This document shows, piece after piece, positions 1 to 64,000 of a stretch of DNA of 64,000 nucleotides (position 1 is its first letter; each line of letters starts with the position of its first letter). The stretch spans positions 1 to 64,000 of the forward strand of contig CABJAV010000003.1 of NCBI GenBank assembly GCA_902363675.1, given 5' to 3'. This DNA comes from Lachnospiraceae bacterium (GTDB taxonomy: Bacteria > Bacillota > Clostridia > Lachnospirales > Lachnospiraceae). The notes below the pieces were generated by a model. It made no database searches. It saw only the letters and a list, made by a program, of their open reading frames with translations, and was not told where the DNA came from. The translations under genes and the position numbers were made by a program.

Positions 1-618
<618 letters not shown>

Positions 619-887
619 AAAAAGTTTTGTCCTGCCAGAATCAAATCTGGCTTTTAATCAGAAACAATGTCCTGATTTACTGTTTTAAGGTTGCTTCTTT
701 TACAGAAGCGTTCTTGAATGATACAACATTTTTATCAAGCAAAAACGTTGCTTGGTAATGACTCGTTTCACAAATCATTACTTTTCTCAAAATCTTTCAA
801 GGTTTTTCACTGTTCAGTTATCAATGTTCATTTACGCATGTTTTGTTATGCGTTTTTTGTTTTCCGCTCATCGCGGTCAGCTCGATT

Positions 888-916
888 ATATTACCATGAT
901 GTAAGTTTGTTGTCAA
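888..916 (-). promoter_or_regulatory. Promoter of the rRNA operon
   Basis: On the minus strand a perfect -35 TTGACA (911-916) is separated by 17 nt from -10 TAATAT (888-893). It points into the 16S gene about 270 nt downstream. The whole stretch 619-956 (338 nt) holds no gene: it is the rRNA leader with AT-rich sequence and this promoter. A second rRNA promoter may exist but I could not single one out. Confidence 0.75.
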
Positions 917-956
917 CACTTTTTTACATCTTTTTTAAAAAATATTTTCAAGCGAA

Positions 957-1046
957 CGGAGAAGGAGGGATTTGAACCCTCGCGCCGCTATTAACGACCT
1001 GCACCCTTTCCAGGGGTGTCCCTTCGGCCAGCTTGGGTACTTCTCC
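957..1046 (-). tRNA. tRNA-Ser(GGA)
   Basis: The minus strand folds as a class II tRNA with a long variable arm. Acceptor arms GGAGAAG and CTTCTCC pair, the T loop GGTTCAAATCC is present, and the anticodon loop CTGGAAA sits between CACCC and GGGTG, giving anticodon GGA (serine). The discriminator base is G, as usual for serine tRNAs. CCA is not encoded. Confidence 0.95.
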
Positions 1047-1100
1047 AAACAGCTGCTCGAATACGCGAAGTATTGAGTTCTGTGTGCGGCTATACATTAG

Positions 1101-1127
1101 AAAAAGAATTCTTTCGAATTCTTTTTT
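1101..1127 (-). terminator. Possible terminator between the two tRNA-Ser genes
   Basis: A perfect inverted repeat (AAAAAGAATTC, loop TTTC, GAATTCTTTTT) lies downstream of tRNA-Ser(UGA). On the minus strand the second arm ends in a run of T. It could end transcription of the upstream tRNA or act as a processing hairpin. Confidence 0.55.
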
Positions 1128-1146
1128 CGTAAGCGTTACCGCCTAG

Positions 1147-1232
1147 CGGAGAGGATGGGATTCGAACCCATGTGCCCTTGCGGACAAACGGTTTTCAAGA
1201 CCGCCTCGTTATGACCACTTCGATACCTCTCC
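1147..1232 (-). tRNA. tRNA-Ser(TGA)
   Basis: Class II tRNA on the minus strand with paired acceptor arms GGAGAGG and CCTCTCC, T loop GGTTCGAATCC, and anticodon loop CTTGAAA, giving anticodon TGA (serine). Discriminator G. It lies 63 nt downstream of ispD and in the same direction, so it may share transcription with it or have its own promoter. Confidence 0.95.
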
Positions 1233-1295
1233 GTATGTTTTATTTTTGCACTTGAACCAGCGCAAGACATATATTATCATCATTGCCACCTGATG

Positions 1296-2015
1296 TCAAC
1301 CATTATTTTTCTTTTTTTTCAAAAACATTTCTGCAATGGCCAGATCTTCCGGTGTGGTAATCTTAATATTGGCGTAATTTCCAGGAATAATGCGAATTTT
1401 ATGTCCCGTCATGTATTCCACAATCATCGCATCATCTGTGATATTTGGAACAATTTTTTCCTTTTTCTGCTTTGTTTCCAACTGTATATATGCATTGCGC
1501 AGTAATTCTGTCGAAAAGCTCTGAGGGGTCTGCATTGCCCAAAGTGTATCTCGATCCGGAGTGTCCGTTACATACCCTTTTTTGACAATCTTTATGGTAT
1601 CTTTGACTGGTGTTGCAAGAACACAGGCATCCTCCTGCTCCACCATCTGCATGGACTTTTCTATATCTTCTGCGCTAATCATTGGTCTGGCTCCATCATG
1701 AATCAATACATAATCTGCATTCTGTGCTTTTTTTAACCCTTCCAAAACAGAAAGATAACGTTCGGCTCCACCCGGAACAACATCTTTTACTTTTGTGAGA
1801 TGATATTTTTGTACAATATTCTCTGTGCAAAATGCAACGTCTTCTGCCCCTGTCACAAGAATGACATCATCTACCCGGCTCTCTTCAAAAGCTTTTAGGG
1901 CATAATAAATAACCGGATATCCAAGCATATCCATGTATTGTTTCGGGATATCGCTATGCATACGGTTTCCCTTTCCTGCAGATAAAACAATCGCTGTAAA
2001 ATGCTTCTTATTCAT
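1296..2015 (-). CDS. ispD: 2-C-methyl-D-erythritol 4-phosphate cytidylyltransferase
   Basis: IspD transfers CMP to 2-C-methyl-D-erythritol 4-phosphate in the MEP route to isoprenoids, in the cytosol. The 239-residue length is normal for the family. The N-terminus carries the nucleotide-binding signature LSAGKGNRM followed by PKQY at about residues 11-27, and a central HDGARP motif is present, both typical of IspD. Its ATG follows the tsaD stop codon with no gap, so the two are probably translationally coupled, with GGGAG at the end of tsaD as ribosome binding site. The C-terminus ends in a lysine-rich tail. TarI/IspD-like cytidylyltransferases for ribitol phosphate are close relatives; HDGARP and the housekeeping context favour IspD. 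Confidence 0.9.
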   Translation of the reverse strand: MNKKHFTAIVLSAGKGNRMHSDIPKQYMDMLGYPVIYYALKAFEESRVDDVILVTGAEDVAFCTENIVQKYHLTKVKDVVPGGAERYLSVLEGLKKAQNADYVLIHDGARPMISAEDIEKSMQMVEQEDACVLATPVKDTIKIVKKGYVTDTPDRDTLWAMQTPQSFSTELLRNAYIQLETKQKKEKIVPNITDDAMIVEYMTGHKIRIIPGNYANIKITTPEDLAIAEMFLKKKKNNG

Positions 2016-3035
2016 TTATGATTCTCCCAGTTTTAAATTCGGAACAGCGTTTAAGTCCAGACCGGAACGTTTTCCTGCGACAAAATCATAATATGCTGCC
2101 GCACCGATCATCGCTGCATTGTCTGTACACAAAATCGGCGAAGGATGATAAAATGTCACTCCCTCTTCCCTACACATCTGTTCCATAGCAGCACGGATCA
2201 CACCATTGGATGCGACACCACCTGCAATAGCAAATTTGTTCATATGGTACTGACGTATTGCATGACGTGCATGGCCAACCAGTACGTCTGTAACAGACTG
2301 CTGGAAAGAGGCAGCCACATCCGCCTGATTGATCTCTATTCCTTTCATCCGACATCCGTTCAGATAATTCAACACTGCGGACTTCAAGCCACTAAAGCTA
2401 AAATCATATTCTCCATCTGCAATCTTTGCACGTGGAAATGAAATTGCTGCCGGGTTTCCTTCATGAGAAACTTTTTCAATTTTCGGGCCACCCGGATATC
2501 CAAGCCCAATAGCACGGGCAACTTTATCAAAAGCCTCTCCCGCAGCGTCATCTCTCGTGCGTCCAAGAATTTCATACTTTCCATAATCTACCACTTTTAC
2601 CAGGTGCGTATGCCCTCCCGAGACTACAAGGCATAAAAATGGTGGCTCCAAATCCGGATTCTCAATGTAATTCGCGCTGATATGTCCCTCGATATGATGC
2701 ACTCCTACCAGGGGAATATTTTTTGCGTAACTGATTGCTTTTGCTTCTGCGACTCCGACCAAAAGTGCCCCCACCAGACCCGGTCCGTAAGTCACTCCAA
2801 TCGCATCGATATCGTCCAATGTCATACTTGCATCTGCAAGAGCCTGTTCAATTACCTGATTTATTTTTTCAATATGCTTACGGGAAGCGATTTCCGGCAC
2901 CACACCACCATACAATGTGTGCAGCGCAATCTGAGAAGAGATCACATTAGAACGCAAATCTCTTCCATTTACAACGACAGCTGCTGCTGTCTCATCGCAA
3001 GAGCTCTCGATCGCAAGTATTTTTATTTCATCCAT
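2016..3035 (-). CDS. tsaD: tRNA N6-adenosine threonylcarbamoyltransferase TsaD
   Basis: TsaD transfers the threonylcarbamoyl group to A37 of ANN-decoding tRNAs, acting with TsaB and TsaE, which are encoded upstream in the same cluster. The protein has 339 residues, normal for the family. It opens with the ASKHA fold signature [15 protein letters not shown] (residues 8-22), and the metal-binding pair H114/H118 lies in [16 protein letters not shown] and the C-terminal GGVASNG are further family motifs. The gene is followed directly by ispD and preceded by a membrane-anchored protein gene 42 nt upstream. Confidence 0.96.
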
Positions 3036-3077
3036 TTCTATTTCCTTCTTCTTCGCTTGGTTTTTAATATTCTGCCA

Positions 3078-3671
3078 CTATTCTGTAGCATCTTCGTTCG
3101 GATTTTTATCAATCTGATAGTAGGTAAGTATTTTCCAATTTTTATTCTTATCCTTACGCAATACATACATCTGGTATGTCTTCGTAAAACTTTTGTCCTC
3201 TTTTACGAAATATGATGCGGTTACATATGCCAGCTTATCATCATTATTCGGATCTGTTGTATATAACACATCATCGCTGTCACAGACATCCGTCTGACGA
3301 ATCTGTCGGGACCGTTTATCATAATCCGCAATTTCTTTTTTTAAGGACTGTATATATGTCTCTTTTGGATTATTCTTTGCCAACTCGTCGTCGAAAAGAA
3401 GCAGCGCCTGATCAACCAGTGCATCAAATTCTTCGTCGGTATACTCTTTTTCATAATAGCTTGTAATGATCTGGTTATATAGCTTTACCACTGCTCGCGG
3501 TGTCTTCGGATAATTTTTCTCCAGATCACGCGTAGTGATTTTCTGGATTTTCGTCAGATGCGTATCTTCATCTGCCGTTGCATTTGATTTTATTTTCACA
3601 AAGTAAAAACTTCCGCAAATCAGTGCTGCAAACAAAACAGCCAATATTACGATACCTGCTTTTTTCTTCAT
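3078..3671 (-). CDS. Membrane-anchored extracytoplasmic protein of unknown function
   Basis: A 197-residue protein that I do not assign to a characterised family. Residues 5-25 form one hydrophobic segment (signal anchor) preceded by MKKK. The rest is charged and probably outside the membrane. It contains a helical middle (residues about 50-115) and a C-terminal part, with a WKILTYYQID motif, that looks like a small NTF2-like or lipoprotein-type beta domain. It sits 2 nt from the rnz stop codon, so it is in the tsaE-ispD operon. Proteins of this build are common in Lachnospiraceae genomes. No lipobox cysteine is visible after the hydrophobic segment, although a Cys (ICGS) lies inside it. Confidence 0.75.
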   Translation of the reverse strand: MKKKAGIVILAVLFAALICGSFYFVKIKSNATADEDTHLTKIQKITTRDLEKNYPKTPRAVVKLYNQIITSYYEKEYTDEEFDALVDQALLLFDDELAKNNPKETYIQSLKKEIADYDKRSRQIRQTDVCDSDDVLYTTDPNNDDKLAYVTASYFVKEDKSFTKTYQMYVLRKDKNKNWKILTYYQIDKNPNEDATE

Positions 3672-3673
3672 AC

Positions 3674-4585
3674 CTATTCCTCCTGAAATACCAGTTCAAC
3701 GCTTTTTCCGTCTTTTCCGAGATGCGCATTCGGGAAAATTTTCTGCACTTCCGGCAGATATTCCTGCGGACGGACCAGAGACGGTGAAAAATGCGTCAGC
3801 CATAATTCCTGTACATTTGCACGTTTTGCCATGTCTGCTGCTTCATAAAAAGTCATATGTTTATATTGCTTTGCCTTGGCAAGTTTTTCTTTTTCGGCAT
3901 ACATGCCTTCACAAATAAATAAATCCGAGTCTTTTGCTGCCTCCACAATGCTGTCCAATGGTCTTGTATCGGTACAGTATGTGACTTTTAATCCTTTCCG
4001 GGGTGCCCCAAGCACCATCTGCGGTGTATAAGTAATTCCATCCTGTTCAATGATCTCGCCTTTTTGCAGACGGCTCCACAATTTCATCGGAACATCCTGC
4101 TCTTTCGCACGCTCCACGGAAAATTTACCCGCGCGGTGTATTTCTACCGAATATCCATAGCAGACTACTTTATGTTGAACACGAAATGCATGAATTTCGT
4201 ATCCATTCATCTCAATCACTTCGTTCGGTTCTTTTAATTCCCGGCATATAATTTCAAAAGGGAGTTCCGGTGCGATCGTGCGCAAAGCCTCTACAACCCG
4301 GGTCAGTCCCTTGGGGCCGATAATCGTCAACGGCTCTGTTCTGTCCGCATTTCCCATTGTAAGAAGCAATCCCGGAAGCCCGCTGATATGGTCTGCATGA
4401 AAATGTGTCACGCACAATATATCAATCGGTTTAAAACTAAGTCCGGCCTCTTTGATTGCAATCTGCGTTCCTTCTCCGCTGTCAATCAAAAGACTGCTGC
4501 CATTATATCGTAGCATAAGTGATGTCAGCCACCGGTTCGGCAGCGGCATCATGCCTGCTGTTCCTAACAAACAAACATCTAACAT
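3674..4585 (-). CDS. rnz: Ribonuclease Z (tRNA 3' endonuclease)
   Basis: RNase Z cuts the 3' trailer of tRNA precursors; this suits a genome whose tRNAs here lack encoded CCA. It is a metallo-beta-lactamase fold protein of 303 residues. The zinc motif THFHADH gives H61, H63, D65 and H66. Other ligands are likely in VVCYG, TYCTDTRP and the C-terminal LTHFSPS motif, where the conserved histidine is seen. An exosite-like insert rich in basic residues is not obvious, but the length matches the short bacterial form. It lies in the tRNA-modification operon downstream of rimI, 31 nt away. Confidence 0.94.
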   Translation of the reverse strand: MLDVCLLGTAGMMPLPNRWLTSLMLRYNGSSLLIDSGEGTQIAIKEAGLSFKPIDILCVTHFHADHISGLPGLLLTMGNADRTEPLTIIGPKGLTRVVEALRTIAPELPFEIICRELKEPNEVIEMNGYEIHAFRVQHKVVCYGYSVEIHRAGKFSVERAKEQDVPMKLWSRLQKGEIIEQDGITYTPQMVLGAPRKGLKVTYCTDTRPLDSIVEAAKDSDLFICEGMYAEKEKLAKAKQYKHMTFYEAADMAKRANVQELWLTHFSPSLVRPQEYLPEVQKIFPNAHLGKDGKSVELVFQEE

Positions 4586-4616
4586 AAATTTTTCTTCCTA
4601 TTCTTTTTCTTATCCA

Positions 4617-5048
4617 TTATCCGTTCCATTCCATAATATCTGCATCTTCCTTAGGAAACTGATAAAAGTTTTTTCGAACGCCCAGTTTCACAAAGCCTTT
4701 GTGTTCATATAAACAAATTGCAGGCATATTCCCGGAACGTACTTCCAGAACAATACGATTCACACCATGTTCCAGACTCCATTGCTGCATCTGTTCCACC
4801 AATGCACTTCCAATTTTCCGGTCACGATATTCCGGTTTTACTGCTACATTCGTGATTTCTCCTTCTGGAACGGTAACGTACATTCCAACATAGCCTAAAA
4901 TCTGCTTTGCTTCCTCTGCGACAAGGAAAAAAGCAGAATGATCCAGCGCATCGATAAAGCCCTGTGTGCTCCACGGCTGAGAAAAACATTCTTTTTCAAT
5001 TTGCGCAACTTCTGTCGCGTCTTCTTTTGTCATCTGTCGTATGATCAT
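4617..5048 (-). CDS. rimI: Ribosomal protein bS18-alanine N-acetyltransferase RimI
   Basis: A 143-residue GNAT acetyltransferase. The acetyl-CoA binding pocket is seen in VAVKPEYRDRKIGSALVEQM (about residues 68-87), followed by LEVRSGNMPAICLYEHKGF, the RimI-type C-terminal motif. Its start overlaps the tsaB stop by 4 nt (ATGA), so translation is coupled. The tsaE-tsaB-rimI order is widespread in Firmicutes. The expected role is acetylation of the N-terminal alanine of ribosomal protein S18 or related substrates. Confidence 0.92.
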   Translation of the reverse strand: MIIRQMTKEDATEVAQIEKECFSQPWSTQGFIDALDHSAFFLVAEEAKQILGYVGMYVTVPEGEITNVAVKPEYRDRKIGSALVEQMQQWSLEHGVNRIVLEVRSGNMPAICLYEHKGFVKLGVRKNFYQFPKEDADIMEWNG

Positions 5049-5758
5049 ATACGAAAATCTCTTTCCTTTTCCTTGCGTTCGCGCTCTGCCTGTGACATGC
5101 GCAGATATTCCGGCTTGTGATCTGCCGCATCTTCTGCTTTGCCCTGTGCATAAAGAATTGCGCCAAGTACAGCCACACTGGCTCCGCGCTGTTTGTTACA
5201 ATGCGCCGGTGCAAAAGAAAATGGTACTTTGAGGTTCTCCTCGATATATTCCCGGAATACCGGCACACCATCGCCGAGAAATGTAACCGCTTCGCCCATC
5301 TCATTTATTTTTTCTATGATTTCCTGTATGCCAACAACACACTGTGGGAGCACAGTGTCCATAGTTCCATCCGTAAACTTGTACAGCCCTGTGTAGGTCT
5401 GCTGTCTGCGTGCATCCATAAGCGGGCAAACCAGAGACGGACTATTCCACAAATTGTACGCCAGCGCGTCTACAGTCGGCACAGAAACTATCTTCTTATG
5501 CAAAGCAAGCGCCAGTCCTTTTGCAGTAGCTGAACCGATACGCAGTCCGGTAAAGGATCCCGGTCCCGCTGAAACTGCAATTACATCCACAGTATTCAGA
5601 TCCAGCTCAATCATTTTTGCCACTTCATCCAACATCGGAAGCAATGTCTGGGAATGTGTTTTCTTATAATTAATCGTATATTCTCCAAGTAAATTGTCAT
5701 CTTCAACAACAGCTACACTGGCAACAAGCCCTGAACTGTCCAATGCAAGTATTTTCAT
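5045..5758 (-). CDS. tsaB: tRNA threonylcarbamoyladenosine biosynthesis protein TsaB
   Basis: TsaB is the inactive ASKHA paralogue that pairs with TsaD and TsaE in t6A synthesis. The 237-residue protein begins MKILALDSSG, and KKTHSQTLLPM and SAGPGSFTGLRIG (about residues 31-75) are the classic TsaB signatures. It starts 19 nt after the tsaE stop and overlaps rimI by 4 nt. The last 30 residues are unusually charged (SQAERERKEKERDF) and extend past the normal fold. Confidence 0.95.
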   Translation of the reverse strand: MKILALDSSGLVASVAVVEDDNLLGEYTINYKKTHSQTLLPMLDEVAKMIELDLNTVDVIAVSAGPGSFTGLRIGSATAKGLALALHKKIVSVPTVDALAYNLWNSPSLVCPLMDARRQQTYTGLYKFTDGTMDTVLPQCVVGIQEIIEKINEMGEAVTFLGDGVPVFREYIEENLKVPFSFAPAHCNKQRGASVAVLGAILYAQGKAEDAADHKPEYLRMSQAERERKEKERDFRI

Positions 5759-5777
5759 TTTCTAGCCTCTTTCTTCC

Positions 5778-6224
5778 TTACTTGTCGCAAATGGTAATTT
5801 TGCGATAGTCAAATCCTTTTTCCAAATCCTTTTCGATCGTGATTTCTTTGCGATGTTCCGGCAAAATCTCTTCTATGAGGTTGGACCACTCGATCATGCA
5901 TAATCCATCCCCGTAAAAATAATCTTCGTACCCGATCTCATCCATCTCTTCAATGTCTCCGATACGATACACATCAAAATGATAGAACGGCATACGCCCC
6001 TCTTCATATACCTGCACAATCGTAAACGTCGGACTGCAGATGGGTTCTGTGATATCAAGTCCATGCGCAATGCCCTGTGTCAGAACCGTTTTGCCTACGC
6101 CGAGATCTCCTACCAGGGTATAGACATCTCCCGGCTTTGCCTTGCGTCCAAGTTCTTCTCCGAGTGCAAGCGTCTCCTCCGCAGAATAGGTTTCTATACA
6201 AATTTCAGTTTTCTTTTCTTCCAT
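5778..6224 (-). CDS. tsaE: tRNA threonylcarbamoyladenosine biosynthesis ATPase TsaE
   Basis: TsaE is the ATPase that recycles the TsaB-TsaD complex. The 148-residue protein has a Walker A motif GDLGVGKT at residues 39-46, then SPTFTIVQVY, then FDVYRI, and a C-terminal GLCMIEWSN motif, all standard for the family. It is the second gene of the cluster, 15 nt after the YcxB-like gene. Confidence 0.95.
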   Translation of the reverse strand: MEEKKTEICIETYSAEETLALGEELGRKAKPGDVYTLVGDLGVGKTVLTQGIAHGLDITEPICSPTFTIVQVYEEGRMPFYHFDVYRIGDIEEMDEIGYEDYFYGDGLCMIEWSNLIEEILPEHRKEITIEKDLEKGFDYRKITICDK

Positions 6225-6239
6225 TTTATTTCCTCAACT

Positions 6240-6740
6240 TTATTTTTTCAATTTTAAACGGAATTTTTCCAGTTTCTTTTCTGCGATTCTGCAAAACATA
6301 TCATACTGCTCTCCGATCTGTGTTCTCGGGATAATATAAGCATTGACACGATTGCTGTATATAAGAACCTGTTTGTCGTTTGATACAATCTTGTATACCG
6401 CATCCCATGGCAGTTCTCCGGATTCCTCGCCCTGTGTTACACGAATGCATTCTTCACTCACTTCATAGTGAAGTGTTCCTGCAAGCACCGCATTCGTTTT
6501 TATGGTTGCATTTGCCCTCATCCAGAGAGATCCCGGCACATAAACGAGAAACAAAATTCCCACTCCGATATATAAAATTGTGTACATTGTATCTGCATGT
6601 CCGAATGTAATCCCTGCCATTACAAAAGCAAGTATTCCAAGAATAATGGAAATCCACCCCTGTAATCCGGTGTAAGTCTGATACATATTAAAGCGAAACA
6701 AATCCTTTGCTTCGAGTTTGATATCAAATGCTGTGTTCAT
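6240..6740 (-). CDS. YcxB-like membrane protein
   Basis: A 166-residue protein with an N-terminal FDIKLEAKDLFRFNMY stretch, two adjacent transmembrane helices at about residues 28-72, and a C-terminal cytosolic beta-rich part with the ...GELPWDAVYKIV... motif seen in YcxB-like proteins. The function of that family is not known. The gene leads the tsaE operon, with a 15-nt gap to tsaE. A run of lysines ends the protein. Confidence 0.7.
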   Translation of the reverse strand: MNTAFDIKLEAKDLFRFNMYQTYTGLQGWISIILGILAFVMAGITFGHADTMYTILYIGVGILFLVYVPGSLWMRANATIKTNAVLAGTLHYEVSEECIRVTQGEESGELPWDAVYKIVSNDKQVLIYSNRVNAYIIPRTQIGEQYDMFCRIAEKKLEKFRLKLKK

Positions 6741-6909
6741 TGTATTCTCCTGCTTTTTATCGCTTTTTTGTGTTCATTATAACAGTTCTCTCATTAAATG
6801 AAAAGACCGGAAAATAGAACGCGCATCCCACATACCCTTCTCATTCTGGACAGAATATCTGAAATGGATACATGCGATGCGCACATAAGTTGTAGTAGCA
6901 GTTATTCAA

Positions 6910-7566
6910 TTAGCGGTTGGCTCTTCCCTTAAGCACAAGAGAAATTGGTTTATAAAATACCATACAGATTGCAACGGAAATTAATCCTTTTACAATTGTA
7001 AATGGAAGGTTAAAGCAAACCAGACACTGTAAAATGGACTTCATAGCCGGAATAATTGCCTGATATGCACCAAGAATTACTTCCTCCGGCATTGCCACTT
7101 TGTAATATACCGGATATACAATAAAATAGTTGGATGCGACACTGAATACACCCATGAAGATGGCCCCGACTACACCACCAAGCAGACCGCCCATCTTTGT
7201 CTTCTTAAAATGATAGATCAATCCGGCCGGAATCACAAATGCACATCCTAAAATGAAGTTGGAAAGTTCTCCTACAAACATACTCTTTGAAACCATCAGG
7301 TGTAACAAATTCTTGATCAGACAGATAATCACACCGCTGACCGGGCCAAATGCGAAGGTTCCAATCAATGCCGGCAGATCAGAGAAATCAAATTTAATGA
7401 AATCCGGCATGATCATCGGAAGTGGAATCTCCAGATACATTAAAATAAATGCGATTGCGGAAAGCATCGCTGTCATCGTCGTGAAGCGCACTCCATAATT
7501 CATTTTCTTTCCGGTGCCTGCATTGTTTGTCATGTTTTTCATTACTGCGTTTGTTTCGTTACTCAT
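6910..7566 (-). CDS. ribU: ECF transporter riboflavin-binding S component RibU
   Basis: RibU is the membrane substrate-binding subunit of the energy-coupling-factor riboflavin importer; it works with EcfA/A'/T subunits encoded elsewhere. The 218-residue protein has about six hydrophobic segments. The RibU-type patch PDFIKFDFSDLPALIG lies at about residues 54-69, and LYLEIPLP-like residues precede it. The start was set at the ATG at 7566 because AGGAG lies 7 nt before it; an upstream ATG (7572) lies too close to that site. It stands alone downstream of an FMN riboswitch and terminator, which confirms the vitamin B2 link. Confidence 0.9.
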   Translation of the reverse strand: MSNETNAVMKNMTNNAGTGKKMNYGVRFTTMTAMLSAIAFILMYLEIPLPMIMPDFIKFDFSDLPALIGTFAFGPVSGVIICLIKNLLHLMVSKSMFVGELSNFILGCAFVIPAGLIYHFKKTKMGGLLGGVVGAIFMGVFSVASNYFIVYPVYYKVAMPEEVILGAYQAIIPAMKSILQCLVCFNLPFTIVKGLISVAICMVFYKPISLVLKGRANR

Positions 7567-7648
7567 GCCCATTCTCCTTTACATGTTAATGTTATTCAAG
7601 GAATCCCAGGAGAAATTTATTTCCAGGCATAACGATTGTCTGAAAATA

Positions 7649-7676
7649 AAAGCCCCGATCAACTGACCGGGGCTTT
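7649..7676 (-). terminator. Riboswitch-linked terminator upstream of ribU
   Basis: Perfect 9-bp inverted repeat AAAGCCCCG / CGGGGCTTT with a 10-nt loop, followed on the minus strand by TTTTATTTTC. It lies between the FMN aptamer and ribU, so it is the expression platform: FMN binding should favour this terminator. Confidence 0.88.
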
Positions 7677-7736
7677 GCTACACATATATCCTTGTCCTGC
7701 AGATATATTTCTGCGACAGGCAATACATGATAATTT

Positions 7737-7866
7737 CTTCTCTCATCCAGACTATACTGTCGGTTCCGGAGTTCCACCGGATCGGCTGCAAACTGCAGTT
7801 CACGGACTATAACCGTCGGTCGGGAATCAACAATGAATGCTCTCCATTGTCTCACCCTGCCCCGAA
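7737..7866 (-). ncRNA. FMN riboswitch (RFN element)
   Basis: The minus strand carries the RFN consensus blocks in order: GGGGCAGGGTGA at the 5' side, a TTCCCGACCGACGGTTATAGTCCG block, a GGTGGAACTCC block, and ACCGACAGTATAGTCTGGATGAGAGAAG at the 3' end (given in parts). These are the strongly conserved FMN-binding junctions. It precedes a terminator and ribU. Confidence 0.96.
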
Positions 7867-7928
7867 GAATTCCTATTCATTTCTACTGCTATTGTATGCA
7901 CATGGGCCGTATCTGTCAACCCATTTTT

Positions 7929-10070
7929 CTACATTTTCATGGTAAGCTGGATTCTCTGCTTTTTGAGATCCACACTCAGCACCTTTACTTCAACAATATC
8001 ACCGACACTGACAACTTCCAGCGGATGCTTGATGTAGCGGTCACACATCTGTGAAATATGTACGAGTCCATCCTGGTGGACACCGATATCTACAAAGGCA
8101 CCAAAATCAATAACATTACGCACCGTTCCCTTGAGCACCATGCCCGGTGTAAGGTCTTTCATCTCCAATACATCGCTGCGCAAAATCGGCTTTGGCATGT
8201 CGTCTCGCGGATCACGCGCCGGCTTTTCCAGTTCCTTTACAATATCGCGCAATGTAAGTTCTCCAATCTCCAATTCTTCCGCAAGCTTTTTGTAATCGCG
8301 GATTTTCTTAGAGATTCCAACTACATTTCTGTTCTTGACGTCTTCGAGTGTATAGCCCATTTTTTCCAGCAATGCTTTCGTTGCGGCATAAGACTCCGGA
8401 TGTACGCCGGTTGCATCCAACGGATTTTTTCCATCGCTGATCCGCATAAATCCGGCACTCTGCTCGTACGCCTTCGGTCCGAGTTTTGCCACTTTCAAAA
8501 GCTGGGAACGGGCGGTAAATGCACCATTCTCTTCTCGATACGTCACGATATTTTTTGCAATTGCCTTGCTGATTCCGGAAATATATTCCAAAAGAGAAGC
8601 GGATGCCGTATTCAAATCCACACCGACACGGTTTACACAATCTTCCACGACACCAGACAGGGCTTCGCTCAATTTCTTCTGGTTCATATCATGCTGATAC
8701 TGACCGACACCGATTGATTTCGGATCGATTTTTACCAGTTCTGCAAGCGGATCCTGTAGACGGCGTGCCATTGATGTCGCACTTCTTTGTCCCACATCGA
8801 AATTTGGAAATTCTTCTGTTGCCAGCTTACTTGCCGAGTATACGGATGCACCGGCTTCATTTACAATGATGTACTGCACCTGTACCGGAATTTCTTTTAA
8901 CAGCTGCACAATGATCTGCTCGGACTCTCTGGAGGCCGTGCCATTGCCCAGTGAAATCAGCGTGATGTGATATTTGGAAATCAGTTTTTTCAATACGGCT
9001 TTTGCTTCTTCCACTTTGTTCTGCGGTGCTGTCGGATAAATCACGGTCGTATCCAGTACTTTTCCTGTCTCATCCACTACCGCAAGCTTACATCCGGTAC
9101 GAAATGCCGGGTCCCAGCCAAGCACAACCTGTCCCTTGATTGGAGGCTGCATCAAAAGCTGCTCTAAGTTCTTTCCAAACACTTTGATTGCACCATCTTC
9201 CGCTTTTTCCGATAAATCGTTCCGAATTTCACGTTCAATTGCCGGTGCGATCAGACGGTCATAGGCATCTGCAATTACATCACAAAGAATTGGTGCGGTC
9301 TGCGCCTGGGTATTGGTAATCACCTGTTTTTCCAGATAGCGGATAACATCGTCAACCGGAGCTTCGATACGCACGGTAAGAACTTTTTCTTTTTCCCCAC
9401 GGTTTATGGCAAGTGTGCGATGTCCAGCGGCCTTGGCAAGCGGTTCGTTGTAATCATAGTACATTTCATAGACAGACTCTGCCTCCGGATCTTTTGCCGC
9501 AGACACGAGGGAGCCTTTCTTCATTGTCAGTTCACGGATATGTTTGCGGTAATCGGCATTATCTGAGATAAACTCTGCCAGAATATCCCGGGCTCCGGCC
9601 AACGCCTCCTCCGGTGTTGCCACTTCTTTTTCCGGATCAACATATTTGGCGGCTTCTTCCAAAACCGGTGTCTTCAACATCTGAAGCATCAATATATTTG
9701 CCAGTGGCTCTAAGCCTTTTTCCTTTGCAATCGTTGCTCTGGTACGTCGCTTCGGACGATATGGGCGATACAGATCATCCACTGCGACCTGTGTTTCTGC
9801 TGCAAGAATCTGACTGCGAAGTTCTTCGGTCAGTTTTCCCTGCTCTTCAATGGAAGCCAGAACGGTCTGTTTCTTTTCTTCCAGATTACGCAAATAAACC
9901 AGACGGTCATAAAGATCACGCAACTGCTCATCATTCAATGCGCCCGTTGCCTCCTTACGGTATCTGGCAATAAAAGGGATCGTACATCCCTCATCAATTA
10001 ATTTTACGGCAGCCTCTACCTGATTGGCACGAACCCCAAGCTCTGCTGCTATCTTTTTCATGATATCCAT
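7929..10070 (-). CDS. tex: Tex-family S1 RNA-binding transcription accessory protein
   Basis: A 713-residue Tex/Spt6-like protein. It contains the N-terminal helical region (LGVRANQVEAAVKLIDEG), the YqgF-like RNase H fold domain (VVLGWDPAFRTGCKLAVVD, about residues 318-336), the helix-hairpin-helix region (LNTASASLLEYISGISKAIA) and a C-terminal S1 domain (MVLKGTVRNVIDFGAFVDIG). Tex binds RNA/DNA and affects transcription; its exact role is unsettled. It is transcribed divergently from the DUF4190 gene and is probably monocistronic. Confidence 0.95.
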   Translation of the reverse strand: MDIMKKIAAELGVRANQVEAAVKLIDEGCTIPFIARYRKEATGALNDEQLRDLYDRLVYLRNLEEKKQTVLASIEEQGKLTEELRSQILAAETQVAVDDLYRPYRPKRRTRATIAKEKGLEPLANILMLQMLKTPVLEEAAKYVDPEKEVATPEEALAGARDILAEFISDNADYRKHIRELTMKKGSLVSAAKDPEAESVYEMYYDYNEPLAKAAGHRTLAINRGEKEKVLTVRIEAPVDDVIRYLEKQVITNTQAQTAPILCDVIADAYDRLIAPAIEREIRNDLSEKAEDGAIKVFGKNLEQLLMQPPIKGQVVLGWDPAFRTGCKLAVVDETGKVLDTTVIYPTAPQNKVEEAKAVLKKLISKYHITLISLGNGTASRESEQIIVQLLKEIPVQVQYIIVNEAGASVYSASKLATEEFPNFDVGQRSATSMARRLQDPLAELVKIDPKSIGVGQYQHDMNQKKLSEALSGVVEDCVNRVGVDLNTASASLLEYISGISKAIAKNIVTYREENGAFTARSQLLKVAKLGPKAYEQSAGFMRISDGKNPLDATGVHPESYAATKALLEKMGYTLEDVKNRNVVGISKKIRDYKKLAEELEIGELTLRDIVKELEKPARDPRDDMPKPILRSDVLEMKDLTPGMVLKGTVRNVIDFGAFVDIGVHQDGLVHISQMCDRYIKHPLEVVSVGDIVEVKVLSVDLKKQRIQLTMKM

Positions 10071-10155
10071 AAGATTTTTCCTTTCATGGCATTTTTATCT
10101 TTCCCTATTATATATGAAGTGATAAAATGAAATCAATAAGTTTTGGAGGTAACAC

Positions 10156-10524
10156 ATGAATATGTACAATCCGTCCGGCAACATGTACGGACAACCTGTT
10201 TCCGGCAATCATTCTGACCGTATGGAAATTGCCGCTATGACTCTTGGAATCATTTCAATCGTAAGTTGCACCTGCCTGTATCTGGCAATTCCCTGCGGTG
10301 CATTAGCCATCATTCTGGCTTCTCTGTCGCGCGGCGGACAAATGCGCTACGGCGCCAAAGCGCAGGTCGGTCTCATTCTCGGAATTCTCGGAATTGTGCT
10401 TACGGCTGTCATTTATATTTCGGCGTTTGCATTTACACTGCACGAGTACGGAAGTCTCGAAGGTATTCTCAAAGCCTACTCCGACATGACCGGTATCGAT
10501 TACAACCAGCTGCTGCAACAATAA
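10156..10524 (+). CDS. DUF4190-type small membrane protein
   Basis: A 122-residue protein with two transmembrane helices (about residues 24-52 and 73-97) joined by a short loop SLSRGGQMRYGAKAQ, the typical build of DUF4190 proteins, whose function is unknown. A short Asn/Gly/Pro-rich N-terminus precedes them. The start is supported by TTGGAGGTAA upstream. It converges with the DUF2752 gene 11 nt away. Confidence 0.75.
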   Translation: MNMYNPSGNMYGQPVSGNHSDRMEIAAMTLGIISIVSCTCLYLAIPCGALAIILASLSRGGQMRYGAKAQVGLILGILGIVLTAVIYISAFAFTLHEYGSLEGILKAYSDMTGIDYNQLLQQ

Positions 10525-10535
10525 AAGACGACATG

Positions 10536-10958
10536 TCACATCATGGCATATCCGGTCATTGCAAGCACCAGATTTTTGATGAGGCAGTTTGCAAGTACAA
10601 GCCCAAGTGCGATCCACAGATAGATATCCCGGTAGCGCATACCGATTGCGATTTTTCCTTTGGACAACCTCTGTATCGTCTGGGAAATCATAAACCAGCT
10701 GCCAAAAATGGCCGTATATACAACGATTGGATGGTAATAAAGGGATTTTAGCACATGCCCCTGCAGCAAAAAGCGCACGGCGCGGGTTCCACCACAGCCG
10801 GGACAGTAATATCCCGTAATACTGTGCAGTGTGCATGGAGGGATTGTTAGCCCGCCGAGGAATCCTGCTTTCCAGATGATCCAGAGGACTGTCAGCGCAC
10901 CAATGCCGATCCAGCCTATGATATAAAAACATTTATCGTAAATTTCATTCGTCTTCAT
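10536..10958 (-). CDS. DUF2752 membrane protein
   Basis: A 140-residue protein with three hydrophobic segments. The motif YYCPGCGGTRAV (about residues 49-60) after PPCTLHSITG is the signature of DUF2752, a family of unknown role; the paired cysteines suggest metal or redox chemistry. It often sits beside DUF4190-type genes in Firmicutes, as here. It is divergent from the DUF975 gene. Confidence 0.85.
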   Translation of the reverse strand: MKTNEIYDKCFYIIGWIGIGALTVLWIIWKAGFLGGLTIPPCTLHSITGYYCPGCGGTRAVRFLLQGHVLKSLYYHPIVVYTAIFGSWFMISQTIQRLSKGKIAIGMRYRDIYLWIALGLVLANCLIKNLVLAMTGYAMM

Positions 10959-11007
10959 AATGATTCATTATAGCAAAAACAAAAACAGATTTAAAGGAGC
11001 CTTTTCT

Positions 11008-11763
11008 ATGAATAAACCAGGCAAAGAACTGAAACGCATCGCAAGACAAAATCTTTGTGGCCATTTTGGAATTCCGATGGGTGTTTCCCTCGCGGCAACG
11101 CTTCTCCCACTTGTGTTGGAACTCCCGTTTTCCATGTTACAGGACACGCATCAGATGCTGTCTCAGACCATTGTTTTCTATGTGGCAAATTTTTTAATTT
11201 CTCTTGTCACCGTGATCTTATCCGCAGGTGTCATCCGCGTACATCTGTCGATGGCAAGAAAGCAGCCTTATTCTTTTAATATGCTTTTCTATGGATTTTC
11301 AAATCATCCGGACCGGTACATTCTTACCGGACTGCTTATGGTGCTCATCACCATTCCAACGGTGATTCCTATGATTGCAGGCATGTTTCTTATGTTTTTC
11401 AAGGGATTTACTCTCTATAATATTATTATTTTTTCTGTACTTACCATTATAAGCATCGTCCTGCTCGTGATTGTGGAATTACAGTATGCACTCTCTTTGT
11501 ATCTGGTCATCGACCACCCGCAAATGCGACCGACGGAGGCTTTAAAAGTGAGTCACGGTATTATGAAAGGACATCGTGGCCGTCTGTTTTATCTTATCCT
11601 GAGTTTTGTGGGATTACATCTTTTATCCGCGCTCACACTCTGGGTCGGCTATCTGTGGGTTGCTCCTTATCAGGCGCAGACCATGGCTAATTTCTATCTG
11701 GATGTCATTGGAGAAACTACAATCTGTTCTGAACCTTATGCCAAAACAGATGTTAGTGTATAA
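11008..11763 (+). CDS. DUF975-family integral membrane protein
   Basis: A 251-residue protein with about five to six hydrophobic segments and the DUF975 pattern: an N-terminal amphipathic start (GKELKRIARQNLCGHFG), a RVHLSMARKQP loop and the RPTEALKVSHGIMKGHRGRLF motif in the C-terminal third. The function is not known. The start is placed at 11008 because AAAGGAGCC lies 7 nt before it; the reading frame is open further upstream to 10960. It ends 31 nt before the uracil permease and may be cotranscribed with it. Confidence 0.78.
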   Translation: MNKPGKELKRIARQNLCGHFGIPMGVSLAATLLPLVLELPFSMLQDTHQMLSQTIVFYVANFLISLVTVILSAGVIRVHLSMARKQPYSFNMLFYGFSNHPDRYILTGLLMVLITIPTVIPMIAGMFLMFFKGFTLYNIIIFSVLTIISIVLLVIVELQYALSLYLVIDHPQMRPTEALKVSHGIMKGHRGRLFYLILSFVGLHLLSALTLWVGYLWVAPYQAQTMANFYLDVIGETTICSEPYAKTDVSV

Positions 11764-11794
11764 ATAATTTATTTTAAGGAGGAGTTCTATACAA

Positions 11795-13207
11795 ATGAGT
11801 CAGAAAAAAGACATCATTAAGGACGCCAGCGTCTTAGGCGTTCCAAAAATGCTGCTGCTCGGTCTGCAGCATATGTTTGCCATGTTCGGTGCAACCATTC
11901 TTGTTCCAATGCTGGTAAACAGCTACTTTAAAAGTGGAAATCAGGTTCTTTCCATTCAGGTAACCTTATTCTGTGCCGGTTTCGGTACTTTGTTTTTCCA
12001 TTTATGTTCCAAACTGAAAGTTCCTGCTTTCCTTGGTTCATCCTTTGCATTCCTGGGTGGATTTTTAAGTATCGCAAATCTCAAATCCGGTATTTTTGCA
12101 AATATGCCAGATTCAGAGAAATTGCAATATGCATGCGGCGGTATCTTTGTTGCCGGTCTTCTCTATCTGATTCTTGCACTGATCATTAAACTGATCGGGG
12201 TAAAGCGCGTGATGCGTTTTCTTCCTCCAGTTGTGACCGGACCAATCATTATCTGTATCGGATTAAGCCTTGCGCCATCTGCTGTAAAAAATGCTTCTAC
12301 CAACTGGCTGATTGCAATTGTCGCATTAGCTACCATTATTATCTTTAATATCTGGGGCAAGGGAATGTTTAAGATCATTCCAATCCTTATGGGTGTAGTT
12401 GTCTCCTATGTATTTGCTCTGGCACTCCATTTCCTGGGATTTACAAATCCAAACGGAGATGCAATCTTTAACTTTAAGACTGTTGCAGACGCTGCTGTCG
12501 TCGGACTCCCACCTTTCCAGTTGCCAAAGTTCAACCTCACTGCCATTCTTGTTATGGCACCGATTGCCATCGCAACCATGATGGAGCATATCGGCGATAT
12601 GTCTGCAATCTCCGCAACCGTTGGTGAGAACTTCCTGGAAGATCCGGGACTTCACCGTACTTTGATTGGTGACGGTCTTGCAACTTCCTTCTCCGCTTTG
12701 ATTGGTGGACCTGCCAACACCACATATGGTGAGAATACCGGTGTACTCGAACTTTCCCGTGTCCATGATCCAAAGGTTGTTCGTCTCGCTGCCGTATATG
12801 CGATTGTCCTTAGTTTTATTCCTAAGTTTGCTCAGATTATCGCGACTATGCCTTATTCCATCATCGGTGGCGTCAGCTTCATTCTCTACGGTATGATTTC
12901 TGCTATCGGCGTGCGTAATGTAGTAGAAAATCACGTAGACTTCACGAAATCGCGTAATCTGATTATCGCAGGTGTCATCTTAGTCAGCGGACTTGGTTTC
13001 TCCAATGGACTTACTTTTACTATCGCAGGAACTTCCATCACACTGACTTCACTTGCGATTGCAGCAATCGTAGGTATTTTATTAAATGCAATTCTTCCGG
13101 GAAATGATTATCATTTCGGAGATGATCCGGATTCCGATTCTTCCAGAGGCGTAGATTTTCGCCCAAGAGAACTGGAAAAAGAATTACAAAAAGAATATGA
13201 ATCATAA
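11795..13207 (+). CDS. uraA: NCS2 family uracil permease
   Basis: A 470-residue nucleobase:cation symporter of the NCS2 family with about 12-14 membrane helices. The N-terminal GLQHMFAMFGATILVPML and the later EHIGDMSAIS and GGPANTTYGENTGVL motifs are diagnostic of uracil (UraA/PyrP) rather than xanthine members. The ribosome binding site AAGGAGGAG is strong. The C-terminal 35 residues are charged and cytosolic. A bidirectional terminator follows. Uracil import fits a genome with carAB in the same window. Confidence 0.93.
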   Translation: MSQKKDIIKDASVLGVPKMLLLGLQHMFAMFGATILVPMLVNSYFKSGNQVLSIQVTLFCAGFGTLFFHLCSKLKVPAFLGSSFAFLGGFLSIANLKSGIFANMPDSEKLQYACGGIFVAGLLYLILALIIKLIGVKRVMRFLPPVVTGPIIICIGLSLAPSAVKNASTNWLIAIVALATIIIFNIWGKGMFKIIPILMGVVVSYVFALALHFLGFTNPNGDAIFNFKTVADAAVVGLPPFQLPKFNLTAILVMAPIAIATMMEHIGDMSAISATVGENFLEDPGLHRTLIGDGLATSFSALIGGPANTTYGENTGVLELSRVHDPKVVRLAAVYAIVLSFIPKFAQIIATMPYSIIGGVSFILYGMISAIGVRNVVENHVDFTKSRNLIIAGVILVSGLGFSNGLTFTIAGTSITLTSLAIAAIVGILLNAILPGNDYHFGDDPDSDSSRGVDFRPRELEKELQKEYES

Positions 13208-13220
13208 ACATATTTACAGC

Positions 13221-13249
13221 AAAAGAAGAGGCAGCCTGCCTCTTCTTTT
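13221..13249. terminator. Bidirectional terminator between uraA and the oleate hydratase gene
   Basis: Perfect 14-bp stem (AAAAGAAGAGGCAG / CTGCCTCTTCTTTT) with a 1-nt centre, T-rich on the plus strand and, because the left arm is A-rich, on the minus strand too. It lies between two convergent genes. Confidence 0.88.
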
Positions 13250-13267
13250 GTATTGTCTAATTTCATT

Positions 13268-15235
13268 TTAAATCATTCCATCACGCAATATATCATGATC
13301 CCGCAACAACTTTTCAATCACGGTTCCTTTGATTTTATTCAAAAGCGGTTTCTTAATTACATTAAGCGGTCCGAGATCCATCTGCAGCGGAGACCTGCCA
13401 TCCATCAGCTTCACGCTGCTGTCTAACAGTTCACGCACATCGTAGACACTGCCCCATACTTCCGGCACGCCGCGGTCCACACCGAGCAGTCCGTAGACAG
13501 CTTCCATTGCGGTACGCACGGAATACTCGGTTGTAAATACGGTATCTCTCGGCGTCTCGGTAAACTGTCCGAGGAATGCAAAGTTGACACAGCCATCCGG
13601 AATAACATCCGGGCGGTCTCCCTTTGTTCTTGGCATGAAAAATGCGGTGATATACGGCATCATGGTCGGTACGCAGACGGCACTGTGCTCTGCAAGATCC
13701 TCAATCTGATCTTCCGGCACACCCAGATGGTACAGCCACTCTTCTGTGATCTCTTTACCGGTACACTCTTTCATTGGCTTCTTGATAAAATCACCCGGCA
13801 CATCAGTAAACAGACCGTATACCCACACACAGACTTTGTCTTTGTCCTGCTCCTTGAACTGTCCCTGACGGTTGATCGTCCAGCTTAACAGCCAACTGGA
13901 ATCTTTGCAGCTTACGATACCTCCGGTAACGGTCTTTCCGCTGCGCGGATCACGCTGGCAGATCTTCTCAATATATGGAAGAATCTTGTCATCCAATGTG
14001 GTAACGGTTGCGGACTCCCAGTTGGTCTTTGCGATATCGGAACAGAATTTTTCCGGATGTCCGAACGCCGGGTCCTGTTTTGCAATGTTCTTCCACAGGC
14101 TCCAGCAACCACTGGTCCGTACTTCGGCATCACCGTTTGGTGCATGGTTCTGATCGCCGTAAATCGTGCCTTCCGTACAGCTTCCGTTTGTGACAAATAC
14201 CAGATCGTTTTCTGTCAGGACGATTCCGGTCTCTACCCCTTTTACTTTGCAGTCAATGGCTTTTGCCACTTTCTTTCCATCTTTGATGTCAAAAATTACG
14301 TTCGTTACTTCAGTATTGAACTGGAACTCTACACCGGCATCTTCGAGATATTTCTTCATCGGAAGAATCAGGGATTCGTACTGATTGTAGCGTGTAAATT
14401 TCAGTGCGGAAAAATCCGGCAGTCCGGAAATATGGTGGATAAACCGCTGAAAATACAGTTTCATTTCCAGTGCACTGTGCCAGTTTTCGAATGCAAACAT
14501 GGTGCGCCAGTACAGCCAGAAGGTCGAGTCAAAGACTTCCTCATCAAACACATCCTCAATGGTCTTGTCATAGAGATCCTCATCTTTTGTCATGAACAGT
14601 TTCATGATTTCCATGCAGCCTTTCTGGCTTAAGTTAAACTTTCCATCCGTATGTGCGTCCTCGCCGCGGTTTTCGGTTGCACGGCAGAGCGAATAGTTTG
14701 GATCTTCCTTGTTCAGCCAGTAATATTCATCCAGCACGGATGCGCCCTCCACTTCCAGCGAAGGGATGCTGCGGAACAGATCCCACAGACATTCAAAATG
14801 ATTTTCCATCTCACGGCCACCGCGCATCACATAGCCGCGTGTCGGATCAAAAATTCCGTCACAGGCACCGCCTGCCACATCCATTGCCTCTAAAATATGA
14901 ATATGGGAACCCGGCATCTGACCGTCTCTGACAAGGAAACAAGCCGTTGCGAGTGCTGCAAGTCCGCTTCCGACAATGTATGCATTTTTGTCATCGACTC
15001 CTTCCGGTTTCTTTGGCCGGGCAAATGCTTCATAGTTTCCGTTGGTATAATAAATGCCTTTGCTGTTTTTTTCATATTTTCCGCGCTCGGTGTTGCGGTA
15101 ATCAACCGGCGGTGCTGCCTTTGCGATCTTCTTTACTTTCTGCTGGCTGGTTTTCTGTGCAGCATATATAAGTCCTGCACCGGCTGCTGCAACTGCTGCG
15201 ATTCCAAGTCCTAATTTCTTATTTTTATTTGACAT
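13268..15235 (-). CDS. ohyA: Oleate hydratase (MCRA family), membrane-anchored form
   Basis: FAD-dependent hydration of the cis-9 double bond of oleate or linoleate to 10-hydroxy fatty acids, a detoxification step in gut bacteria. The 655-residue protein has the dinucleotide motif IVGSGLAALATACFL, followed by LEAMDVAGGACDG and MRGGREMENHFECLWDL, all typical of the family. Unusual is an N-terminal hydrophobic helix (residues about 8-26, GLGIAAVAAAGAGLIYAA) ahead of the fold. The start at 15235 was chosen because AAAGGAG lies 8 nt before it; the frame is open to 15259. A TetR gene lies upstream in the same direction and is the likely regulator. Confidence 0.93.
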   Translation of the reverse strand: MSNKNKKLGLGIAAVAAAGAGLIYAAQKTSQQKVKKIAKAAPPVDYRNTERGKYEKNSKGIYYTNGNYEAFARPKKPEGVDDKNAYIVGSGLAALATACFLVRDGQMPGSHIHILEAMDVAGGACDGIFDPTRGYVMRGGREMENHFECLWDLFRSIPSLEVEGASVLDEYYWLNKEDPNYSLCRATENRGEDAHTDGKFNLSQKGCMEIMKLFMTKDEDLYDKTIEDVFDEEVFDSTFWLYWRTMFAFENWHSALEMKLYFQRFIHHISGLPDFSALKFTRYNQYESLILPMKKYLEDAGVEFQFNTEVTNVIFDIKDGKKVAKAIDCKVKGVETGIVLTENDLVFVTNGSCTEGTIYGDQNHAPNGDAEVRTSGCWSLWKNIAKQDPAFGHPEKFCSDIAKTNWESATVTTLDDKILPYIEKICQRDPRSGKTVTGGIVSCKDSSWLLSWTINRQGQFKEQDKDKVCVWVYGLFTDVPGDFIKKPMKECTGKEITEEWLYHLGVPEDQIEDLAEHSAVCVPTMMPYITAFFMPRTKGDRPDVIPDGCVNFAFLGQFTETPRDTVFTTEYSVRTAMEAVYGLLGVDRGVPEVWGSVYDVRELLDSSVKLMDGRSPLQMDLGPLNVIKKPLLNKIKGTVIEKLLRDHDILRDGMI

Positions 15236-15352
15236 AGAAAAATCTCCTTTCTGTTTCATTGGCTGTTTCTCATTTAGTGTTTCTTCGCTGCAGGTCTCTG
15301 ATTCATTTCAAAATCAATTTCCATAAAATCATAAAACCTGCAACTTGACCGA

Positions 15353-15367
15353 TTGTTTATGAAACAA
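15353..15367. promoter_or_regulatory. Possible TetR operator upstream of ohyA
   Basis: TTGTTT-ATG-AAACAA is a 6-bp inverted repeat in the 178-nt space between the TetR gene and ohyA. TetR-type repressors bind such short palindromes. No experiment or repeated copy supports it. Confidence 0.3.
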
Positions 15368-15412
15368 ATACGATATGATTATCTTACCATCTCTGTGCAA
15401 AGATACCATTTA

Positions 15413-15457
15413 CAAAATGCCTGAAATGATAAATTTTTTATCATTTCAGGCATTTTG
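15413..15457. terminator. Terminator with a 21-bp perfect palindrome after the TetR gene
   Basis: CAAAATGCCTGAAATGATAAA, a 3-nt centre, then its exact reverse complement. It begins 8 nt after the TetR stop codon (minus strand) and so most likely ends that transcript. The arm ends in TTTTG rather than a long T run. Confidence 0.7.
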
Positions 15458-15465
15458 ATTAATTT

Positions 15466-16023
15466 TTATTTCTGTTTAAAATTCTCGATCGAACGCGCAA
15501 TATTCCCGTCGAGTGCCGTTCCCATCATCATAACGATCTTATGGTAATCCTCATGCATGCCCTTGTCGATCCAGTCAAGCATGATACCAACAAATCCATA
15601 CTTGTAAAAATCCGCAATAAAATATTTATCCTCGTCCGCAATCGCAATGCCTTTGCATTTTTCTTCCACGACGTTTACGATCAGTTCATACGTCAGCTTG
15701 TACAGATACTGCTCAACTTTTTCGCGGGCAACCGCATGGTATACATTCATAATAAATGGCTTATTTTCCAATACTGCCTCAAATATCTGCGCAATTCCTT
15801 CCTGCCAGGTGTCATACGTCTTTTTTCCCTGCAAAGCACGCGTTCCGTCCTCCACACATGCCCATTCCACCAGGTCATAAATATCCTTAAAGTGATAATA
15901 GAACGTCATACGGCTGATGCCACAGTGTTCCGTCAGATCGTTGATTGTGATCTTGTCGATCGGTTTTGTCCGCAAAAGTTCTTTTAAAGACGCTTCAAGT
16001 GCAAGCTTGGTTGTGTTTGCCAT
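15466..16023 (-). CDS. TetR/AcrR family transcriptional regulator
   Basis: A 185-residue TetR-type regulator. The N-terminal helix-turn-helix is clear (ITINDLTEHCGISRMTFYYHF, about residues 25-45). The C-terminal ligand domain resembles the DhaS-like branch of TetR proteins often found near fatty-acid or dihydroxyacetone kinase-like genes. Neighbours are oleate hydratase downstream and a FakA C-terminal-like protein upstream, so a fatty acid is a plausible ligand. This is inferred from context. Confidence 0.88.
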   Translation of the reverse strand: MANTTKLALEASLKELLRTKPIDKITINDLTEHCGISRMTFYYHFKDIYDLVEWACVEDGTRALQGKKTYDTWQEGIAQIFEAVLENKPFIMNVYHAVAREKVEQYLYKLTYELIVNVVEEKCKGIAIADEDKYFIADFYKYGFVGIMLDWIDKGMHEDYHKIVMMMGTALDGNIARSIENFKQK

Positions 16024-16169
16024 ATCGCCACCTCCGTCTATTTGACACTATCTGTAATTATTGTAACGCAACCGGATACCTGGGACAAATAAAGTTTTTC
16101 TAAAGAGTATAAAACATTTAAAGTTCATTTAAGGAAGGCCTTCTATACTTCATGGCATCAAAAGAAAAC

Positions 16170-16219
16170 AGGTGTTGCCGCCCAGTAAATATCAATCATT
16201 TACTGATGCGACAGCACCT
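16170..16219 (-). terminator. Terminator after the FakA-C-like gene
   Basis: Nested inverted repeat: outer AGGTG / CACCT and inner CAGTAAAT / ATTTACTG. On the minus strand it is followed by GTTTTCTTTT. It lies 40 nt past the stop codon of the upstream gene. Confidence 0.65.
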
Positions 16220-16259
16220 CTTTTCATTTCCAGCATCACACTATAGTATTCTGTATCGG

Positions 16260-16550
16260 TTATCCCTGCTTTCCTGCTGCCTGCCGGATCATATCCTCGA
16301 CCACGATGTCATAAATTTCTCCAACCGTATTGCAGTATTCCAGAATTTTCCACGGCTCATTCGTGTGGAAATGAATCTTGACCAGATCCTCATCTCCAGC
16401 CGCAATCAGGCTGTTTCCCTCAAAATTTTCCGTGATGTAATCTGCGATCTCATCCTCGTCAAGATCCCTGTCTCTTCTGTCGATCAGTAACTGTGTATCA
16501 TAACGATACGCAAACTGATCATCCTCTGCATCTATGGAATGTACTCCCAT
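16260..16550 (-). CDS. Stand-alone FakA (fatty acid kinase) C-terminal-like protein
   Basis: A 96-residue protein that resembles the end of the YloV/FakA-type kinase: FAYRYDTQLLIDRRD, then DEDEIADYITENFEGNSLIAA, GDEDLVKIHFHTNEPWKILEY and VGEIYDIVVEDM (given in parts). In full FakA, of about 550 residues, this region follows the DAK2-type kinase domain and contacts the acyl-binding partner FakB. No kinase domain is present here, but the gene has a strong AGGAGG site 9 nt before its ATG and its own promoter, so it does not look like random debris. Databases tend to label such proteins kinase to dihydroxyacetone kinase. The role is unknown; its place near oleate hydratase suggests fatty-acid metabolism. 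Confidence 0.75.
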   Translation of the reverse strand: MGVHSIDAEDDQFAYRYDTQLLIDRRDRDLDEDEIADYITENFEGNSLIAAGDEDLVKIHFHTNEPWKILEYCNTVGEIYDIVVEDMIRQAAGKQG

Positions 16551-16641
16551 GGTTCTAATCCTCCTGTTATTTCACTGGAACAGCGGTGACAACTTTATGA
16601 AGCTCTTCCAGCTGTACCAGCAGCATTTTTTCAACAATGTA

Positions 16642-16670
16642 ATTGTATTATATCTACTTTTTAAAGTCAA
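16642..16670 (-). promoter_or_regulatory. Promoter of the FakA-C-like gene
   Basis: Minus-strand -35 TTGACT (16665-16670), 17-nt spacer, -10 TACAAT (16642-16647). A 19-codon reading frame (16567-16626, starting MLLVQLEEL) lies in the short leader, without a visible ribosome binding site. Confidence 0.6.
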
Positions 16671-16688
16671 ATTTAAAAACACATTGTA

Positions 16689-17552
16689 TTAAATACCCAG
16701 CTCCAGCGAATCCGCAATATAGTAATCATATTTCTTTTTCCTGCAATACTTCTTAATCCTGCGGATCAGTTTATGGTCTGTAGTGTATTCCAGCAGATAA
16801 ACATCCATTCCATCCGCTTTGCATGCCTGCAGATACTGGCAGAAATACTCCCGCTCCGTTTTTTTCTGCGTATGGAATGTTTTGGTTGTAAAATCAATCC
16901 TGCTCCACACCGACTCCTGGTTTACACCCGTCATAATATCCGCAGCAGAACCATAACGGGACTGATATGCCGTCACATAGATATCTCCTCCATTGACCAC
17001 TACCGGCTTCCCCATTGCCCGGATTTTCTTTAAAATCACCGTCAGCCCATCAAAAATATCCTTTTTATGGGCATAATCATATACATCACAGTTATCAATA
17101 AAAAAGCCATCCACTCCCTTTTTCTTTAATTTTCCGGCTAATGTATCCATAAATTCCTGCCAGTCTTTATCCGCAACATTAACCCATTTTTCCTCTTCCC
17201 AGTTTTCATAATCCCCGATTGCCAGATGCTCGTATGTTTTATAATATGGCCGGAAATTTTCGACAGAGCCAATATTAAGATAGCTGTAAACTTTTGTACC
17301 GCCTGCATGTAATTTTCTGATATCTTTCTTCGAAAAATATTGTGCATCAATCACAACAGTTTCGTAATTTTTTAATTTTGGAACTGCTGTACGGTCTGCA
17401 TTTAAGAATACTCCATACTCGTATTTTTGTGCCTTCCTTCCATCGGCATTACATGATGCCGAAAGACACAATACTACCGTAACCAGCGACAAAATCCCCA
17501 AAAAGAAACAGGCATTTCTTTTTCTCCTGTTTTTACCTGATTTACATTTCAT
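16689..17552 (-). CDS. GH114-type glycoside hydrolase-like exported protein
   Basis: A 287-residue protein with an N-terminal signal anchor or signal peptide (residues about 14-34, ending near SASC, a possible lipidation site). The body matches the endo-alpha-1,4-polygalactosaminidase (GH114, TM1410) TIM-barrel family: VVIDAQYFSKKDI, TKVYSYLNIGSVE, VDGFFIDNCDVYDY with the acidic residues of the barrel, and PVVVNGGDIY. GH114 enzymes cut alpha-1,4-galactosaminan, an exopolysaccharide component; the substrate here is unknown. The C-terminus is very basic. It stands alone between the FakA-C-like gene and the Uma2 gene. Confidence 0.82.
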   Translation of the reverse strand: MKCKSGKNRRKRNACFFLGILSLVTVVLCLSASCNADGRKAQKYEYGVFLNADRTAVPKLKNYETVVIDAQYFSKKDIRKLHAGGTKVYSYLNIGSVENFRPYYKTYEHLAIGDYENWEEEKWVNVADKDWQEFMDTLAGKLKKKGVDGFFIDNCDVYDYAHKKDIFDGLTVILKKIRAMGKPVVVNGGDIYVTAYQSRYGSAADIMTGVNQESVWSRIDFTTKTFHTQKKTEREYFCQYLQACKADGMDVYLLEYTTDHKLIRRIKKYCRKKKYDYYIADSLELGI

Positions 17553-17612
17553 ACTTCAAGAGCCTTCAAATCCCACAATTACCGGGATCAGGCATTCCCC
17601 CTCATAAATTTT

Positions 17613-17674
17613 TCACTGCTGTCCGTAATAAGCATTCGCACCGTGCTTGCGGAAGAAATGCTTATTGCGGATAC
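17613..17674 (-). pseudogene. Relic of an araD 3' end
   Basis: Minus-strand translation reads [19 protein letters not shown] then stop, nearly the same as the last 19 residues of the two AraD proteins in this window ([19 protein letters not shown]). It starts right after the Uma2 stop codon and has no other araD sequence next to it. It is a third copy of the araD end and marks an old rearrangement joint. Confidence 0.88.
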
Positions 17675-17677
17675 TGT

Positions 17678-18220
17678 TCACACAAATTCTGAAATTCTCA
17701 TTGTAAAATCCGGATAGATTTCCACCGGAATTTCATCTTCAAATAAATACTGCGTGCTGTCCTCATTTTCTCCAAACAAATATACCAGTACCGTACGTTT
17801 CATAGGATTTACGATCCAATATTCCCTCACCCCTGCAGTACGGTATTTGAACAATTTGGTCAGATAATCCATCCTCTGACTGCTTTGTGATACAATCTCA
17901 ATCACCCAGTCCGGTGCCCCATTACAGCCCCTGTCATCCAGCTTTCCGTTATCACAGATCACAGAAATATCCGGTTCCACATATGTTTTATCATCCTGAT
18001 TTAAAAACACCGCAAACGGTGCCGGATATACTTTACAGGTTCCCTTATGATCCGCAATATAATTTCCGATCGTACGGCTCAACTGCTGCACCAGTTCCTG
18101 ATGAATTCTGCCCGGAGGTGCCATATCATAAATCTGTCCATCGATCAGTTCTGCACGTTTTCCTTCCGGCAATGCATAAATTTCTTCCGTTGTGTGTGAA
18201 TACTTTTCTGCTAATGGCAT
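17678..18220 (-). CDS. Uma2 family endonuclease-like protein
   Basis: A 180-residue PD-(D/E)XK-fold protein of the Uma2 family. The pattern is complete: EGKRAELIDGQIYDM, VEPDISVICD, GAPDWVIEIVS, YLTKLFKYRTAGVREYWIV (Asp, Glu and Lys of the fold). Uma2 genes occur in many copies in some Lachnospiraceae and Cyanobacteria, often near mobile DNA; the biological role is not established. The araD relic at its 3' end suggests that the gene entered at, or was carried with, an araD copy. Confidence 0.9.
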   Translation of the reverse strand: MPLAEKYSHTTEEIYALPEGKRAELIDGQIYDMAPPGRIHQELVQQLSRTIGNYIADHKGTCKVYPAPFAVFLNQDDKTYVEPDISVICDNGKLDDRGCNGAPDWVIEIVSQSSQRMDYLTKLFKYRTAGVREYWIVNPMKRTVLVYLFGENEDSTQYLFEDEIPVEIYPDFTMRISEFV

Positions 18221-18337
18221 ACGCTTTCTCTCCTGCTTTTATTTTCCCAATACATCCATTTAAGTATAGTATACTGAAAGATTCGTTTTTCATCAACACA
18301 TGTCATTACATTTTCTCTGTACATTTTTGCACAGAAA

Positions 18338-18375
18338 AAAGAGAGGGGCTTTTCTAAAAAAGTATCCCTCTCTTT
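18338..18375 (-). terminator. Terminator of araA-araB-araD copy 1
   Basis: Inverted repeat AAAGAGAGGG / CCCTCTCTTT with an 18-nt loop; on the minus strand it ends CCCTCTCTTTTTT. It lies 30 nt beyond the araD stop codon. Confidence 0.85.
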
Positions 18376-18404
18376 CCTTGCGAATATTACCATAAAAATA
18401 TTGT

Positions 18405-19100
18405 TTAATTCTGTCCATAATAAGCATTCGCACCGTGCTTACGGAAGAAATGCTTATCGCGGATACAATCCGGTGCCGGCTGCACCTTCGGATTGATCAG
18501 TTCGGTACGGGTTGCCATCTTTGCAACTTCCTCTAAGACAACGGCATTGTGCACTGCCTCTGCTGCATCCTTGCCCCATGTAAACGGACCATGATTCGTG
18601 CAGAGCACGCCCGGTGTGTAAACCGGGTTGATTCCTCTTGTCTCCAAGGTCTCAATAATGACTTTTCCGGTGTTTGTCTCGTATGCCTCGTCAATCTCTT
18701 CCGGTGTGAGGCTGCGTGCACATGGGATCGGTCCAAAGAAATAATCCGCATGAGTCGTTCCGTAAAGCGGAATATCCCTTCCTGCCTGTGCCCAGGAAGT
18801 AGCCTCCGGAGAATGGGTATGTACGATACCGCCGATATCCGGATACTTTTTGTACAGTTCGAGATGGGTTGGTGTGTCGGATGATGGCTTCAAATCACCC
18901 TCGATTTTATTTCCCTCTAAATCCATAACGACCATATCGTCTGGTGTCAGTTTATCGTAATCCACACCGCTTGGCTTGATGACAAAGTAGCCGCTCTCAC
19001 GGTCAATCCCGCTGACATTGCCCCATGTATAAGTGATCAAGCCTCTGCGCGGCAATTCCATGTTTGCCTCATAAACCTGTTTTTTTAATTCCTCTAACAT
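18405..19100 (-). CDS. araD: L-ribulose-5-phosphate 4-epimerase, copy 1
   Basis: AraD converts L-ribulose 5-phosphate to D-xylulose 5-phosphate, the last step of arabinose entry to the pentose phosphate pool. The 231-residue protein is a class II aldolase-fold enzyme with zinc ligands in [18 protein letters not shown] (the HTH pair) and, later, the YGTTHADYF motif. The start at 19100 is set by AAAGGATGG just upstream and by the identical start of the second copy; the frame is open further to 19124. It is the last gene of araA1-araB1-araD1. Confidence 0.95.
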
Positions 19101-19190
19101 GATTTCCATCCTTTCTATATCCACAAAATCCGCTGCTGAGAACGACGGATTGTACCTGTTTTTTATCTATAACTATTCAGAACTATTATT

Positions 19191-20780
19191 TTATAAATGT
19201 TCGACTGCTGCACGCTCAATCGCAAGTCCTTCGTTGTAGCGTTTTAAGAACCGGTCAAAGCCTTCCACATCGGCAGGAACCGGATCTTCCGTCACGCCCT
19301 CCTGACCGCCAAAGACTCTCTTGCTCAGATAATCGGCAAGGCTCTCGCCCTCTTCTTTCTGAGCCATGTAAGCTGCAAGAAGTGCGATACCCCATGCACC
19401 GCCCTCACCTGCCGTCTCCATAACGGAAACCGGTGTATCAATGGCTGCTGCCATGATGCGCTGTCCGACTACCGGAGTCTTAAACAGACCGCCGTGGCCG
19501 TACATCTTGTCGATCTGTACGCCTTCCTCTTTGAGCAGGATATCCAGACCATCTTTCAATGCGCCCAGTGCCGTAAACAAGTGCACGCGCATGAAATTTG
19601 CAAGATTGAATTTTGCATCCGGTGTGCGGGCAAACAGAGGTCTTCCCTCATCAAATGCGGTAATTCCCTCACCGGAAAAATAGTTGTATGCCAGAAGACC
19701 GCCACAATCTGCATCACCTTCAAGTGCTTTATTATATAAAACGGAAAACAGCTCATTCTTGTCGATCTTCATGCCAAAGCTGTTTGCAAACTCTTCAAAC
19801 AGGTTGACCCATGCATTCAGGTCGGATGTGCAGTTGTTGCAGTGTGCCATGGCAACTGCTTCTCCGGATGGTGTGGTCACCAGATCAATCTCTGTGTGCA
19901 CATTCTTCAATGCCTTTTCCAGTACGATCATTGCAAATACAGAAGTACCTGCGGATACGTTTCCGGTGCGGACAGCCACGCTGTTGGTCGCTACCATGCC
20001 GGTTTCGGCATCACCTTCCGGCGGACATACCGGAATTCCTGCTTCCAGTTCGCCATCGGTATCGAGAAGCCTTGCGCCCTCTGTGGTCAGCGTTCCGGCA
20101 TTTTCTCCGGCAACAAGAACTTTTGGCAGAATATCACGGAGTGACCAGTCAAAGCCGTATGGTTCTGCCAACGCATCGAACTTATCGAGCATTGTTGCAT
20201 CATAATCTTTTGTATTACTGTCGATTGGGAACATTCCGGATGCATCCCCCACGCCAAGTACCTTTTCCCCAGTCAGTTTCCAATGGATAAATCCTGCAAG
20301 CGTGGTGAAAAATGCGATATCTTTCACATGCTCCTCTTTGTTTAACATTGCCTGATACAGATGGGCAATGCTCCAACGCTGCGGAATGTTATAGGAAAAT
20401 TCCTTCGTCAGCGTTGCTGCTGCTTCCTCTGTGATTGTATTACGCCATGTGCGGAACGGCACGAGAAGTTCCCCAGCCTTGTCAAATGCAAGATATCCGT
20501 GCATCATAGCGGAAAATCCAATCGCACTGATCTTTGTCAATGTCACACCATACTGTTCTTTTACGTCCTTTTTTAAATCCCGGTAGCAATCCTGCAGACC
20601 GCCCCAGATGTCATCCATTGTATAGGTCCAGATTCCGTGATCCAGGCGGTTTTCCCATTCATGACTGCCGGATGCAATCGGTGTATGGTCTGCATCGGTC
20701 AGTACCGCCTTGATACGTGTAGATCCAAATTCAATTCCGAGAAATGTTTTCCCGGACACGATCTCGTCTTTTCTTTCCAC
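19191..20780 (-). CDS. araB: FGGY-family ribulokinase, copy 1
   Basis: A 529-residue FGGY carbohydrate kinase: N-terminal [43 protein letters not shown], and the C-terminal [19 protein letters not shown] loop. Its place between araA and araD supports phosphorylation of L-ribulose. This branch differs from enterobacterial AraB and is the form usual in clostridia. It starts with GTG behind AGAGAGG. Start 69 nt after the araA stop; 90 nt before araD. Confidence 0.9.
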
Positions 20781-20849
20781 TGTTTATACCTCTCTTTCTG
20801 CTATAAGCCCCCGCCTTTGCGTCTTGCAAAAGCAGGTATTACCTATCTT

Positions 20850-22346
20850 TTATCTGTAGAATACTTCTCCAAGCATCAGATCACGCTTGAAATCACGAAT
20901 CCTAGTATCTTTGTCAATGTATACAGCCTCAATGCCCATGGCTGCTGCCCAGTCGCCCATCTGCTCTGCCGTCAGGTCATAGGTAAATGCAGTGTGGTGT
21001 GCGCCGCCTGCAAGAATCCATGCTTCCGCTCCAGTGTAGATATCCGGTTCCGGAGTCCAGAAGTTGGTTGCGGTCGGAAGTTTTGGCATTGGCTTTTCTG
21101 TCTTCTTGCACTCTACATCATTGATGATGAGACGGAAACGGTTGCCCAGATCGATGAGGGATGTCGCGATTCCGTGTCCTTCCTTGGATGTAAATACAAG
21201 TCTTGCCGGATCTTCTCTGTCGCCCATGGAAAGTGGCTGGCACTTAATGCTGATCGGACCGTCTGCGATGGATGGGCAGATTTCAAGCATGTGTGCTTCA
21301 AGAATTCCTTCTTTTCCTTTTGCTAAATTGTAGGTGTAATCCTCGAGCATGGATGTTCCCTTTGCATCCTTCATGCCTGCGGTCATCACTTTCATGAGAC
21401 GTACCATGGCTGCAACTTTCCAGTCACCTTCTGCTCCGAAACCATAACCCTTTTCCATCAGTCTCTGGATGGCAAGTCCCGGAAGCTGTGTTAATGCGCC
21501 AAGATCACCGAAGTGAGTAACGATTGCCTGATAATTCTTTTCCTGCAGGAAACGCTCAAATCCAAGTTCAATCTGTGCCTGTACGGCTACATGTTTCTTA
21601 AACTCTTCCGGATCTCTTCCCTCAAGTAAAATCTCATATTTGTCGTAGTATTCATCTACAAGTGCGTTTGTATCGGACTGGGATACGGCTGCAACAGACT
21701 CTGCAATCTCATTTACCGGATAAGCATCTACTTCCCAGCCGAACTTGATCTGTGCTTCTACCTTATCGCCCTCGGTAACAGCTACGTTTCTCATGTTGTC
21801 TGCGACACGCATGACACGGATGTGGCTGCTCTCTACGATGCCGACTGCGGTACGCATCCAGCTTGCGATCTTGTCAACGACTACCGGATCACTCCAGTGT
21901 CCGACAACGACCTTACGCTCCATACGCATACGGCTTACGATATGACCATACTCTCTGTCTCCATGTGCCGACTGGTTTTCATTCATGAAATCCATATCAA
22001 TGGTATCATATGGAAGTTCCTCATTGAACTGTGTATGTAAATGCATCAGAGGTTTGCGATACTCCTGTAGTCCAAGGATCCAGGACTTTGCAGGGGAGAA
22101 CGTGTGCATCCAGGTGATCACACCGGCACATGTCTCATCATTGTTAGCCTCGTTAAATGTCTTGCGGATCAGCTCGTTGGTGATCAGAGTTGGCTTCCAT
22201 ACGATCTCGTATGGCAAAACGCCTGTCTTGTTTAACTCATCTACAATCTGCTTGGAATGCCGGGCTACCTTTGCCAGACATTCATCACCATACAAATCCT
22301 GTGATCCGGTGCAAAACCAAAATTTGTAATCCTTGTTTAACTGCAT
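20850..22346 (-). CDS. araA: L-arabinose isomerase, copy 1
   Basis: AraA interconverts L-arabinose and L-ribulose, Mn-dependent, in the cytosol. The 498-residue length is normal. [12 protein letters not shown] at the N-terminus, [32 protein letters not shown] and [13 protein letters not shown] (metal-binding His pair) are the family signatures. It is the first gene of copy 1, directly behind an AraR-type operator. The copy-2 protein is nearly the same, with many synonymous DNA differences, so both have been under purifying selection. Confidence 0.97.
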   Translation of the reverse strand: MQLNKDYKFWFCTGSQDLYGDECLAKVARHSKQIVDELNKTGVLPYEIVWKPTLITNELIRKTFNEANNDETCAGVITWMHTFSPAKSWILGLQEYRKPLMHLHTQFNEELPYDTIDMDFMNENQSAHGDREYGHIVSRMRMERKVVVGHWSDPVVVDKIASWMRTAVGIVESSHIRVMRVADNMRNVAVTEGDKVEAQIKFGWEVDAYPVNEIAESVAAVSQSDTNALVDEYYDKYEILLEGRDPEEFKKHVAVQAQIELGFERFLQEKNYQAIVTHFGDLGALTQLPGLAIQRLMEKGYGFGAEGDWKVAAMVRLMKVMTAGMKDAKGTSMLEDYTYNLAKGKEGILEAHMLEICPSIADGPISIKCQPLSMGDREDPARLVFTSKEGHGIATSLIDLGNRFRLIINDVECKKTEKPMPKLPTATNFWTPEPDIYTGAEAWILAGGAHHTAFTYDLTAEQMGDWAAAMGIEAVYIDKDTRIRDFKRDLMLGEVFYR

Positions 22347-22396
22347 ACTGGTTTCTCCTTATTTCTTCCCCCATATTTTTGATACCTTTAGTTTAA

Positions 22397-22422
22397 AACT
22401 TGTACACATGTATTTACAAGTT
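22397..22422. promoter_or_regulatory. AraR-type operator upstream of araA1
   Basis: Inverted repeat AACTTGTA (22397-22404) and TACAAGTT (22415-22422) with a 10-nt spacer. The same arms occur before araA2 and as half-sites before both araR genes, and resemble the AraR box of Bacillus (ATTTGTAC-type). The araR1 stop codon (22414-22416) lies inside the right arm. Confidence 0.75.
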
Positions 22423-23424
22423 GTTTTTTTCATAAGGATTTGTGACAAGCTTTTCCTGGGGATGATCTATAGTTGTCAAACGCAGTCCTTCTCTGTTTGC
22501 AAGGGAGGAATTATCATATCCGGTGACTGAGATATCCTCCGGAATACGAAGTCCTTCTTCCTGCAATGCCCGTATTACCTGCTGTGCCGTCTGATCGTTA
22601 TAACAAACCACTGCATCCATCGACTTTTTTTCTGCCACCATACTGCGAATCGTTTCGTAAGGATGAATTCTTCGATCCTCGGTATGAAACCAGACAACCT
22701 TGTCCGGATCATAGAGCATCCCCGCTTCCTGCAATGCCTTGACATAACCCTTATGACGATTCTGTCCCTGCATGTCATCCGCTTTAAAAACACCCACAAT
22801 ATCCTTGTGCCCCCGGTCGATTAGATACTTTGTAATCATATAACCACCCAGGCAATCGTTCATAAGTACATGTGGCTTGTCTGACATCTTCGGAAAACAT
22901 CCCTGTATAAAAACATAAGGAATATGAAGTTTTTCCAATTGTTCATACAAATTCATATGCCGACAGAAAATCTGACTTTTACTTGGCTCAATAATGGCAC
23001 CATCTACCCCTTTGTTCAGCAGATCCTGCAGACATTCCGCCTCTCTGGTTCTGGAATTTTTCGTATTTTTTAAAATAATACTGTAACCTGCACCGGTCAG
23101 TACATCATCAATTCCCTGTATAACACGAGGAAAAATGTAATCTGACAGGTACGTCGTCACTACGGCAATGTTTTTTGATGGCTGTACATGCCGCATCATC
23201 TCCGAACAAAATGTTCCTCGCCCATGTTCTGCATATATATATCCTGCATTCTGCAACATGGAAAGTGCCTTTCGCACCGTCTGTCTGCTAATCTTGTATT
23301 GCGCGGATAATTCATTTTCCGACGGAAGTTTGTCACCTGCCTGAATCTCTCCCGTCAAAATCTTCGCTTTTAAATCTTCCATCAACTGAAAATATTTCAG
23401 TTGTTTTCCTTCGTTTGTCCCCAT
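22414..23424 (-). CDS. araR: AraR-type arabinose repressor, copy 1, C-terminally truncated
   Basis: A GntR-type winged helix (residues about 7-75, KLPSENELSAQYKISRQTVR) joined to a LacI/periplasmic-binding-type sensor domain: the AraR design. At 336 residues it is shorter than copy 2 (363). The two agree up to HPQEKL; copy 1 then reads 10 foreign residues (VTNPYEKNNL) and stops inside the araA1 operator, so the last about 37 residues of the sensor domain are gone. This should weaken folding, effector binding or dimer contact. The start at 23424 follows GAGGG with a 7-nt space; the frame is open to 23442. Confidence 0.88.
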   Translation of the reverse strand: MGTNEGKQLKYFQLMEDLKAKILTGEIQAGDKLPSENELSAQYKISRQTVRKALSMLQNAGYIYAEHGRGTFCSEMMRHVQPSKNIAVVTTYLSDYIFPRVIQGIDDVLTGAGYSIILKNTKNSRTREAECLQDLLNKGVDGAIIEPSKSQIFCRHMNLYEQLEKLHIPYVFIQGCFPKMSDKPHVLMNDCLGGYMITKYLIDRGHKDIVGVFKADDMQGQNRHKGYVKALQEAGMLYDPDKVVWFHTEDRRIHPYETIRSMVAEKKSMDAVVCYNDQTAQQVIRALQEEGLRIPEDISVTGYDNSSLANREGLRLTTIDHPQEKLVTNPYEKNNL

Positions 23425-23451
23425 AATATCCCTCACTAACATGTTTTACCC

Positions 23452-23474
23452 ACAACTTGTATCAAACTTGTATA
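23452..23474. promoter_or_regulatory. AraR-type half-sites upstream of araR1
   Basis: Two direct ACTTGTAT half-sites (ACAACTTGTATCAAACTTGT in part) lie next to a minus-strand TATAAT box at about 23470-23482. They suggest autoregulation. Confidence 0.55.
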
Positions 23475-23546
23475 TTATACTATACACTTTATTATATTTT
23501 TTCAAGTTTCCCTTTTCTGCATAAGCTGTACTTTTATACAACAAAA

Positions 23547-23594
23547 AACCTCCTGTATAGAAGTTGTTTTACAAGCATTTCCATACAGAAGGTT
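23547..23594 (-). terminator. Terminator of coaBC copy 1
   Basis: Interrupted inverted repeat AACCTCCTGTAT ... ATACAGAAGGTT followed on the minus strand by TTTTTTG. It lies 36 nt past the coaBC1 stop codon. Its loop contains an AAGTTGTTTTACAAG stretch that resembles an AraR site. Confidence 0.7.
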
Positions 23595-23629
23595 CTTACA
23601 TACATATTCTACGAACATTTTTCCATCTT

Positions 23630-24829
23630 TTACTGCATCTTTTGTAAAATTTCACTGACAATTGCTGCTGCAACATCCGCCTTGCTCATAATTTCAAGCT
23701 GTCTGCAATCATCCTTTGTAATCAAAGTCACAACATTTGTATCTGTTCCAAATCCGGCACCGGCTACTTTCAAATTGTTGGCAACAATCATGTCCACATT
23801 TTTCTTTGCCAGTTTTGCTCTGGAATTTTCAAGCATATTCTCGGTTTCCATGGAGAATCCACAGATAAACTGTCCCTCTCTGCGGTGTGCGCCAAGAAAA
23901 GCCAAAATATCTTCGGTACGTTCTAATTGCAGCGTTGTATCTGCATCTTTTTTCTTCACCTTTTCGTCTGCCGGATCCGACGGTCTGTAATCCGCTACCG
24001 CAGCAGTCTTAATAATAATATCCTGCTGATCCGCAGTCTCCTTTACAGCTGCCGCCATATCTGCTGCCGAAACAACCGGAACAACCTTTACAAACGGCGG
24101 CGGAGTGATTGCCACCGGTCCCGTAATCAGTGTCACTTCCGCACCACGGCGCATACAGTTTTCTGCGATTGCATAGCCCATCTTTCCGGTGGAGTGATTC
24201 GTAATAAAACGCACCGGATCAATTTTCTCCTGTGTCGGTCCCGCTGTGACCATCACTTTTTTTCTAACCATGTCCTTTTCACAGGCAAGTTCTTTCATAA
24301 TATAAGAAAACAGTACTTCCGGCTCCGGCATCTTTCCGGCCCCGGTATCCCCACATGCAAGATATCCACTTGCCGGATCAATAATATGAAAACCATAACC
24401 CTCAAGCTTTTTGATGTTATCCTGTACGATTGGATTTTCAAACATATTTGTATTCATGGCAGGGGAGACATACTTCGGGCATTTTGCCGCCAGAATCGTT
24501 GTCGTCAGCATATCATCTGCAATCCCGTTTGCCATCTTGCCGATCACATTGGCAGAAGCCGGTGCCACCATAAAAATATCCGCACGCTTTGCCAGCGCCA
24601 CATGCTCGACATTGAACTGGAAATTCCGGTCAAATGTATCCACAAGGCATTTGTTGCCTGTCAGCGTTTCAAACGTGATTGGATTAATAAAATTAGTTGC
24701 GTTTTTTGTCATAATAACATTGACGTCCGCATGCCGCTTCACTAACGCACTTGCAAGATTTGCAATCTTATACGCCGCAATGCTGCCCGTTACGCCAAGA
24801 ACAACGCATTTTCCCCTCAGCATGTCCAT
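23630..24829 (-). CDS. coaBC: Bifunctional phosphopantothenoylcysteine synthetase/decarboxylase, copy 1
   Basis: CoaBC makes 4'-phosphopantetheine precursor for coenzyme A: the N-terminal flavoprotein half (CoaC, residues 1-about 180) decarboxylates and the C-terminal half (CoaB) joins cysteine to phosphopantothenate. Seen are LGVTGSIAAYK, the KLVPASANV-like VAPASANVIGKMANG, the PAMNTNMFENP motif and CoaB's VTAGPTQEKIDPVRFITN. It is 399 residues and looks intact. A second coaBC with the same length lies at 42957; from 23967 upward the two are nearly identical, below that they differ strongly. It follows a broken panT. Confidence 0.95.
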   Translation of the reverse strand: MDMLRGKCVVLGVTGSIAAYKIANLASALVKRHADVNVIMTKNATNFINPITFETLTGNKCLVDTFDRNFQFNVEHVALAKRADIFMVAPASANVIGKMANGIADDMLTTTILAAKCPKYVSPAMNTNMFENPIVQDNIKKLEGYGFHIIDPASGYLACGDTGAGKMPEPEVLFSYIMKELACEKDMVRKKVMVTAGPTQEKIDPVRFITNHSTGKMGYAIAENCMRRGAEVTLITGPVAITPPPFVKVVPVVSAADMAAAVKETADQQDIIIKTAAVADYRPSDPADEKVKKKDADTTLQLERTEDILAFLGAHRREGQFICGFSMETENMLENSRAKLAKKNVDMIVANNLKVAGAGFGTDTNVVTLITKDDCRQLEIMSKADVAAAIVSEILQKMQ

Positions 24830-25698
24830 TCCTCCTATGAATTTCTATCAAAAACAGATGATAAATTACTTCTGAATCGGCTTGATCTTGTTTAATGCAA
24901 CGCCGAGTGCCGCAACGATTGCCTCGATCACGCCGTTAAAGCTGATGACTCCGCCGATGAATCCGAGTACGGCACCCGACCAGAAGGAACACTCCGATCA
25001 GTACGTTGAGTACCGTTGACCAGATCTTCTTGTTCTCTGATGTCACAGCTTTCCTTACTCCAAGGTAAACATAATATGGCAGGATTCCCACAAGAATTCT
25101 CGGTACAAAACAGATGAATGCACTCTAAAAAATTCCGCTTGTTCCAACCATGCTTGCTGCAAGTACCGGTGAAAATACGAATGCTGACAAAGATGACGGC
25201 ATTACGGTGTTCTTGATAAAACTGGTGAGTCCAAAGACGAATCCAAAGAACCCGCCCTTCTTCGGTCCACAGAACAGTGCTCCCAGAATAACCGGGATAT
25301 GAATGATTGTTGCATTAATGATGACCAACGGTATGTACCCAAGCGGGGTAAAAGCCATAATAATGATGATTGCTGCAAATAGAGCTGTCAGAACCAGCTC
25401 CGTTGTCTTAGTGTTACGCATCTTTCCTCCTATTCCAGGTGACGGCTTCTCTTCAAGTCCGTCCCTCTTTTACATGCGAACATTTGTCCATGCAAAATGT
25501 AATTGTATTTGCTGATTGATTCCTTACGGTAACCATCAACCTTCATAGGTTACACCCTTAATCGTAAACGGTCAAGTCACATCATGCCATCGGTTTTTCC
25601 AAAATCTGAATCACCGTATTTCCTTTCATTTTCAGGAAAAACGGCATTCCCGGTTTTGCATCCGTATAAGTTTCCATATATTTTTCAAAAATCATTTT
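23967..25698. repeat. Recent duplicate tract, copy 1 (coaBC 5' part, panT relic, lipoprotein 3' end)
   Basis: 1732 bp nearly identical to 43294-45291 (1998 bp), in direct orientation. The length difference of 266 bp is fully explained by one 15-bp and one 251-bp deletion in panT. Identity stops sharply at both ends: inside coaBC (23967) and in the chemoreceptor gene (25698). Confidence 0.9.
24866..25421 (-). pseudogene. panT relic (ECF transporter S component)
   Basis: Aligned with the intact gene at 44193-45014, this copy has three lesions. A TAG codon at about 25124-25127 replaces a lysine codon after GTSGIF. A 251-bp deletion (joint at about 24976-24981, matching 44321-44571 of the intact copy) lies between imperfect 10-bp repeats ACGGCACCCG / ACGGCATCCG. 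One of two tandem 15-bp units has also been lost. The 251-bp loss shifts the frame. The first about 98 codons remain open from ATG 25421. The gene is very probably non-functional. Confidence 0.93.
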
Positions 25699-26900
25699 CT
25701 GGATTTCCTTCGATGTCGCATCGATTCTCTGCATCGCCTCTGTCAGTCTTTCCAGATCCTCGCGGCTTTGTCCTGCATGTTCTGCGGCTTCCCTTACCGT
25801 TTCATAAGATTTCTCTGCGGCTGTCGCATTATTATTCGCAACCTCTGTAATATTCTCAACCGTAGCTGTCAGTTCTTCCACCGTACCGGCCTGATCCGTT
25901 GCCCCCCCCCTCCGCAAGTGCCTGTGCACCGCAGGATAACTGTCCGGAACCCTGTGCGACCTGTTCGGAAGCAACATTGATCTGCTCTAACGTGTCGCTC
26001 ATCTGACTTCCGAGCTGATGCATCGATTCAAACTGCTCCACAAAAGAGCCGACATATTTACTCTTGTTATCTTCCGATATCGTAAAATCTCCATTCGCCA
26101 TCTGGTCCAGCAGCACTCCCGTATCCTCTACCATCGCATGAAGTGTCGCACACGCATCCTTGAAATCATTGGCCAGCTGACCAAGTTCATCCGGCGATTC
26201 ATACGTGATATCCACATCCAGATTGCCGGCTTTCAGATCCGCAGATGCCTTCTGGATCTGTTTGATCGGACGGAGCATATTTTTCGTGATTGTCTTTCTG
26301 ATTACGATTGAGAAATTCAGGCTCACCACACCAAGAACCACCATCAGAATGATCGATCCGATTCCGGTAGTGCGTGCCGCACGATACTGAGTCGTTGCCT
26401 CTTGTGTCGCATTATCTCCGATGATTACCAGCTTATTCTGAACCGAAACCAATGCATTATTATAATCACCGTTAAAAATTACAAGTGCCTTTGCTTTTTT
26501 CCCTCTGCCTTTCCACTTTCTGTGCCGCCTGGTCCGCGGCACTCAGATAGGATTGTGCCGCACCTGTATTATCCACCGTCAGAGCCCACAGAATATTCTT
26601 GCTCATCAGCTGTACATCCTTGCGGATCTCCATTTGTGTCACGCTACTCATATAGGCCTCTTCATAGAATTTCTTCGTATCAGCATTCATTAGAATGATT
26701 GCAATAAAGGCCATCAGCATCGCAAACATAAAGGTTACGATTACCGTTCCGAACGCATACTTTAACTTGTCTCCAACTTTCTTCTTTCGATAGAATTCCT
26801 CCATTCCACTCTTTGCTTTTGTGACTTTTTTCTTTCTTGCAGTCTTAGCCATCTTATCAGGCTTAATCCGCTTGCTTTTGTTCGCATCTGTACCCTTCAT
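25582..26900 (-). pseudogene. Truncated and frameshifted methyl-accepting chemotaxis protein fused to a lipoprotein 3' end
   Basis: Reading down the minus strand from 26900: a basic N-terminus, a membrane helix and a four-helix sensor segment; a frameshift near 26500-26515 (run of T in GCTTTTTTCCC); a second membrane helix, HAMP (RPIKQIQKASADLKAGNLDV) and the start of the signalling domain; a second frameshift at a G9 run (25902-25910) within ALAEG-ATDQA; then adaptation helices to IQKMI. There the receptor breaks off at 25698, just before the conserved hairpin tip that binds CheA/CheW, and continues as the last 35 residues of the lipoprotein encoded at 45175. A second shortfall is that no tip or return helix is present. 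Non-functional as a receptor unless the frameshifts are sequencing errors, and truncated even then. Confidence 0.9.
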
Positions 26901-26993
26901 ATGACCACTTCTTCTCCCTTTTAAAATGATACTTTTATTATACGTTCATAACCCCAAATTAGCAATGATATAACTTTATATTTCGACATAAAA

Positions 26994-27033
26994 AATGTCT
27001 GCTTTTGTACTTGTTTCGGCAAAAGCAGACATT
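26994..27033 (-). terminator. Terminator of the sugar ABC transporter operon
   Basis: Perfect 14-bp arms AATGTCTGCTTTTG / CAAAAGCAGACATT with a 12-nt loop; the minus strand continues TTTTTTATG. It lies 18 nt past the stop codon of the last permease gene. Confidence 0.9.
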
Positions 27034-27051
27034 CTTTAAATATGAGTACTA

Positions 27052-28074
27052 CTAACCTCTTTTTTTACGTGCGAGGACAACACTTTGAATTACGAGGAAC
27101 AGGCAAAGCATTGCTGCAATGGTAATTCCTGTCCACCAGGCCTGATCAAGGCCTGCAGATGAAACGATATTCTGAATAGTACTAAGTGAAAGTACTCCGA
27201 AAAATGTTCCGATAATATTGCCGACACCACCTGTCAATAGAGTTCCTCCGATAATGGAAGAAGCAATTGCATTCATTTCCATACCACTTGCATGTGTTGC
27301 CGCTCCGGAACCAACATGCAGGAAATATACATAACCTGCGATGCCAGCCAGAAGTCCGCTCAAAAGATGCGCCAGGAATCTTGTCTTCTTGACATTGATA
27401 CCAAGCATCAATGCACTCTGACGATTGCCGCCGACCGCGTAAAATGAACGGCCAAGCTTTGTCCAGCGAAGTAACACAAACATGATAATTACAATCAGGA
27501 TTGCAACAATCACACCAATCTCAACGTATGCATTGACATATTTTCCGATGCGGTTTACCGATCCCATTCCCGGTACAATTACACGTGTATCTTTCAGTTT
27601 TACAAAAGCCTCATTCTGCACGTTGAACGGATCTGTATGCACGATCGATGTCATGCCTCGTGCAAAGAACATTCCAGCAAGTGTTACGATAAACGGCTGG
27701 ATATCCAGATATGCTACCAGAAATCCCTGTACCAGTCCGAATGCGAGTCCGATTCCCAGAGCGATTAAAAGCGAAACAAATACGTTTCCACCCATAAAAT
27801 CCAGGTATACTGCGCAGCACATGCTGACTAATGCAACCACACCACCAACAGAAATATCAATGCTTCCTGTGATCATGACAAGACTGAGTCCGCACGCTGT
27901 AATGATCAATGCGCCATTTGCATTTAAAATGTTAAAGAATGTCTGCGGCTTTAAGAATCCGCCGCCCTCGAAAATCATTGCTCCAATATACATTAAGAAG
28001 AATACTACGATCGTGATGGTCAAAAGCAGGTTGGCATCCGAAAGTGATAATTTTTTTAAAGATTTTGATTTCAT
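27052..28074 (-). CDS. Sugar ABC transporter permease, YjfF type
   Basis: A 340-residue RbsC/AraH-like permease (BPD_transp_2) with eight to ten helices. ITACGLSLVMITGSIDISVGG and the later GGTLLTGGVGNIIGTFFGVL motif (EAA-like loop) are typical. It is the last gene of the operon SBP-ATPase-permease-permease. Two different permeases per operon is the hallmark of the YtfQRT-YjfF galactofuranose/arabinose-type group. The start ATG is 2 nt beyond the stop of the preceding permease. Substrate inferred from the flanking ara genes: L-arabinose or an arabinofuranoside. Confidence 0.88.
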   Translation of the reverse strand: MKSKSLKKLSLSDANLLLTITIVVFFLMYIGAMIFEGGGFLKPQTFFNILNANGALIITACGLSLVMITGSIDISVGGVVALVSMCCAVYLDFMGGNVFVSLLIALGIGLAFGLVQGFLVAYLDIQPFIVTLAGMFFARGMTSIVHTDPFNVQNEAFVKLKDTRVIVPGMGSVNRIGKYVNAYVEIGVIVAILIVIIMFVLLRWTKLGRSFYAVGGNRQSALMLGINVKKTRFLAHLLSGLLAGIAGYVYFLHVGSGAATHASGMEMNAIASSIIGGTLLTGGVGNIIGTFFGVLSLSTIQNIVSSAGLDQAWWTGITIAAMLCLFLVIQSVVLARKKRG

Positions 28075-28075
28075 A

Positions 28076-29170
28076 TTAGCCTACCTCCTTTGCATTTTTA
28101 ACCTTCATCTTTTGTGAGAAGGCTGCAAATTTTTCTCTCACCACCGGAGCACTGATTACAACCAGAATGATGACAACGATTGCCTTGTAAGCTGAGATTG
28201 CTTCTGATTTAACATTGAGCTTGTACAGTGTAGTGGTCAAAAACTGAATAACATATGCGCCTAAAATAGATGCCGCAAGATTAAATTTTCCGCCGCTTAA
28301 AGAGTTTCCGCCAAGCGCTACGGCAAGGATTGCATCCATCTCGATGTCTTTTGCAATAACAGAATAGTTAATGGTCGAAATACGGCTTACTTTAATGAGC
28401 GCTGCTACCGCTACACAAAGACCAAGGATTACAAAGCTTATAAATTTGATGAATGCAGGGTTCAATCCGTTTAAGCGGGATGAACTTTCATTGATGCCGA
28501 CTGCCTGTGTATACAACCCAAGGTTCGTAAACTTCATAACCAGTGCAACCACAATGACACACGCCAATGCAATAAAGAATGGAGTCGGGATTGGGATACC
28601 CGGAATAAATCCACCGAAGTATCCGAAAGAAGGATCACTGATAACCGGGAGTTCATTATTGTTGATCCATGCCGCGATCGAACGGCCTGCTGTATACAGG
28701 ATTAATGTTGCGACCATCGGCTGTATTTTAAATCCCGCCACCAATATTCCGTTGAATGCTCCAAAAAGCATTGCAACGACACAACTTACCAGAAATGCCA
28801 CGATAATCGGTGCCTGTAACTGATCCGGACGTGAATTGCTTCCGCACAGCACGCGTAAGATAACGGAACCGGCGATTGCAATGCCTGCTCCAACGGAGAT
28901 ATCCTGTCCACCGGAAGCCGCTGTAACAAGTGTCATTCCGATTGCGAGGATGGCAAGTTCCGAGCCATAATCCAGGATTGTAATCAGATATCCGGATAAT
29001 ACATGATTTCCGGAACTATTTACATCGAGTGTAATTTTGTAAAATGACGGATCTGCAATCAGATTAAATACCGCCAGCAGCAACAATGCTGCAATTGGAA
29101 TCAGGATTTGCTTTCCGCTCAGCATATCCATGATACTTTTCTTCTTTGTTAATGATTGTGTTTTAGGCAT
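28076..29170 (-). CDS. Sugar ABC transporter permease, YtfT type
   Basis: A 364-residue permease of the same family, with the motifs GMTLVTAASGGQDISVGAG and ALGGNSLSGGKFNLAASILG. An extended N-terminal cytosolic part (about 25 residues) precedes the first helix. The start at 29170 was chosen because GGAGGTGA lies 7 nt before it; it overlaps the end of the ATPase gene by 8 nt. Pairs with the downstream permease to form the heterodimeric channel. Confidence 0.88.
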   Translation of the reverse strand: MPKTQSLTKKKSIMDMLSGKQILIPIAALLLLAVFNLIADPSFYKITLDVNSSGNHVLSGYLITILDYGSELAILAIGMTLVTAASGGQDISVGAGIAIAGSVILRVLCGSNSRPDQLQAPIIVAFLVSCVVAMLFGAFNGILVAGFKIQPMVATLILYTAGRSIAAWINNNELPVISDPSFGYFGGFIPGIPIPTPFFIALACVIVVALVMKFTNLGLYTQAVGINESSSRLNGLNPAFIKFISFVILGLCVAVAALIKVSRISTINYSVIAKDIEMDAILAVALGGNSLSGGKFNLAASILGAYVIQFLTTTLYKLNVKSEAISAYKAIVVIILVVISAPVVREKFAAFSQKMKVKNAKEVG

Positions 29171-30686
29171 TCTTCTCGTCACCTCCGGCAATCGTATCCA
29201 TAATCTTGCTCTGTGTCAAATCTTCTCCGGTAATCTCGCCAACCTTCTTTCGGTCACGCATAACGATCAAACGGGAGCAGGTACGAAGCATCTCATCCGT
29301 CTCGGACGAAATAAAGGTGACACTCATACCTTCAGAAGCAAGTTTTAGTACAAGTTTCTGAATTTCAATCTTTGTTCCGATATCAATGCCTCGTGTCGGC
29401 TCATCCAGAATCAGATACTCCGGATGGGTCAAAAGCCAGCGGGCAAGGATAACTTTCTGCTGATTTCCACCTGACAGCGACTTGATCGGCGTATCTGCCG
29501 ATGCCGTCTTGATTTCCAGCAGCTTAATATATTCGTCTGCAAATTTATTTGCCTGTGCCTTAGAGAACGGGCGGAAGAATCCCCGCAATACCTGCGCTGC
29601 AAGAATAATATTATCTCTTACAGAGAGATCTCCGACAATACCGTCCACTTTACGATCTTCCGGAAGGTAAGCAATTCCGTTCTTCATAGCATCAATAGGC
29701 TTTGAAATCTTGATTTCTTTTCCATTTTTCTTGATCTTGCCACCGATCACGCGATCCGCACCAAATATGGCACGTACACATTCGCTTCGGCCGGATCCGA
29801 GCAATCCGGTAAATCCGTTGACTTCGCCTTTTCTGATATAGAAATCAAATGGTTTGATTCCTGCATTACTCTGCAACTGTTCTACTTCAAATACCGGCGG
29901 AACGGATTCATCTGCGTGGTAGATCTGTGTCTCATCCTTAATCTGAGCCTCATCGTCAAGTTCCTTGCCAAGCATCTTAGCTACCAGTTGTACTCTCGGA
30001 AGCTTCTCAATCTCATATTCTCCGACCAGTTTACCATCCCGAAGAACCGTAATCCGGTCACATACTTCATATACCTGATCCAAAAAGTGCGTAACGAAGA
30101 TGATTCCTACGCCTCTGGCTTTCAGATCCTTCATAAGCCCGAAGAGTTTCTGTACCTCTTTGTCATCCAGAGAGGAGGTCGGCTCATCGAGGATCAGTAC
30201 TTTACAATCCATATCTACGGCTCTGGCGATGGCAACCATCTGCTGGATTGCGATCGAACAGCTGGAAAGCTGCTGCGTTGCCTTTGCCGGAATATCGAGA
30301 GACTTCAGAATCTTATCTGCGTCCTCGTTCATTTTCTTCCAATTCTGTCCCACGCCCTTCGTTCGTCCGATAAACATGTTCTCTGCAACGGACAGGTTCG
30401 GGCAGAGTGTAATTTCCTGATACACAGTACTGATTCCCAGATTCTGCGCATCCTGCGGCGAATGGATTTCTACCGCCTTGTCACTTCCTGCAAGGAAAAT
30501 TTCTCCCTCATCTTTTTCATACACACCGGTCAGAACCTTGATCAGTGTCGATTTTCCGGCTCCGTTCTCACCCATAAGTGCGTGGATTTCGCCTTCACGC
30601 AGGGAGAAATCAACCGCCTGCAATGCCTTTACTCCTGTAAAGTTTTTATGGATATTTTTCATCTGTAATACTACATTTTCTTTCAC
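29163..30686 (-). CDS. Sugar ABC transporter ATP-binding protein, YtfR type
   Basis: A double ATPase of about 507 residues (RbsA/MglA type). The first domain has GENGAGKSTLIK (Walker A), LSSCSIAIQQMVAIARA (signature) and VLILDEPTSSLD (Walker B). The second has a degenerate Walker A (GLLGSGRSE), SLSGGNQQKVILARWL and YLILDEPTRGIDIG. The start is uncertain: the frame opens with TTG at 30716, and the GTG at 30686 behind AAGGGG is preferred. A terminator-like hairpin between the binding-protein gene and this gene probably lowers its expression relative to the binding protein. Confidence 0.92.
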   Translation of the reverse strand: MKENVVLQMKNIHKNFTGVKALQAVDFSLREGEIHALMGENGAGKSTLIKVLTGVYEKDEGEIFLAGSDKAVEIHSPQDAQNLGISTVYQEITLCPNLSVAENMFIGRTKGVGQNWKKMNEDADKILKSLDIPAKATQQLSSCSIAIQQMVAIARAVDMDCKVLILDEPTSSLDDKEVQKLFGLMKDLKARGVGIIFVTHFLDQVYEVCDRITVLRDGKLVGEYEIEKLPRVQLVAKMLGKELDDEAQIKDETQIYHADESVPPVFEVEQLQSNAGIKPFDFYIRKGEVNGFTGLLGSGRSECVRAIFGADRVIGGKIKKNGKEIKISKPIDAMKNGIAYLPEDRKVDGIVGDLSVRDNIILAAQVLRGFFRPFSKAQANKFADEYIKLLEIKTASADTPIKSLSGGNQQKVILARWLLTHPEYLILDEPTRGIDIGTKIEIQKLVLKLASEGMSVTFISSETDEMLRTCSRLIVMRDRKKVGEITGEDLTQSKIMDTIAGGDEKNA

Positions 30687-30720
30687 CAGCTCATTCACCC
30701 CTTGCTCATTCGTCAAAAAA

Positions 30721-30754
30721 CGCGACGCTGCGTTTTCCTCATACGCTGCGCCGC
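30721..30754 (-). terminator. Leaky terminator between binding-protein and ATPase genes
   Basis: Minus strand CGCGGCGCAGCGT, loop ATGAGGAA, ACGCAGCGTCGCG then TTTTTT: 11 of 13 positions pair by Watson-Crick, one is G-U and one is mismatched. It is GC-rich and T-tailed. Such partial terminators let the binding protein be made in excess. Confidence 0.75.
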
Positions 30755-30824
30755 GCTTCTTTTACCTGCTTATTTTGTCATTCCTGCATGCAGAATATCA
30801 TTTTGTGCTAATGCCTGTGCGTGT

Positions 30825-31832
30825 TTAGATTCCGTAAGTGCTCACATCATCTGCAGTAATGGTTGTTGCATCAAAGCCCTTCTCATCCATGATGATGGTC
30901 TTCTCTGTGATCTCTTCACCATTCTGAAGCTTCTGGATTACATCAGCGATATAAGAGGCCTGGAATGGATTACACTGTCCATCGTAGTTCCAGTTCTGAT
31001 CTAACAGTTCCTGAAGTGCCCACTGGTTGCAGTCGAATCCCATAACGATGACATCTTTGCCAACACCGTGTGAGATGTTTGCTTTATCAAGAGCTGCTAC
31101 AGCACCCTTTGCCATATCGTCGTTCTCAGCATAGATAACGTTGAACTTCTCGCCACTGTCGATAACAGACTGTACAATCTGCTGTGCTTTCTCTGCATTC
31201 CACTCTGCGGTCTGCTCATTTACAATGTTCCATCCTTCTGATGCAGCCATATCTGTGAGAGCTCCGGAACGTCCCTTCTGTGCTGCGGATCCCATAACAC
31301 CCTGAATATGAATGATATTGTACTCATCAAGATTCTGTGCTTTTAACCAATCACAGGCTGTCTGTCCTTCTTTATCCATGTCGGATACGATAGATGCTGC
31401 ATAAAGGCTCTCATCCGCATCGATAACACGGTCAAACAGGATAACCTGTGTTCCTGCATCCTGTGCATCCTTTAATACAGAATCCCATCCTGATGTATCA
31501 GCTGCTGAAAGAAGCAGATAATCAACGCCATCCTGAATGAACTTCTGTGCAGCTGTAATCTGCTCATCATTCTTAAGACTGTATGCAAATGAAGCATCAT
31601 ATCCGTTCTCTTTTGTGAACATTGCCTTCATATCCTTGTCATTTGCTGTACGATATCCGGACTCATTTGGATCATTGTTAATAATTCCGACCTTGATAAG
31701 ATCTCCGCTTGAGCTGCTGCTCGGCGCCGATGTATCACCTGCTCCGTCTGTTTTTGCTGTATTGCCGCCACAGGCAACCAGTCCGAATACCATCATTGAT
31801 GCCATTAAGATTGATAAGATTTTTTTCTTCAT
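30825..31832 (-). CDS. Sugar ABC transporter substrate-binding lipoprotein, YtfQ type
   Basis: A 335-residue LacI-fold periplasmic-type binding protein. MKKKILSILMASMMVFGLVACGG is a signal peptide with lipobox LVAC (Cys21), given here in outline. The body has VGIINNDPNESGYRTANDKDMKAMF and DGVDYLLLSAADTSGWDSVLKDA, matching the YtfQ branch that binds furanose sugars. The start at 31832 is set by GGGAGGAAAA; the frame is open to 31925. First gene of the transporter operon. Confidence 0.92.
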   Translation of the reverse strand: MKKKILSILMASMMVFGLVACGGNTAKTDGAGDTSAPSSSSSGDLIKVGIINNDPNESGYRTANDKDMKAMFTKENGYDASFAYSLKNDEQITAAQKFIQDGVDYLLLSAADTSGWDSVLKDAQDAGTQVILFDRVIDADESLYAASIVSDMDKEGQTACDWLKAQNLDEYNIIHIQGVMGSAAQKGRSGALTDMAASEGWNIVNEQTAEWNAEKAQQIVQSVIDSGEKFNVIYAENDDMAKGAVAALDKANISHGVGKDVIVMGFDCNQWALQELLDQNWNYDGQCNPFQASYIADVIQKLQNGEEITEKTIIMDEKGFDATTITADDVSTYGI

Positions 31833-32229
31833 AAATTTTTCCTCCCATGTTACATTGTTTTGAATTGTTTTGTTTGTTTCGTTTGGGCCCTTCTCTTTTG
31901 TAAGTTCACTATACCATCCGTTCATTTTATGGGCAATCTCATTTTTTCTTATTTCTTCGTATTTGGAAGTTATTTACAATACAAATTTACTGTGATATTA
32001 TTAAAACAAATACAAATTGTGACATGATGTATTTTTTTACTTCAGAGCGTATGCTTTTCTATGATTTTGCAAGATAAATCCGCTTTCTGCGACAGATTCA
32101 ACACCATAATCCATTGTGAAAACTGAAAAAGCATTTGCCTCAAAAGCATTTTTTTGTAAAAAAGTTTGTTTTTTTACGATTCTGTATCTAAATGTACAAA
32201 TTCTAATTTCCAAAAAAGGGGAAAATTTT

Positions 32230-33288
32230 ATGGCGATCAAATATAAATGGCTCGCAGCAAAGCTGCGCGAACAATTACCGGACTACGCTGCACGTGGACA
32301 GCATCAACTGCCAACCGAGGTGGAACTTGCATCACGTTACAAAGTCAGCCGGCAGACTGTCCGCCAGGCACTTGCGCAGCTGACGCAGGAAGGCTTGATT
32401 GAGAAAAGACAAGGGAGCGGCAGCTTTCTTACCGGTCGGCTGCGTTCATTTGATCAGAATATTGTGTCGATTCTGATCTCCAGTGATTCGGATTATACCT
32501 ATCCAACGTTTCTGTATCATCTTCGTCATGAACTTCAACGCAAAAATTTTATGTTACGCGTTCACATAACCGGCAATGATATTGCAAAGGAACGTTCCAT
32601 CCTTTCGGAACTTCTTTCTGACCCGCCACGAGTACTCATTGTCGAACCGGTCAAAAGTACACTTCCCAATCCCAATCTGGATCTGTACCGCACATTGCTC
32701 CGGAATCAATGTCATATTGTTTTTCTCCGCCACAGCTACCCTCAGCTAAACAAAATTGTCTGTGTCGGGGAAGATAATCTTTCCGGGAGTCGCATGCTTA
32801 CAGAACATTTGCTTGCTCAGGGGCATACCTCTCTCGGAGCCCTCTTTTACGCAGACGATCTCTCCGGAAGTGAACGGTATCAGGGAATGATCGAATCCTT
32901 ACGTGACAACGGACTTCCGCTTCCGGATGCATCCGTGCGCTGGTTCCACACTTTCGAATTGCAGCAATTAATACAAAAACGCGATACAGACTTCATAAAA
33001 AAAGCGATACAGGAATCCTTTTCATCCTGTACCGCTATACTGTGCCACAACGACCTGATTGCCTATGAACTTATCCGTGCTCTACATATGTCCTCTGATC
33101 CGCGTCTATCGGAAATTACCGTTGTCTCGTTCGACCACAGTTATCTTTGCAGAACAAGTCAGCCTTCATTTCTCTCACTTTCCCACCGGGAGCATGAATT
33201 GGAGCAAAAACTTACGGAAACAGCATTAGCCCCGCTTAAAGGATTGCCTGCAAATTCATCAAACCTGGATTGGATTTTTCAACCGTAG
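32230..33288 (+). CDS. GntR/LacI-type (AraR-like) regulator, third copy
   Basis: A 352-residue protein with an N-terminal GntR winged helix (LPTEVELASRYKVSRQTVRQ, residues about 23-42) and a LacI-type sensor domain, the AraR design but clearly diverged from araR1 and araR2 (for example FLRHSYPQLNKIVCVGEDN). It is transcribed divergently from the ABC transporter operon and is probably its regulator. The start at 32230 follows AAAAGGGGAAAATTTT; the frame is open to 32116 but without support. The 397-nt space 31833-32229 holds the divergent promoters and several ACAAAT repeats (about 31975-32025) that may be operators. Confidence 0.87.
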   Translation: MAIKYKWLAAKLREQLPDYAARGQHQLPTEVELASRYKVSRQTVRQALAQLTQEGLIEKRQGSGSFLTGRLRSFDQNIVSILISSDSDYTYPTFLYHLRHELQRKNFMLRVHITGNDIAKERSILSELLSDPPRVLIVEPVKSTLPNPNLDLYRTLLRNQCHIVFLRHSYPQLNKIVCVGEDNLSGSRMLTEHLLAQGHTSLGALFYADDLSGSERYQGMIESLRDNGLPLPDASVRWFHTFELQQLIQKRDTDFIKKAIQESFSSCTAILCHNDLIAYELIRALHMSSDPRLSEITVVSFDHSYLCRTSQPSFLSLSHREHELEQKLTETALAPLKGLPANSSNLDWIFQP

Positions 33289-33304
33289 CGGGCAAAGATT
33301 GATA

Positions 33305-34921
33305 TTACACTCCTTTACCGCTTCGATATTCTCTCGGGCTGACGCCCTGTGTCTTTTTAAACACAAAACTAAAATAGTGAGAATCCTTATAACCGACCTG
33401 TGCCGCGACCTCCGCGGTCGCAAGGTCGGTGCTTCGCAGAAGTTTCTTTGCCTTGTCTATGCGTTTGTCCGTAACATATTCCGTAAACGTCATTCTCATG
33501 TTCTGACTAAACACAGAACTCAAATAGTTTGCACTGACCTGTACCTCACAGGCAATGCTTCCAAGCGTGAGTGTTTCGTCCGCATAGTGCGCGTCAATGT
33601 AATCCATCGCATTCTTTAATATTTTGCTGCTTTGTCCGCTTGTCTGTTCATCCCGTATCGCCAATGCTGCAAGAAGTGCTTCCGCAAAATAGGCATTCAC
33701 TTCCTCCTTGGCAATGTGAACCTGATCCTGATATTCTCCAATTCTGTCATAATAATCTTCCTTGGAAGCCCCAATCGTTTCCAGAAAAGCCAGGATTGTA
33801 AAACGGATATTCAGAATAATATAGTCCCTAAACATCTTGGAATTCAATGCATCCCCAACATTTTGCAGATAAGACTCCACAAAACTGTACACTTCCATTC
33901 GACTTCCTTTTGCAAGAAAATCCTGTATCATTTCCGGTGACATTTGTGAGTATTCCACTTCAGCAATCTGTGTGTCATCAAGCGTCGAAAGATTGTTCTG
34001 CAGCGTCTGCTTTGTAAAGAAATGCTGCTCCGGATAAATGAAACGATACGCCGAATACTGTCTGACCCGATCATAACACTCCGGCAGCATACTCAGCCGC
34101 TCCACGGGATCCGATACTGCTGCATACCACTCATAATCACTGCTGTCCGCCTCACATACCGTACGGATCTGTTCTACCGCCTGATCCGTATCCTCCTGTA
34201 TACGATCCCAGTCTCCCCTGACAAGGATTCCGTAGCAGTTGATATTCCAGCGAAAGAGAATATACTGAGGGAAACGCAGAAAATAGTGAAGAATTTCTTC
34301 CTGAACCTGCACAAAATGATTCACATTGCTCTCCGGCATCCCTTTCTTATTTTCCTGCATATATAAAAAAATAAGATTATATCCGGATGCCGAGAGATCC
34401 AGCGATTTCTTGGCCGCTTCCTCGTAAATCTCTGTAACACTCATCTCTCCTTCAAGCATTTTCTCAAAGAAGTGTCTCATGGAAAACTGCTCATATTCTC
34501 TCATCTCATCGGCAAGTTTTGTCTGATAATCCTCCTGTTGCTGCTCACGCTCAATTTTTTCCCGAATCTCCTGAAGAACGGTTCGCAAAGACGCACGGGT
34601 AACCGGTTTAAGCACATACTGATCAACACCGATCGTTATGGCACGTCTTGCATATTCAAAATCATCGTATCCGCTTAAGATCACAATCTTTGTCTTCGGG
34701 AACTCCTCTTTGACCATGCGACTTAATGACAAACCGTCCATAAACGGCATTTTAATATCTGTAATGATCAGATCCGGACGTGTCTTGCGGATAAGCGGCA
34801 ACGCCATCTCTCCGTCGGAAGCCTCCCCAACAAAGCGGTATCCATACTGATCCCACGGGATCTTATCTCTGAGTCCCTCCCGGATTACAGTCTCGTCCTC
34901 TACCAAAAATACTTTTAACAT
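33305..34921 (-). CDS. YesN-type response regulator with AraC DNA-binding domain
   Basis: A 538-residue two-component regulator. Receiver domain residues 1-about 120: VFLVEDETVIREGL, phospho-acceptor Asp in PDLIITDIKMPFMDG, and KPVTRASLR. A long middle region of unknown fold follows. The C-terminal AraC/XylS domain (about residues 435-538) ends with the double helix-turn-helix signature GYKDSHYFSFVFKKTQGVSPREYR. It is the last gene of a kinase / binding protein / regulator operon and is expected to activate the arabinose transporter or ara genes. Confidence 0.93.
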   Translation of the reverse strand: MLKVFLVEDETVIREGLRDKIPWDQYGYRFVGEASDGEMALPLIRKTRPDLIITDIKMPFMDGLSLSRMVKEEFPKTKIVILSGYDDFEYARRAITIGVDQYVLKPVTRASLRTVLQEIREKIEREQQQEDYQTKLADEMREYEQFSMRHFFEKMLEGEMSVTEIYEEAAKKSLDLSASGYNLIFLYMQENKKGMPESNVNHFVQVQEEILHYFLRFPQYILFRWNINCYGILVRGDWDRIQEDTDQAVEQIRTVCEADSSDYEWYAAVSDPVERLSMLPECYDRVRQYSAYRFIYPEQHFFTKQTLQNNLSTLDDTQIAEVEYSQMSPEMIQDFLAKGSRMEVYSFVESYLQNVGDALNSKMFRDYIILNIRFTILAFLETIGASKEDYYDRIGEYQDQVHIAKEEVNAYFAEALLAALAIRDEQTSGQSSKILKNAMDYIDAHYADETLTLGSIACEVQVSANYLSSVFSQNMRMTFTEYVTDKRIDKAKKLLRSTDLATAEVAAQVGYKDSHYFSFVFKKTQGVSPREYRSGKGV

Positions 34922-34943
34922 TTTCTATCCCCTATTAGTCTTA

Positions 34944-35945
34944 TTAGTAAATTCTGTTATCCAATACGGATAACACATTTTTCTGTGTAAAAATTTTCTC
35001 TTCTACATAGTTGATCTTATCAACCGGTTCGCCATTCTCCAACTTGCGCACGATTTCTTCCAGATATGGTCCCAGAAGCGGATTACACTCAATATCAACA
35101 TTGATCAGACCCGATTTCACTTTTTCTAACGCACTCTTTGTTCCATCGAAAGAGATCAGTGTCATATCACCACCTGTTCCGGTCGTATATCCGGCTTCGC
35201 TTATAGCCTGGAGTACACCGATCGTCATATCATCATTCTGCGAGACAATCACATCGATGTCACTATATTTTTTCAAATACTTGGACATCACTTCCTTGCC
35301 TTTTGCTGTAGTAAAATCAGCATTCTCGCATGCAAGAATATTCCAGTTTTCATGTCTGTCCGCAACCGTCTGGAATCCTTCGGTTCTTCCAAGCATCGCC
35401 GTCGACCCCGGTGTCCCTTGCAAAATCACAATATTCACCTGACTATGACTGAAATTTTTACCCTTAAGTTCCTCCTCAAGCCACCTTCCGGCGTTGCGTC
35501 CTTCTTCCGTAAAATCCGATCCAACCCATGCGGTATATAATGACGGATCACTATCTACATTACGGTCCATAATAATAACCGGAATCTTAGCTTCCTTTGC
35601 CTCCTTTAAAACAGTATCCCATCCGCTCTCCACGATCGGTGAAAAAATAATATAATCGACCTGCTGTGAGATAAAGCTCCGTATTGCCTTAATCTGGTTT
35701 TCCTGCTTTTGCCGGGCATTATTGTACATAAGGAAATAACCATTCTCTTTTGTAAACACCTGTTGGATCGATGCCGTATTTGCAGATCTCCACATCGATT
35801 CGCTTCCCAGCTGCGAGACACCGATCACAGTCATGTTCTCATCCGGATACGGCCGTTCTTCAGAACTGAAATCCTGCTGTGCTGAAGTGCATCCCGTAGA
35901 CATAAGAAGGGCAAACAGCAGACATACTACGATATATCCACGCAT
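34944..35945 (-). CDS. Sugar-sensing binding lipoprotein coupled to the histidine kinase
   Basis: A 333-residue LacI-fold binding protein related to the transporter's YtfQ-type protein (shared VIGVSQLGSESMWRSAN... NGYFLMYNNARQ pattern). The N-terminus has a signal peptide with lipobox STGC. No permease genes belong to it; instead it lies between the kinase and response-regulator genes, so it is probably the sensor part of the system (compare XylFII with LytS in Clostridium). The start at 35945 lies 1 nt after the kinase stop codon; the frame is open to 35993, so the N-terminus is uncertain. Confidence 0.87.
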   Translation of the reverse strand: MRGYIVVCLLFALLMSTGCTSAQQDFSSEERPYPDENMTVIGVSQLGSESMWRSANTASIQQVFTKENGYFLMYNNARQKQENQIKAIRSFISQQVDYIIFSPIVESGWDTVLKEAKEAKIPVIIMDRNVDSDPSLYTAWVGSDFTEEGRNAGRWLEEELKGKNFSHSQVNIVILQGTPGSTAMLGRTEGFQTVADRHENWNILACENADFTTAKGKEVMSKYLKKYSDIDVIVSQNDDMTIGVLQAISEAGYTTGTGGDMTLISFDGTKSALEKVKSGLINVDIECNPLLGPYLEEIVRKLENGEPVDKINYVEEKIFTQKNVLSVLDNRIY

Positions 35946-35946
35946 T

Positions 35947-37464
35947 CTACGTTTCCGCTCCACTTTGTCCGCCTCCTTCCGATAATAATTCATGATTTTC
36001 CAAAGTAGCAGGGATCATAACCGTAACTTTTGTTCCCTTACCCGGAGCTGAATCGATCGTCAGCCCGTATTCCGCTCCAAAATACATTCGGATACGTTCA
36101 TTGACATTGGCCAGTCCAAATCCGCGGTCCGTCTCTTTGCAAGGTTTCGATATATCTTCCCTAAGTTGATTCAGCTCTGCTTCATCCATTCCGGCACCAT
36201 CATCACAGATTGTAAAATAAATATTTCCCTCCAGCATTTCTCCTGTTACCGTAATCGTTCCGGGCGAGCGCTTATATTTGATTCCATGATAGAGGGCATT
36301 TTCTACAATCGGCTGCAATGTCAGTTTTGGAATCTGGTATCCGTATAAGGAACGATCAATTGCAATATGATAATCCATAATATCACTATAGCGAGCTCCC
36401 TGAATCTGCAGATAGCTTCGAATATGTTGTTCCTCCATACGAATACTGATAAATTCTTTTCCCTTGCTAAGCACGATACGGAAAAAATCAGACAAAGTAA
36501 CAACCATATCCACAGCCTGATCCGCCTCGTTACATTCGATCAGCCAAACGATCGTATCAAGCGTGTTGTACAAAAAATGCGGGTTGATCTGTTCCTGCAA
36601 AAGACGAAGATCTGCCTTTCGCATCTTTTGTTCGTCATCTCTTACTTTATCAACAAGTTCCTGCATTTTTCCGGCCATATCGTTAAATCCCTGGCTTAAC
36701 ACAGCAACCTCATCGCTTGTTTTCGCATTCGTACGGACAGCAAAATTACCTTCCGCGATCTCTCCGGTGGCATCATATAATTGCCACAATGGGCGGAGAA
36801 TACCGGAAGTCACCAGGAAGGCTGCCACAGCGACCGCCACACCCAATACACAAAGCAGCACGGAAAGTAAGATAATAAAAGCACGCACCTGTGCATTCAT
36901 CACATTTGTAACGGTTTCCATATTGTTCGTCTGATAGTAGATATAATACTGAATATCATCCTGGATCAATTCCGTCATAATATAGATATTATTGTCCAGC
37001 TCGCTAATGTTCGTATCGTACTGATTACCTTCATGAACATTCTCAAGAATATCTGTGACGCGTTTCTCGAGTGTATCGGTATTACGCAGCAGGCTGTCAA
37101 GCCACAGCCGGCTTTCATAATCCTCCGTCACCTTCTTTAACTCCGTACAGCTCGATCGCAGACTCCGGATCATAGTATATGGATTTTTTAATGTCTCATC
37201 CTGAGAAATTGTATCGATTGATACATATCCGACAACAATCTTGTAAAGACTCTCATCCATCTCTTCTTTAAAACTTATATTGTAATTATTGGCAATCGTC
37301 AGATGATCGACAATATCGTTATATGTCCGATTATATCTTGCAATCGTTACTAAAAGATATACACTCACCAGTAAAAACGGGAGTGTTGATACCGAGAGCA
37401 ATACCAATATTTTATTCCGGATGGAAAAAGCAACTTTCTTTTTTGGTTTTTTCTTCTGCATCAT
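35947..37464 (-). CDS. YesM/LytS-type sensor histidine kinase
   Basis: A membrane kinase of about 505 residues. A basic N-terminus is followed by a first membrane helix, an extracellular domain of about 150 residues, and a second helix, then HAMP (LYDATGEIAEGNFAVRT). The His_kinase motif QEQINPHFLYNTLDTIVWLI (phospho-His in PHFLYN) and a HATPase_c domain with N box (ENALYHGIKYKRS) and DDGAGMDE, GFGLANVNERI follow. The start is ambiguous: GTG 37479 or ATG 37464, the latter preferred behind GGAG. Leads the three-gene operon. Confidence 0.92.
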   Translation of the reverse strand: MMQKKKPKKKVAFSIRNKILVLLSVSTLPFLLVSVYLLVTIARYNRTYNDIVDHLTIANNYNISFKEEMDESLYKIVVGYVSIDTISQDETLKNPYTMIRSLRSSCTELKKVTEDYESRLWLDSLLRNTDTLEKRVTDILENVHEGNQYDTNISELDNNIYIMTELIQDDIQYYIYYQTNNMETVTNVMNAQVRAFIILLSVLLCVLGVAVAVAAFLVTSGILRPLWQLYDATGEIAEGNFAVRTNAKTSDEVAVLSQGFNDMAGKMQELVDKVRDDEQKMRKADLRLLQEQINPHFLYNTLDTIVWLIECNEADQAVDMVVTLSDFFRIVLSKGKEFISIRMEEQHIRSYLQIQGARYSDIMDYHIAIDRSLYGYQIPKLTLQPIVENALYHGIKYKRSPGTITVTGEMLEGNIYFTICDDGAGMDEAELNQLREDISKPCKETDRGFGLANVNERIRMYFGAEYGLTIDSAPGKGTKVTVMIPATLENHELLSEGGGQSGAET

Positions 37465-37543
37465 CGAAAATATCTCCACATCATTATATGTCTATTATAT
37501 AAGATCTCTCCTCCATCGTCAAAAAGAAATGCTTATGTTTAAA

Positions 37544-37567
37544 AACCTCCCCGGGGAAGGGGAGGTT
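37544..37567 (-). terminator. Terminator of araA-araB-araD copy 2
   Basis: Perfect 9-bp arms AACCTCCCC / GGGGAGGTT with a 6-nt loop, then TTTTTAAAC on the minus strand. It lies 60 nt past the araD2 stop and just before the kinase gene region ends, separating the two operons. Confidence 0.85.
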
Positions 37568-37626
37568 CTTAAGAAGGAAATTTTTAGGAAACTATGAAAA
37601 AATTGTATCAGTAGTTTTTACTTTAA

Positions 37627-38322
37627 CTAATTCTGTCCGTAATAAGCGTTTGCTCCATGCTTACGGAAGAAATGCTTATCGCGGATGCAATCCGGTGCCG
37701 GCTGCACCTTCGGATTGATCAGTTCCGTACGGGTTGCCATCTTGGCAACTTCTTCCAGCACAACCGCATTGTGTACTGCCTCTGCCGCATCCTTGCCCCA
37801 TGTAAACGGTCCATGATTTGTACAGAGCACGCCAGGTGTATAAATTGGATTGATGCCACGAGTCTCAAATGTCTCGATAATGACTTTACCGGTATTCGTC
37901 TCATAAGCCTCATCAATCTCTTCCGGTGTCAGACTTCTTGCACACGGAATCGGTCCAAAGAAATAATCCGCATGTGTAGTTCCGTAAAGAGGAATATCTC
38001 TTCCGGCCTGTGCCCACGAAGTTGCCTCCGGCGAATGTGTATGTACCACACCTCCAATGTCAGGATACTTCTTGTACAGTTCCAGATGGGTCGGTGTATC
38101 GGAAGATGGTTTATAGTCACCCTCGATCTTGTTTCCCTCAAGGTCCATAACAACCATATCTTCCGGCTTCAACTTATCGTAATCCACGCCGCTTGGCTTA
38201 ATAACGAAATAACCGCTCTCACGGTCAATCCCGCTGACATTGCCCCATGTATAGGTGATCAGGCCTCTGCGCGGAAGTTCCATATTTGCTTCATATACCT
38301 GTTTCTTTAATTCTTCAAGCAT
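37627..38322 (-). CDS. araD: L-ribulose-5-phosphate 4-epimerase, copy 2
   Basis: Same 231-residue length as copy 1 and nearly the same protein, with [10 protein letters not shown] and YGTTHADYF motifs kept, so it should be active. DNA differs mostly at synonymous sites. It starts 18 nt after the araB2 stop codon; no upstream in-frame extension is present, which helps fix the start of copy 1. Last gene of araA2-araB2-araD2. Confidence 0.95.
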
Positions 38323-38339
38323 GATGATCCTCTTTTCTT

Positions 38340-39941
38340 CTATAAGTTCAGTTTCATTGTCTCAACTGCTGCACGTTCGATCGGAAGTCCCGCATTGTAG
38401 AGCTTTAAGAATTCATCGAATCCCGCAACATCAGAAGCGATCGGTTCCTCTGTTACACCTTCCTGACCCGCGAATACTTCATCATTTAAGTAATCAGCAA
38501 GTGACTGACCATCTTTCTTGTTCTTCATATAGGAAGCGAGTACCGCAATACCCCATGCACCGCCTTCGCCGGCCGTCTTCATAACGGATACCGGTGTGTC
38601 CATGGCAGCTGCCATAATACGCTGTCCGACAACCGGAGTCTTAAACAGACCGCCATGTCCATAGATCTTGTCAATCTGTACATGTTCTTCCTTAAGAAGG
38701 ATATCAAGTCCATTCTTGAGCGCACCGAGCGCAGTAAACAAATGCACGCGCATGAAATTGGCAAGCGTAAACTTGCTGTCCGGTGTTCTTGCAAAAAGAG
38801 GACGTCCTTCTTCGAATCCGGTAATGCTCTCACCCGAGAAATAGTTATAAGCTAACAGGCCGCCACAATCAGCATCGCCTTCGAGTGCCTTATTATAAAG
38901 TACGGAGAACAGCTTATTCATGTCAACTTCAATGCCAAAGTTCTCTGCGAATTCCTTAAATAAGTTAACCCATGCATTCAAGTCAGATGTGCAGTTGTTG
39001 CAGTGTACCATTGCAACTGCCTCACCTGTAGGGGTTGTAACCAGATCGATCTCTGTGTGAACTTTCTCTAACGCTTTTTCCAGTACGATCATTGCAAAAA
39101 CAGAAGTTCCTGCAGATACGTTTCCGGTTCTGACTGCAACACTGTTTGTCGCAACCATTCCGGTACCGGCATCGCCTTCCGGCGGACATACCGGAATTCC
39201 ACCCTTTAGGTTTCCGCTTGGATCAAGAAGCTTTGCTCCCTCTTCGGTAAGTACACCTGCCTGCTCGCCTGCAGATAATACCTTTGGAAGGATTTCTGTA
39301 ATCTTCCACGAATATCCCAATGGTGCAATCATCTCATCAAATGTTGCCAGCATCCCGGCATCATAATCACCGGTTGTACTATCGATTGGGAACATTCCGG
39401 ATGCGTCACCGACACCAAGAACTTTCTCGCCGGTCAGTTTCCAATGAATAAAACCTGCCAGCGTTGTAAAAAATGCGATATTGGCAACATGTTCTTCCTT
39501 GTTTAAGATTGCCTGATATAAATGAGCAATGCTCCATCTCTGCGGAATATTATAAGAAAATGCCTCGGTCAGCTTTGCAGCTGCTTCCTCGGTAATTGTA
39601 TTTCTCCATGTACGGAAAGGAACCAAGAGTTCTCCATCCTTGTCAAACGCCATATAACCATGCATCATTGCACTGAATCCAATGGAACCGATTGTTGTCA
39701 GTGTCTCGCCATACTGTGTCTTGACATCCTCCGCAAGATTTTTGTAACAATCCTGCAGTCCGTTCCAGATATCATCAAGTGAATATGTCCAGATTCCGTT
39801 TTCCAGACGATTCTCCCACTCATGACTTCCGATTGCAAGGACACCATTATCCGGTCCGACAAGTACTGCTTTAATTCGTGTGGAACCAAATTCAATTCCA
39901 AGTGATGTATTTCCGGCTGTAATTGCCTCTTTGTTTGTCAT
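38340..39941 (-). CDS. araB: FGGY-family ribulokinase, copy 2
   Basis: A 533-residue FGGY kinase, parallel to copy 1, with [27 protein letters not shown] and [19 protein letters not shown]. Start at 39941 behind GGAGGG; the frame runs open to 40040 but that stretch overlaps the araA2 end and has no support. Copies 1 and 2 differ in scattered residues, more than araA, so this pair has drifted further. Confidence 0.9.
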
Positions 39942-40017
39942 TGTTTTCCCTCCAAAATATGAGTGCTTAACTTTTCCGCCCACTCCACTGTGTGAGTGAG
40001 CGGAATGTTGCTTTATC

Positions 40018-41511
40018 TTATCTGTAGAAGACCTCTCCAAGCATTAAGTCTCTCTTGAAGTCACGAATCTTTGTATCCTTATCAATGTATACAGCCTCGA
40101 TACCCATTGCTGCTGCCCAGTCGCCCATCTGCTCTGCAGTAAGGTCATATGTAAATGCAGTATGATGTGCACCACCTGCAAGGATCCATGCTTCTGCTCC
40201 TGTGTAGATATCCGGTTCCGGGGTCCAGAAGTTGGTGGCTGTAGGAAGCTTCGGCATAGGCTTCTCTGTCTTCTTGCACTCTACATCATTAATGATAAGA
40301 CGGAATCTGTTTCCAAGATCGATCAGGGATGTTGCAATACCATGTCCTTCCTTTGATGTAAATACAAGTCTTGCAGGATCTTCTCTGTCACCCATAGAAA
40401 GAGGCTGGCATTTGATGCTGATCGGGCCATCTGCGATAGACGGACAAATCTCAAGCATATGAGCCTCAAGAATTCCTTCTTTACCCTTAACAAGGTTGTA
40501 TGTGTAATCTTCCAGCATGGAAGTTCCCTTTGCATCTTTCATTCCGGCTGTCATAACCTTCATGAGACGTACCATAGCGGCTACCTTCCAGTCTCCCTCT
40601 GCACCGAATCCATAGCCTTTTTCCATAAGTCTCTGGATTGCAAGTCCCGGAAGCTGCTTTAATGCGCCGAGATCTCCGAAGTGTGTTACAATTGCCTGAT
40701 AATTCTTCTCTTTTAAGAAACGCTCAAATCCGAGTTCAATCTGTGCCTGTACGGCTACATGCTTCTTGAACTCTTCCGGATCTCTGCCCTCAAGTAAGAT
40801 GTCGTACTTGTCATAATACTCATCAACCAAAGCGTTTGTATCAGACTGCGATACCGCTGCAACAGACTCTGCAATCTCGTTTACCGGGTAAGCATCAACT
40901 TCCCATCCGAACTTAATCTGTGCTTCTACCTTGTCGCCCTCTGTTACGGCTACGTTTCTCATGTTGTCAGCGACACGCATAACACGGATATGGCTGCTCT
41001 CCATGATTCCGACTGCGGTACGCATCCAGCTTGCGATCTTACCGACAACAACCGGATCACTCCAGTGTCCGACAACAACCTTACGCTCAATTCTCATACG
41101 GCTTACAATGTGGCCGTACTCTCTGTCACCATGTGCAGACTGGTTCTCATTCATGAAATCCATATCGATGCTGTCATATGGAAGTTCTTCATTGAACTGT
41201 GTATGTAAATGCATTAATGGCTTGCGGTATTCCTGAAGACCTAAGATCCAGGACTTTGCAGGTGAGAATGTATGCATCCATGTGATCACACCGGCACAAT
41301 TCTCATCAGCGTTTGCCTCGTTAAAAGTCTTACGGATCAGCTCGTTTGTGATGAGTGTCGGTTTCCATACGACCTCATATGGAAGCATTCCTGACTTGTT
41401 TAACTTATCCACGATCTGCTTTGAGTGCTGTGCTACCTTTGCAAGGCACTCATCTCCGTACAAATCCTGTGAACCTGTACAAAACCAAAACTGATATTTC
41501 TTTAATTCCAT
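40018..41511 (-). CDS. araA: L-arabinose isomerase, copy 2
   Basis: A 497-residue isomerase with the same motifs as copy 1 ([36 protein letters not shown]). The proteins differ mainly in the first 40 residues. Behind a perfect AraR-type operator (41570-41599) and a minus-strand promoter-like pair TTGTAA / TATTCT whose spacer is covered by the operator, which fits repression by AraR in the absence of arabinose. Confidence 0.97.
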
Positions 41512-41569
41512 TTGTAACCCCTCCTAAATTTGATATCTTGATCGTAATCATTTATCTTAAGATTAGAAT

Positions 41570-41599
41570 ACAACTTGTACGAACGTCTTTACAAGTTGT
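41570..41599. promoter_or_regulatory. AraR-type operator upstream of araA2
   Basis: Perfect 9-bp arms ACAACTTGT (41570-41578) and ACAAGTTGT (41591-41599), 12-nt spacer. The overlap with a likely promoter supports a repressor site. Between this site and the araR2 stop (about 41600-41716) I see no gene. Confidence 0.8.
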
Positions 41600-41716
41600 T
41601 TTTTTAGAAAAAAGAGTGACTATTCAGAGCCCCATATATGAGCAAAATTAGCAACATCGTTGCGGGAAAGTACAAGCTTGCTTGTATGGTTTTGCGAATG
41701 TATGAGCGGGACTGAA

Positions 41717-42808
41717 CTACCTCCTCTTACACGAAGTCCCTTCCACCAATTCTGGTTCGATCATAATCTTTTGTTTTTCACTATTCTCCCCGTTTACCAC
41801 AAGATCCAGCAGTAATTCTGCCGCCATCTCACCTAATTTTTCCTGCGGATGCGCGATTGATGTCAAACGAAAGTCCGACTGATTCGCCATATAAAAATTG
41901 TCGTATCCCGTAACCGATACATCATCCGGGATCTTCAAGTCAAGTGCCTCAAGCGCCCGGATCACTCCCATCGCATTCTGATCATTGTAGCAGACAACCG
42001 CGTCCAATTCTTTGTTTTTCGCGATATTCTGAATGCCCTCATACGGATGGATCTTGCGGTCCTCCGTGTAGAACCATACAACCATATCCGGATCATACGG
42101 CATACCCGCTTCCTGCAATGCACGCACATATCCCTTGTGCCGGTTCTGTCCCTGCGTATCATCCGCCTTAAAAACGCCTGCGATATGCTTATGTCCCAGT
42201 TCGATCAGATATTTCGTGATCATATATCCGCCCTTGCAATCATCAATCAGCACCTGTGGCTTGTCTTTCATCTGTTCAAAACATCCCTGAATAAACACAT
42301 ATGGAATGTTATATTCGTCCAATTTATCATACAAGTTCGTGTGTTTGCAGAAAATCTGGCTCTTACTCGGCTCAATAATGACACCATCAATGTCCTTCTG
42401 CAGCAATTCCTCTAAGCATTTTGCTTCCATTGAACGTGAGTTTCTCGTATTTTTGAGGATAATGCTATATCCCTGGGAGGTCAGCACAGAATCGATTCCC
42501 TCAATGACACGCGGAAAAATGTAATCCGACAGATACGTCGTCACAACCGCAATATTCTTCGAAGTATGTGTATGGCGCGCAAGTTCCGAACAGAACGTAC
42601 CTCTGCCATGTTCCGCATAGATATAACCCATACTCTGCAGCATCTGGAGTGCCTTACGAACCGTCTGCCTGCTGATTCCATACTCGCCGGACAGCTCATT
42701 CTCAGAAGGAAGTTTGTCCCCCGCCTGAATCTCACCGGATAAAATTTTCTCCTTCAGATCCTCCATTAACTGAAAATATTTTAATTGTTTTCCCTCATTT
42801 ACAGCCAT
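41717..42808 (-). CDS. araR: AraR-type arabinose repressor, copy 2 (full length)
   Basis: A 363-residue AraR: winged helix (KLPSENELSGEYGISRQTVR) plus LacI-type sensor with VVCYNDQNAMGVIRALE and DVSVTGYDNFYMAN, and a complete C-terminus through PELVEGTSCKRR. Length matches Bacillus AraR (about 362). Start at 42808 behind GAGGG; a GTG 12 nt upstream is an alternative. With copy 1 truncated, this is probably the working repressor for both ara operons. Confidence 0.92.
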   Translation of the reverse strand: MAVNEGKQLKYFQLMEDLKEKILSGEIQAGDKLPSENELSGEYGISRQTVRKALQMLQSMGYIYAEHGRGTFCSELARHTHTSKNIAVVTTYLSDYIFPRVIEGIDSVLTSQGYSIILKNTRNSRSMEAKCLEELLQKDIDGVIIEPSKSQIFCKHTNLYDKLDEYNIPYVFIQGCFEQMKDKPQVLIDDCKGGYMITKYLIELGHKHIAGVFKADDTQGQNRHKGYVRALQEAGMPYDPDMVVWFYTEDRKIHPYEGIQNIAKNKELDAVVCYNDQNAMGVIRALEALDLKIPDDVSVTGYDNFYMANQSDFRLTSIAHPQEKLGEMAAELLLDLVVNGENSEKQKIMIEPELVEGTSCKRR

Positions 42809-42818
42809 ATATGCCCTC

Positions 42819-42857
42819 ACTTGTACTTATATAAGTTTACTTGTACGCAACTTGTAT
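42819..42857. promoter_or_regulatory. AraR-type half-sites upstream of araR2
   Basis: Three ACTTGTA half-sites in 39 bp (42819-42826, 42839-42846, 42850-42857), the first two followed by C and the third by T. Same motif as the araA operators; suggests autoregulation. Confidence 0.6.
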
Positions 42858-42896
42858 ACTATACTACGCACATTTGCGCTATTTTGCAAGAAAAAA

Positions 42897-42935
42897 GAGA
42901 ACCACCATACATTTAAGATGTATGAATCGGTTCTC
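42897..42935 (-). terminator. Terminator of coaBC copy 2
   Basis: Outer arms GAGAACC / GGTTCTC and inner CATACAT / ATGTATG; on the minus strand followed by TTTTTTCTTG. It lies 22 nt past the coaBC2 stop codon. Confidence 0.85.
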
Positions 42936-42956
42936 ATTTCTCTCAACTTGTCTGTT

Positions 42957-44156
42957 TTATTTCATCTTGTCAAGAATCTCTGTAACGATTGAAGATGCAA
43001 CCTCAGCTTTGCTCATCAGTTCAAGCTGCTTGCAATCATCTTTCGTGATGATCGTAACGACATTCGTATCGGTCCCGAATCCTGCCCCCGCCACCTTCAG
43101 ATTGTTGGCAACGATCATGTCAACCTTCTTCTTGGCAAGCTTTGCCCGGGAGTTCTCCAGCATGTTCTCTGTCTCCATCGAAAAACCGCAGATAAACTGC
43201 CCGTCTCTTCGATGTGCCCCAAGGTACGCTAAAATATCTTCGGTACGCTCAAGTTCCATTACTGATGTATCGTCCTTCTTCTTAACTTTTTCATCTGCCG
43301 GATCCGACGGTCTGTAATCCGCTACCGCAGCGGTCTTAATAATAATATCCTGCTGATCCGCAGTCTCCTTTACAGCTGCCGCCATATCTGCTGCCGAAAC
43401 AACCGGAACAACCTTTACAAACGGCGGCGGAGTGATTGCCACCGGTCCCGTAATCAGTGTCACTTCCGCACCACGGCGCATACAGTTTTCTGCGATTGCA
43501 TAGCCCATCTTTCCGGTGGAGTGATTCGTAATAAAACGCACCGGATCAATTTTCTCCTGTGTCGGTCCCGCTGTGACCATCACTTTTTTTCCAACCATGT
43601 CCTTTTCACAGGCAAGTTCTTTCATAATATAAGAAAACAGCACTTCCGGCTCCGGCATCTTTCCGGCCCCGGTATCCCCACATGCAAGATATCCACTTGC
43701 CGGATCAATAATATAAAAACCATAACCCTCAAGCTTTTTGATGTTATCCTGTACGATTGGATTTTCAAACATATTTGTATTCATGGCAGGGGAGACATAC
43801 TTCGGGCATTTTGCCGCCAGAATCGTTGTTGTCAGCATATCATCTGCAATCCCGTTTGCCATCTTGCCGATCACATTGGCAGAAGCCGGTGCCACCATAA
43901 AAATATCCGCACGCTTTGCCAGCGCCACATGCTCGACATTGAACTGGAAATTCCGGTCAAATGTATCCACAAGGCATTTGTTGCCTGTCAGCGTTTCAAA
44001 CGTGATTGGATTAATAAAATTAGTTGCGTTTTTTGTCATAATAACATTGACGTCTGCATGCAGCTTAACCAGCGCGCTTGCAAGGCTTGCAATCTTATAC
44101 GCCGCAATACTGCCCGTTACGCCAAGAACAACGCATTTTCCCCTCAGCATGTCCAT
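42957..44156 (-). CDS. coaBC: Bifunctional phosphopantothenoylcysteine synthetase/decarboxylase, copy 2
   Basis: 399 residues, same domains as copy 1 (CoaC flavoprotein half, then CoaB synthetase half). It follows an intact panT by 36 nt, so uptake of pantothenate and its conversion to CoA precursors are coded together. The 5' two thirds are nearly identical to copy 1; the 3' third (42957-43293) differs at many sites, mostly silent, with small changes such as TILDKMK against EILQKMQ at the end. Confidence 0.95.
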   Translation of the reverse strand: MDMLRGKCVVLGVTGSIAAYKIASLASALVKLHADVNVIMTKNATNFINPITFETLTGNKCLVDTFDRNFQFNVEHVALAKRADIFMVAPASANVIGKMANGIADDMLTTTILAAKCPKYVSPAMNTNMFENPIVQDNIKKLEGYGFYIIDPASGYLACGDTGAGKMPEPEVLFSYIMKELACEKDMVGKKVMVTAGPTQEKIDPVRFITNHSTGKMGYAIAENCMRRGAEVTLITGPVAITPPPFVKVVPVVSAADMAAAVKETADQQDIIIKTAAVADYRPSDPADEKVKKKDDTSVMELERTEDILAYLGAHRRDGQFICGFSMETENMLENSRAKLAKKKVDMIVANNLKVAGAGFGTDTNVVTIITKDDCKQLELMSKAEVASSIVTEILDKMK

Positions 44157-44192
44157 TCCTCCTATGAATTTCTATCAAAAACAGATGATAAA

Positions 44193-45014
44193 TTACTTCT
44201 GAATCGGCTTGATCTTGTTTAATGCAACGCCGAGTGCCGCAACGATAATTGCCGCAACGATTGCCTCGATCACGCCGTTAAAGCTGATGACTCCGCCGAT
44301 GACTCCGAGTACGGCACCCGGATCGATGCTGAGTGCATCCGCATAAGCGTTCTTGTACAATACAAAGATTCCGCCCATAACTAAAATTGTGTTGGTCATT
44401 GCGCCGACCACACCCGCATAGATGAATGCGGATACGCTGCCGCTTTTCTTAAGTGTGAACACTTCCAAAGCCGCAAATACAACGACACCGACGATCGCAC
44501 TGATCGCCCATACCGCTCCTGTCGAAAGCGGGTTGGCATCGAATACTTTATTGATAAAAGCACGGCATCCGACCAGAAGGAACACTCCGATCAGTACGTT
44601 GAGTACCGTTGACCAGATCTTCTTGTTCTCTGATGTCACAGCTTTCCTTACTCCAAGGTAAACATAATATGGCAGGATTCCCACAAGAATTCTCGGTACA
44701 AAACAGATGAATGCACTCTTAAAAATTCCGCTTGTTCCAACCATGCTTGCTGCAAGTACCGGTGAAAATACGAATGCTGACAAAGATGACGGCATTACGG
44801 TGTTCTTGATAAAACTGGTGAGTCCAAAGACGAATCCAAGGAACCCGCCCTTCTTCGATCCGCAGAACAGTGCTCCCAGGATAACCGGGATATGAATAAT
44901 GGTTGCATTGATCACCACGAGTGGTATGTACCCGAGCGGGGTAAACGCCATAATAATGATGATTGCTGCAAATAGAGCTGTCAGAACCAGCTCCGCTGTC
45001 TTAGTGTTACGCAT
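44193..45014 (-). CDS. ECF transporter S component, probably pantothenate-specific (PanT)
   Basis: A 273-residue membrane protein. The first 130 residues match the ECF S-component pattern (helix 1 with alanine-rich ELVLTALFAAIIIIMAFTPL, then the GALFCGSKKGGFLGFVFG loop). The second half has further helices and is longer than typical S components of about 190 residues. Substrate inferred from the coaBC neighbour: pantothenate. Start supported by AGGAGG 6-7 nt upstream. The C-terminus is KPIQK. Confidence 0.8.
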   Translation of the reverse strand: MRNTKTAELVLTALFAAIIIIMAFTPLGYIPLVVINATIIHIPVILGALFCGSKKGGFLGFVFGLTSFIKNTVMPSSLSAFVFSPVLAASMVGTSGIFKSAFICFVPRILVGILPYYVYLGVRKAVTSENKKIWSTVLNVLIGVFLLVGCRAFINKVFDANPLSTGAVWAISAIVGVVVFAALEVFTLKKSGSVSAFIYAGVVGAMTNTILVMGGIFVLYKNAYADALSIDPGAVLGVIGGVISFNGVIEAIVAAIIVAALGVALNKIKPIQK

Positions 45015-45019
45015 TTTTC

Positions 45020-45170
45020 CTCCTATTCCAGGTGACGGCTTCTCTTTCAGTCCGTCCCTCTTTTACATGCGAACATTTGTCCATGCAAAATGTAATTGTA
45101 TTTGCTGATTGATTCCTTACGGTAACCATCAACCTTCATAGTTTACACCCTTAAGCGTAAACGGTCAAGG
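45020..45170 (-). promoter_or_regulatory. Possible structured leader of panT-coaBC
   Basis: The 160-nt leader is kept in both copies. It can form GACGG / CCGTC near the ribosome binding site (45034-45056) and GTTTAC / GTAAAC further upstream (about 45143-45164). It does not match a riboswitch class that I recognise. The second stem is disturbed in copy 1. Confidence 0.3.
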
Positions 45171-45174
45171 CACA

Positions 45175-45681
45175 TCATGCCATCGGTTTTTCCAAAATCT
45201 GAATCACCGTATTTCCTTTCATTTTCAGGAAAAACGGCATTCCCGGTTTTGCATCCGTATAAGTTTCCATATATTTTTCAAAAATCATTTTATCTTTTGT
45301 TACTACACGAATATCGGCATCTGTTCCCCCAAATTCTCTTGTCCAATCCAAAAAGGAGTACTCCGTCTGATCTGTCAATGTTACATCCTCTGTTTTTTCA
45401 TCCTTATTGTATATATAATATCCGTCAGGCATATCGTCATCCGTGTGTTTGTAACTTGCCAGTCGATCACTGTCCCCGGAACTGATATACTCCACGGGAT
45501 CGATGACCAGTGTATTTCCATTGATTTCCTTTATATAAGCGCAGAGTTCTGTTGTATCCTCCTTCATACTGTCTGCAGTTTCTGTCTCCTCAGCTTTTTC
45601 TGTAACTGTCTGTTTTCCACATCCTCCAAGTCCTGAAATGCACGCACACATCATAAGTAAAATCCATCTCTTTTTCATCAT
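45175..45681 (-). CDS. Lipoprotein of unknown function
   Basis: A 168-residue exported lipoprotein: signal peptide MKKRWILLMMCACISGLGGC with lipobox LGGC. The mature part has a short acidic linker, then a beta-rich domain (ELCAYIKEINGNTLVIDPVEYI and a C-terminal KGNTVIQILEKPMA) of a kind seen in Firmicutes lipoproteins of unknown role. Its last 35 codons are duplicated at 25582-25698, joined to a chemoreceptor gene. It lies 12 nt after the DUF4367-type gene and may belong to the sigma factor operon. Confidence 0.85.
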   Translation of the reverse strand: MMKKRWILLMMCACISGLGGCGKQTVTEKAEETETADSMKEDTTELCAYIKEINGNTLVIDPVEYISSGDSDRLASYKHTDDDMPDGYYIYNKDEKTEDVTLTDQTEYSFLDWTREFGGTDADIRVVTKDKMIFEKYMETYTDAKPGMPFFLKMKGNTVIQILEKPMA

Positions 45682-45693
45682 TTTCCCTCTCCT

Positions 45694-46365
45694 TTACCAG
45701 ATCCAGTGTTTATATATTTTTTCAATTTCTTCTTTTTGGATTGTATCTCCAGCCAGCACATATACGCTGTTTCCATATTCCCCATATGCCCAAAATGTCT
45801 CATCCGTATACCGATATAGAAAAACAGTCATTCCGTTTATTCTGATTTGTTCCACAGAATTATAATTTGTGTCAAAAATCATTTTCTCATTTGTCACAAT
45901 TGTTTGCTGGAAAATCAAATGCTTTTTGTCATTTCCATATTCCAAAACGGATGTGGTATCCGTAATTTTTTCTTCGTTCAGCCGATAGTTGTCTGGAAGA
46001 TACTGCGGTTTTAAAATAGCATCGGAAATCTTCTCTTCGTCCGATTCATAAGAGTAAATACTGATGTTACCATCCAGCACCATTTTTATCGTATGAAAAA
46101 ACCGTACCCGGTAAGCCTCCACACTCATCGTGACGGTGAGTGCTCCCACAAGCATCACAACCGCTGCTGCCGCAATTTTCTGTGTAATTTTCTTCAACTG
46201 TTTTTCGGCATACATATACTTTTCTTTCTGTATCAGCCGCTTCATACGCTTTCTGAATTTATCTGAAAAAACGTAATCTTTTTGCGTGCACACTTCCAGT
46301 TGCCGTACCATTGCTGCATCAACGATCGGCATTTTTTCATAAAGCCATTCGTCCGTTACTTTCAT
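45694..46365 (-). CDS. DUF4367-type membrane protein, likely anti-sigma partner
   Basis: A 223-residue protein. The cytosolic N-terminal part (about residues 1-72, helical and charged) is followed by one membrane helix (about 73-90, IAAAAVVMLVGALTVTMSV) and an extracellular DUF4367-like domain (LKPQYLPDNYRLNEEKI, ...VYVLAGDTIQKEEIEKI). It overlaps the upstream sigma factor gene by 4 nt. This arrangement is typical of an anti-sigma factor with its ECF sigma. No zinc-finger HxxxCxxC motif is visible, so it would be a non-ZAS type. Confidence 0.8.
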   Translation of the reverse strand: MKVTDEWLYEKMPIVDAAMVRQLEVCTQKDYVFSDKFRKRMKRLIQKEKYMYAEKQLKKITQKIAAAAVVMLVGALTVTMSVEAYRVRFFHTIKMVLDGNISIYSYESDEEKISDAILKPQYLPDNYRLNEEKITDTTSVLEYGNDKKHLIFQQTIVTNEKMIFDTNYNSVEQIRINGMTVFLYRYTDETFWAYGEYGNSVYVLAGDTIQKEEIEKIYKHWIW

Positions 46366-46904
46366 TCGGTATCTCCCTTCTTGATTTTTTCCAGTTCTTT
46401 TTCAATTAGCCGTTTTCCTCTGGCAATCCGCTGCCGTATCGTCCCCTCCCGAAGTCCGCATATTCTTGCAATCTCCCGGTTTTCCAGATGTGCGGAATAT
46501 TTTAACAGAAATATATCTCTGTATTTTGGTGGAAGATTTTTTAAAATATCTAACACTCCATGTTCTTCCTCCGGTGCCATATAAGTAAGCTGCCCGGTTT
46601 CTTCTGGAAGTTCATCCATATAGATTTCCCTGCTTTGTAACCGGTTTCTTCTGCGGTAAAGATCAATGGCTGCATGTTTTGTAATCGTAATCAGATAACG
46701 TTTCGTGGCAGTCTCCTCCGGCTGTCCGACGTTTTCCATATGTTTTGCCACCCGTACAAATGCTTCCTGCACGGCATCTTCTGCCAACTGGTAATCATGC
46801 AGAATATCCGCCGCCACTTTCAACATCAGATAACGATAGTTTTCGTACAGGATCACAAATTTTCGTTTTTCTTCGGGTGTGTCCACCATCATCAGTAAAA
46901 TCAC
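46362..46904 (-). CDS. ECF-type RNA polymerase sigma factor
   Basis: A 180-residue sigma-70 family protein with region 2 (YHDY.LAEDAVQEAFVRVAKHM as HDYQLAEDAVQEAFVRVA) and region 4 (LPPKYRDIFLLKYSAHLENREIARICGLREGTIRQRI, in parts). Group 4 (ECF). It starts with GTG at 46904 behind GAGGAA, or at an ATG 9-12 nt further on. Co-transcribed with the DUF4367-type gene and probably the lipoprotein gene. Targets not known. Confidence 0.9.
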   Translation of the reverse strand: MILLMMVDTPEEKRKFVILYENYRYLMLKVAADILHDYQLAEDAVQEAFVRVAKHMENVGQPEETATKRYLITITKHAAIDLYRRRNRLQSREIYMDELPEETGQLTYMAPEEEHGVLDILKNLPPKYRDIFLLKYSAHLENREIARICGLREGTIRQRIARGKRLIEKELEKIKKGDTE

Positions 46905-46988
46905 GCGCGTTCCTCACTTTTGTTTTATCTCTGCTAACTATAACGAACCTGTCGGTTCCATTGTTACATATTTTCAGACAAAAATAAA

Positions 46989-47139
46989 AGACATCCGGAT
47001 TCCTTCCATTTGTCCATTGAAAAAGTATCGCTGTAGCGATATCCTCGATTTTACCGCCAATACCCGCGATCTAGACATTGATGTCGTAAAATTTGCGCGT
47101 GTCTTAGGCTGTAAAACAGAAGACTCGTTACAAATATAG
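46989..47139 (+). pseudogene. Possible gene remnant, unidentified
   Basis: Plus-strand reading frame ending DLDIDVVKFARVLGCKTEDS... looks protein-like but has no proper start, and I cannot name the parent. The 328-nt space 46905-47232 otherwise holds the sigma factor promoter side, a terminator hairpin and a copy of the etfA 3' end. Confidence 0.35.
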
Positions 47140-47141
47140 TA

Positions 47142-47225
47142 AAAACCGCCGCGGAAATCCGCGGCGGTCTCTTTTCACACTTATATAAAATGAAATTATT
47201 TGCACATCTCAGCCTTTAAAACAAC
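47142..47225 (-). repeat. Duplicate of the etfA terminator and 3' end
   Basis: Matches 49428-49511 with few changes: the ACCGCCGCGG hairpin, then TTCACA, ATGAAATTATTT and CTCAGCCTTTAAA. The last part corresponds to the final codons of etfA. It abuts the M56 gene stop codon. Confidence 0.8.
47145..47168. terminator. Terminator hairpin, copy a
   Basis: ACCGCCGCGG-AAAT-CCGCGGCGGT, perfect 10-bp stem. One of three near-identical hairpins here (others at 49157 and 49431). A-rich on the left and TCTCTTTT on the right; could end transcription from both sides. Confidence 0.75.
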
Positions 47226-47232
47226 TCATGCA

Positions 47233-48684
47233 TCAATCAAATAAAGAATATTCTTTTTCTGCCCCCACATTTGATACTACACATAACAATGCCCCATAAT
47301 TTGGAGTAACATTTTTGTTAATGGCAAGAAAACACGTTTCGCCTTCACCTATATAATACACATCGCTTACGCTGTAATATTCTGCGGTCTCCACCCCCAT
47401 CGGTTCTGTTTTCGGATTCCAGCTTTCTTTTTTATCTAATTGATTCTTTTGTTGTTTTGTTTTCAAATCATACTGCAACTGTTTTTCATTATCACTTAGC
47501 TGGATATACCGTCCATCCTTCGATACATGAATAAATGTTGCATCATCTCCCTGTAATCCCTTAAAATGATTTTTTTCAAAATCAACATAATCCGTCAGGT
47601 CTGAAGAGGAAAGATCATAAACATACACCCCCATATTGTCATAAACAACTAATTGTCCCTTTCCGACATAACCAATTTTAGGCATTGTATCATCAAAATT
47701 TAAAGTTGATTTGTAACTTGCCAGCCTTGCAAGTTCTTTCGAATCAACATTATTCAAACCAATTTTTTTATAAAGAAAACTTCCAAATAATACTACTAAT
47801 AACAATCCACTGGCAACAACTATATATATTGTTTTTTGGCAGCTATATTCTTTCCCAATATTTTTAATCCGCATCTTCAATGTACTCCTTTCGCAAATAA
47901 AAGGTCGCATAGCTGATACATATTTTAATCTACCTTTATCACATAACCGAAGTAATGTTCTGGCATAAAATTTTCTTTCCTCCATTGATGTATTTTGTAA
48001 TGTCTGTTCATCACAGGCCATTTCTATATCTTTATTTACTCCAAAATAAATTAACCAACATAAGGGATTATACCAATTTAAAGCAAGAGCTATATAATAC
48101 AACATCATCAATAGATAATCTTTGCGTTTTATATGGGTCTTTTCATGCTGTAACACTATCTGCCGTTGCTCTGGACTCAAATCAAATGGCAAAAATATTT
48201 TTGGTTTAACTAAGCCGATAACACAAGCCATGCTTTCTTTCCACTCATAGATTTCATCCTGTGAAGATATCTTCTTTGCATTCTTTGTTCTTCTACAAAC
48301 AGCAATCCTCTGTATAATATAATATACAGCAAAAACCAAAAGACCTATATACCACAATATCATAAGAATATTTATATTCTTCTTTTTTCCCATGTATGGT
48401 TTCGATGTATTTTCATCTTTTGGAAATATTTGCAAAGAATTATCACTTTTCATTTCCTGTGCAGAAAGATTTTCATTCTTTTCAACAAATGTTTCCGAAT
48501 ACAAAATGCCATATTCCGTATATATAGATACCGGAAACAATAAACGTATCAAAAGTATCACCCACAACATTATTTTTATGTAATTAGACTGTTTTCTTAA
48601 TAAAAATCTTATAAATAAAAATATTATAATAACTATTATTGTTCCACTCAAAGAACCACTATAAAATTTGAAAAAATCATTCAT
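47233..48684 (-). CDS. M56-family (BlaR1/MecR1-like) membrane metalloprotease sensor
   Basis: A 483-residue protein with three N-terminal membrane helices, a cytosolic zinc protease site H180-E181-K-T-H184 (LQHEKTHIKRKDYL) and the later MACDEQTL motif, and a fourth helix at about 287-305. The extracellular C-terminus (about 180 residues) is not a penicillin-binding domain; it has repeated beta-strand patterns (GKGQLVVYDNMGVYVYDLSS, KDGRYIQLSDNEKQLQYDL) like a propeller fragment. On signal binding it should trigger cleavage of the BlaI-type repressor encoded just upstream (8-nt overlap). Base composition is visibly more AT-rich than in the etf genes. Confidence 0.87.
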   Translation of the reverse strand: MNDFFKFYSGSLSGTIIVIIIFLFIRFLLRKQSNYIKIMLWVILLIRLLFPVSIYTEYGILYSETFVEKNENLSAQEMKSDNSLQIFPKDENTSKPYMGKKKNINILMILWYIGLLVFAVYYIIQRIAVCRRTKNAKKISSQDEIYEWKESMACVIGLVKPKIFLPFDLSPEQRQIVLQHEKTHIKRKDYLLMMLYYIALALNWYNPLCWLIYFGVNKDIEMACDEQTLQNTSMEERKFYARTLLRLCDKGRLKYVSAMRPFICERSTLKMRIKNIGKEYSCQKTIYIVVASGLLLVVLFGSFLYKKIGLNNVDSKELARLASYKSTLNFDDTMPKIGYVGKGQLVVYDNMGVYVYDLSSSDLTDYVDFEKNHFKGLQGDDATFIHVSKDGRYIQLSDNEKQLQYDLKTKQQKNQLDKKESWNPKTEPMGVETAEYYSVSDVYYIGEGETCFLAINKNVTPNYGALLCVVSNVGAEKEYSLFD

Positions 48685-49045
48685 GTAGTTCCTCCTTATA
48701 TTCGTCTATTACTTTCTCCAATTCTTGAATATCTTCTCTTGTCAGATTTCTTTCTTTGATAAACGAAAGGACAAATTGCGGTAATGAATTTGAAAAATAT
48801 TCCTTTATAACTTCTTTTCTCTGACCATTTTCATAATCTTCTCTTGATTTTAATACAGTAATAACTGCCTCTGAATTACAAACCATTTTTTTATCAACTA
48901 ATTTTTTCAAATTAGTATAGGTTGTTGACTTTTTCCAATTAAACCGCTCTAAACATTCTTTAACAAGTTTATTTGAAGGAATTTGACCCTTCTCCCAAAT
49001 TACTTCCATCAATTTTAATTCTGCTTTTGTCAAATAAGTTTTCAT
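48677..49045 (-). CDS. BlaI/MecI-family transcriptional repressor
   Basis: A 122-residue winged-helix repressor: TKAELKLMEVIWEKGQIPSN, KKSTTYTNLKKLVDKKMV, and a C-terminal helical dimer part (ERNLTREDIQELEKVIDEY). BlaI repressors are cut by their partner M56 protease. Start at ATG 49045 behind GGTGA; a GTG 9 nt upstream is an alternative. The operon seems to be blaI-M56 only. No beta-lactamase gene is present, so the target is something else, possibly the small membrane protein upstream. Confidence 0.9.
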   Translation of the reverse strand: MKTYLTKAELKLMEVIWEKGQIPSNKLVKECLERFNWKKSTTYTNLKKLVDKKMVCNSEAVITVLKSREDYENGQRKEVIKEYFSNSLPQFVLSFIKERNLTREDIQELEKVIDEYKEELHE

Positions 49046-49083
49046 TTCTATCACCGTATTTATTACTTTACCTATTTATTTTT

Positions 49084-49102
49084 GGTCTAAACTACTTAGA
49101 CC
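49084..49102. promoter_or_regulatory. Putative BlaI-type operator
   Basis: Palindrome GGTCTAA-ACTAC-TTAGACC, with a further TTAGTCTAA copy just beside it at 49107-49115. It lies 39 nt upstream of the blaI start, the usual place for autoregulation. The motif differs from the classical TACA-TGTA box. Confidence 0.6.
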
Positions 49103-49156
49103 ACTTTTAGTCTAAGTCATTTAAACCTGTTTGTCAAGTATTTCCTTACACAAAAA

Positions 49157-49180
49157 ACCGCCGTGGAAATCCGCGGCGGT
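49157..49180. terminator. Terminator hairpin, copy b
   Basis: ACCGCCGTGG-AAAT-CCGCGGCGGT. It lies between the small membrane protein gene and the BlaI promoter; it probably ends the upstream transcript. Confidence 0.75.
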
Positions 49181-49210
49181 CTGTAAAATTTTGTATATTT
49201 TCAAAATGTC

Positions 49211-49375
49211 CTAATTATTATCTGATTTTAAATATCCTGCAATCACATAGATCAAACCTATAAGTGAAATCGCCCACCCGATGTATGTAAAGAAACCCGA
49301 AACATCCCCAACACCACCAATGACAATTGCGATTCCAAACAATATGATAGCTATTCCCAGAATCATTTTTTTCAT
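49211..49375 (-). CDS. Small two-helix membrane protein
   Basis: A 54-residue protein: MKKMILGIAIILFGIAIVI and then FFTYIGWAISLIGLIYVIA form two membrane helices joined by GGVGDVSG, ending with KSDNN. It is preceded by a GGTGG site. Nothing known matches its function. A longer ORF in another frame over the same DNA (49218-49412) has no such features. It lies between the etfA terminator and the BlaI/M56 module, inside the stretch bounded by etfA-end duplicates. Confidence 0.7.
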   Translation of the reverse strand: MKKMILGIAIILFGIAIVIGGVGDVSGFFTYIGWAISLIGLIYVIAGYLKSDNN

Positions 49376-49430
49376 CCCATCCACCAGCTTTCCTCTTCGT
49401 TAAATCACTCATAACGCAAAAAGAGACAAA

Positions 49431-49454
49431 ACCGCCGCAGAAATCCGCGGCGGT
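49431..49454 (-). terminator. etfA terminator (hairpin copy c)
   Basis: ACCGCCGCAG-AAAT-CCGCGGCGGT with one mismatch next to the loop, T/TCTTTT on the plus side and AAAA on the other. It lies 30 nt past the etfA stop codon and ends the butyrate operon. Confidence 0.8.
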
Positions 49455-49483
49455 TTCTTTTCACATCTTTATGTAAGATGAAA

Positions 49484-50533
49484 TTATTTATTCTTCATTT
49501 CAGCCTTTAAAGCTTCTGTCAGAGCTGGAACGATCTTGTTCAGATCTCCAACGATACCGTAATCAGCTACGGAGAAGATTGGAGCATCCTCATCCTTGTT
49601 GATTGCGATGATCAGGTCAGACTCTTCCATACCAGCTACGTGCTGGATTGCTCCGGAAATACCGATTGCAAAGTAGATCTGTGGACGAACCGTCTTACCT
49701 GTCTGTCCTACCTGATAATCCTGTGCCAACCAGCCGTTTTCTACAGCGGCACGGGAACAGCTTACCATTCCGCCAAATACATCAGCGAGATCCTGCAGCA
49801 TCTTGAAGTTCTCTTTGCTTCCAACTCCACGACCACCGGATACAAGAACCTTTGCATCCATGATGTTCTCTACGTTTCCAACTGCCTTAACAACGTTAAG
49901 AATGTCAACGTAACGGTTGTTCTTCTCAAGTGTAGGATTGAACTCGATTACTTCTGCCTTGCGTCCAGCCTCTTTTGGAAGCTTCTGCATAACACCAGGA
50001 CGAACGGTAGCCATCTGAGGACGGTTGTCCGGGCAGGCGATGGTTGCGATTGTGTTTCCACCGAATGCAGGACGGGTCATCAGTAACTGGTTGTGCTTCT
50101 GCTCGTCTTCCTTACCAGGAACTGCGTTGATTGGGAAATCACCGATCTCAAGCTTTGTACAGTCAGCGGTAAGTCCAGTTGCAACTCTTGCAGATACGGT
50201 AGGACCAAGGTCACGACCGATTGCTGTTGCACCAACTAACATAATCTCTGGCTTGTACTCATTGATGACTGCTGCAAGAGCCTGTGCATATGGCTCTGTA
50301 CGGTATGTCTCAAGTTCAGGGTTGTCCACTACGATAACCTTGTCTGCGCCATACTCGCCTAACTCATCTGTTAAGCCCTTTACGTTTGATCCAAGAAGGA
50401 CTGCTGTTACGTCTGTTCCTAAATCTTTTGCAAGCTCCTTTGCCTTTCCGATTAACTCAAAAGCGATAGAGCTAAGTTCATTGTCTACCTGCTGTGCGTA
50501 GATAAATACGCCCTTATATTCTTCTAAACCCAT
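49484..50533 (-). CDS. etfA: Electron transfer flavoprotein alpha subunit
   Basis: EtfA carries FAD in its C-terminal domain (SGRGVGSKENFKMLQDLA, VGQTGKTVRPQIYFAIGISGAIQH, in parts) and pairs with EtfB to pass electrons between NADH, ferredoxin and butyryl-CoA dehydrogenase; in butyrate-forming clostridia the complex bifurcates electrons. About 349 residues from ATG 50533 (GGTGA 5 nt upstream); GTG at 50545 is another possibility. Last gene of thl-hbd-bcd-etfB-etfA. Confidence 0.96.
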   Translation of the reverse strand: MGLEEYKGVFIYAQQVDNELSSIAFELIGKAKELAKDLGTDVTAVLLGSNVKGLTDELGEYGADKVIVVDNPELETYRTEPYAQALAAVINEYKPEIMLVGATAIGRDLGPTVSARVATGLTADCTKLEIGDFPINAVPGKEDEQKHNQLLMTRPAFGGNTIATIACPDNRPQMATVRPGVMQKLPKEAGRKAEVIEFNPTLEKNNRYVDILNVVKAVGNVENIMDAKVLVSGGRGVGSKENFKMLQDLADVFGGMVSCSRAAVENGWLAQDYQVGQTGKTVRPQIYFAIGISGAIQHVAGMEESDLIIAINKDEDAPIFSVADYGIVGDLNKIVPALTEALKAEMKNK

Positions 50534-50559
50534 GTTATTCACCACTTTTCTCTATAATC

Positions 50560-51342
50560 TTAGATAATATGTTTCTCTTTGAATTTTCCGATTAAGTATG
50601 CAACGGACTCTGCAGGATCCAGATTTACTTTCTCTCCTGCACCCTTCGGTACCTTATCAGATGCCTTAGCGATCTTTGTTGGAGATCCTTTCAGACCAAG
50701 GTTAGAATCATCTACATCCTTTAAGTCTGCTCTGCCCCATACGGTAACTTCTTTGTCACATGCATCGAAGATTCCGCCTGGAGTCATATATCTTGGCTCA
50801 TTTAACTCAGAAAGAGCAGTGATCAGACAAGGCATTTTAGCCTTAACTTCATGATATCTGTCCTCATACTGACGCTTAACAATTACAGAATCTCCCTCAA
50901 CCTTGATATCCTCAGCATAAGAGATTACCGGAAGTCCAAGATGCTCAGCGATCTGTGGTCCAACCTGTGCTGTATCACCATCGATAGCCTGACGACCTGT
51001 GATGATTAAATCGTAATCCAGGTTACGAAGTGCACCGGCAATTGTTGTAGAAGTAGCCCATGTATCAGCTCCACCTAAAACACGATCTGTAACAAGAATT
51101 GCATCATCAGCGCCCATAGCCATAGCCTCACGAAGAACGGCATCAGCCTTTGGAAGTCCCATGGTAAGAACAGTAACCTTTGCACCGTTCTGATCTTTAA
51201 TTCTAAGTGCTGCCTCAAGACCAGCTTTATCGTCTGGGTTCATGATAGCAAGCATTGCAGCTCTATCGAGTGTTCCGTCTGCGTTGAACTTTACGCCGCC
51301 CTTTGTATCCGGAACCTGTTTAATACATACTACGATATTCAT
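50560..51342 (-). CDS. etfB: Electron transfer flavoprotein beta subunit
   Basis: A 260-residue EtfB. MNIVVCIKQVPDTK at the start and the DYDLIITGRQAIDGDTAQVGPQIAEHLG motif (in parts) are diagnostic. In clostridial EtfAB it holds the bifurcating FAD. 52 nt after bcd and 26 nt before etfA. Confidence 0.96.
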   Translation of the reverse strand: MNIVVCIKQVPDTKGGVKFNADGTLDRAAMLAIMNPDDKAGLEAALRIKDQNGAKVTVLTMGLPKADAVLREAMAMGADDAILVTDRVLGGADTWATSTTIAGALRNLDYDLIITGRQAIDGDTAQVGPQIAEHLGLPVISYAEDIKVEGDSVIVKRQYEDRYHEVKAKMPCLITALSELNEPRYMTPGGIFDACDKEVTVWGRADLKDVDDSNLGLKGSPTKIAKASDKVPKGAGEKVNLDPAESVAYLIGKFKEKHII

Positions 51343-51393
51343 GTATTATCTATCTCCTTTTCTTCAATCTTGTTCTTTGATGTATCAGTGATA

Positions 51394-52548
51394 CTATCTT
51401 AATAATGCTCCAGAGATAACCATACGCTGAACTTCTGAAGTTCCCTCGTAGATCTCTGTGATCTTAGCATCACGCATCATACGCTCTACGTCGTACTCAC
51501 GGATATATCCGTAACCACCGAATAACTGAACAACTTCTGTTGTAACAGCCATTGCAGTCTCTGCTGCGAATAACTTAGCCTTAGCTGCTTCTACAGAATA
51601 AGTCTTCTGTGTAGCCTTAGCCATAGCTGCCTTGTAAACAAGAAGCTGCGCAGCTTCAATTCTTGCTGCCATATCAGCAATCTTGAACTGTGTATTCTGC
51701 TGCTGTGCGATAGAACGACCGAACTGCTTTCTCTCTTTTGTATATGCGATACAACGATCCAAAGCGCCCTCTGCGATACCAAGTGCCTGAGCAGCGATAC
51801 CGATACGTCCACCATCAAGTGTGTGCATAGCGATTGGGAAGCCTCTTCCTTCCTGACCGAGTAATGCATCCTTTGGGATTCTGCAATCCTCAAAGATCAG
51901 CTCGTATGTAGAAGATCCGCGGATACCCATCTTCTTTTCTTTTGTTCCGAAAGAGAATCCAGGAGCACCCTTCTCTACGATAAATGCGGAGAAGTTCTTC
52001 TTCTTTCTGCCTCTCTTGTCTTCGGTAATGCTTGTGATTGCGATTACGATGTAAACATCTGCAACCTTACCATTTGTGATGAAACACTTAGATCCGTTTA
52101 AAACCCACTCATCACCATCTAATACAGCCTTTGTCTGGCAGCCCTGTGCGTCTGTACCAGCACCTGGCTCAGTAAGACCGAAAGCACCAATTTTCTCGCC
52201 CTTTGCAAGCGGTACTACATATTTCTTCTTCTGCTCCTCTGTACCAAATGTCATAATTGGATCGATACAAAGAGAAGTATGTGCAGATACGATAACGCCG
52301 GTAGTAGCACAAACCTTGGATAACTCCTCTACACACATAACGTATGTTAAAGGATCACATCCCTGTCCGCCGTACTCCTTTGGTACTGGAATTCCCATGA
52401 ATCCATATTTTCCCATCTTTGCAACAGTCTCAGCCGGGAACTGTTCTGTCTCGTCAGTCTCCTGTGCAAGAGGTTTTACTTCTGTCTCAGCGAAGTCTCT
52501 GAAAAGACCGCGAGCCATCTCATGTTTCTTGTCTAAAGTAAAATCCAT
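51394..52548 (-). CDS. bcd: Butyryl-CoA dehydrogenase
   Basis: A 384-residue acyl-CoA dehydrogenase that reduces crotonyl-CoA to butyryl-CoA with EtfAB as partner. Motifs: [50 protein letters not shown] and the catalytic-base region YEGTSEVQR (Glu). It is in the middle of the butyrate cluster, 46 nt after hbd. No C-terminal fusion. Confidence 0.96.
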
Positions 52549-52593
52549 GATTTTAACACTCCTTAATTATGATTTATTTTTATTTATACTTTT

Positions 52594-53466
52594 CTACTGT
52601 GCGTCTACAGGTGTCTTTGTGCGGTCTGCATTGTAGATGTAGAATCCCTTACCAGACTTAGCACCAAGGTTACCGCCACGAACCATCTTACGGATAAGTG
52701 GACATGCACGATACTTGCTGTCTCCTGTCTCATTGTACAGTACATCCATGATTGCGAGGCAGATATCAAGACCAATGAAATCACCTAACTCTAATGGTCC
52801 CATTGGATGGTTAGCACCAAGTTTCATAGCTGCATCGATACCAGCGATATCAGATACACCTTCCATCTTGATGAAAGCAGCTTCGTTGATCATTGGAATT
52901 AAGATACGGTTTACTACGAAACCAGCAGCCTCGTTAACCTGAACCGGAGTCTTTCCAATCTCTACAGCGATCTTCTTGATTGCTTCAACAGTCTCAGCAG
53001 GTGTGTTAACACCAGCGATAACCTCTACTAACTTCATACGGTCAGCAGGATTGAAGAAATGCATACCGATCATTGGACGTGTAAGTCCATTTCCGATCTC
53101 TGTGATAGAAAGAGAAGATGTGTTAGAAGCGAAGATACACTCTGGCTTAGCAATCTTGTCTAACTCAGAAAATGTTGTCTTCTTAACCTGCATATCTTCG
53201 AAAGCAGCCTCAACGATAAGATCGCAGTCAGCACACAAATTTTCTTTTAAACCTGGAGTGATCTTTGCAAGGATTGCATCAACCTTCTCCTGTGTCATTT
53301 TCTCTTTTGCAACAAGTCTTGCATATCCTTTTGCAATCTTGTCTTTTCCGCCTTCAGCCCACTCCTGCTTGATATCGCAGAGTGCTACTTCATATCCGTC
53401 AACCTGTGCGAATGCTTTAGCGATTCCCTGGCCCATTGTACCAGCGCCGATAACTCCAACCTTCAT
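52594..53466 (-). CDS. hbd: 3-hydroxybutyryl-CoA dehydrogenase
   Basis: A 290-residue NAD(P)-linked dehydrogenase converting acetoacetyl-CoA to 3-hydroxybutyryl-CoA. Rossmann motif GVIGAGTMGQGIAKAF, FFNPADRMKLVEVI with the catalytic His context (GMHFFNPA), and AAGFVVNRILIPMINEA. Start at 53466, behind AGGAGG; the frame is open to 53496. 82 nt after the thl stop codon. Confidence 0.96.
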   Translation of the reverse strand: MKVGVIGAGTMGQGIAKAFAQVDGYEVALCDIKQEWAEGGKDKIAKGYARLVAKEKMTQEKVDAILAKITPGLKENLCADCDLIVEAAFEDMQVKKTTFSELDKIAKPECIFASNTSSLSITEIGNGLTRPMIGMHFFNPADRMKLVEVIAGVNTPAETVEAIKKIAVEIGKTPVQVNEAAGFVVNRILIPMINEAAFIKMEGVSDIAGIDAAMKLGANHPMGPLELGDFIGLDICLAIMDVLYNETGDSKYRACPLIRKMVRGGNLGAKSGKGFYIYNADRTKTPVDAQ

Positions 53467-53548
53467 TTTTGTTCCTCCTAATATAAATATATTCACATTA
53501 CAAGGGGATGCAATGCATCCCCTCTATGTATCTTATTTGACAAAGAAA

Positions 53549-54733
53549 TTAGTATTTCTCAACGATTGTAGAACATCCCATTCCACCACCGATGCAAAGT
53601 GTAGCAAGACCTCTGTTAGATCCACGCTTCTGCATCTCATGAAGCAGTGTAACAAGGATACGGCATCCAGAAGCTCCAACCGGATGTCCAAGTGCGATTG
53701 CACCACCGTTTACGTTTACCTTGCTCATGTCGAACTTTAAGTCTCTTGCAACTGCGATAGACTGAGCAGCAAATGCCTCATTAGCCTCAATCAGATCGAA
53801 ATCATCAATTGTAAGTCCTGTCTTAGCAAGAACTTTCTTTGTAGATGCAACTGGTCCAACACCCATGATCTCTGGCTCAACTCCGCCAAGAGCTCCAGCT
53901 ACCCATGTAGCCATTGGTGTAACACCAAGCTCCTTAGCCTTCTCTTCGCTCATAACAACGATTGCTGCAGCACCATCATTGATTCCGGAAGCGTTACCAG
54001 CTGTAACCAGTCCGCCTTCCTTACCAGAGCAGCAACGTAATTTGCTAAGAGACTCAGCAGTTGTTCCTGGACGAGGTCCCTCATCCTTTACGAAGTCAAC
54101 CATTTCCTTCTTAACCTTAACCGGTACCGGAACGATCTCATCGTCGAACTTACCAGCTGCGATAGCTGCTTCGCACTTCTGCTGGCTGTTTGCAGAGAAC
54201 TCATCAAGTTCTTCTCTTGTGATACCATACTTGTCACATACGTTCTCAGCAGTGATCATCATATGATAGTGGTTGAATGCATCTGTTAATGCATCGTTAA
54301 CCATTGTATCGATAATTGTTGCATTGTTCATTCTGTATCCGAAACGAGCCTTTGTCATAGCGTAAGGAGCCATGGACATGTTCTCCATACCACCAGCTAC
54401 AACGATATCAGCCTCGCCAGCCATGATCATTGTTGCAGCATCGTTTACACACTTAAGACCAGAACCACATACTACGTTGATTGTGATTGCCGGAACCTCG
54501 ATTGGTAAACCAGCCTTGATGGAAGCCTGACGAGCTACGTTCTGTCCCTGAGCTGCCTGGATTACACAACCCATCTTAACTTCGTCAACCATCTCCGGCT
54601 TAACACCAGCTCTGTTTAAAGCTTCTTTAATTACGATTGCACCTAAATCTGCTGCTGGAGTATTGCTTAATGCTCCACCCATCTTGCCGATTGCTGTACG
54701 ACAAGCACCTGCTAATACAACTTTCTTTGCCAT
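53549..54733 (-). CDS. thlA: Acetyl-CoA C-acetyltransferase (thiolase)
   Basis: A 394-residue thiolase that joins two acetyl-CoA to acetoacetyl-CoA, the first step of butyrate synthesis. Active-site Cys in [10 protein letters not shown], His in [10 protein letters not shown] and the second Cys in LCIGGGMG are all present. First gene of the cluster, behind a good promoter. Ordinary length. Confidence 0.96.
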
Positions 54734-54795
54734 TCTTCGTTCTCCTTTAAATCAAACTCGCATCCGTAGATGCTGTTAATTTTTTAACAATGTTT

Positions 54796-54824
54796 ATATT
54801 ACCACATTTTTCGCTTAAAATCAA
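54796..54824 (-). promoter_or_regulatory. Promoter of the butyrate operon
   Basis: Minus-strand -35 TTGATT (54819-54824), 17-nt spacer, -10 TAATAT (54796-54801), about 60 nt before the thlA start codon. No clear Rex-like palindrome was seen next to it. Confidence 0.7.
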
Positions 54825-54988
54825 TCTATTTTCGTCTTATGACCGAAAAAAAGATGCCCTCTTTTACTCTCATTGCATAATTTACCATTATATGCTATAT
54901 TAGAAATAGTTATAAACGTTATTTTCTGACTGTTTTTTTGAGCGCCGCATGGGGGGTGCCGCAGCTAATTAAAGGGAAGGTATAAACT

Positions 54989-56161
54989 ATGAAATTTGTA
55001 AAAACAGATGACTTAAAAGCCGGCATGCGCCTTGCAAAACCAATCTATAATAAAAACGGTGTACTTCTCTACGACCGCAATTCCGCTCTGACCGCGCCTG
55101 GTATTGTCAGCATTCGGAACTTTGGATTATTTGGCATCTATATTCTCGAACCTGCGGAGCCGGTTCCACCACTTTCCCGTGAAGATTTGGAATTCGAACA
55201 ATTACAGACTATTTACATGTTCAAACTACGCGAGTGTTTTTCAACAATCGAAAAGCGCAAAAAAATTGCTTCACTTCCTGCACTTCTTGCAGATATCATG
55301 AAGCATTACTGCAACCTGAACCATCGCGTAAATTTCAACCAGAACCTGCGAAGTGGTGAAGATTTTGTATACAAGCATGCCATCAGCACTGCAATTCTTG
55401 TTGCCATGATGTCTGCACAATTGAAATTTGCTCCACAAAAACAGATGGCTATGATCACAGCCGCATTGCTGTATGATATTGGCTATCTGCATGTACCAAA
55501 AGCAACATTAGAAAAAAGCAACGAATTATCTGCCGCAGACCGGGATATTATTCAAAAAGCATTGGAGCGTGGGTTAGAACCACTTTCTATGTATCGTAAT
55601 GATTTCGAATTTTTTTCTCGGTCACTGGCCTTGATGCAGGCTTACGTATATGCCGATTTTCCAGAAAAATTTACTGCCAGACCGGACGATGAATTACAAC
55701 AGATGGTTCAAATATTAAGAGTGGCCGATCAGTTTGACCAATTGACCGCCATGAGTGTTGGACACGATCCTGTTTCGGAAATCATGGCCATGCGCACTTT
55801 CGAAAAAGATACCGATCATTTTCCACCAGATATTACCTCGGTTCTTGCCGAATGTATTCATATTGTGCCACAGGCTGCCAGTATTGATTTATCTTCGGGA
55901 GATAAGGGAATCGTTCTCATAGAAAACACAAAAGATTTTATGCGTCCGGTCATTCTACGGCTGTCAGACAATCAGATTTATGATCTCCGCCAGGATCATG
56001 TTTACAAATATTTACAAATTACTGATATCATGAAAACAATGGATAACCGTGTCCAAATGGACAAAGAAACATTAAATCACTTTTTCCCGGATGACAAATT
56101 AAAGATTCTGACAGAACAGATTCGTGAGGATTTGCAACGTCGAAATAAAAAAGTATCATAG
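54989..56161 (+). CDS. HD-GYP-type protein with degenerate catalytic site
   Basis: A 390-residue protein. The N-terminus (KAGMRLAKPIYNKNGVLLYDR) matches the domain that precedes many HD-GYP phosphodiesterases. The HD region keeps H130 (YKHAISTAIL), but where active enzymes have HD the sequence reads Y162-D163, the DIGK motif is DIGY (Tyr166), and the HxxxG histidine is Ala191 (QKALERG). So c-di-GMP hydrolysis is unlikely; a binding or scaffold role is possible. It stands alone, divergent from thlA, with AAGGGAAGG upstream. Its stop codon lies inside a terminator stem. Confidence 0.82.
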   Translation: MKFVKTDDLKAGMRLAKPIYNKNGVLLYDRNSALTAPGIVSIRNFGLFGIYILEPAEPVPPLSREDLEFEQLQTIYMFKLRECFSTIEKRKKIASLPALLADIMKHYCNLNHRVNFNQNLRSGEDFVYKHAISTAILVAMMSAQLKFAPQKQMAMITAALLYDIGYLHVPKATLEKSNELSAADRDIIQKALERGLEPLSMYRNDFEFFSRSLALMQAYVYADFPEKFTARPDDELQQMVQILRVADQFDQLTAMSVGHDPVSEIMAMRTFEKDTDHFPPDITSVLAECIHIVPQAASIDLSSGDKGIVLIENTKDFMRPVILRLSDNQIYDLRQDHVYKYLQITDIMKTMDNRVQMDKETLNHFFPDDKLKILTEQIREDLQRRNKKVS

Positions 56162-56182
56162 CAAATGCTATGATACTTTTTT
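56147..56182. terminator. Bidirectional terminator with both stop codons in the stem
   Basis: Perfect 17-bp stem AAAAAAGTATCATAGCA / TGCTATGATACTTTTTT with a 2-nt loop. The TAG of the HD-type gene (56159-56161) and the stop of the PAP2 gene (56168-56170) both lie within it. Confidence 0.9.
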
Positions 56183-56809
56183 TCGTAAGCGCGGAACGAT
56201 CTTCCCGGCAAAAAAATATCCAATTTCGAAAACTACAATTCCCCCAAACATATCCAGTATAACATGCTGCTTAATAAATAGTGTTGATGCAAATACCCCC
56301 AGAGACATGATTACAGTAACCAGGCGATACCATTTTGGCATTTTTTTCATTGCAAATGCAGCATGAATCGCACACCAGCTTTCCAGACAATGAATCGAAG
56401 GAAATAAATTAACCGGAGCATCCATCTGATAAATAAAACGTACCAGCCATTCGCAAAAACCTGTCCCATTTACTTCTGGCCGTGCAAGCGTTGTAGGATA
56501 AAATAAAAAAAAGAAAAAACAGATTACTTTTGCAAGAATATCTCCAATCGCAAAACGATAACAAAATTCTTTTCCTTCTCGTGCAATCAATATATAATTG
56601 ATTACCCACTGTGCAAATGCAAGTACATAAAACAAAACAAACGGAGCTACAAACGGAATCTTCCGGTCGATTGGAAGTTCCAGCGAATAAAATTTTAAAA
56701 TTCCCCGAAGTTGCGCTACGCCTACATAAACTGCCATATTGACCAAAAGCGCCGAAAGCAATGGCACGAATGCATATCCAGGCAATATTTTTTCAATTTT
56801 CTTTAACAT
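56168..56809 (-). CDS. PAP2-family membrane phosphatase/phosphotransferase
   Basis: A 213-residue membrane protein with about five to six helices. The PAP2 motifs NLFPSIHCLESW (motif 2, SxH) and KQHVILDMFGG (motif 3, catalytic His and Asp) are clear; the Cys after SIH is typical of the inositol phosphotransferase-like branch. It overlaps the end of psd by 17 nt and is the last gene of the phospholipid operon. The substrate could be phosphatidylglycerol phosphate, phosphatidic acid or a head-group acceptor. Confidence 0.85.
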   Translation of the reverse strand: MLKKIEKILPGYAFVPLLSALLVNMAVYVGVAQLRGILKFYSLELPIDRKIPFVAPFVLFYVLAFAQWVINYILIAREGKEFCYRFAIGDILAKVICFFFFLFYPTTLARPEVNGTGFCEWLVRFIYQMDAPVNLFPSIHCLESWCAIHAAFAMKKMPKWYRLVTVIMSLGVFASTLFIKQHVILDMFGGIVVFEIGYFFAGKIVPRLRKKVS

Positions 56810-57611
56810 ATCCTACCATCTCTCCCATTTTTACTGCAGTCTCCTGTCCTTGCTGTGCTTGTATAAGAAGATCCTGTCTGACATTTACAACGTCTTTCTG
56901 TGTCAGGACAATAATGGTAGATCCTCCATACTGGAACATACCCTTTTCTTTTCCTCTGACAGCACTTCCCCGACCTTCGTAGTTAACAATGCGACCGACA
57001 AGCATTGCTCCAACTTCCATCTGTAAAATAGTCTTAAATTTATTTGTGCGAATCAAGGTATACTCCCTGCTGTTCTCACAGAACACCCGTTCTTCTGCAA
57101 GCGCAATAGGGCGAACCGTGTGAAGGACTCCCGGAAGAAATACGTTTCCGCTCTTCTTTCCAGAATCTGCATAACAATACCTGTGATAGTGATTTACACA
57201 AAGCCGGTATACAAAACAATAACCATCCTTGTATTGTTCCGCAAGCTTTTTATTCCGAAGAAGAGACTCTAACGTATAATGACTCTGCTTCACCGGTAGT
57301 ATGGTTTTATCATTTATTTTCCATACAGACAAAAGTCCGTCACACGGTGCGATCATGTGTGACGGATTTTCATCAATCGTTCTTCTTCCCGGCTTTATTT
57401 TTCTGGAAAAAAAATCATTAAAGCTGTGAATGTCCTGTAATTCATAATCCGATAAATCAATATTATTTTTCTTTACAAAAGATTTGATCAGATATTTTGA
57501 ACCAGACGAGTCCAAAAATCTTCCACAAATCCGGGATACTTTTGGCTGTATCAATCCCTTAAGTAACAATCTTCCCGGGACTGTATGGTATAAAAACTCA
57601 AGTGTTTCCAT
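56793..57611 (-). CDS. psd: Phosphatidylserine decarboxylase
   Basis: A 272-residue proenzyme that makes phosphatidylethanolamine from phosphatidylserine. The self-cleavage site that forms the pyruvoyl group is seen in FQYGGSTIIVL (GGST; the LGST of E. coli differs in the first residue). Other motifs: FNDFFSRKIKPGRR and HRYCYADSG, with the His needed for processing. Follows pssA by 9 nt. Confidence 0.93.
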   Translation of the reverse strand: METLEFLYHTVPGRLLLKGLIQPKVSRICGRFLDSSGSKYLIKSFVKKNNIDLSDYELQDIHSFNDFFSRKIKPGRRTIDENPSHMIAPCDGLLSVWKINDKTILPVKQSHYTLESLLRNKKLAEQYKDGYCFVYRLCVNHYHRYCYADSGKKSGNVFLPGVLHTVRPIALAEERVFCENSREYTLIRTNKFKTILQMEVGAMLVGRIVNYEGRGSAVRGKEKGMFQYGGSTIIVLTQKDVVNVRQDLLIQAQQGQETAVKMGEMVGYVKEN

Positions 57612-57620
57612 CTGTTTTTC

Positions 57621-58325
57621 CTATCCTTTGATTTTTGTAAGTACCAGTATCAATATGATAAATTCCAGAATTCCAAGTAACACTAAAACTGCAATTCCCT
57701 TGCCTTTTGGTTTTTTAATATGAAATTTACAGATAAACAGCAATCCGGTCACAATCATCACGCCAAAATACAACAATGTCAGATCCGCTCTGACCAGAAT
57801 ATGTACCAGCAACACTGCCGGAAATATAAGAGCAGCGGAAGTTACCGGAAGTCCCATGTATATCTTCTCGCCTTTTTCATCCTTGTTCTCCCCTTCTTCT
57901 TCCATAACGTTGAAATAGGCAAGTCGAATCATTGCAGCAAGCACATACAAAACCGCAATAATGGTAAGAATAATCTGCACTAACATTGGATTTTTTTCGA
58001 ATATAAAACGAGTAAATCCAAATGGCATCTGTGTACGCAATCCACAACGTAACAGTGCAATTCCAATGCAGGCCGGAAGTACGCCAAATGCAATCAGATC
58101 TGATAAGGAATCGATTTGTATTCCAAATTTCTTCATCTTCTCTGTACGATTTTTCTTTGTTCTGGCAACTTTTCCGTCAAAAGTATCGCACAATCCCGAA
58201 AACAGTAAAAAGAACATTCCCAGATATGGGTGTCCGATTCCATTCAGACATAATATAATGCCTGTCGTTCCTGATAAAATTGACAAATAAGTCAAAATCA
58301 CCGTATAGTCATAAAATCCAATCAT
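57621..58325 (-). CDS. pssA: CDP-alcohol phosphatidyltransferase, probably phosphatidylserine synthase
   Basis: A 234-residue membrane enzyme. The CDP-alcohol motif is complete: CDTFDGKVART, eight or more residues, then GIQIDSLSDLIAFGVLP (D-G-x2-A-R ... G-x3-D-x3-D). It overlaps the flippase gene by 4 nt and precedes psd, so serine is the likely acceptor. The C-terminal part has two more helices and a basic loop KKPKGKG. Confidence 0.9.
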   Translation of the reverse strand: MIGFYDYTVILTYLSILSGTTGIILCLNGIGHPYLGMFFLLFSGLCDTFDGKVARTKKNRTEKMKKFGIQIDSLSDLIAFGVLPACIGIALLRCGLRTQMPFGFTRFIFEKNPMLVQIILTIIAVLYVLAAMIRLAYFNVMEEEGENKDEKGEKIYMGLPVTSAALIFPAVLLVHILVRADLTLLYFGVMIVTGLLFICKFHIKKPKGKGIAVLVLLGILEFIILILVLTKIKG

Positions 58326-59386
58326 TTTCTTTTCTCCAAACTCTTTTTTCTTTTGATTACGATATAACCGATTGCAACAGCCACCATGCTGATGATCATA
58401 CAGACATAAAAGGATATCCCCCTGCTCAGAATCTCAAGCCGATATGCCTCTCCCTTTGTCATCAACTGTTTATAGCCTTTCAGCATAAGATAATCTGCGA
58501 CTCCGACACCTCCCGGAATCGGCACACAGTTTGATCCAAGTACCACATAAATCTGGGTTGCAAAAAGCTTCGGCAGATTATGCCACTCTCCATGCATTGC
58601 CATATAAGTAAACAGTGTAACAACAATCTGTGAAAGTCTTTGCAGCAAGTTAAGAATATATGCTTTCACCATCATACTCTTTCCGCCAAGAACTACCTCC
58701 ACACACTGTCCATATTCTTCCAATGCAGATTCCATCTTTTTTTCAATTTTATCTGCAAGCTTATGACATCTCAACTTTCGCAACAACGATGCAATACCCA
58801 TTCCGGCCGCCTTTATGATCTGTGGTTTCTTAAGCAGCAAATAAAACAGAATTGCAAATCCCGACAGAATCAATCCGCCTCCTATAATGAGAAGTTTGCC
58901 TGCCCACGTAAAATTCAAAAATATCTTAGGGAAAAATATCACATCAACCAATCCTATGGTAACAACTGCCAGCGTATACATGATCAGGTTTACCAAAAGT
59001 GCGGTCATAACTGCTGCTCCCGGCATGCCATCCCTCATCATAAAAAAGGCACTGGCTGGTTGTCCACCTGATGCAGATGGTGTAATTGCTGAAAAATATA
59101 CATCTGCAGCCGAATAGACAAAACCATGACTGCGTTTCGTCGGATAGCCCATATGGGCAACAATCACACGAATTGCCTCTCCTTCAAAATAAATGAAGCC
59201 GAGCATACTGAGCATCGCAAGAATAAGTTCCGGCCAGGAAGCGTTCTTTATACATGTCATGAGTTCATCGAACGAAATGCCTCCCCCGCTGAATACTGCA
59301 TATATGGTAAACGCAGCAAGTAATAATGTTACAATAAAACAAATTATTTTGTTTTTATTTTGTTTAATAAAGCTTTTTTCTTTCAT
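58322..59386 (-). CDS. Lysylphosphatidylglycerol synthase-type flippase (TM domain only)
   Basis: A 354-residue protein with about eight to nine membrane helices matching the UPF0104/MprF N-terminal (flippase) family: ISFDELMTCIKNASWPELILA, AVSAADVYFSAITPSASGGQPAS, IPGGVGVADYLMLKGY (given in parts). No aminoacyl-transferase domain, so it would move or handle lipids rather than modify them. First gene of a four-gene phospholipid operon. Confidence 0.87.
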   Translation of the reverse strand: MKEKSFIKQNKNKIICFIVTLLLAAFTIYAVFSGGGISFDELMTCIKNASWPELILAMLSMLGFIYFEGEAIRVIVAHMGYPTKRSHGFVYSAADVYFSAITPSASGGQPASAFFMMRDGMPGAAVMTALLVNLIMYTLAVVTIGLVDVIFFPKIFLNFTWAGKLLIIGGGLILSGFAILFYLLLKKPQIIKAAGMGIASLLRKLRCHKLADKIEKKMESALEEYGQCVEVVLGGKSMMVKAYILNLLQRLSQIVVTLFTYMAMHGEWHNLPKLFATQIYVVLGSNCVPIPGGVGVADYLMLKGYKQLMTKGEAYRLEILSRGISFYVCMIISMVAVAIGYIVIKRKKSLEKRK

Positions 59387-59399
59387 ACTGTATTATTTT

Positions 59400-59428
59400 A
59401 TCATAGCCTTATAATGGTTACAAGTTAA
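59400..59428 (-). promoter_or_regulatory. Promoter of the phospholipid operon
   Basis: Minus-strand -35 TTAACT (59423-59428), 17-nt spacer, -10 TATGAT (59400-59405), right before the flippase gene. No second promoter is seen inside the operon. Confidence 0.5.
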
Positions 59429-59489
59429 GACTTCCTTAAAGTAAGCTTAATCGTGATTCATAATCGCTTACATCTAACAAAACAAGAAA

Positions 59490-59522
59490 GCTGTCGTACC
59501 AAGTAATTCTCAGTACAACAGC
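59490..59522 (-). terminator. Terminator of carAB
   Basis: Arms GCTGTCGTAC / GTACAACAGC with one C-A mismatch; the minus strand continues TTTCTTGTTTTG. 13 nt past the carB stop codon. Confidence 0.75.
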
Positions 59523-59535
59523 CTATGAAATAAAT

Positions 59536-62500
59536 TTAGATATTTTTTACTGTAGCAATATCTACCGGGGTAAGCTGTCCGTTTGCTGTCTCCAAAGAAC
59601 GAGCCAACGCATTTGCTGTATCCATTGCTGTAATACAGTAAACACCAGTCTCAATTGCGTTTCGACGAATCAGGAAACCATCTCTTGTCTTGTCTCCATT
59701 GCCCTGTGTCGGTGTATCGATTACAAGATCGATCTTGTGTCCAAGGATCAGATCCATTACATTCGGTGATTCCTGTGAAATCTTGTTTACACGAAGTGCA
59801 TTCACACCATGCTCCTGCAAGTATTTTGCAGTGCTTCTTGTTGCATAGATCTTATATCCAAGTGCCTCAAAACGCTTTGCCACACCTACGGCTTCCGGCT
59901 TGTCTGCATCTTTTACAGTCATGATCATCTGCTTATGCTTTGGAAGCTGTACGCCTGCGCCAAGGAACGCTTTGTACAGTGCCTCATTAAAGCTCTTTGC
60001 AATACCAAGACACTCACCTGTAGATTTCATCTCAGGTCCAAGGCTGATTTCCGCACCACGCAACTTCTCGAATGAGAATACCGGCATTTTGATTGCAATA
60101 TAATCTGCAACCGGTGCCAGTCCCGGCTCATAGCCAAGTCCGCGGATTGTATTTCCAATAATCACCTTTGTAGCAAGGTCTACGATTGGAATTCCGGTTA
60201 CCTTACTGATGTAAGGAACTGTTCTGGATGAACGAGGGTTTACCTCGATAACATAAACTTCTTCGTTCATCGCAATAAACTGAATGTTGATCAATCCGAC
60301 AACATGCAGTGCCTGCGCCAGGCGCTTGGTATATTCTACAATCGTCTCTTTTACTTTCTCACTGATCGTAGGAGCCGGATATACGGAAATACTGTCTCCG
60401 GAGTGCACACCGGTACGCTCAATATGCTCCATAATACCGGGGATAAGAATATCTGTTCCATCACATACGGCATCAACTTCGATTTCCTTACCCTGCAAAT
60501 ATTTATCTACAAGAATTGGATGATCCTGCGCAATACGGTTGATGATACCAATAAATTCTTCGATTTCTTCATCATTGAAAGCAATCTTCATGCCCTGTCC
60601 ACCAAGTACGTAAGACGGACGAACAAGTACCGGATATCCTAAACGATTTGCAACTTCTTTTGCTTCTTCTGCGGTAAATACCGTTCCACCTGCAGCTCTT
60701 GGAATATGCGTCTTTTCCAGAATCTCATCGAAAAGCTCACGGTCCTCAGCCGCATCGACATCTTCTGCCTTTGTTCCAAGAATCGGAACGCCCATCTTCA
60801 TCAATGCTTCTGTCAGCTTAATAGCAGTCTGTCCACCGAACTGAACAACAGCCCCATCCGGCTTTTCAATATTTACAATGCTCTCCACATCTTCTGCGGT
60901 AAGTGGCTCAAAATACAGTTTGTCAGCAATATCAAAGTCAGTAGAAACCGTCTCCGGGTTATTATTGATAATAACGGTCTCCCAACCTTCTTTTGCAAAG
61001 GCCCATGTACAATGCACAGAACAGAAATCGAACTCGATACCCTGTCCAATACGGATTGGTCCGGAACCGAGAACAAGAACTTTCTTCTGTGGATTGGTCT
61101 CTACTGCCTCATTCTCACTTCCGTATACACTGTAATAATATGGTGTCTCTGCTGCGAACTCTGCTGCACAGGTATCTACCATCTTATAAGCAGCAACAAT
61201 GCCGTTTGCGTAACGCATCTGCTTGATTTCTTCTTCGGTTTTTCCAGTAAGTTCTGCAATCACATTGTCCGGGAACTCAATTCTCTTTGCTTCTTTCAGC
61301 AGTTCAACGGTAAGTTCCTCGGTCTTCAAGCGCTGCTCCATCTCGGTAATAATTGCAAGCTTATCGATAAACCAGCGGTCGATCTTTGTAATCTCGTAAA
61401 TGTGATCGTAAGATACGCCACGGCGTAATGCTTCTGCGATCACCCAGATTCTGCGGTCATCTATTACATGAAGCTGTGCATCCAGTTCTTCATCGGACAA
61501 TCCGCTGAAATCGTAGGACATAAGACTGTCTACATGCTGCTCGAGAGAACGGATGGCTTTCATCAGTGCGCCTTCAAAGTTGTCACAGATACTCATAACC
61601 TCGCCGGTCGCTTTCATCTGTGTACTTAATGTTCTCTTTGCAGTCAGGAATTTATCAAATGGAAGTCTTGGAATCTTAACTACGCAGTAGTCAAGCATTG
61701 GCTCAAAACTCGCATATGTCTTCTGTGTAATCGCATTTTTGATTTCATCAAGTGTGTAACCCAATGCAATCTTTGCGGTAACCTTTGCAATCGGATATCC
61801 AGTTGCTTTTGATGCAAGTGCAGAAGAACGGGATACTCGCGGGTTAACCTCGATAACACAATATTCAAAAGAATCCGGGTTCAATGCGTACTGTACGTTA
61901 CATCCTCCCGTGATCTTCAATTCATCAATAATGTTCAAAGCGGAGCTTCGAAGCATCTGATACTCTTTGTCGCCCAATGTCTGGGATGGTGCAACTACAA
62001 TAGAATCACCGGTATGCACACCGACCGGATCGATATTCTCCATGTTACATACGGTAATACAGTTGCCGTTTGCATCACGCATTACTTCGTACTCGACTTC
62101 TTTCCATCCTGCGATGCAACGCTCAACCAAAACTTCTCCCACACGGCTGAGACGAAGTCCGTTGCTTAAGATATCAATCAATTCCTGCTCGTTGTGTGCG
62201 ATACCGCCGCCGCTTCCGCCAAGTGTGAAAGCAGGACGAAGTACAACCGGATATCCGATGGTATTTGTAAATTTAATACCGTCCTCTACGGTATTTACAA
62301 CCTGAGAAGCTGCACACGGCTCCCCAATCTTCTCCATCGTATCTTTGAATGCCTGACGGTCCTCTGCCTTAAAAATTGTCTCAGCAGTCGTACCGATCAG
62401 CTTTACATTGTGTTCCTCTAAGAAACCGGACTCTGCCAGCTCCATACCAAGGTTCAGACCAGCCTGTCCTCCAAGTGTCGGAAGAATGCTGTCCGGTTTT

Positions 62501-62742
62501 TCTTTGATAATAATCTCTTTTAAAACATCTGCAGTCAATGGCTCAATGTATACCTGATCTGCAATCTGCTTGTCTGTCATAATGGTTGCCGGGTTTGAAT
62601 TTACAAGACAAACTTCTACGCCCTCCTCTTTCAAGGAACGGCATGCCTGTGTTCCGGCATAATCGAACTCTGCTGCCTGTCCAATTACGATTGGACCGGA
62701 ACCGATAACTAATACTTTTTTGATATCATGATTTCTTGGCAT
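59536..62742 (-). CDS. carB: Carbamoyl-phosphate synthase large subunit
   Basis: A 1068-residue protein with two homologous ATP-grasp halves (start KKVLVIGSGPIVIGQAAEFD; second half VLVLGSGPIRIGQGIEFD at about residue 555) and a C-terminal MGS-like allosteric domain (from about residue 935). Makes carbamoyl phosphate from ammonia, bicarbonate and two ATP for pyrimidines and arginine. It follows carA by 20 nt. Confidence 0.98.
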   Translation of the reverse strand: MPRNHDIKKVLVIGSGPIVIGQAAEFDYAGTQACRSLKEEGVEVCLVNSNPATIMTDKQIADQVYIEPLTADVLKEIIIKEKPDSILPTLGGQAGLNLGMELAESGFLEEHNVKLIGTTAETIFKAEDRQAFKDTMEKIGEPCAASQVVNTVEDGIKFTNTIGYPVVLRPAFTLGGSGGGIAHNEQELIDILSNGLRLSRVGEVLVERCIAGWKEVEYEVMRDANGNCITVCNMENIDPVGVHTGDSIVVAPSQTLGDKEYQMLRSSALNIIDELKITGGCNVQYALNPDSFEYCVIEVNPRVSRSSALASKATGYPIAKVTAKIALGYTLDEIKNAITQKTYASFEPMLDYCVVKIPRLPFDKFLTAKRTLSTQMKATGEVMSICDNFEGALMKAIRSLEQHVDSLMSYDFSGLSDEELDAQLHVIDDRRIWVIAEALRRGVSYDHIYEITKIDRWFIDKLAIITEMEQRLKTEELTVELLKEAKRIEFPDNVIAELTGKTEEEIKQMRYANGIVAAYKMVDTCAAEFAAETPYYYSVYGSENEAVETNPQKKVLVLGSGPIRIGQGIEFDFCSVHCTWAFAKEGWETVIINNNPETVSTDFDIADKLYFEPLTAEDVESIVNIEKPDGAVVQFGGQTAIKLTEALMKMGVPILGTKAEDVDAAEDRELFDEILEKTHIPRAAGGTVFTAEEAKEVANRLGYPVLVRPSYVLGGQGMKIAFNDEEIEEFIGIINRIAQDHPILVDKYLQGKEIEVDAVCDGTDILIPGIMEHIERTGVHSGDSISVYPAPTISEKVKETIVEYTKRLAQALHVVGLINIQFIAMNEEVYVIEVNPRSSRTVPYISKVTGIPIVDLATKVIIGNTIRGLGYEPGLAPVADYIAIKMPVFSFEKLRGAEISLGPEMKSTGECLGIAKSFNEALYKAFLGAGVQLPKHKQMIMTVKDADKPEAVGVAKRFEALGYKIYATRSTAKYLQEHGVNALRVNKISQESPNVMDLILGHKIDLVIDTPTQGNGDKTRDGFLIRRNAIETGVYCITAMDTANALARSLETANGQLTPVDIATVKNI

Positions 62743-62762
62743 TATTGATTTCCTCCCATCGT

Positions 62763-63836
62763 CTATAATGTGCTTTGCTCCATCATCTCAATAAAACGGT
62801 CAAACAAGTACGCAGAATCCTGTGGTCCAGGGCAGGCCTCCGGATGGAACTGCACGGTAAAAATGTTCTTTCCAATATATTCAAGACCCTCGTTCGTACC
62901 ATCGTTAACATTGACAAATGCAGGCTTTGCCACAGCCGGGTCGAGTGTATCTGTATCTACAACATATCCATGGTTCTGGGAAGAAATGTAAACACGGTTG
63001 GTTGCTAAATCCTTCACCGGATGATTTCCACCACGGTGTCCGTATTTCATCTTATGCGTATCTGCACCTGTTGCAAGTGCCATCAGCTGATGTCCAAGAC
63101 AGATTGCAAAAATCGGTACATTGCTGTCATATAACTTCTTGATCTCTGCAATAATCTCTGTACATTCCTTTGGATCTCCAGGTCCATTACTGAGCATGAT
63201 GCCGTCCGGATTGGTCGCAAGAATTTCTTCTGCACTGGTGTGTGCCGGATAAATGGTCACTTCGCATCCACGGGCATTCAAAGATTTTGCAATATTATTT
63301 TTTGCACCCAGATCAAGCAGTGCAACTTTCTTTCCGTTGCCTTTTAATACTTTTTTCTCGCTGCAGGTCACCTTATCAACCACATTTCCGGTTGTGTATG
63401 CCTGAAGCTTTGGAATGATCTCATCAAGATTGTAATTCTCATTGGTTGTGATCATTCCGTTCATGGTTCCCTTTTCACGGAGAATCTTTGTAAGTGCACG
63501 GGTATCAATACCCGCAACTCCCGGAATATCATGTTTTACAAGGAAATCCTGAATCGTTCCCTCACAGCGGAAATTACTTGCGCTGCGGGAAAGTTCTCTT
63601 ACAATATATCCATCCGGCCACGGACGAGCGGATTCCATATCTGGTGTAATTCCATAATTTCCGATCAAAGGATATGTCATAACCACTGCCTGTCCTGCAT
63701 AGGAAGGATCTGTGAGAACCTCAAGATATCCTGTCATAGAGGTATTAAATACAATTTCGCTGATAACTTCGCGCGTAGAACCAATGCTTTGTCCTGCAAA
63801 AACGGTTCCATCTTCAAGTATCAAAAATGCTTTCAT
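62763..63836 (-). CDS. carA: Carbamoyl-phosphate synthase small subunit (glutaminase)
   Basis: A 357-residue amidotransferase that supplies ammonia to CarB. N-terminal MKAFLILEDGTVFAGQSIG; catalytic Cys in AICLGHQLMALATG; His and Glu in VQFHPEACPGP. Start at 63836 because AAAGGCAGGG lies upstream and homologues begin there; the frame is open to 63878. Preceded by a short leader with a terminator-like hairpin. Confidence 0.97.
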   Translation of the reverse strand: MKAFLILEDGTVFAGQSIGSTREVISEIVFNTSMTGYLEVLTDPSYAGQAVVMTYPLIGNYGITPDMESARPWPDGYIVRELSRSASNFRCEGTIQDFLVKHDIPGVAGIDTRALTKILREKGTMNGMITTNENYNLDEIIPKLQAYTTGNVVDKVTCSEKKVLKGNGKKVALLDLGAKNNIAKSLNARGCEVTIYPAHTSAEEILATNPDGIMLSNGPGDPKECTEIIAEIKKLYDSNVPIFAICLGHQLMALATGADTHKMKYGHRGGNHPVKDLATNRVYISSQNHGYVVDTDTLDPAVAKPAFVNVNDGTNEGLEYIGKNIFTVQFHPEACPGPQDSAYLFDRFIEMMEQSTL

Positions 63837-63880
63837 TCTGTGCCCTGCCTTTCTGTGTGTTTTCCTGCATCTTGGCAAAA

Positions 63881-63901
63881 AAAAAGAGGGAATCTCTTTT
63901 T
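63881..63901 (-). terminator. Terminator-like hairpin in the carAB leader
   Basis: On the minus strand AAAAAGAG-ATTCC-CTCTTTTT continues as a run of T (9 in total). It lies 45 nt before the carA start codon and about 50 nt after the promoter. This suggests pyrimidine-linked attenuation, though no PyrR binding loop is recognisable in so short a leader. Confidence 0.6.
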
Positions 63902-63950
63902 CATACCATCCATTTTCGACAGAATTATCCCTTCTGCCTAAATTGTAAAA

Positions 63951-63979
63951 AGTTTATCATAATATGACACTTTTTTCAA
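63951..63979 (-). promoter_or_regulatory. Promoter of carAB
   Basis: Minus-strand -35 TTGAAA (63974-63979), 17-nt spacer, -10 TAAACT (63951-63956). Confidence 0.6.
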
Positions 63980-64000
63980 CCATTTTCGATGAAGAAAAAA

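Follow-up and report, generated by a model that had tools for sequence, protein, structure and literature searches.

The locus described here shares features with several known systems. A recombination hotspot at a flanking core gene was reported in 2017 (PMC5635113), which combines variable content next to a conserved gene, no mobility gene seen and a mosaic core flank, all of them features also found here; unlike that hotspot, the present locus holds two coexisting alternative islands and a duplicated piece of the core flank. Homology-facilitated illegitimate recombination and sequential displacement with orphan remnants, as described by Kirchberger et al. 2017 (PMC5361080), likewise involve a module anchored on one side and older material that is displaced yet kept, but here the cargo is a sugar operon, the remnant is a coenzyme A gene pair and the anchor is putative. 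Tandem duplication with ectopic gene conversion similarly yields direct copies and a near-identical tract with a sharp edge, whereas here the araD, araB and araA genes of copy 1 (araDBA1) are R. faecis-like, the other edge of the tract lies in non-homologous DNA and the mismatches are clustered. The araR-araA-araB-araD operon of Lachnospiraceae has the same gene content, with AraR of the GntR/LacI type, AraA and class II aldolase domains; unlike that operon, the genes are present here in two copies per locus, each adjoining coaBC, and both kinases (araB1 and araB2) match ribulokinase models only far below the cut-off, so that the name araB is unsettled by family models. The locus does not qualify as an integrative element (ICE or integrase island), given that the scanned genes gave no integrase match and that the flanking repeats are the coaBC-panT genes. 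A literature search found no paper on this locus by title.

The window, that is, the whole stretch of 64,000 nucleotides that was analysed, comes from a chromosome of the gut Roseburia/Agathobacter type. Self-BLAST and global alignment in 100-column bins bear out the earlier note in that the window contains two direct ara copies with the same gene order and strand; each arabinose operon has its own coenzyme A gene copy attached (Table 1). Identity is not uniform over the repeat, at 70–86% in ara, araR and the coaBC 3' end (araD 86%, araB 74%, araA 86%, araR 70%, coaBC 3' part 72–80% per bin) against 97.8% in the tract, where it steps up to 98–100% per bin before collapsing past 25698/45291. 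The ara genes are indeed diverged between the copies, as had been claimed, with 50–64% identity at third positions, which is within the range of many other genes of the window compared with R. faecis M72. The tract, whose edges the earlier note placed correctly, contains 38 mismatches in 1731 aligned columns and only two internal length changes, of 15 bp (after 24907) and 251 bp (after 24975), which add up to the 266-bp difference between the copies. The stretch from the araR leader to coaBC shows almost no alignment between the copies, so that the araR-coaBC adjacency need not be of common descent.

Table 1 Features of the locus, in order along the window.
Feature	Position	Strand	Evidence and remarks
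ncs2 nucleobase permease	11795..13207	+	left backbone marker; NCBIfam TIGR00801 above cut-off
R. faecis-like block	13265..22428	-	95% nt to M72 C4:6496-15680; oleate hydratase (ohyA), DhaS-like regulator (below cut-off), GH114-like gene, Uma2 gene, araD1, araB1, araA1
araR1	22414..23442	-	C-terminus truncated at block junction (22428-22446)
coaBC1	23630..24829	-	open frame, chimeric; Pfam DFP and Flavoprotein
Near-identical tract, copy 1	23967..25698	-	coaBC 5' part, panT pseudogene, 117 bp of hyp gene
panT1 pseudogene	24866..25421	-	251-bp deletion and premature stop
Joint ORF	25582..25977	-	chemotaxis-receptor fragment in frame with hyp gene tail, fused at 25698
Methyl-accepting chemotaxis gene	25699..26900	-	truncated, frame-disrupted; HAMP (Pfam), MCP model far below cut-off
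Sugar ABC transporter region	27052..37479	-	Pfam; 71-82% nt to M72 C4:45549-55774, in pieces; two permeases, ATPase, binding protein, response regulator, second binding protein, histidine kinase
GntR regulator	32116-33288	+	inside transporter region
araD2, araB2, araA2	37627..41511	-	third-position identity to M72 63, 49, 63%
araR2	41717..42820	-	full length, GntR/LacI type; P0165 at 96% identity
coaBC2	42957..44156	-	intact
Near-identical tract, copy 2	43294..45291	-	pairwise alignment
panT2	44193..45014	-	intact ECF-type substrate component; Pfam ECF_trnsprt, NCBIfam best match ThiT below cut-off
hyp gene	45175..45681	-	last 117 bp also in copy 1; 99% aa to M72
hyp, DUF4367, sigma factor, M56 peptidase, penicillinase-repressor family gene	45175..49054	-	block also present in R. 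faecis
etfA, etfB, bcd, hbd, thl (butyrate genes)	49484..54733	-	right backbone marker; NCBIfam best matches and synteny

The gene coaBC1, which encodes arginine at residue 189, is near-identical to coaBC2 in its 5' part and diverged over its last ~110 codons, and the two form the most discordant of 5040 coaBC pairs (99% identity at third positions in the middle, 42% in the 3' part). Among the 16 pairs with a middle above 70%, the end falls below 60% in 7, and the window is involved in 3 of the 16; coaBC is mosaic, by a score that covered this gene only among core genes. The label panT comes from the neighbouring coaBC and is not settled by family models. At the other end of the tract, the non-homologous joint at 25698 interrupts two genes, namely, the hyp gene, for which a Pfam scan gave no match, and the chemotaxis gene, whose M72 homologue is open along its whole length. 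Copy 1 is decaying and is not an intact set: panT1 is dead, and araR1 is truncated to 342 aa (367 aa in araR2, 368 aa in M72), with a shortfall of 177 bp relative to M72 at the junction, whereas P0125, otherwise near-identical to araR1, is full-length at 362 aa.

The mismatches within the tract are clustered: 37 lie within 24006–25698, including 9 in 55 bp (24728–24782) and 15 in 107 bp (25247–25353), the remaining 13 being spread over the other 1530 bp, and an equally dense 107-bp window appeared in none of 2000 random placements. Two alleles fit this pattern better than a single clean copying event. Of the 18 sites that differ in the panT part, 11 match M72 in copy 2, 5 match it in copy 1 and 2 match it in neither copy, so that the mismatch patch does not simply derive from M72-like DNA. 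A recent duplication of backbone sequence, comprising coaBC-panT and 117 bp of the hyp gene, is the better reading of the tract, given that copy 1 ends inside the gene adjacent to panT2 and is fused mid-gene to the broken chemotaxis gene; such a joint is what a new duplication or a stacking event leaves. A unit running from mid-chemotaxis to mid-hyp gene (transporter, ara2, araR2, coaBC2 and panT2) might have been tandemly duplicated recently, with the joint at 25698. R. faecis-like and related DNA would then have come in and replaced the left part of the first unit, crossing over within coaBC at about codon 288. The fusion of the hyp gene into the chemotaxis gene is the remnant expected from such a duplication, and the tract identity and the coaBC mosaic agree with this scenario, but we consider it unlikely because at least two events are required, the mismatch clusters call for extra ones and the transporter of the first unit has left no trace in the window.

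An assembly chimera would join two strains via the shared tract. Exact runs of up to 259 bp within the tract could confuse short-read assembly, and 9 of the best 14 metagenome coaBC proteins (P0003, P0005, P0007-P0010, P0013, P0014 and P0016) pair stretches of another type with a body or end typical of copy 1 or copy 2, as in chimeric contigs. Nevertheless, copy 1 has private lesions and a real joint, the window is colinear with relatives apart from the additions, and P0006 (99% identity) is a coaBC of the copy-1 type at both ends on a separate contig of 3505 bp, even if that contig may be unreliable, since the one with P0014 is also 3505 bp long; accordingly, a chimera appears very unlikely.

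In a tree of 27 sequences, araA1 and its R. faecis M72 counterpart form a pair (support 1.000) to which araA2 is sister (0.999), which is not the topology of two copies descended from one duplication within the lineage. The genes of the R. faecis-like block are 80–99% identical to M72 at third positions (90–93% for araDBA1), and the M72 counterpart of ara1 and its left flank is a separate locus in R. faecis M72. Because ara1 and its left flank show 80–99% third-position identity to M72, whereas ara2 and 9 of the 14 scored backbone genes show only 41–63%, the two ara copies look like xenologues and not like a tandem pair of old origin. Taken by itself, the tree is equally compatible with transfer of ara1 from the lineage of the window to R. 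faecis. The possibility that the window itself is R. faecis is ruled out by third-position identities to M72 of 43–53% for tsaD, rnz, tsaB, tex and ncs2 and 60–62% for carAB. The labels tex and carA are tentative and follow from position, the scan of tex having given only S1 and ComEA-like matches. In the carAB region, G017, a genome that probably represents A. rectalis, is 79% identical to the window, which makes that species an unlikely source. The butyrate genes, named by best NCBIfam matches that are mostly under equivalog cut-offs, are M72-like (83–96% at third positions), which implies that backbone genes themselves have been exchanged.

In G006, G051 and G056, the three relatives in which a single contig spans the whole region, the order tsaD..ncs2-coaBC-panT-etfAB-bcd-hbd-thl-carBA is complete, with ncs2 on the coaBC side and a single coaBC-panT, without ara, separating ncs2 from the butyrate genes. 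The stretches compared from 11 genomes contain no ara gene, and none was found at the thresholds used at any of 99 coaBC loci, of which 19 are about 4 kb or shorter and some others are also short, with some genomes recurring. In the window, copy 1 lies toward ncs2 and copy 2 toward etfA, with the insertions between them. Gene content next to coaBC is variable, with 35 families for the first downstream ORF at 78 loci and 18 for the upstream one at 79 (mechanical ORFs of at least 80 aa, clustered by BLAST, at loci from several genera). The block that begins with the hyp gene is 98–100% identical to M72 at third positions and does not appear in the panT-etfA gaps of G006 (148 bp) and G051 (241 bp).

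These comparisons bear on the history proposed in the earlier note, that is, an old duplication or import of a related arabinose locus followed by a recent event that overwrote part of it. A mosaic locus with a recent tract and the import of a related arabinose locus both hold up; an old duplicated pair, partly overwritten, is not supported by the araA tree and the third positions, and the structure of the locus in relatives also speaks against it. Old duplication of panT-coaBC-ara with subsequent gene conversion of coaBC-panT, copy 2 onto copy 1, would explain why gene order is alike in both copies, including the araR-coaBC adjacency, and why identity steps sharply within homologous sequence, but appears quite unlikely given the R. 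faecis type of araDBA1, the single coaBC without ara in the relatives examined, the clustered mismatches and a tract whose last 117 bp belong to a gene of a block that G006 and G051 lack between panT and etfA. A hyp tail already present in the old duplicate would rescue the conversion model.

With confidence just short of even, we favor the scenario in which a second island inserted at a variable site next to coaBC via one homologous and one illegitimate joint, without replacing the resident island. The ncs2/coaBC-panT slot would be a site at which sugar-use islands are gained and lost through recombination within or close to coaBC. The starting point would be a strain with one arabinose island (transporter, ara2 and araR2) beside coaBC2-panT2, and the incoming DNA, from a relative, would have carried ara1, araR1, its own coaBC 3' end and then coaBC-panT with the start of the next block. 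Joining would have relied on homology on the ncs2 side, probably in or near ncs2, and on the illegitimate joint at 25698, hyp into the chemotaxis gene; with homology on one side, the island would have been added beside the resident one rather than swapped in, and the near-identical tract would be the backbone shared by both pieces, copy 1 having decayed since. We infer the order of events, their direction and the one-sided-homology mechanism. Against this scenario, araR adjoins coaBC in both copies, an arrangement seen in no locus examined, so that a donor with this arrangement has to be assumed, and, according to PMC5361080, events of homology-facilitated illegitimate recombination are quite rare. 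The poor alignment between the araR leader and coaBC, the mismatch patch that M72-like DNA does not simply explain and the M72-like butyrate genes also weigh against it.

The direct repeats that flank island 2 could also have been left by a Campbell-type event, that is, integration of a circular molecule carrying this island, with one crossover within coaBC-panT. The putative circle has both ends mid-gene, but a circularised chromosomal fragment would be required and the scanned genes gave no replication, transfer or integrase match, making this route hardly probable. The family matches obtained for the genes at 13.2–49.1 kb (all except araD2, araA2, coaBC2 and the 112-aa ORF at 16152) include no integrase, transposase or relaxase. 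A plasmid origin gained no support: five records had distant coaBC matches, none of them covering 80% of the query.

Stacking of a second island beside coaBC is a known kind of bacterial recombination, of which this locus would be a new, fairly ordinary example. A broader possibility, in our view unlikely, is that the coaBC 3' end serves throughout the Lachnospiraceae as a docking point that needs no integrase, such that islands would bring their own last ~100 codons, a core gene that is presumably essential would act as the exchange anchor, and failed replacements would stack islands and leave orphan coaBC-panT. The locus illustrates how a gut butyrate producer can gain a second sugar operon without classical duplication, and it indicates that direct repeats with an abrupt change in identity are not necessarily the result of gene conversion. 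The coaBC gene is a candidate exchange anchor, a role that is testable in many genomes.

The two copies of panT-coaBC-araR-araA-araB-araD (suffixes 1 and 2 below) have the same gene order and direct orientation, as the earlier note described, and its account of a nearly identical tract alongside ara genes diverged at many silent sites holds as well. Identity between the copies is 86% for araD, 74% for araB, 86% for araA and 70% for araR, with third-position identity of only 64%, 51%, 63% and 45%, respectively. The tract has 38 mismatches in 1731 columns, with gaps of 15 and 251 bp. Within coaBC, bins of 25 codons have third-position identities of 84–100% as far as codon 275; the value is 65% for codons 275–300 and 32–52% thereafter.

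Positions of the features in the window
Feature	Position	Remarks
Copy 1, panT-coaBC-araR-araA-araB-araD	about 18405-25698	direct orientation to copy 2
Copy 2, panT-coaBC-araR-araA-araB-araD	about 37627-45291	direct orientation to copy 1
Tract in copy 1 / copy 2	23967-25698 / 43294-45291	
Addition: ohyA to araR1	13.2-23.6 kb	
Addition: broken chemotaxis gene, transporter, ara2, araR2	25.7-42.9 kb	
Addition: hyp to penicillinase-repressor gene	45.2-49.1 kb	
araR1 junction	22428-22446	177 bp absent relative to M72
Chemotaxis-receptor pseudogene	25582-26900	pieces in different frames, truncation
Uma2-family gene	17678-18220	
Duplicated araD 3' end	17608-17674, 18400-18466	67 bp, 89.6%
hyp-DUF4367-sigma-M56-repressor block and etfA	45175-50545	
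Butyrate genes	49484-54733	
Direct repeats flanking M56-repressor pair	47131-47220, 49417-49511	about 95 bp, 81%
Segments with no alignment to M72	46971-47069, 49180-49428	about 98 and 248 bp

In three relatives (G006, G051 and G056), the whole backbone is colinear on one contig each, in the order tsaD, rnz, tsaB, tex, two ORFs, ncs2, coaBC, panT, etfA, etfB, bcd, hbd, thl, carB, carA. The window keeps this order, plus three additions, and the matching gaps in the relatives hold other genes, or none. The stretches fetched from 11 genomes yielded no ara gene, nor did 99 coaBC loci (19 of these about 4 kb or shorter, some of the others short too, with several genomes repeated). When the DNA of 62 genomes of the group was searched, no ara match adjoined a coaBC match among those listed. 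In R. faecis M72, panT and coaBC are separated by two additional genes, one of them DUF4869 and the other unassigned (locus L001, 7585-11194), and the ncs2 and tex matches sit on other contigs, so that the M72 locus is rearranged too.

At third positions, tsaD, rnz, tsaB, tex and ncs2 share 43–53% with M72, panT2 shares 45%, the HD-domain gene 41% and carAB 60–62%, so the window belongs to a species other than R. faecis. The five butyrate genes stand out (83–96%); the block from ohyA to araDBA1, the M72 counterpart of which is on another contig and adjoins a full-length araR, reaches 80–99%, and that from the hyp gene (an ORF beside panT2) to the repressor 98–100%. The ara2, araR2 and transporter region is at 45–66%, and araR1 at 53%. 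In the araA tree (FastTree, 27 sequences, one frame-disrupted sequence dropped), araA1 and M72 are joined at 1.000, with araA2 sister to the pair at 0.999. The simplest reading treats ara2 as the species-level counterpart and derives araDBA1 from an R. faecis-like donor, a direction that we infer from araR being cut in the window and complete in M72.

Several features of the surroundings are of separate note. The block that begins with the hyp gene, together with etfA, has a third-position identity of 96–100% to R. faecis although it adjoins panT2 with its 45%, which points to a recent interspecies exchange; the M56-repressor pair within it is flanked by direct repeats, and two segments fail to align to M72. 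For etfB, bcd, hbd and thl, third-position identity is 83–89% to R. faecis vs 62–72% to G006 and G051, which suggests that the butyrate operon was exchanged. The Uma2-family gene, flanked by a duplicate of the araD 3' end, is arranged identically in M72, with no second copy seen beside ara2, and looks like an insertion into the 3' end of araD that brought its own end.

Copy 2 appears intact, as far as the reading frames show. In copy 1, panT1 carries the 251-bp deletion and a stop, and araR1 ends early (342 aa, vs 367 in araR2 and 368 in M72). An intact form of araR1 exists elsewhere, as shown by the database protein P0125 (362 aa; listed at 100% over 95% of araR1, though the sequences differ by one substitution; its cluster has 274 members). 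The coaBC1 frame is open, with arginine at residue 189 vs glycine in the other 15 aligned proteins. The tract contains exact-match runs of up to 259 bp, so that the arrangement could be an assembly chimera produced by a short-read misjoin, and among metagenome coaBC proteins 9 of the best 14 appear chimeric; this alternative remains, but it has to contend with the private lesions of copy 1 and with a copy-1-type coaBC (P0006) listed on a separate contig, although the listed contig of another protein, P0014, is equally long.

At 25698, the tract stops within the hyp gene and is followed by coding sequence for a chemotaxis receptor that breaks off short of its signalling tip, the two parts making one ORF; the M72 homologue of the receptor runs on for about 150 residues. 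Because the sides of this joint are non-homologous, copy 1 did not arise from conversion alone, unless the joint pre-existed. Old duplication followed by conversion, which is close to the history proposed in the earlier note, stays among the alternatives.

We propose that the two islands (ara1 with araR1; the transporter with ara2 and araR2) were stacked, one end of the incoming DNA being joined by homology and the other illegitimately. A single such event would account for the presence of two islands, for the duplicated backbone, for the cuts in the hyp and chemotaxis genes, and for mismatches that are clustered and allele-like; a further event is needed for the junction inside araR1. At 18 differing sites in the panT part of the tract, copy 2 matches M72 at 11, copy 1 at 5 and neither at 2, so the mismatch patches are not simply M72-derived and look like allelic differences. 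The weakest point of stacking is the araR-coaBC adjacency common to both copies; it implies an existing link to coaBC, of both islands or of their ancestor, in genomes outside those seen. Tandem duplication with later replacement and integration of a circle by a single crossover remain as alternatives.

Among 5040 non-independent pairs of 101 coaBC sequences (99 loci and both window copies), coaBC1-coaBC2 shows the largest drop from the middle to the 3' end (99 to 42%), followed by copy 2 vs M72; of the 16 pairs whose middle exceeds 70%, 7 fall below 60% at the end. A Pseudobutyrivibrio contig pair (L014-L036) also shows an identity step, starting further upstream, before codon 275. Compared with M72, the window coaBC is a mosaic, with 64–84% third-position identity in codons 50–250 and mostly 21–60% outside. 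The first ORF after coaBC belongs to 35 families in 78 loci, and the ORF before it to 18 in 79. These coaBC findings match published descriptions of hotspots that are free of mobile elements and in which the flanking core genes recombine (PMC5635113), and a model of anchored displacement in which remnants are retained (PMC5361080). The case for coaBC as a recombination hotspot is suggestive only. The locus is well resolved at the sequence level and probably adds a case of island turnover driven by recombination; whether coaBC serves as an exchange anchor is a testable side question.
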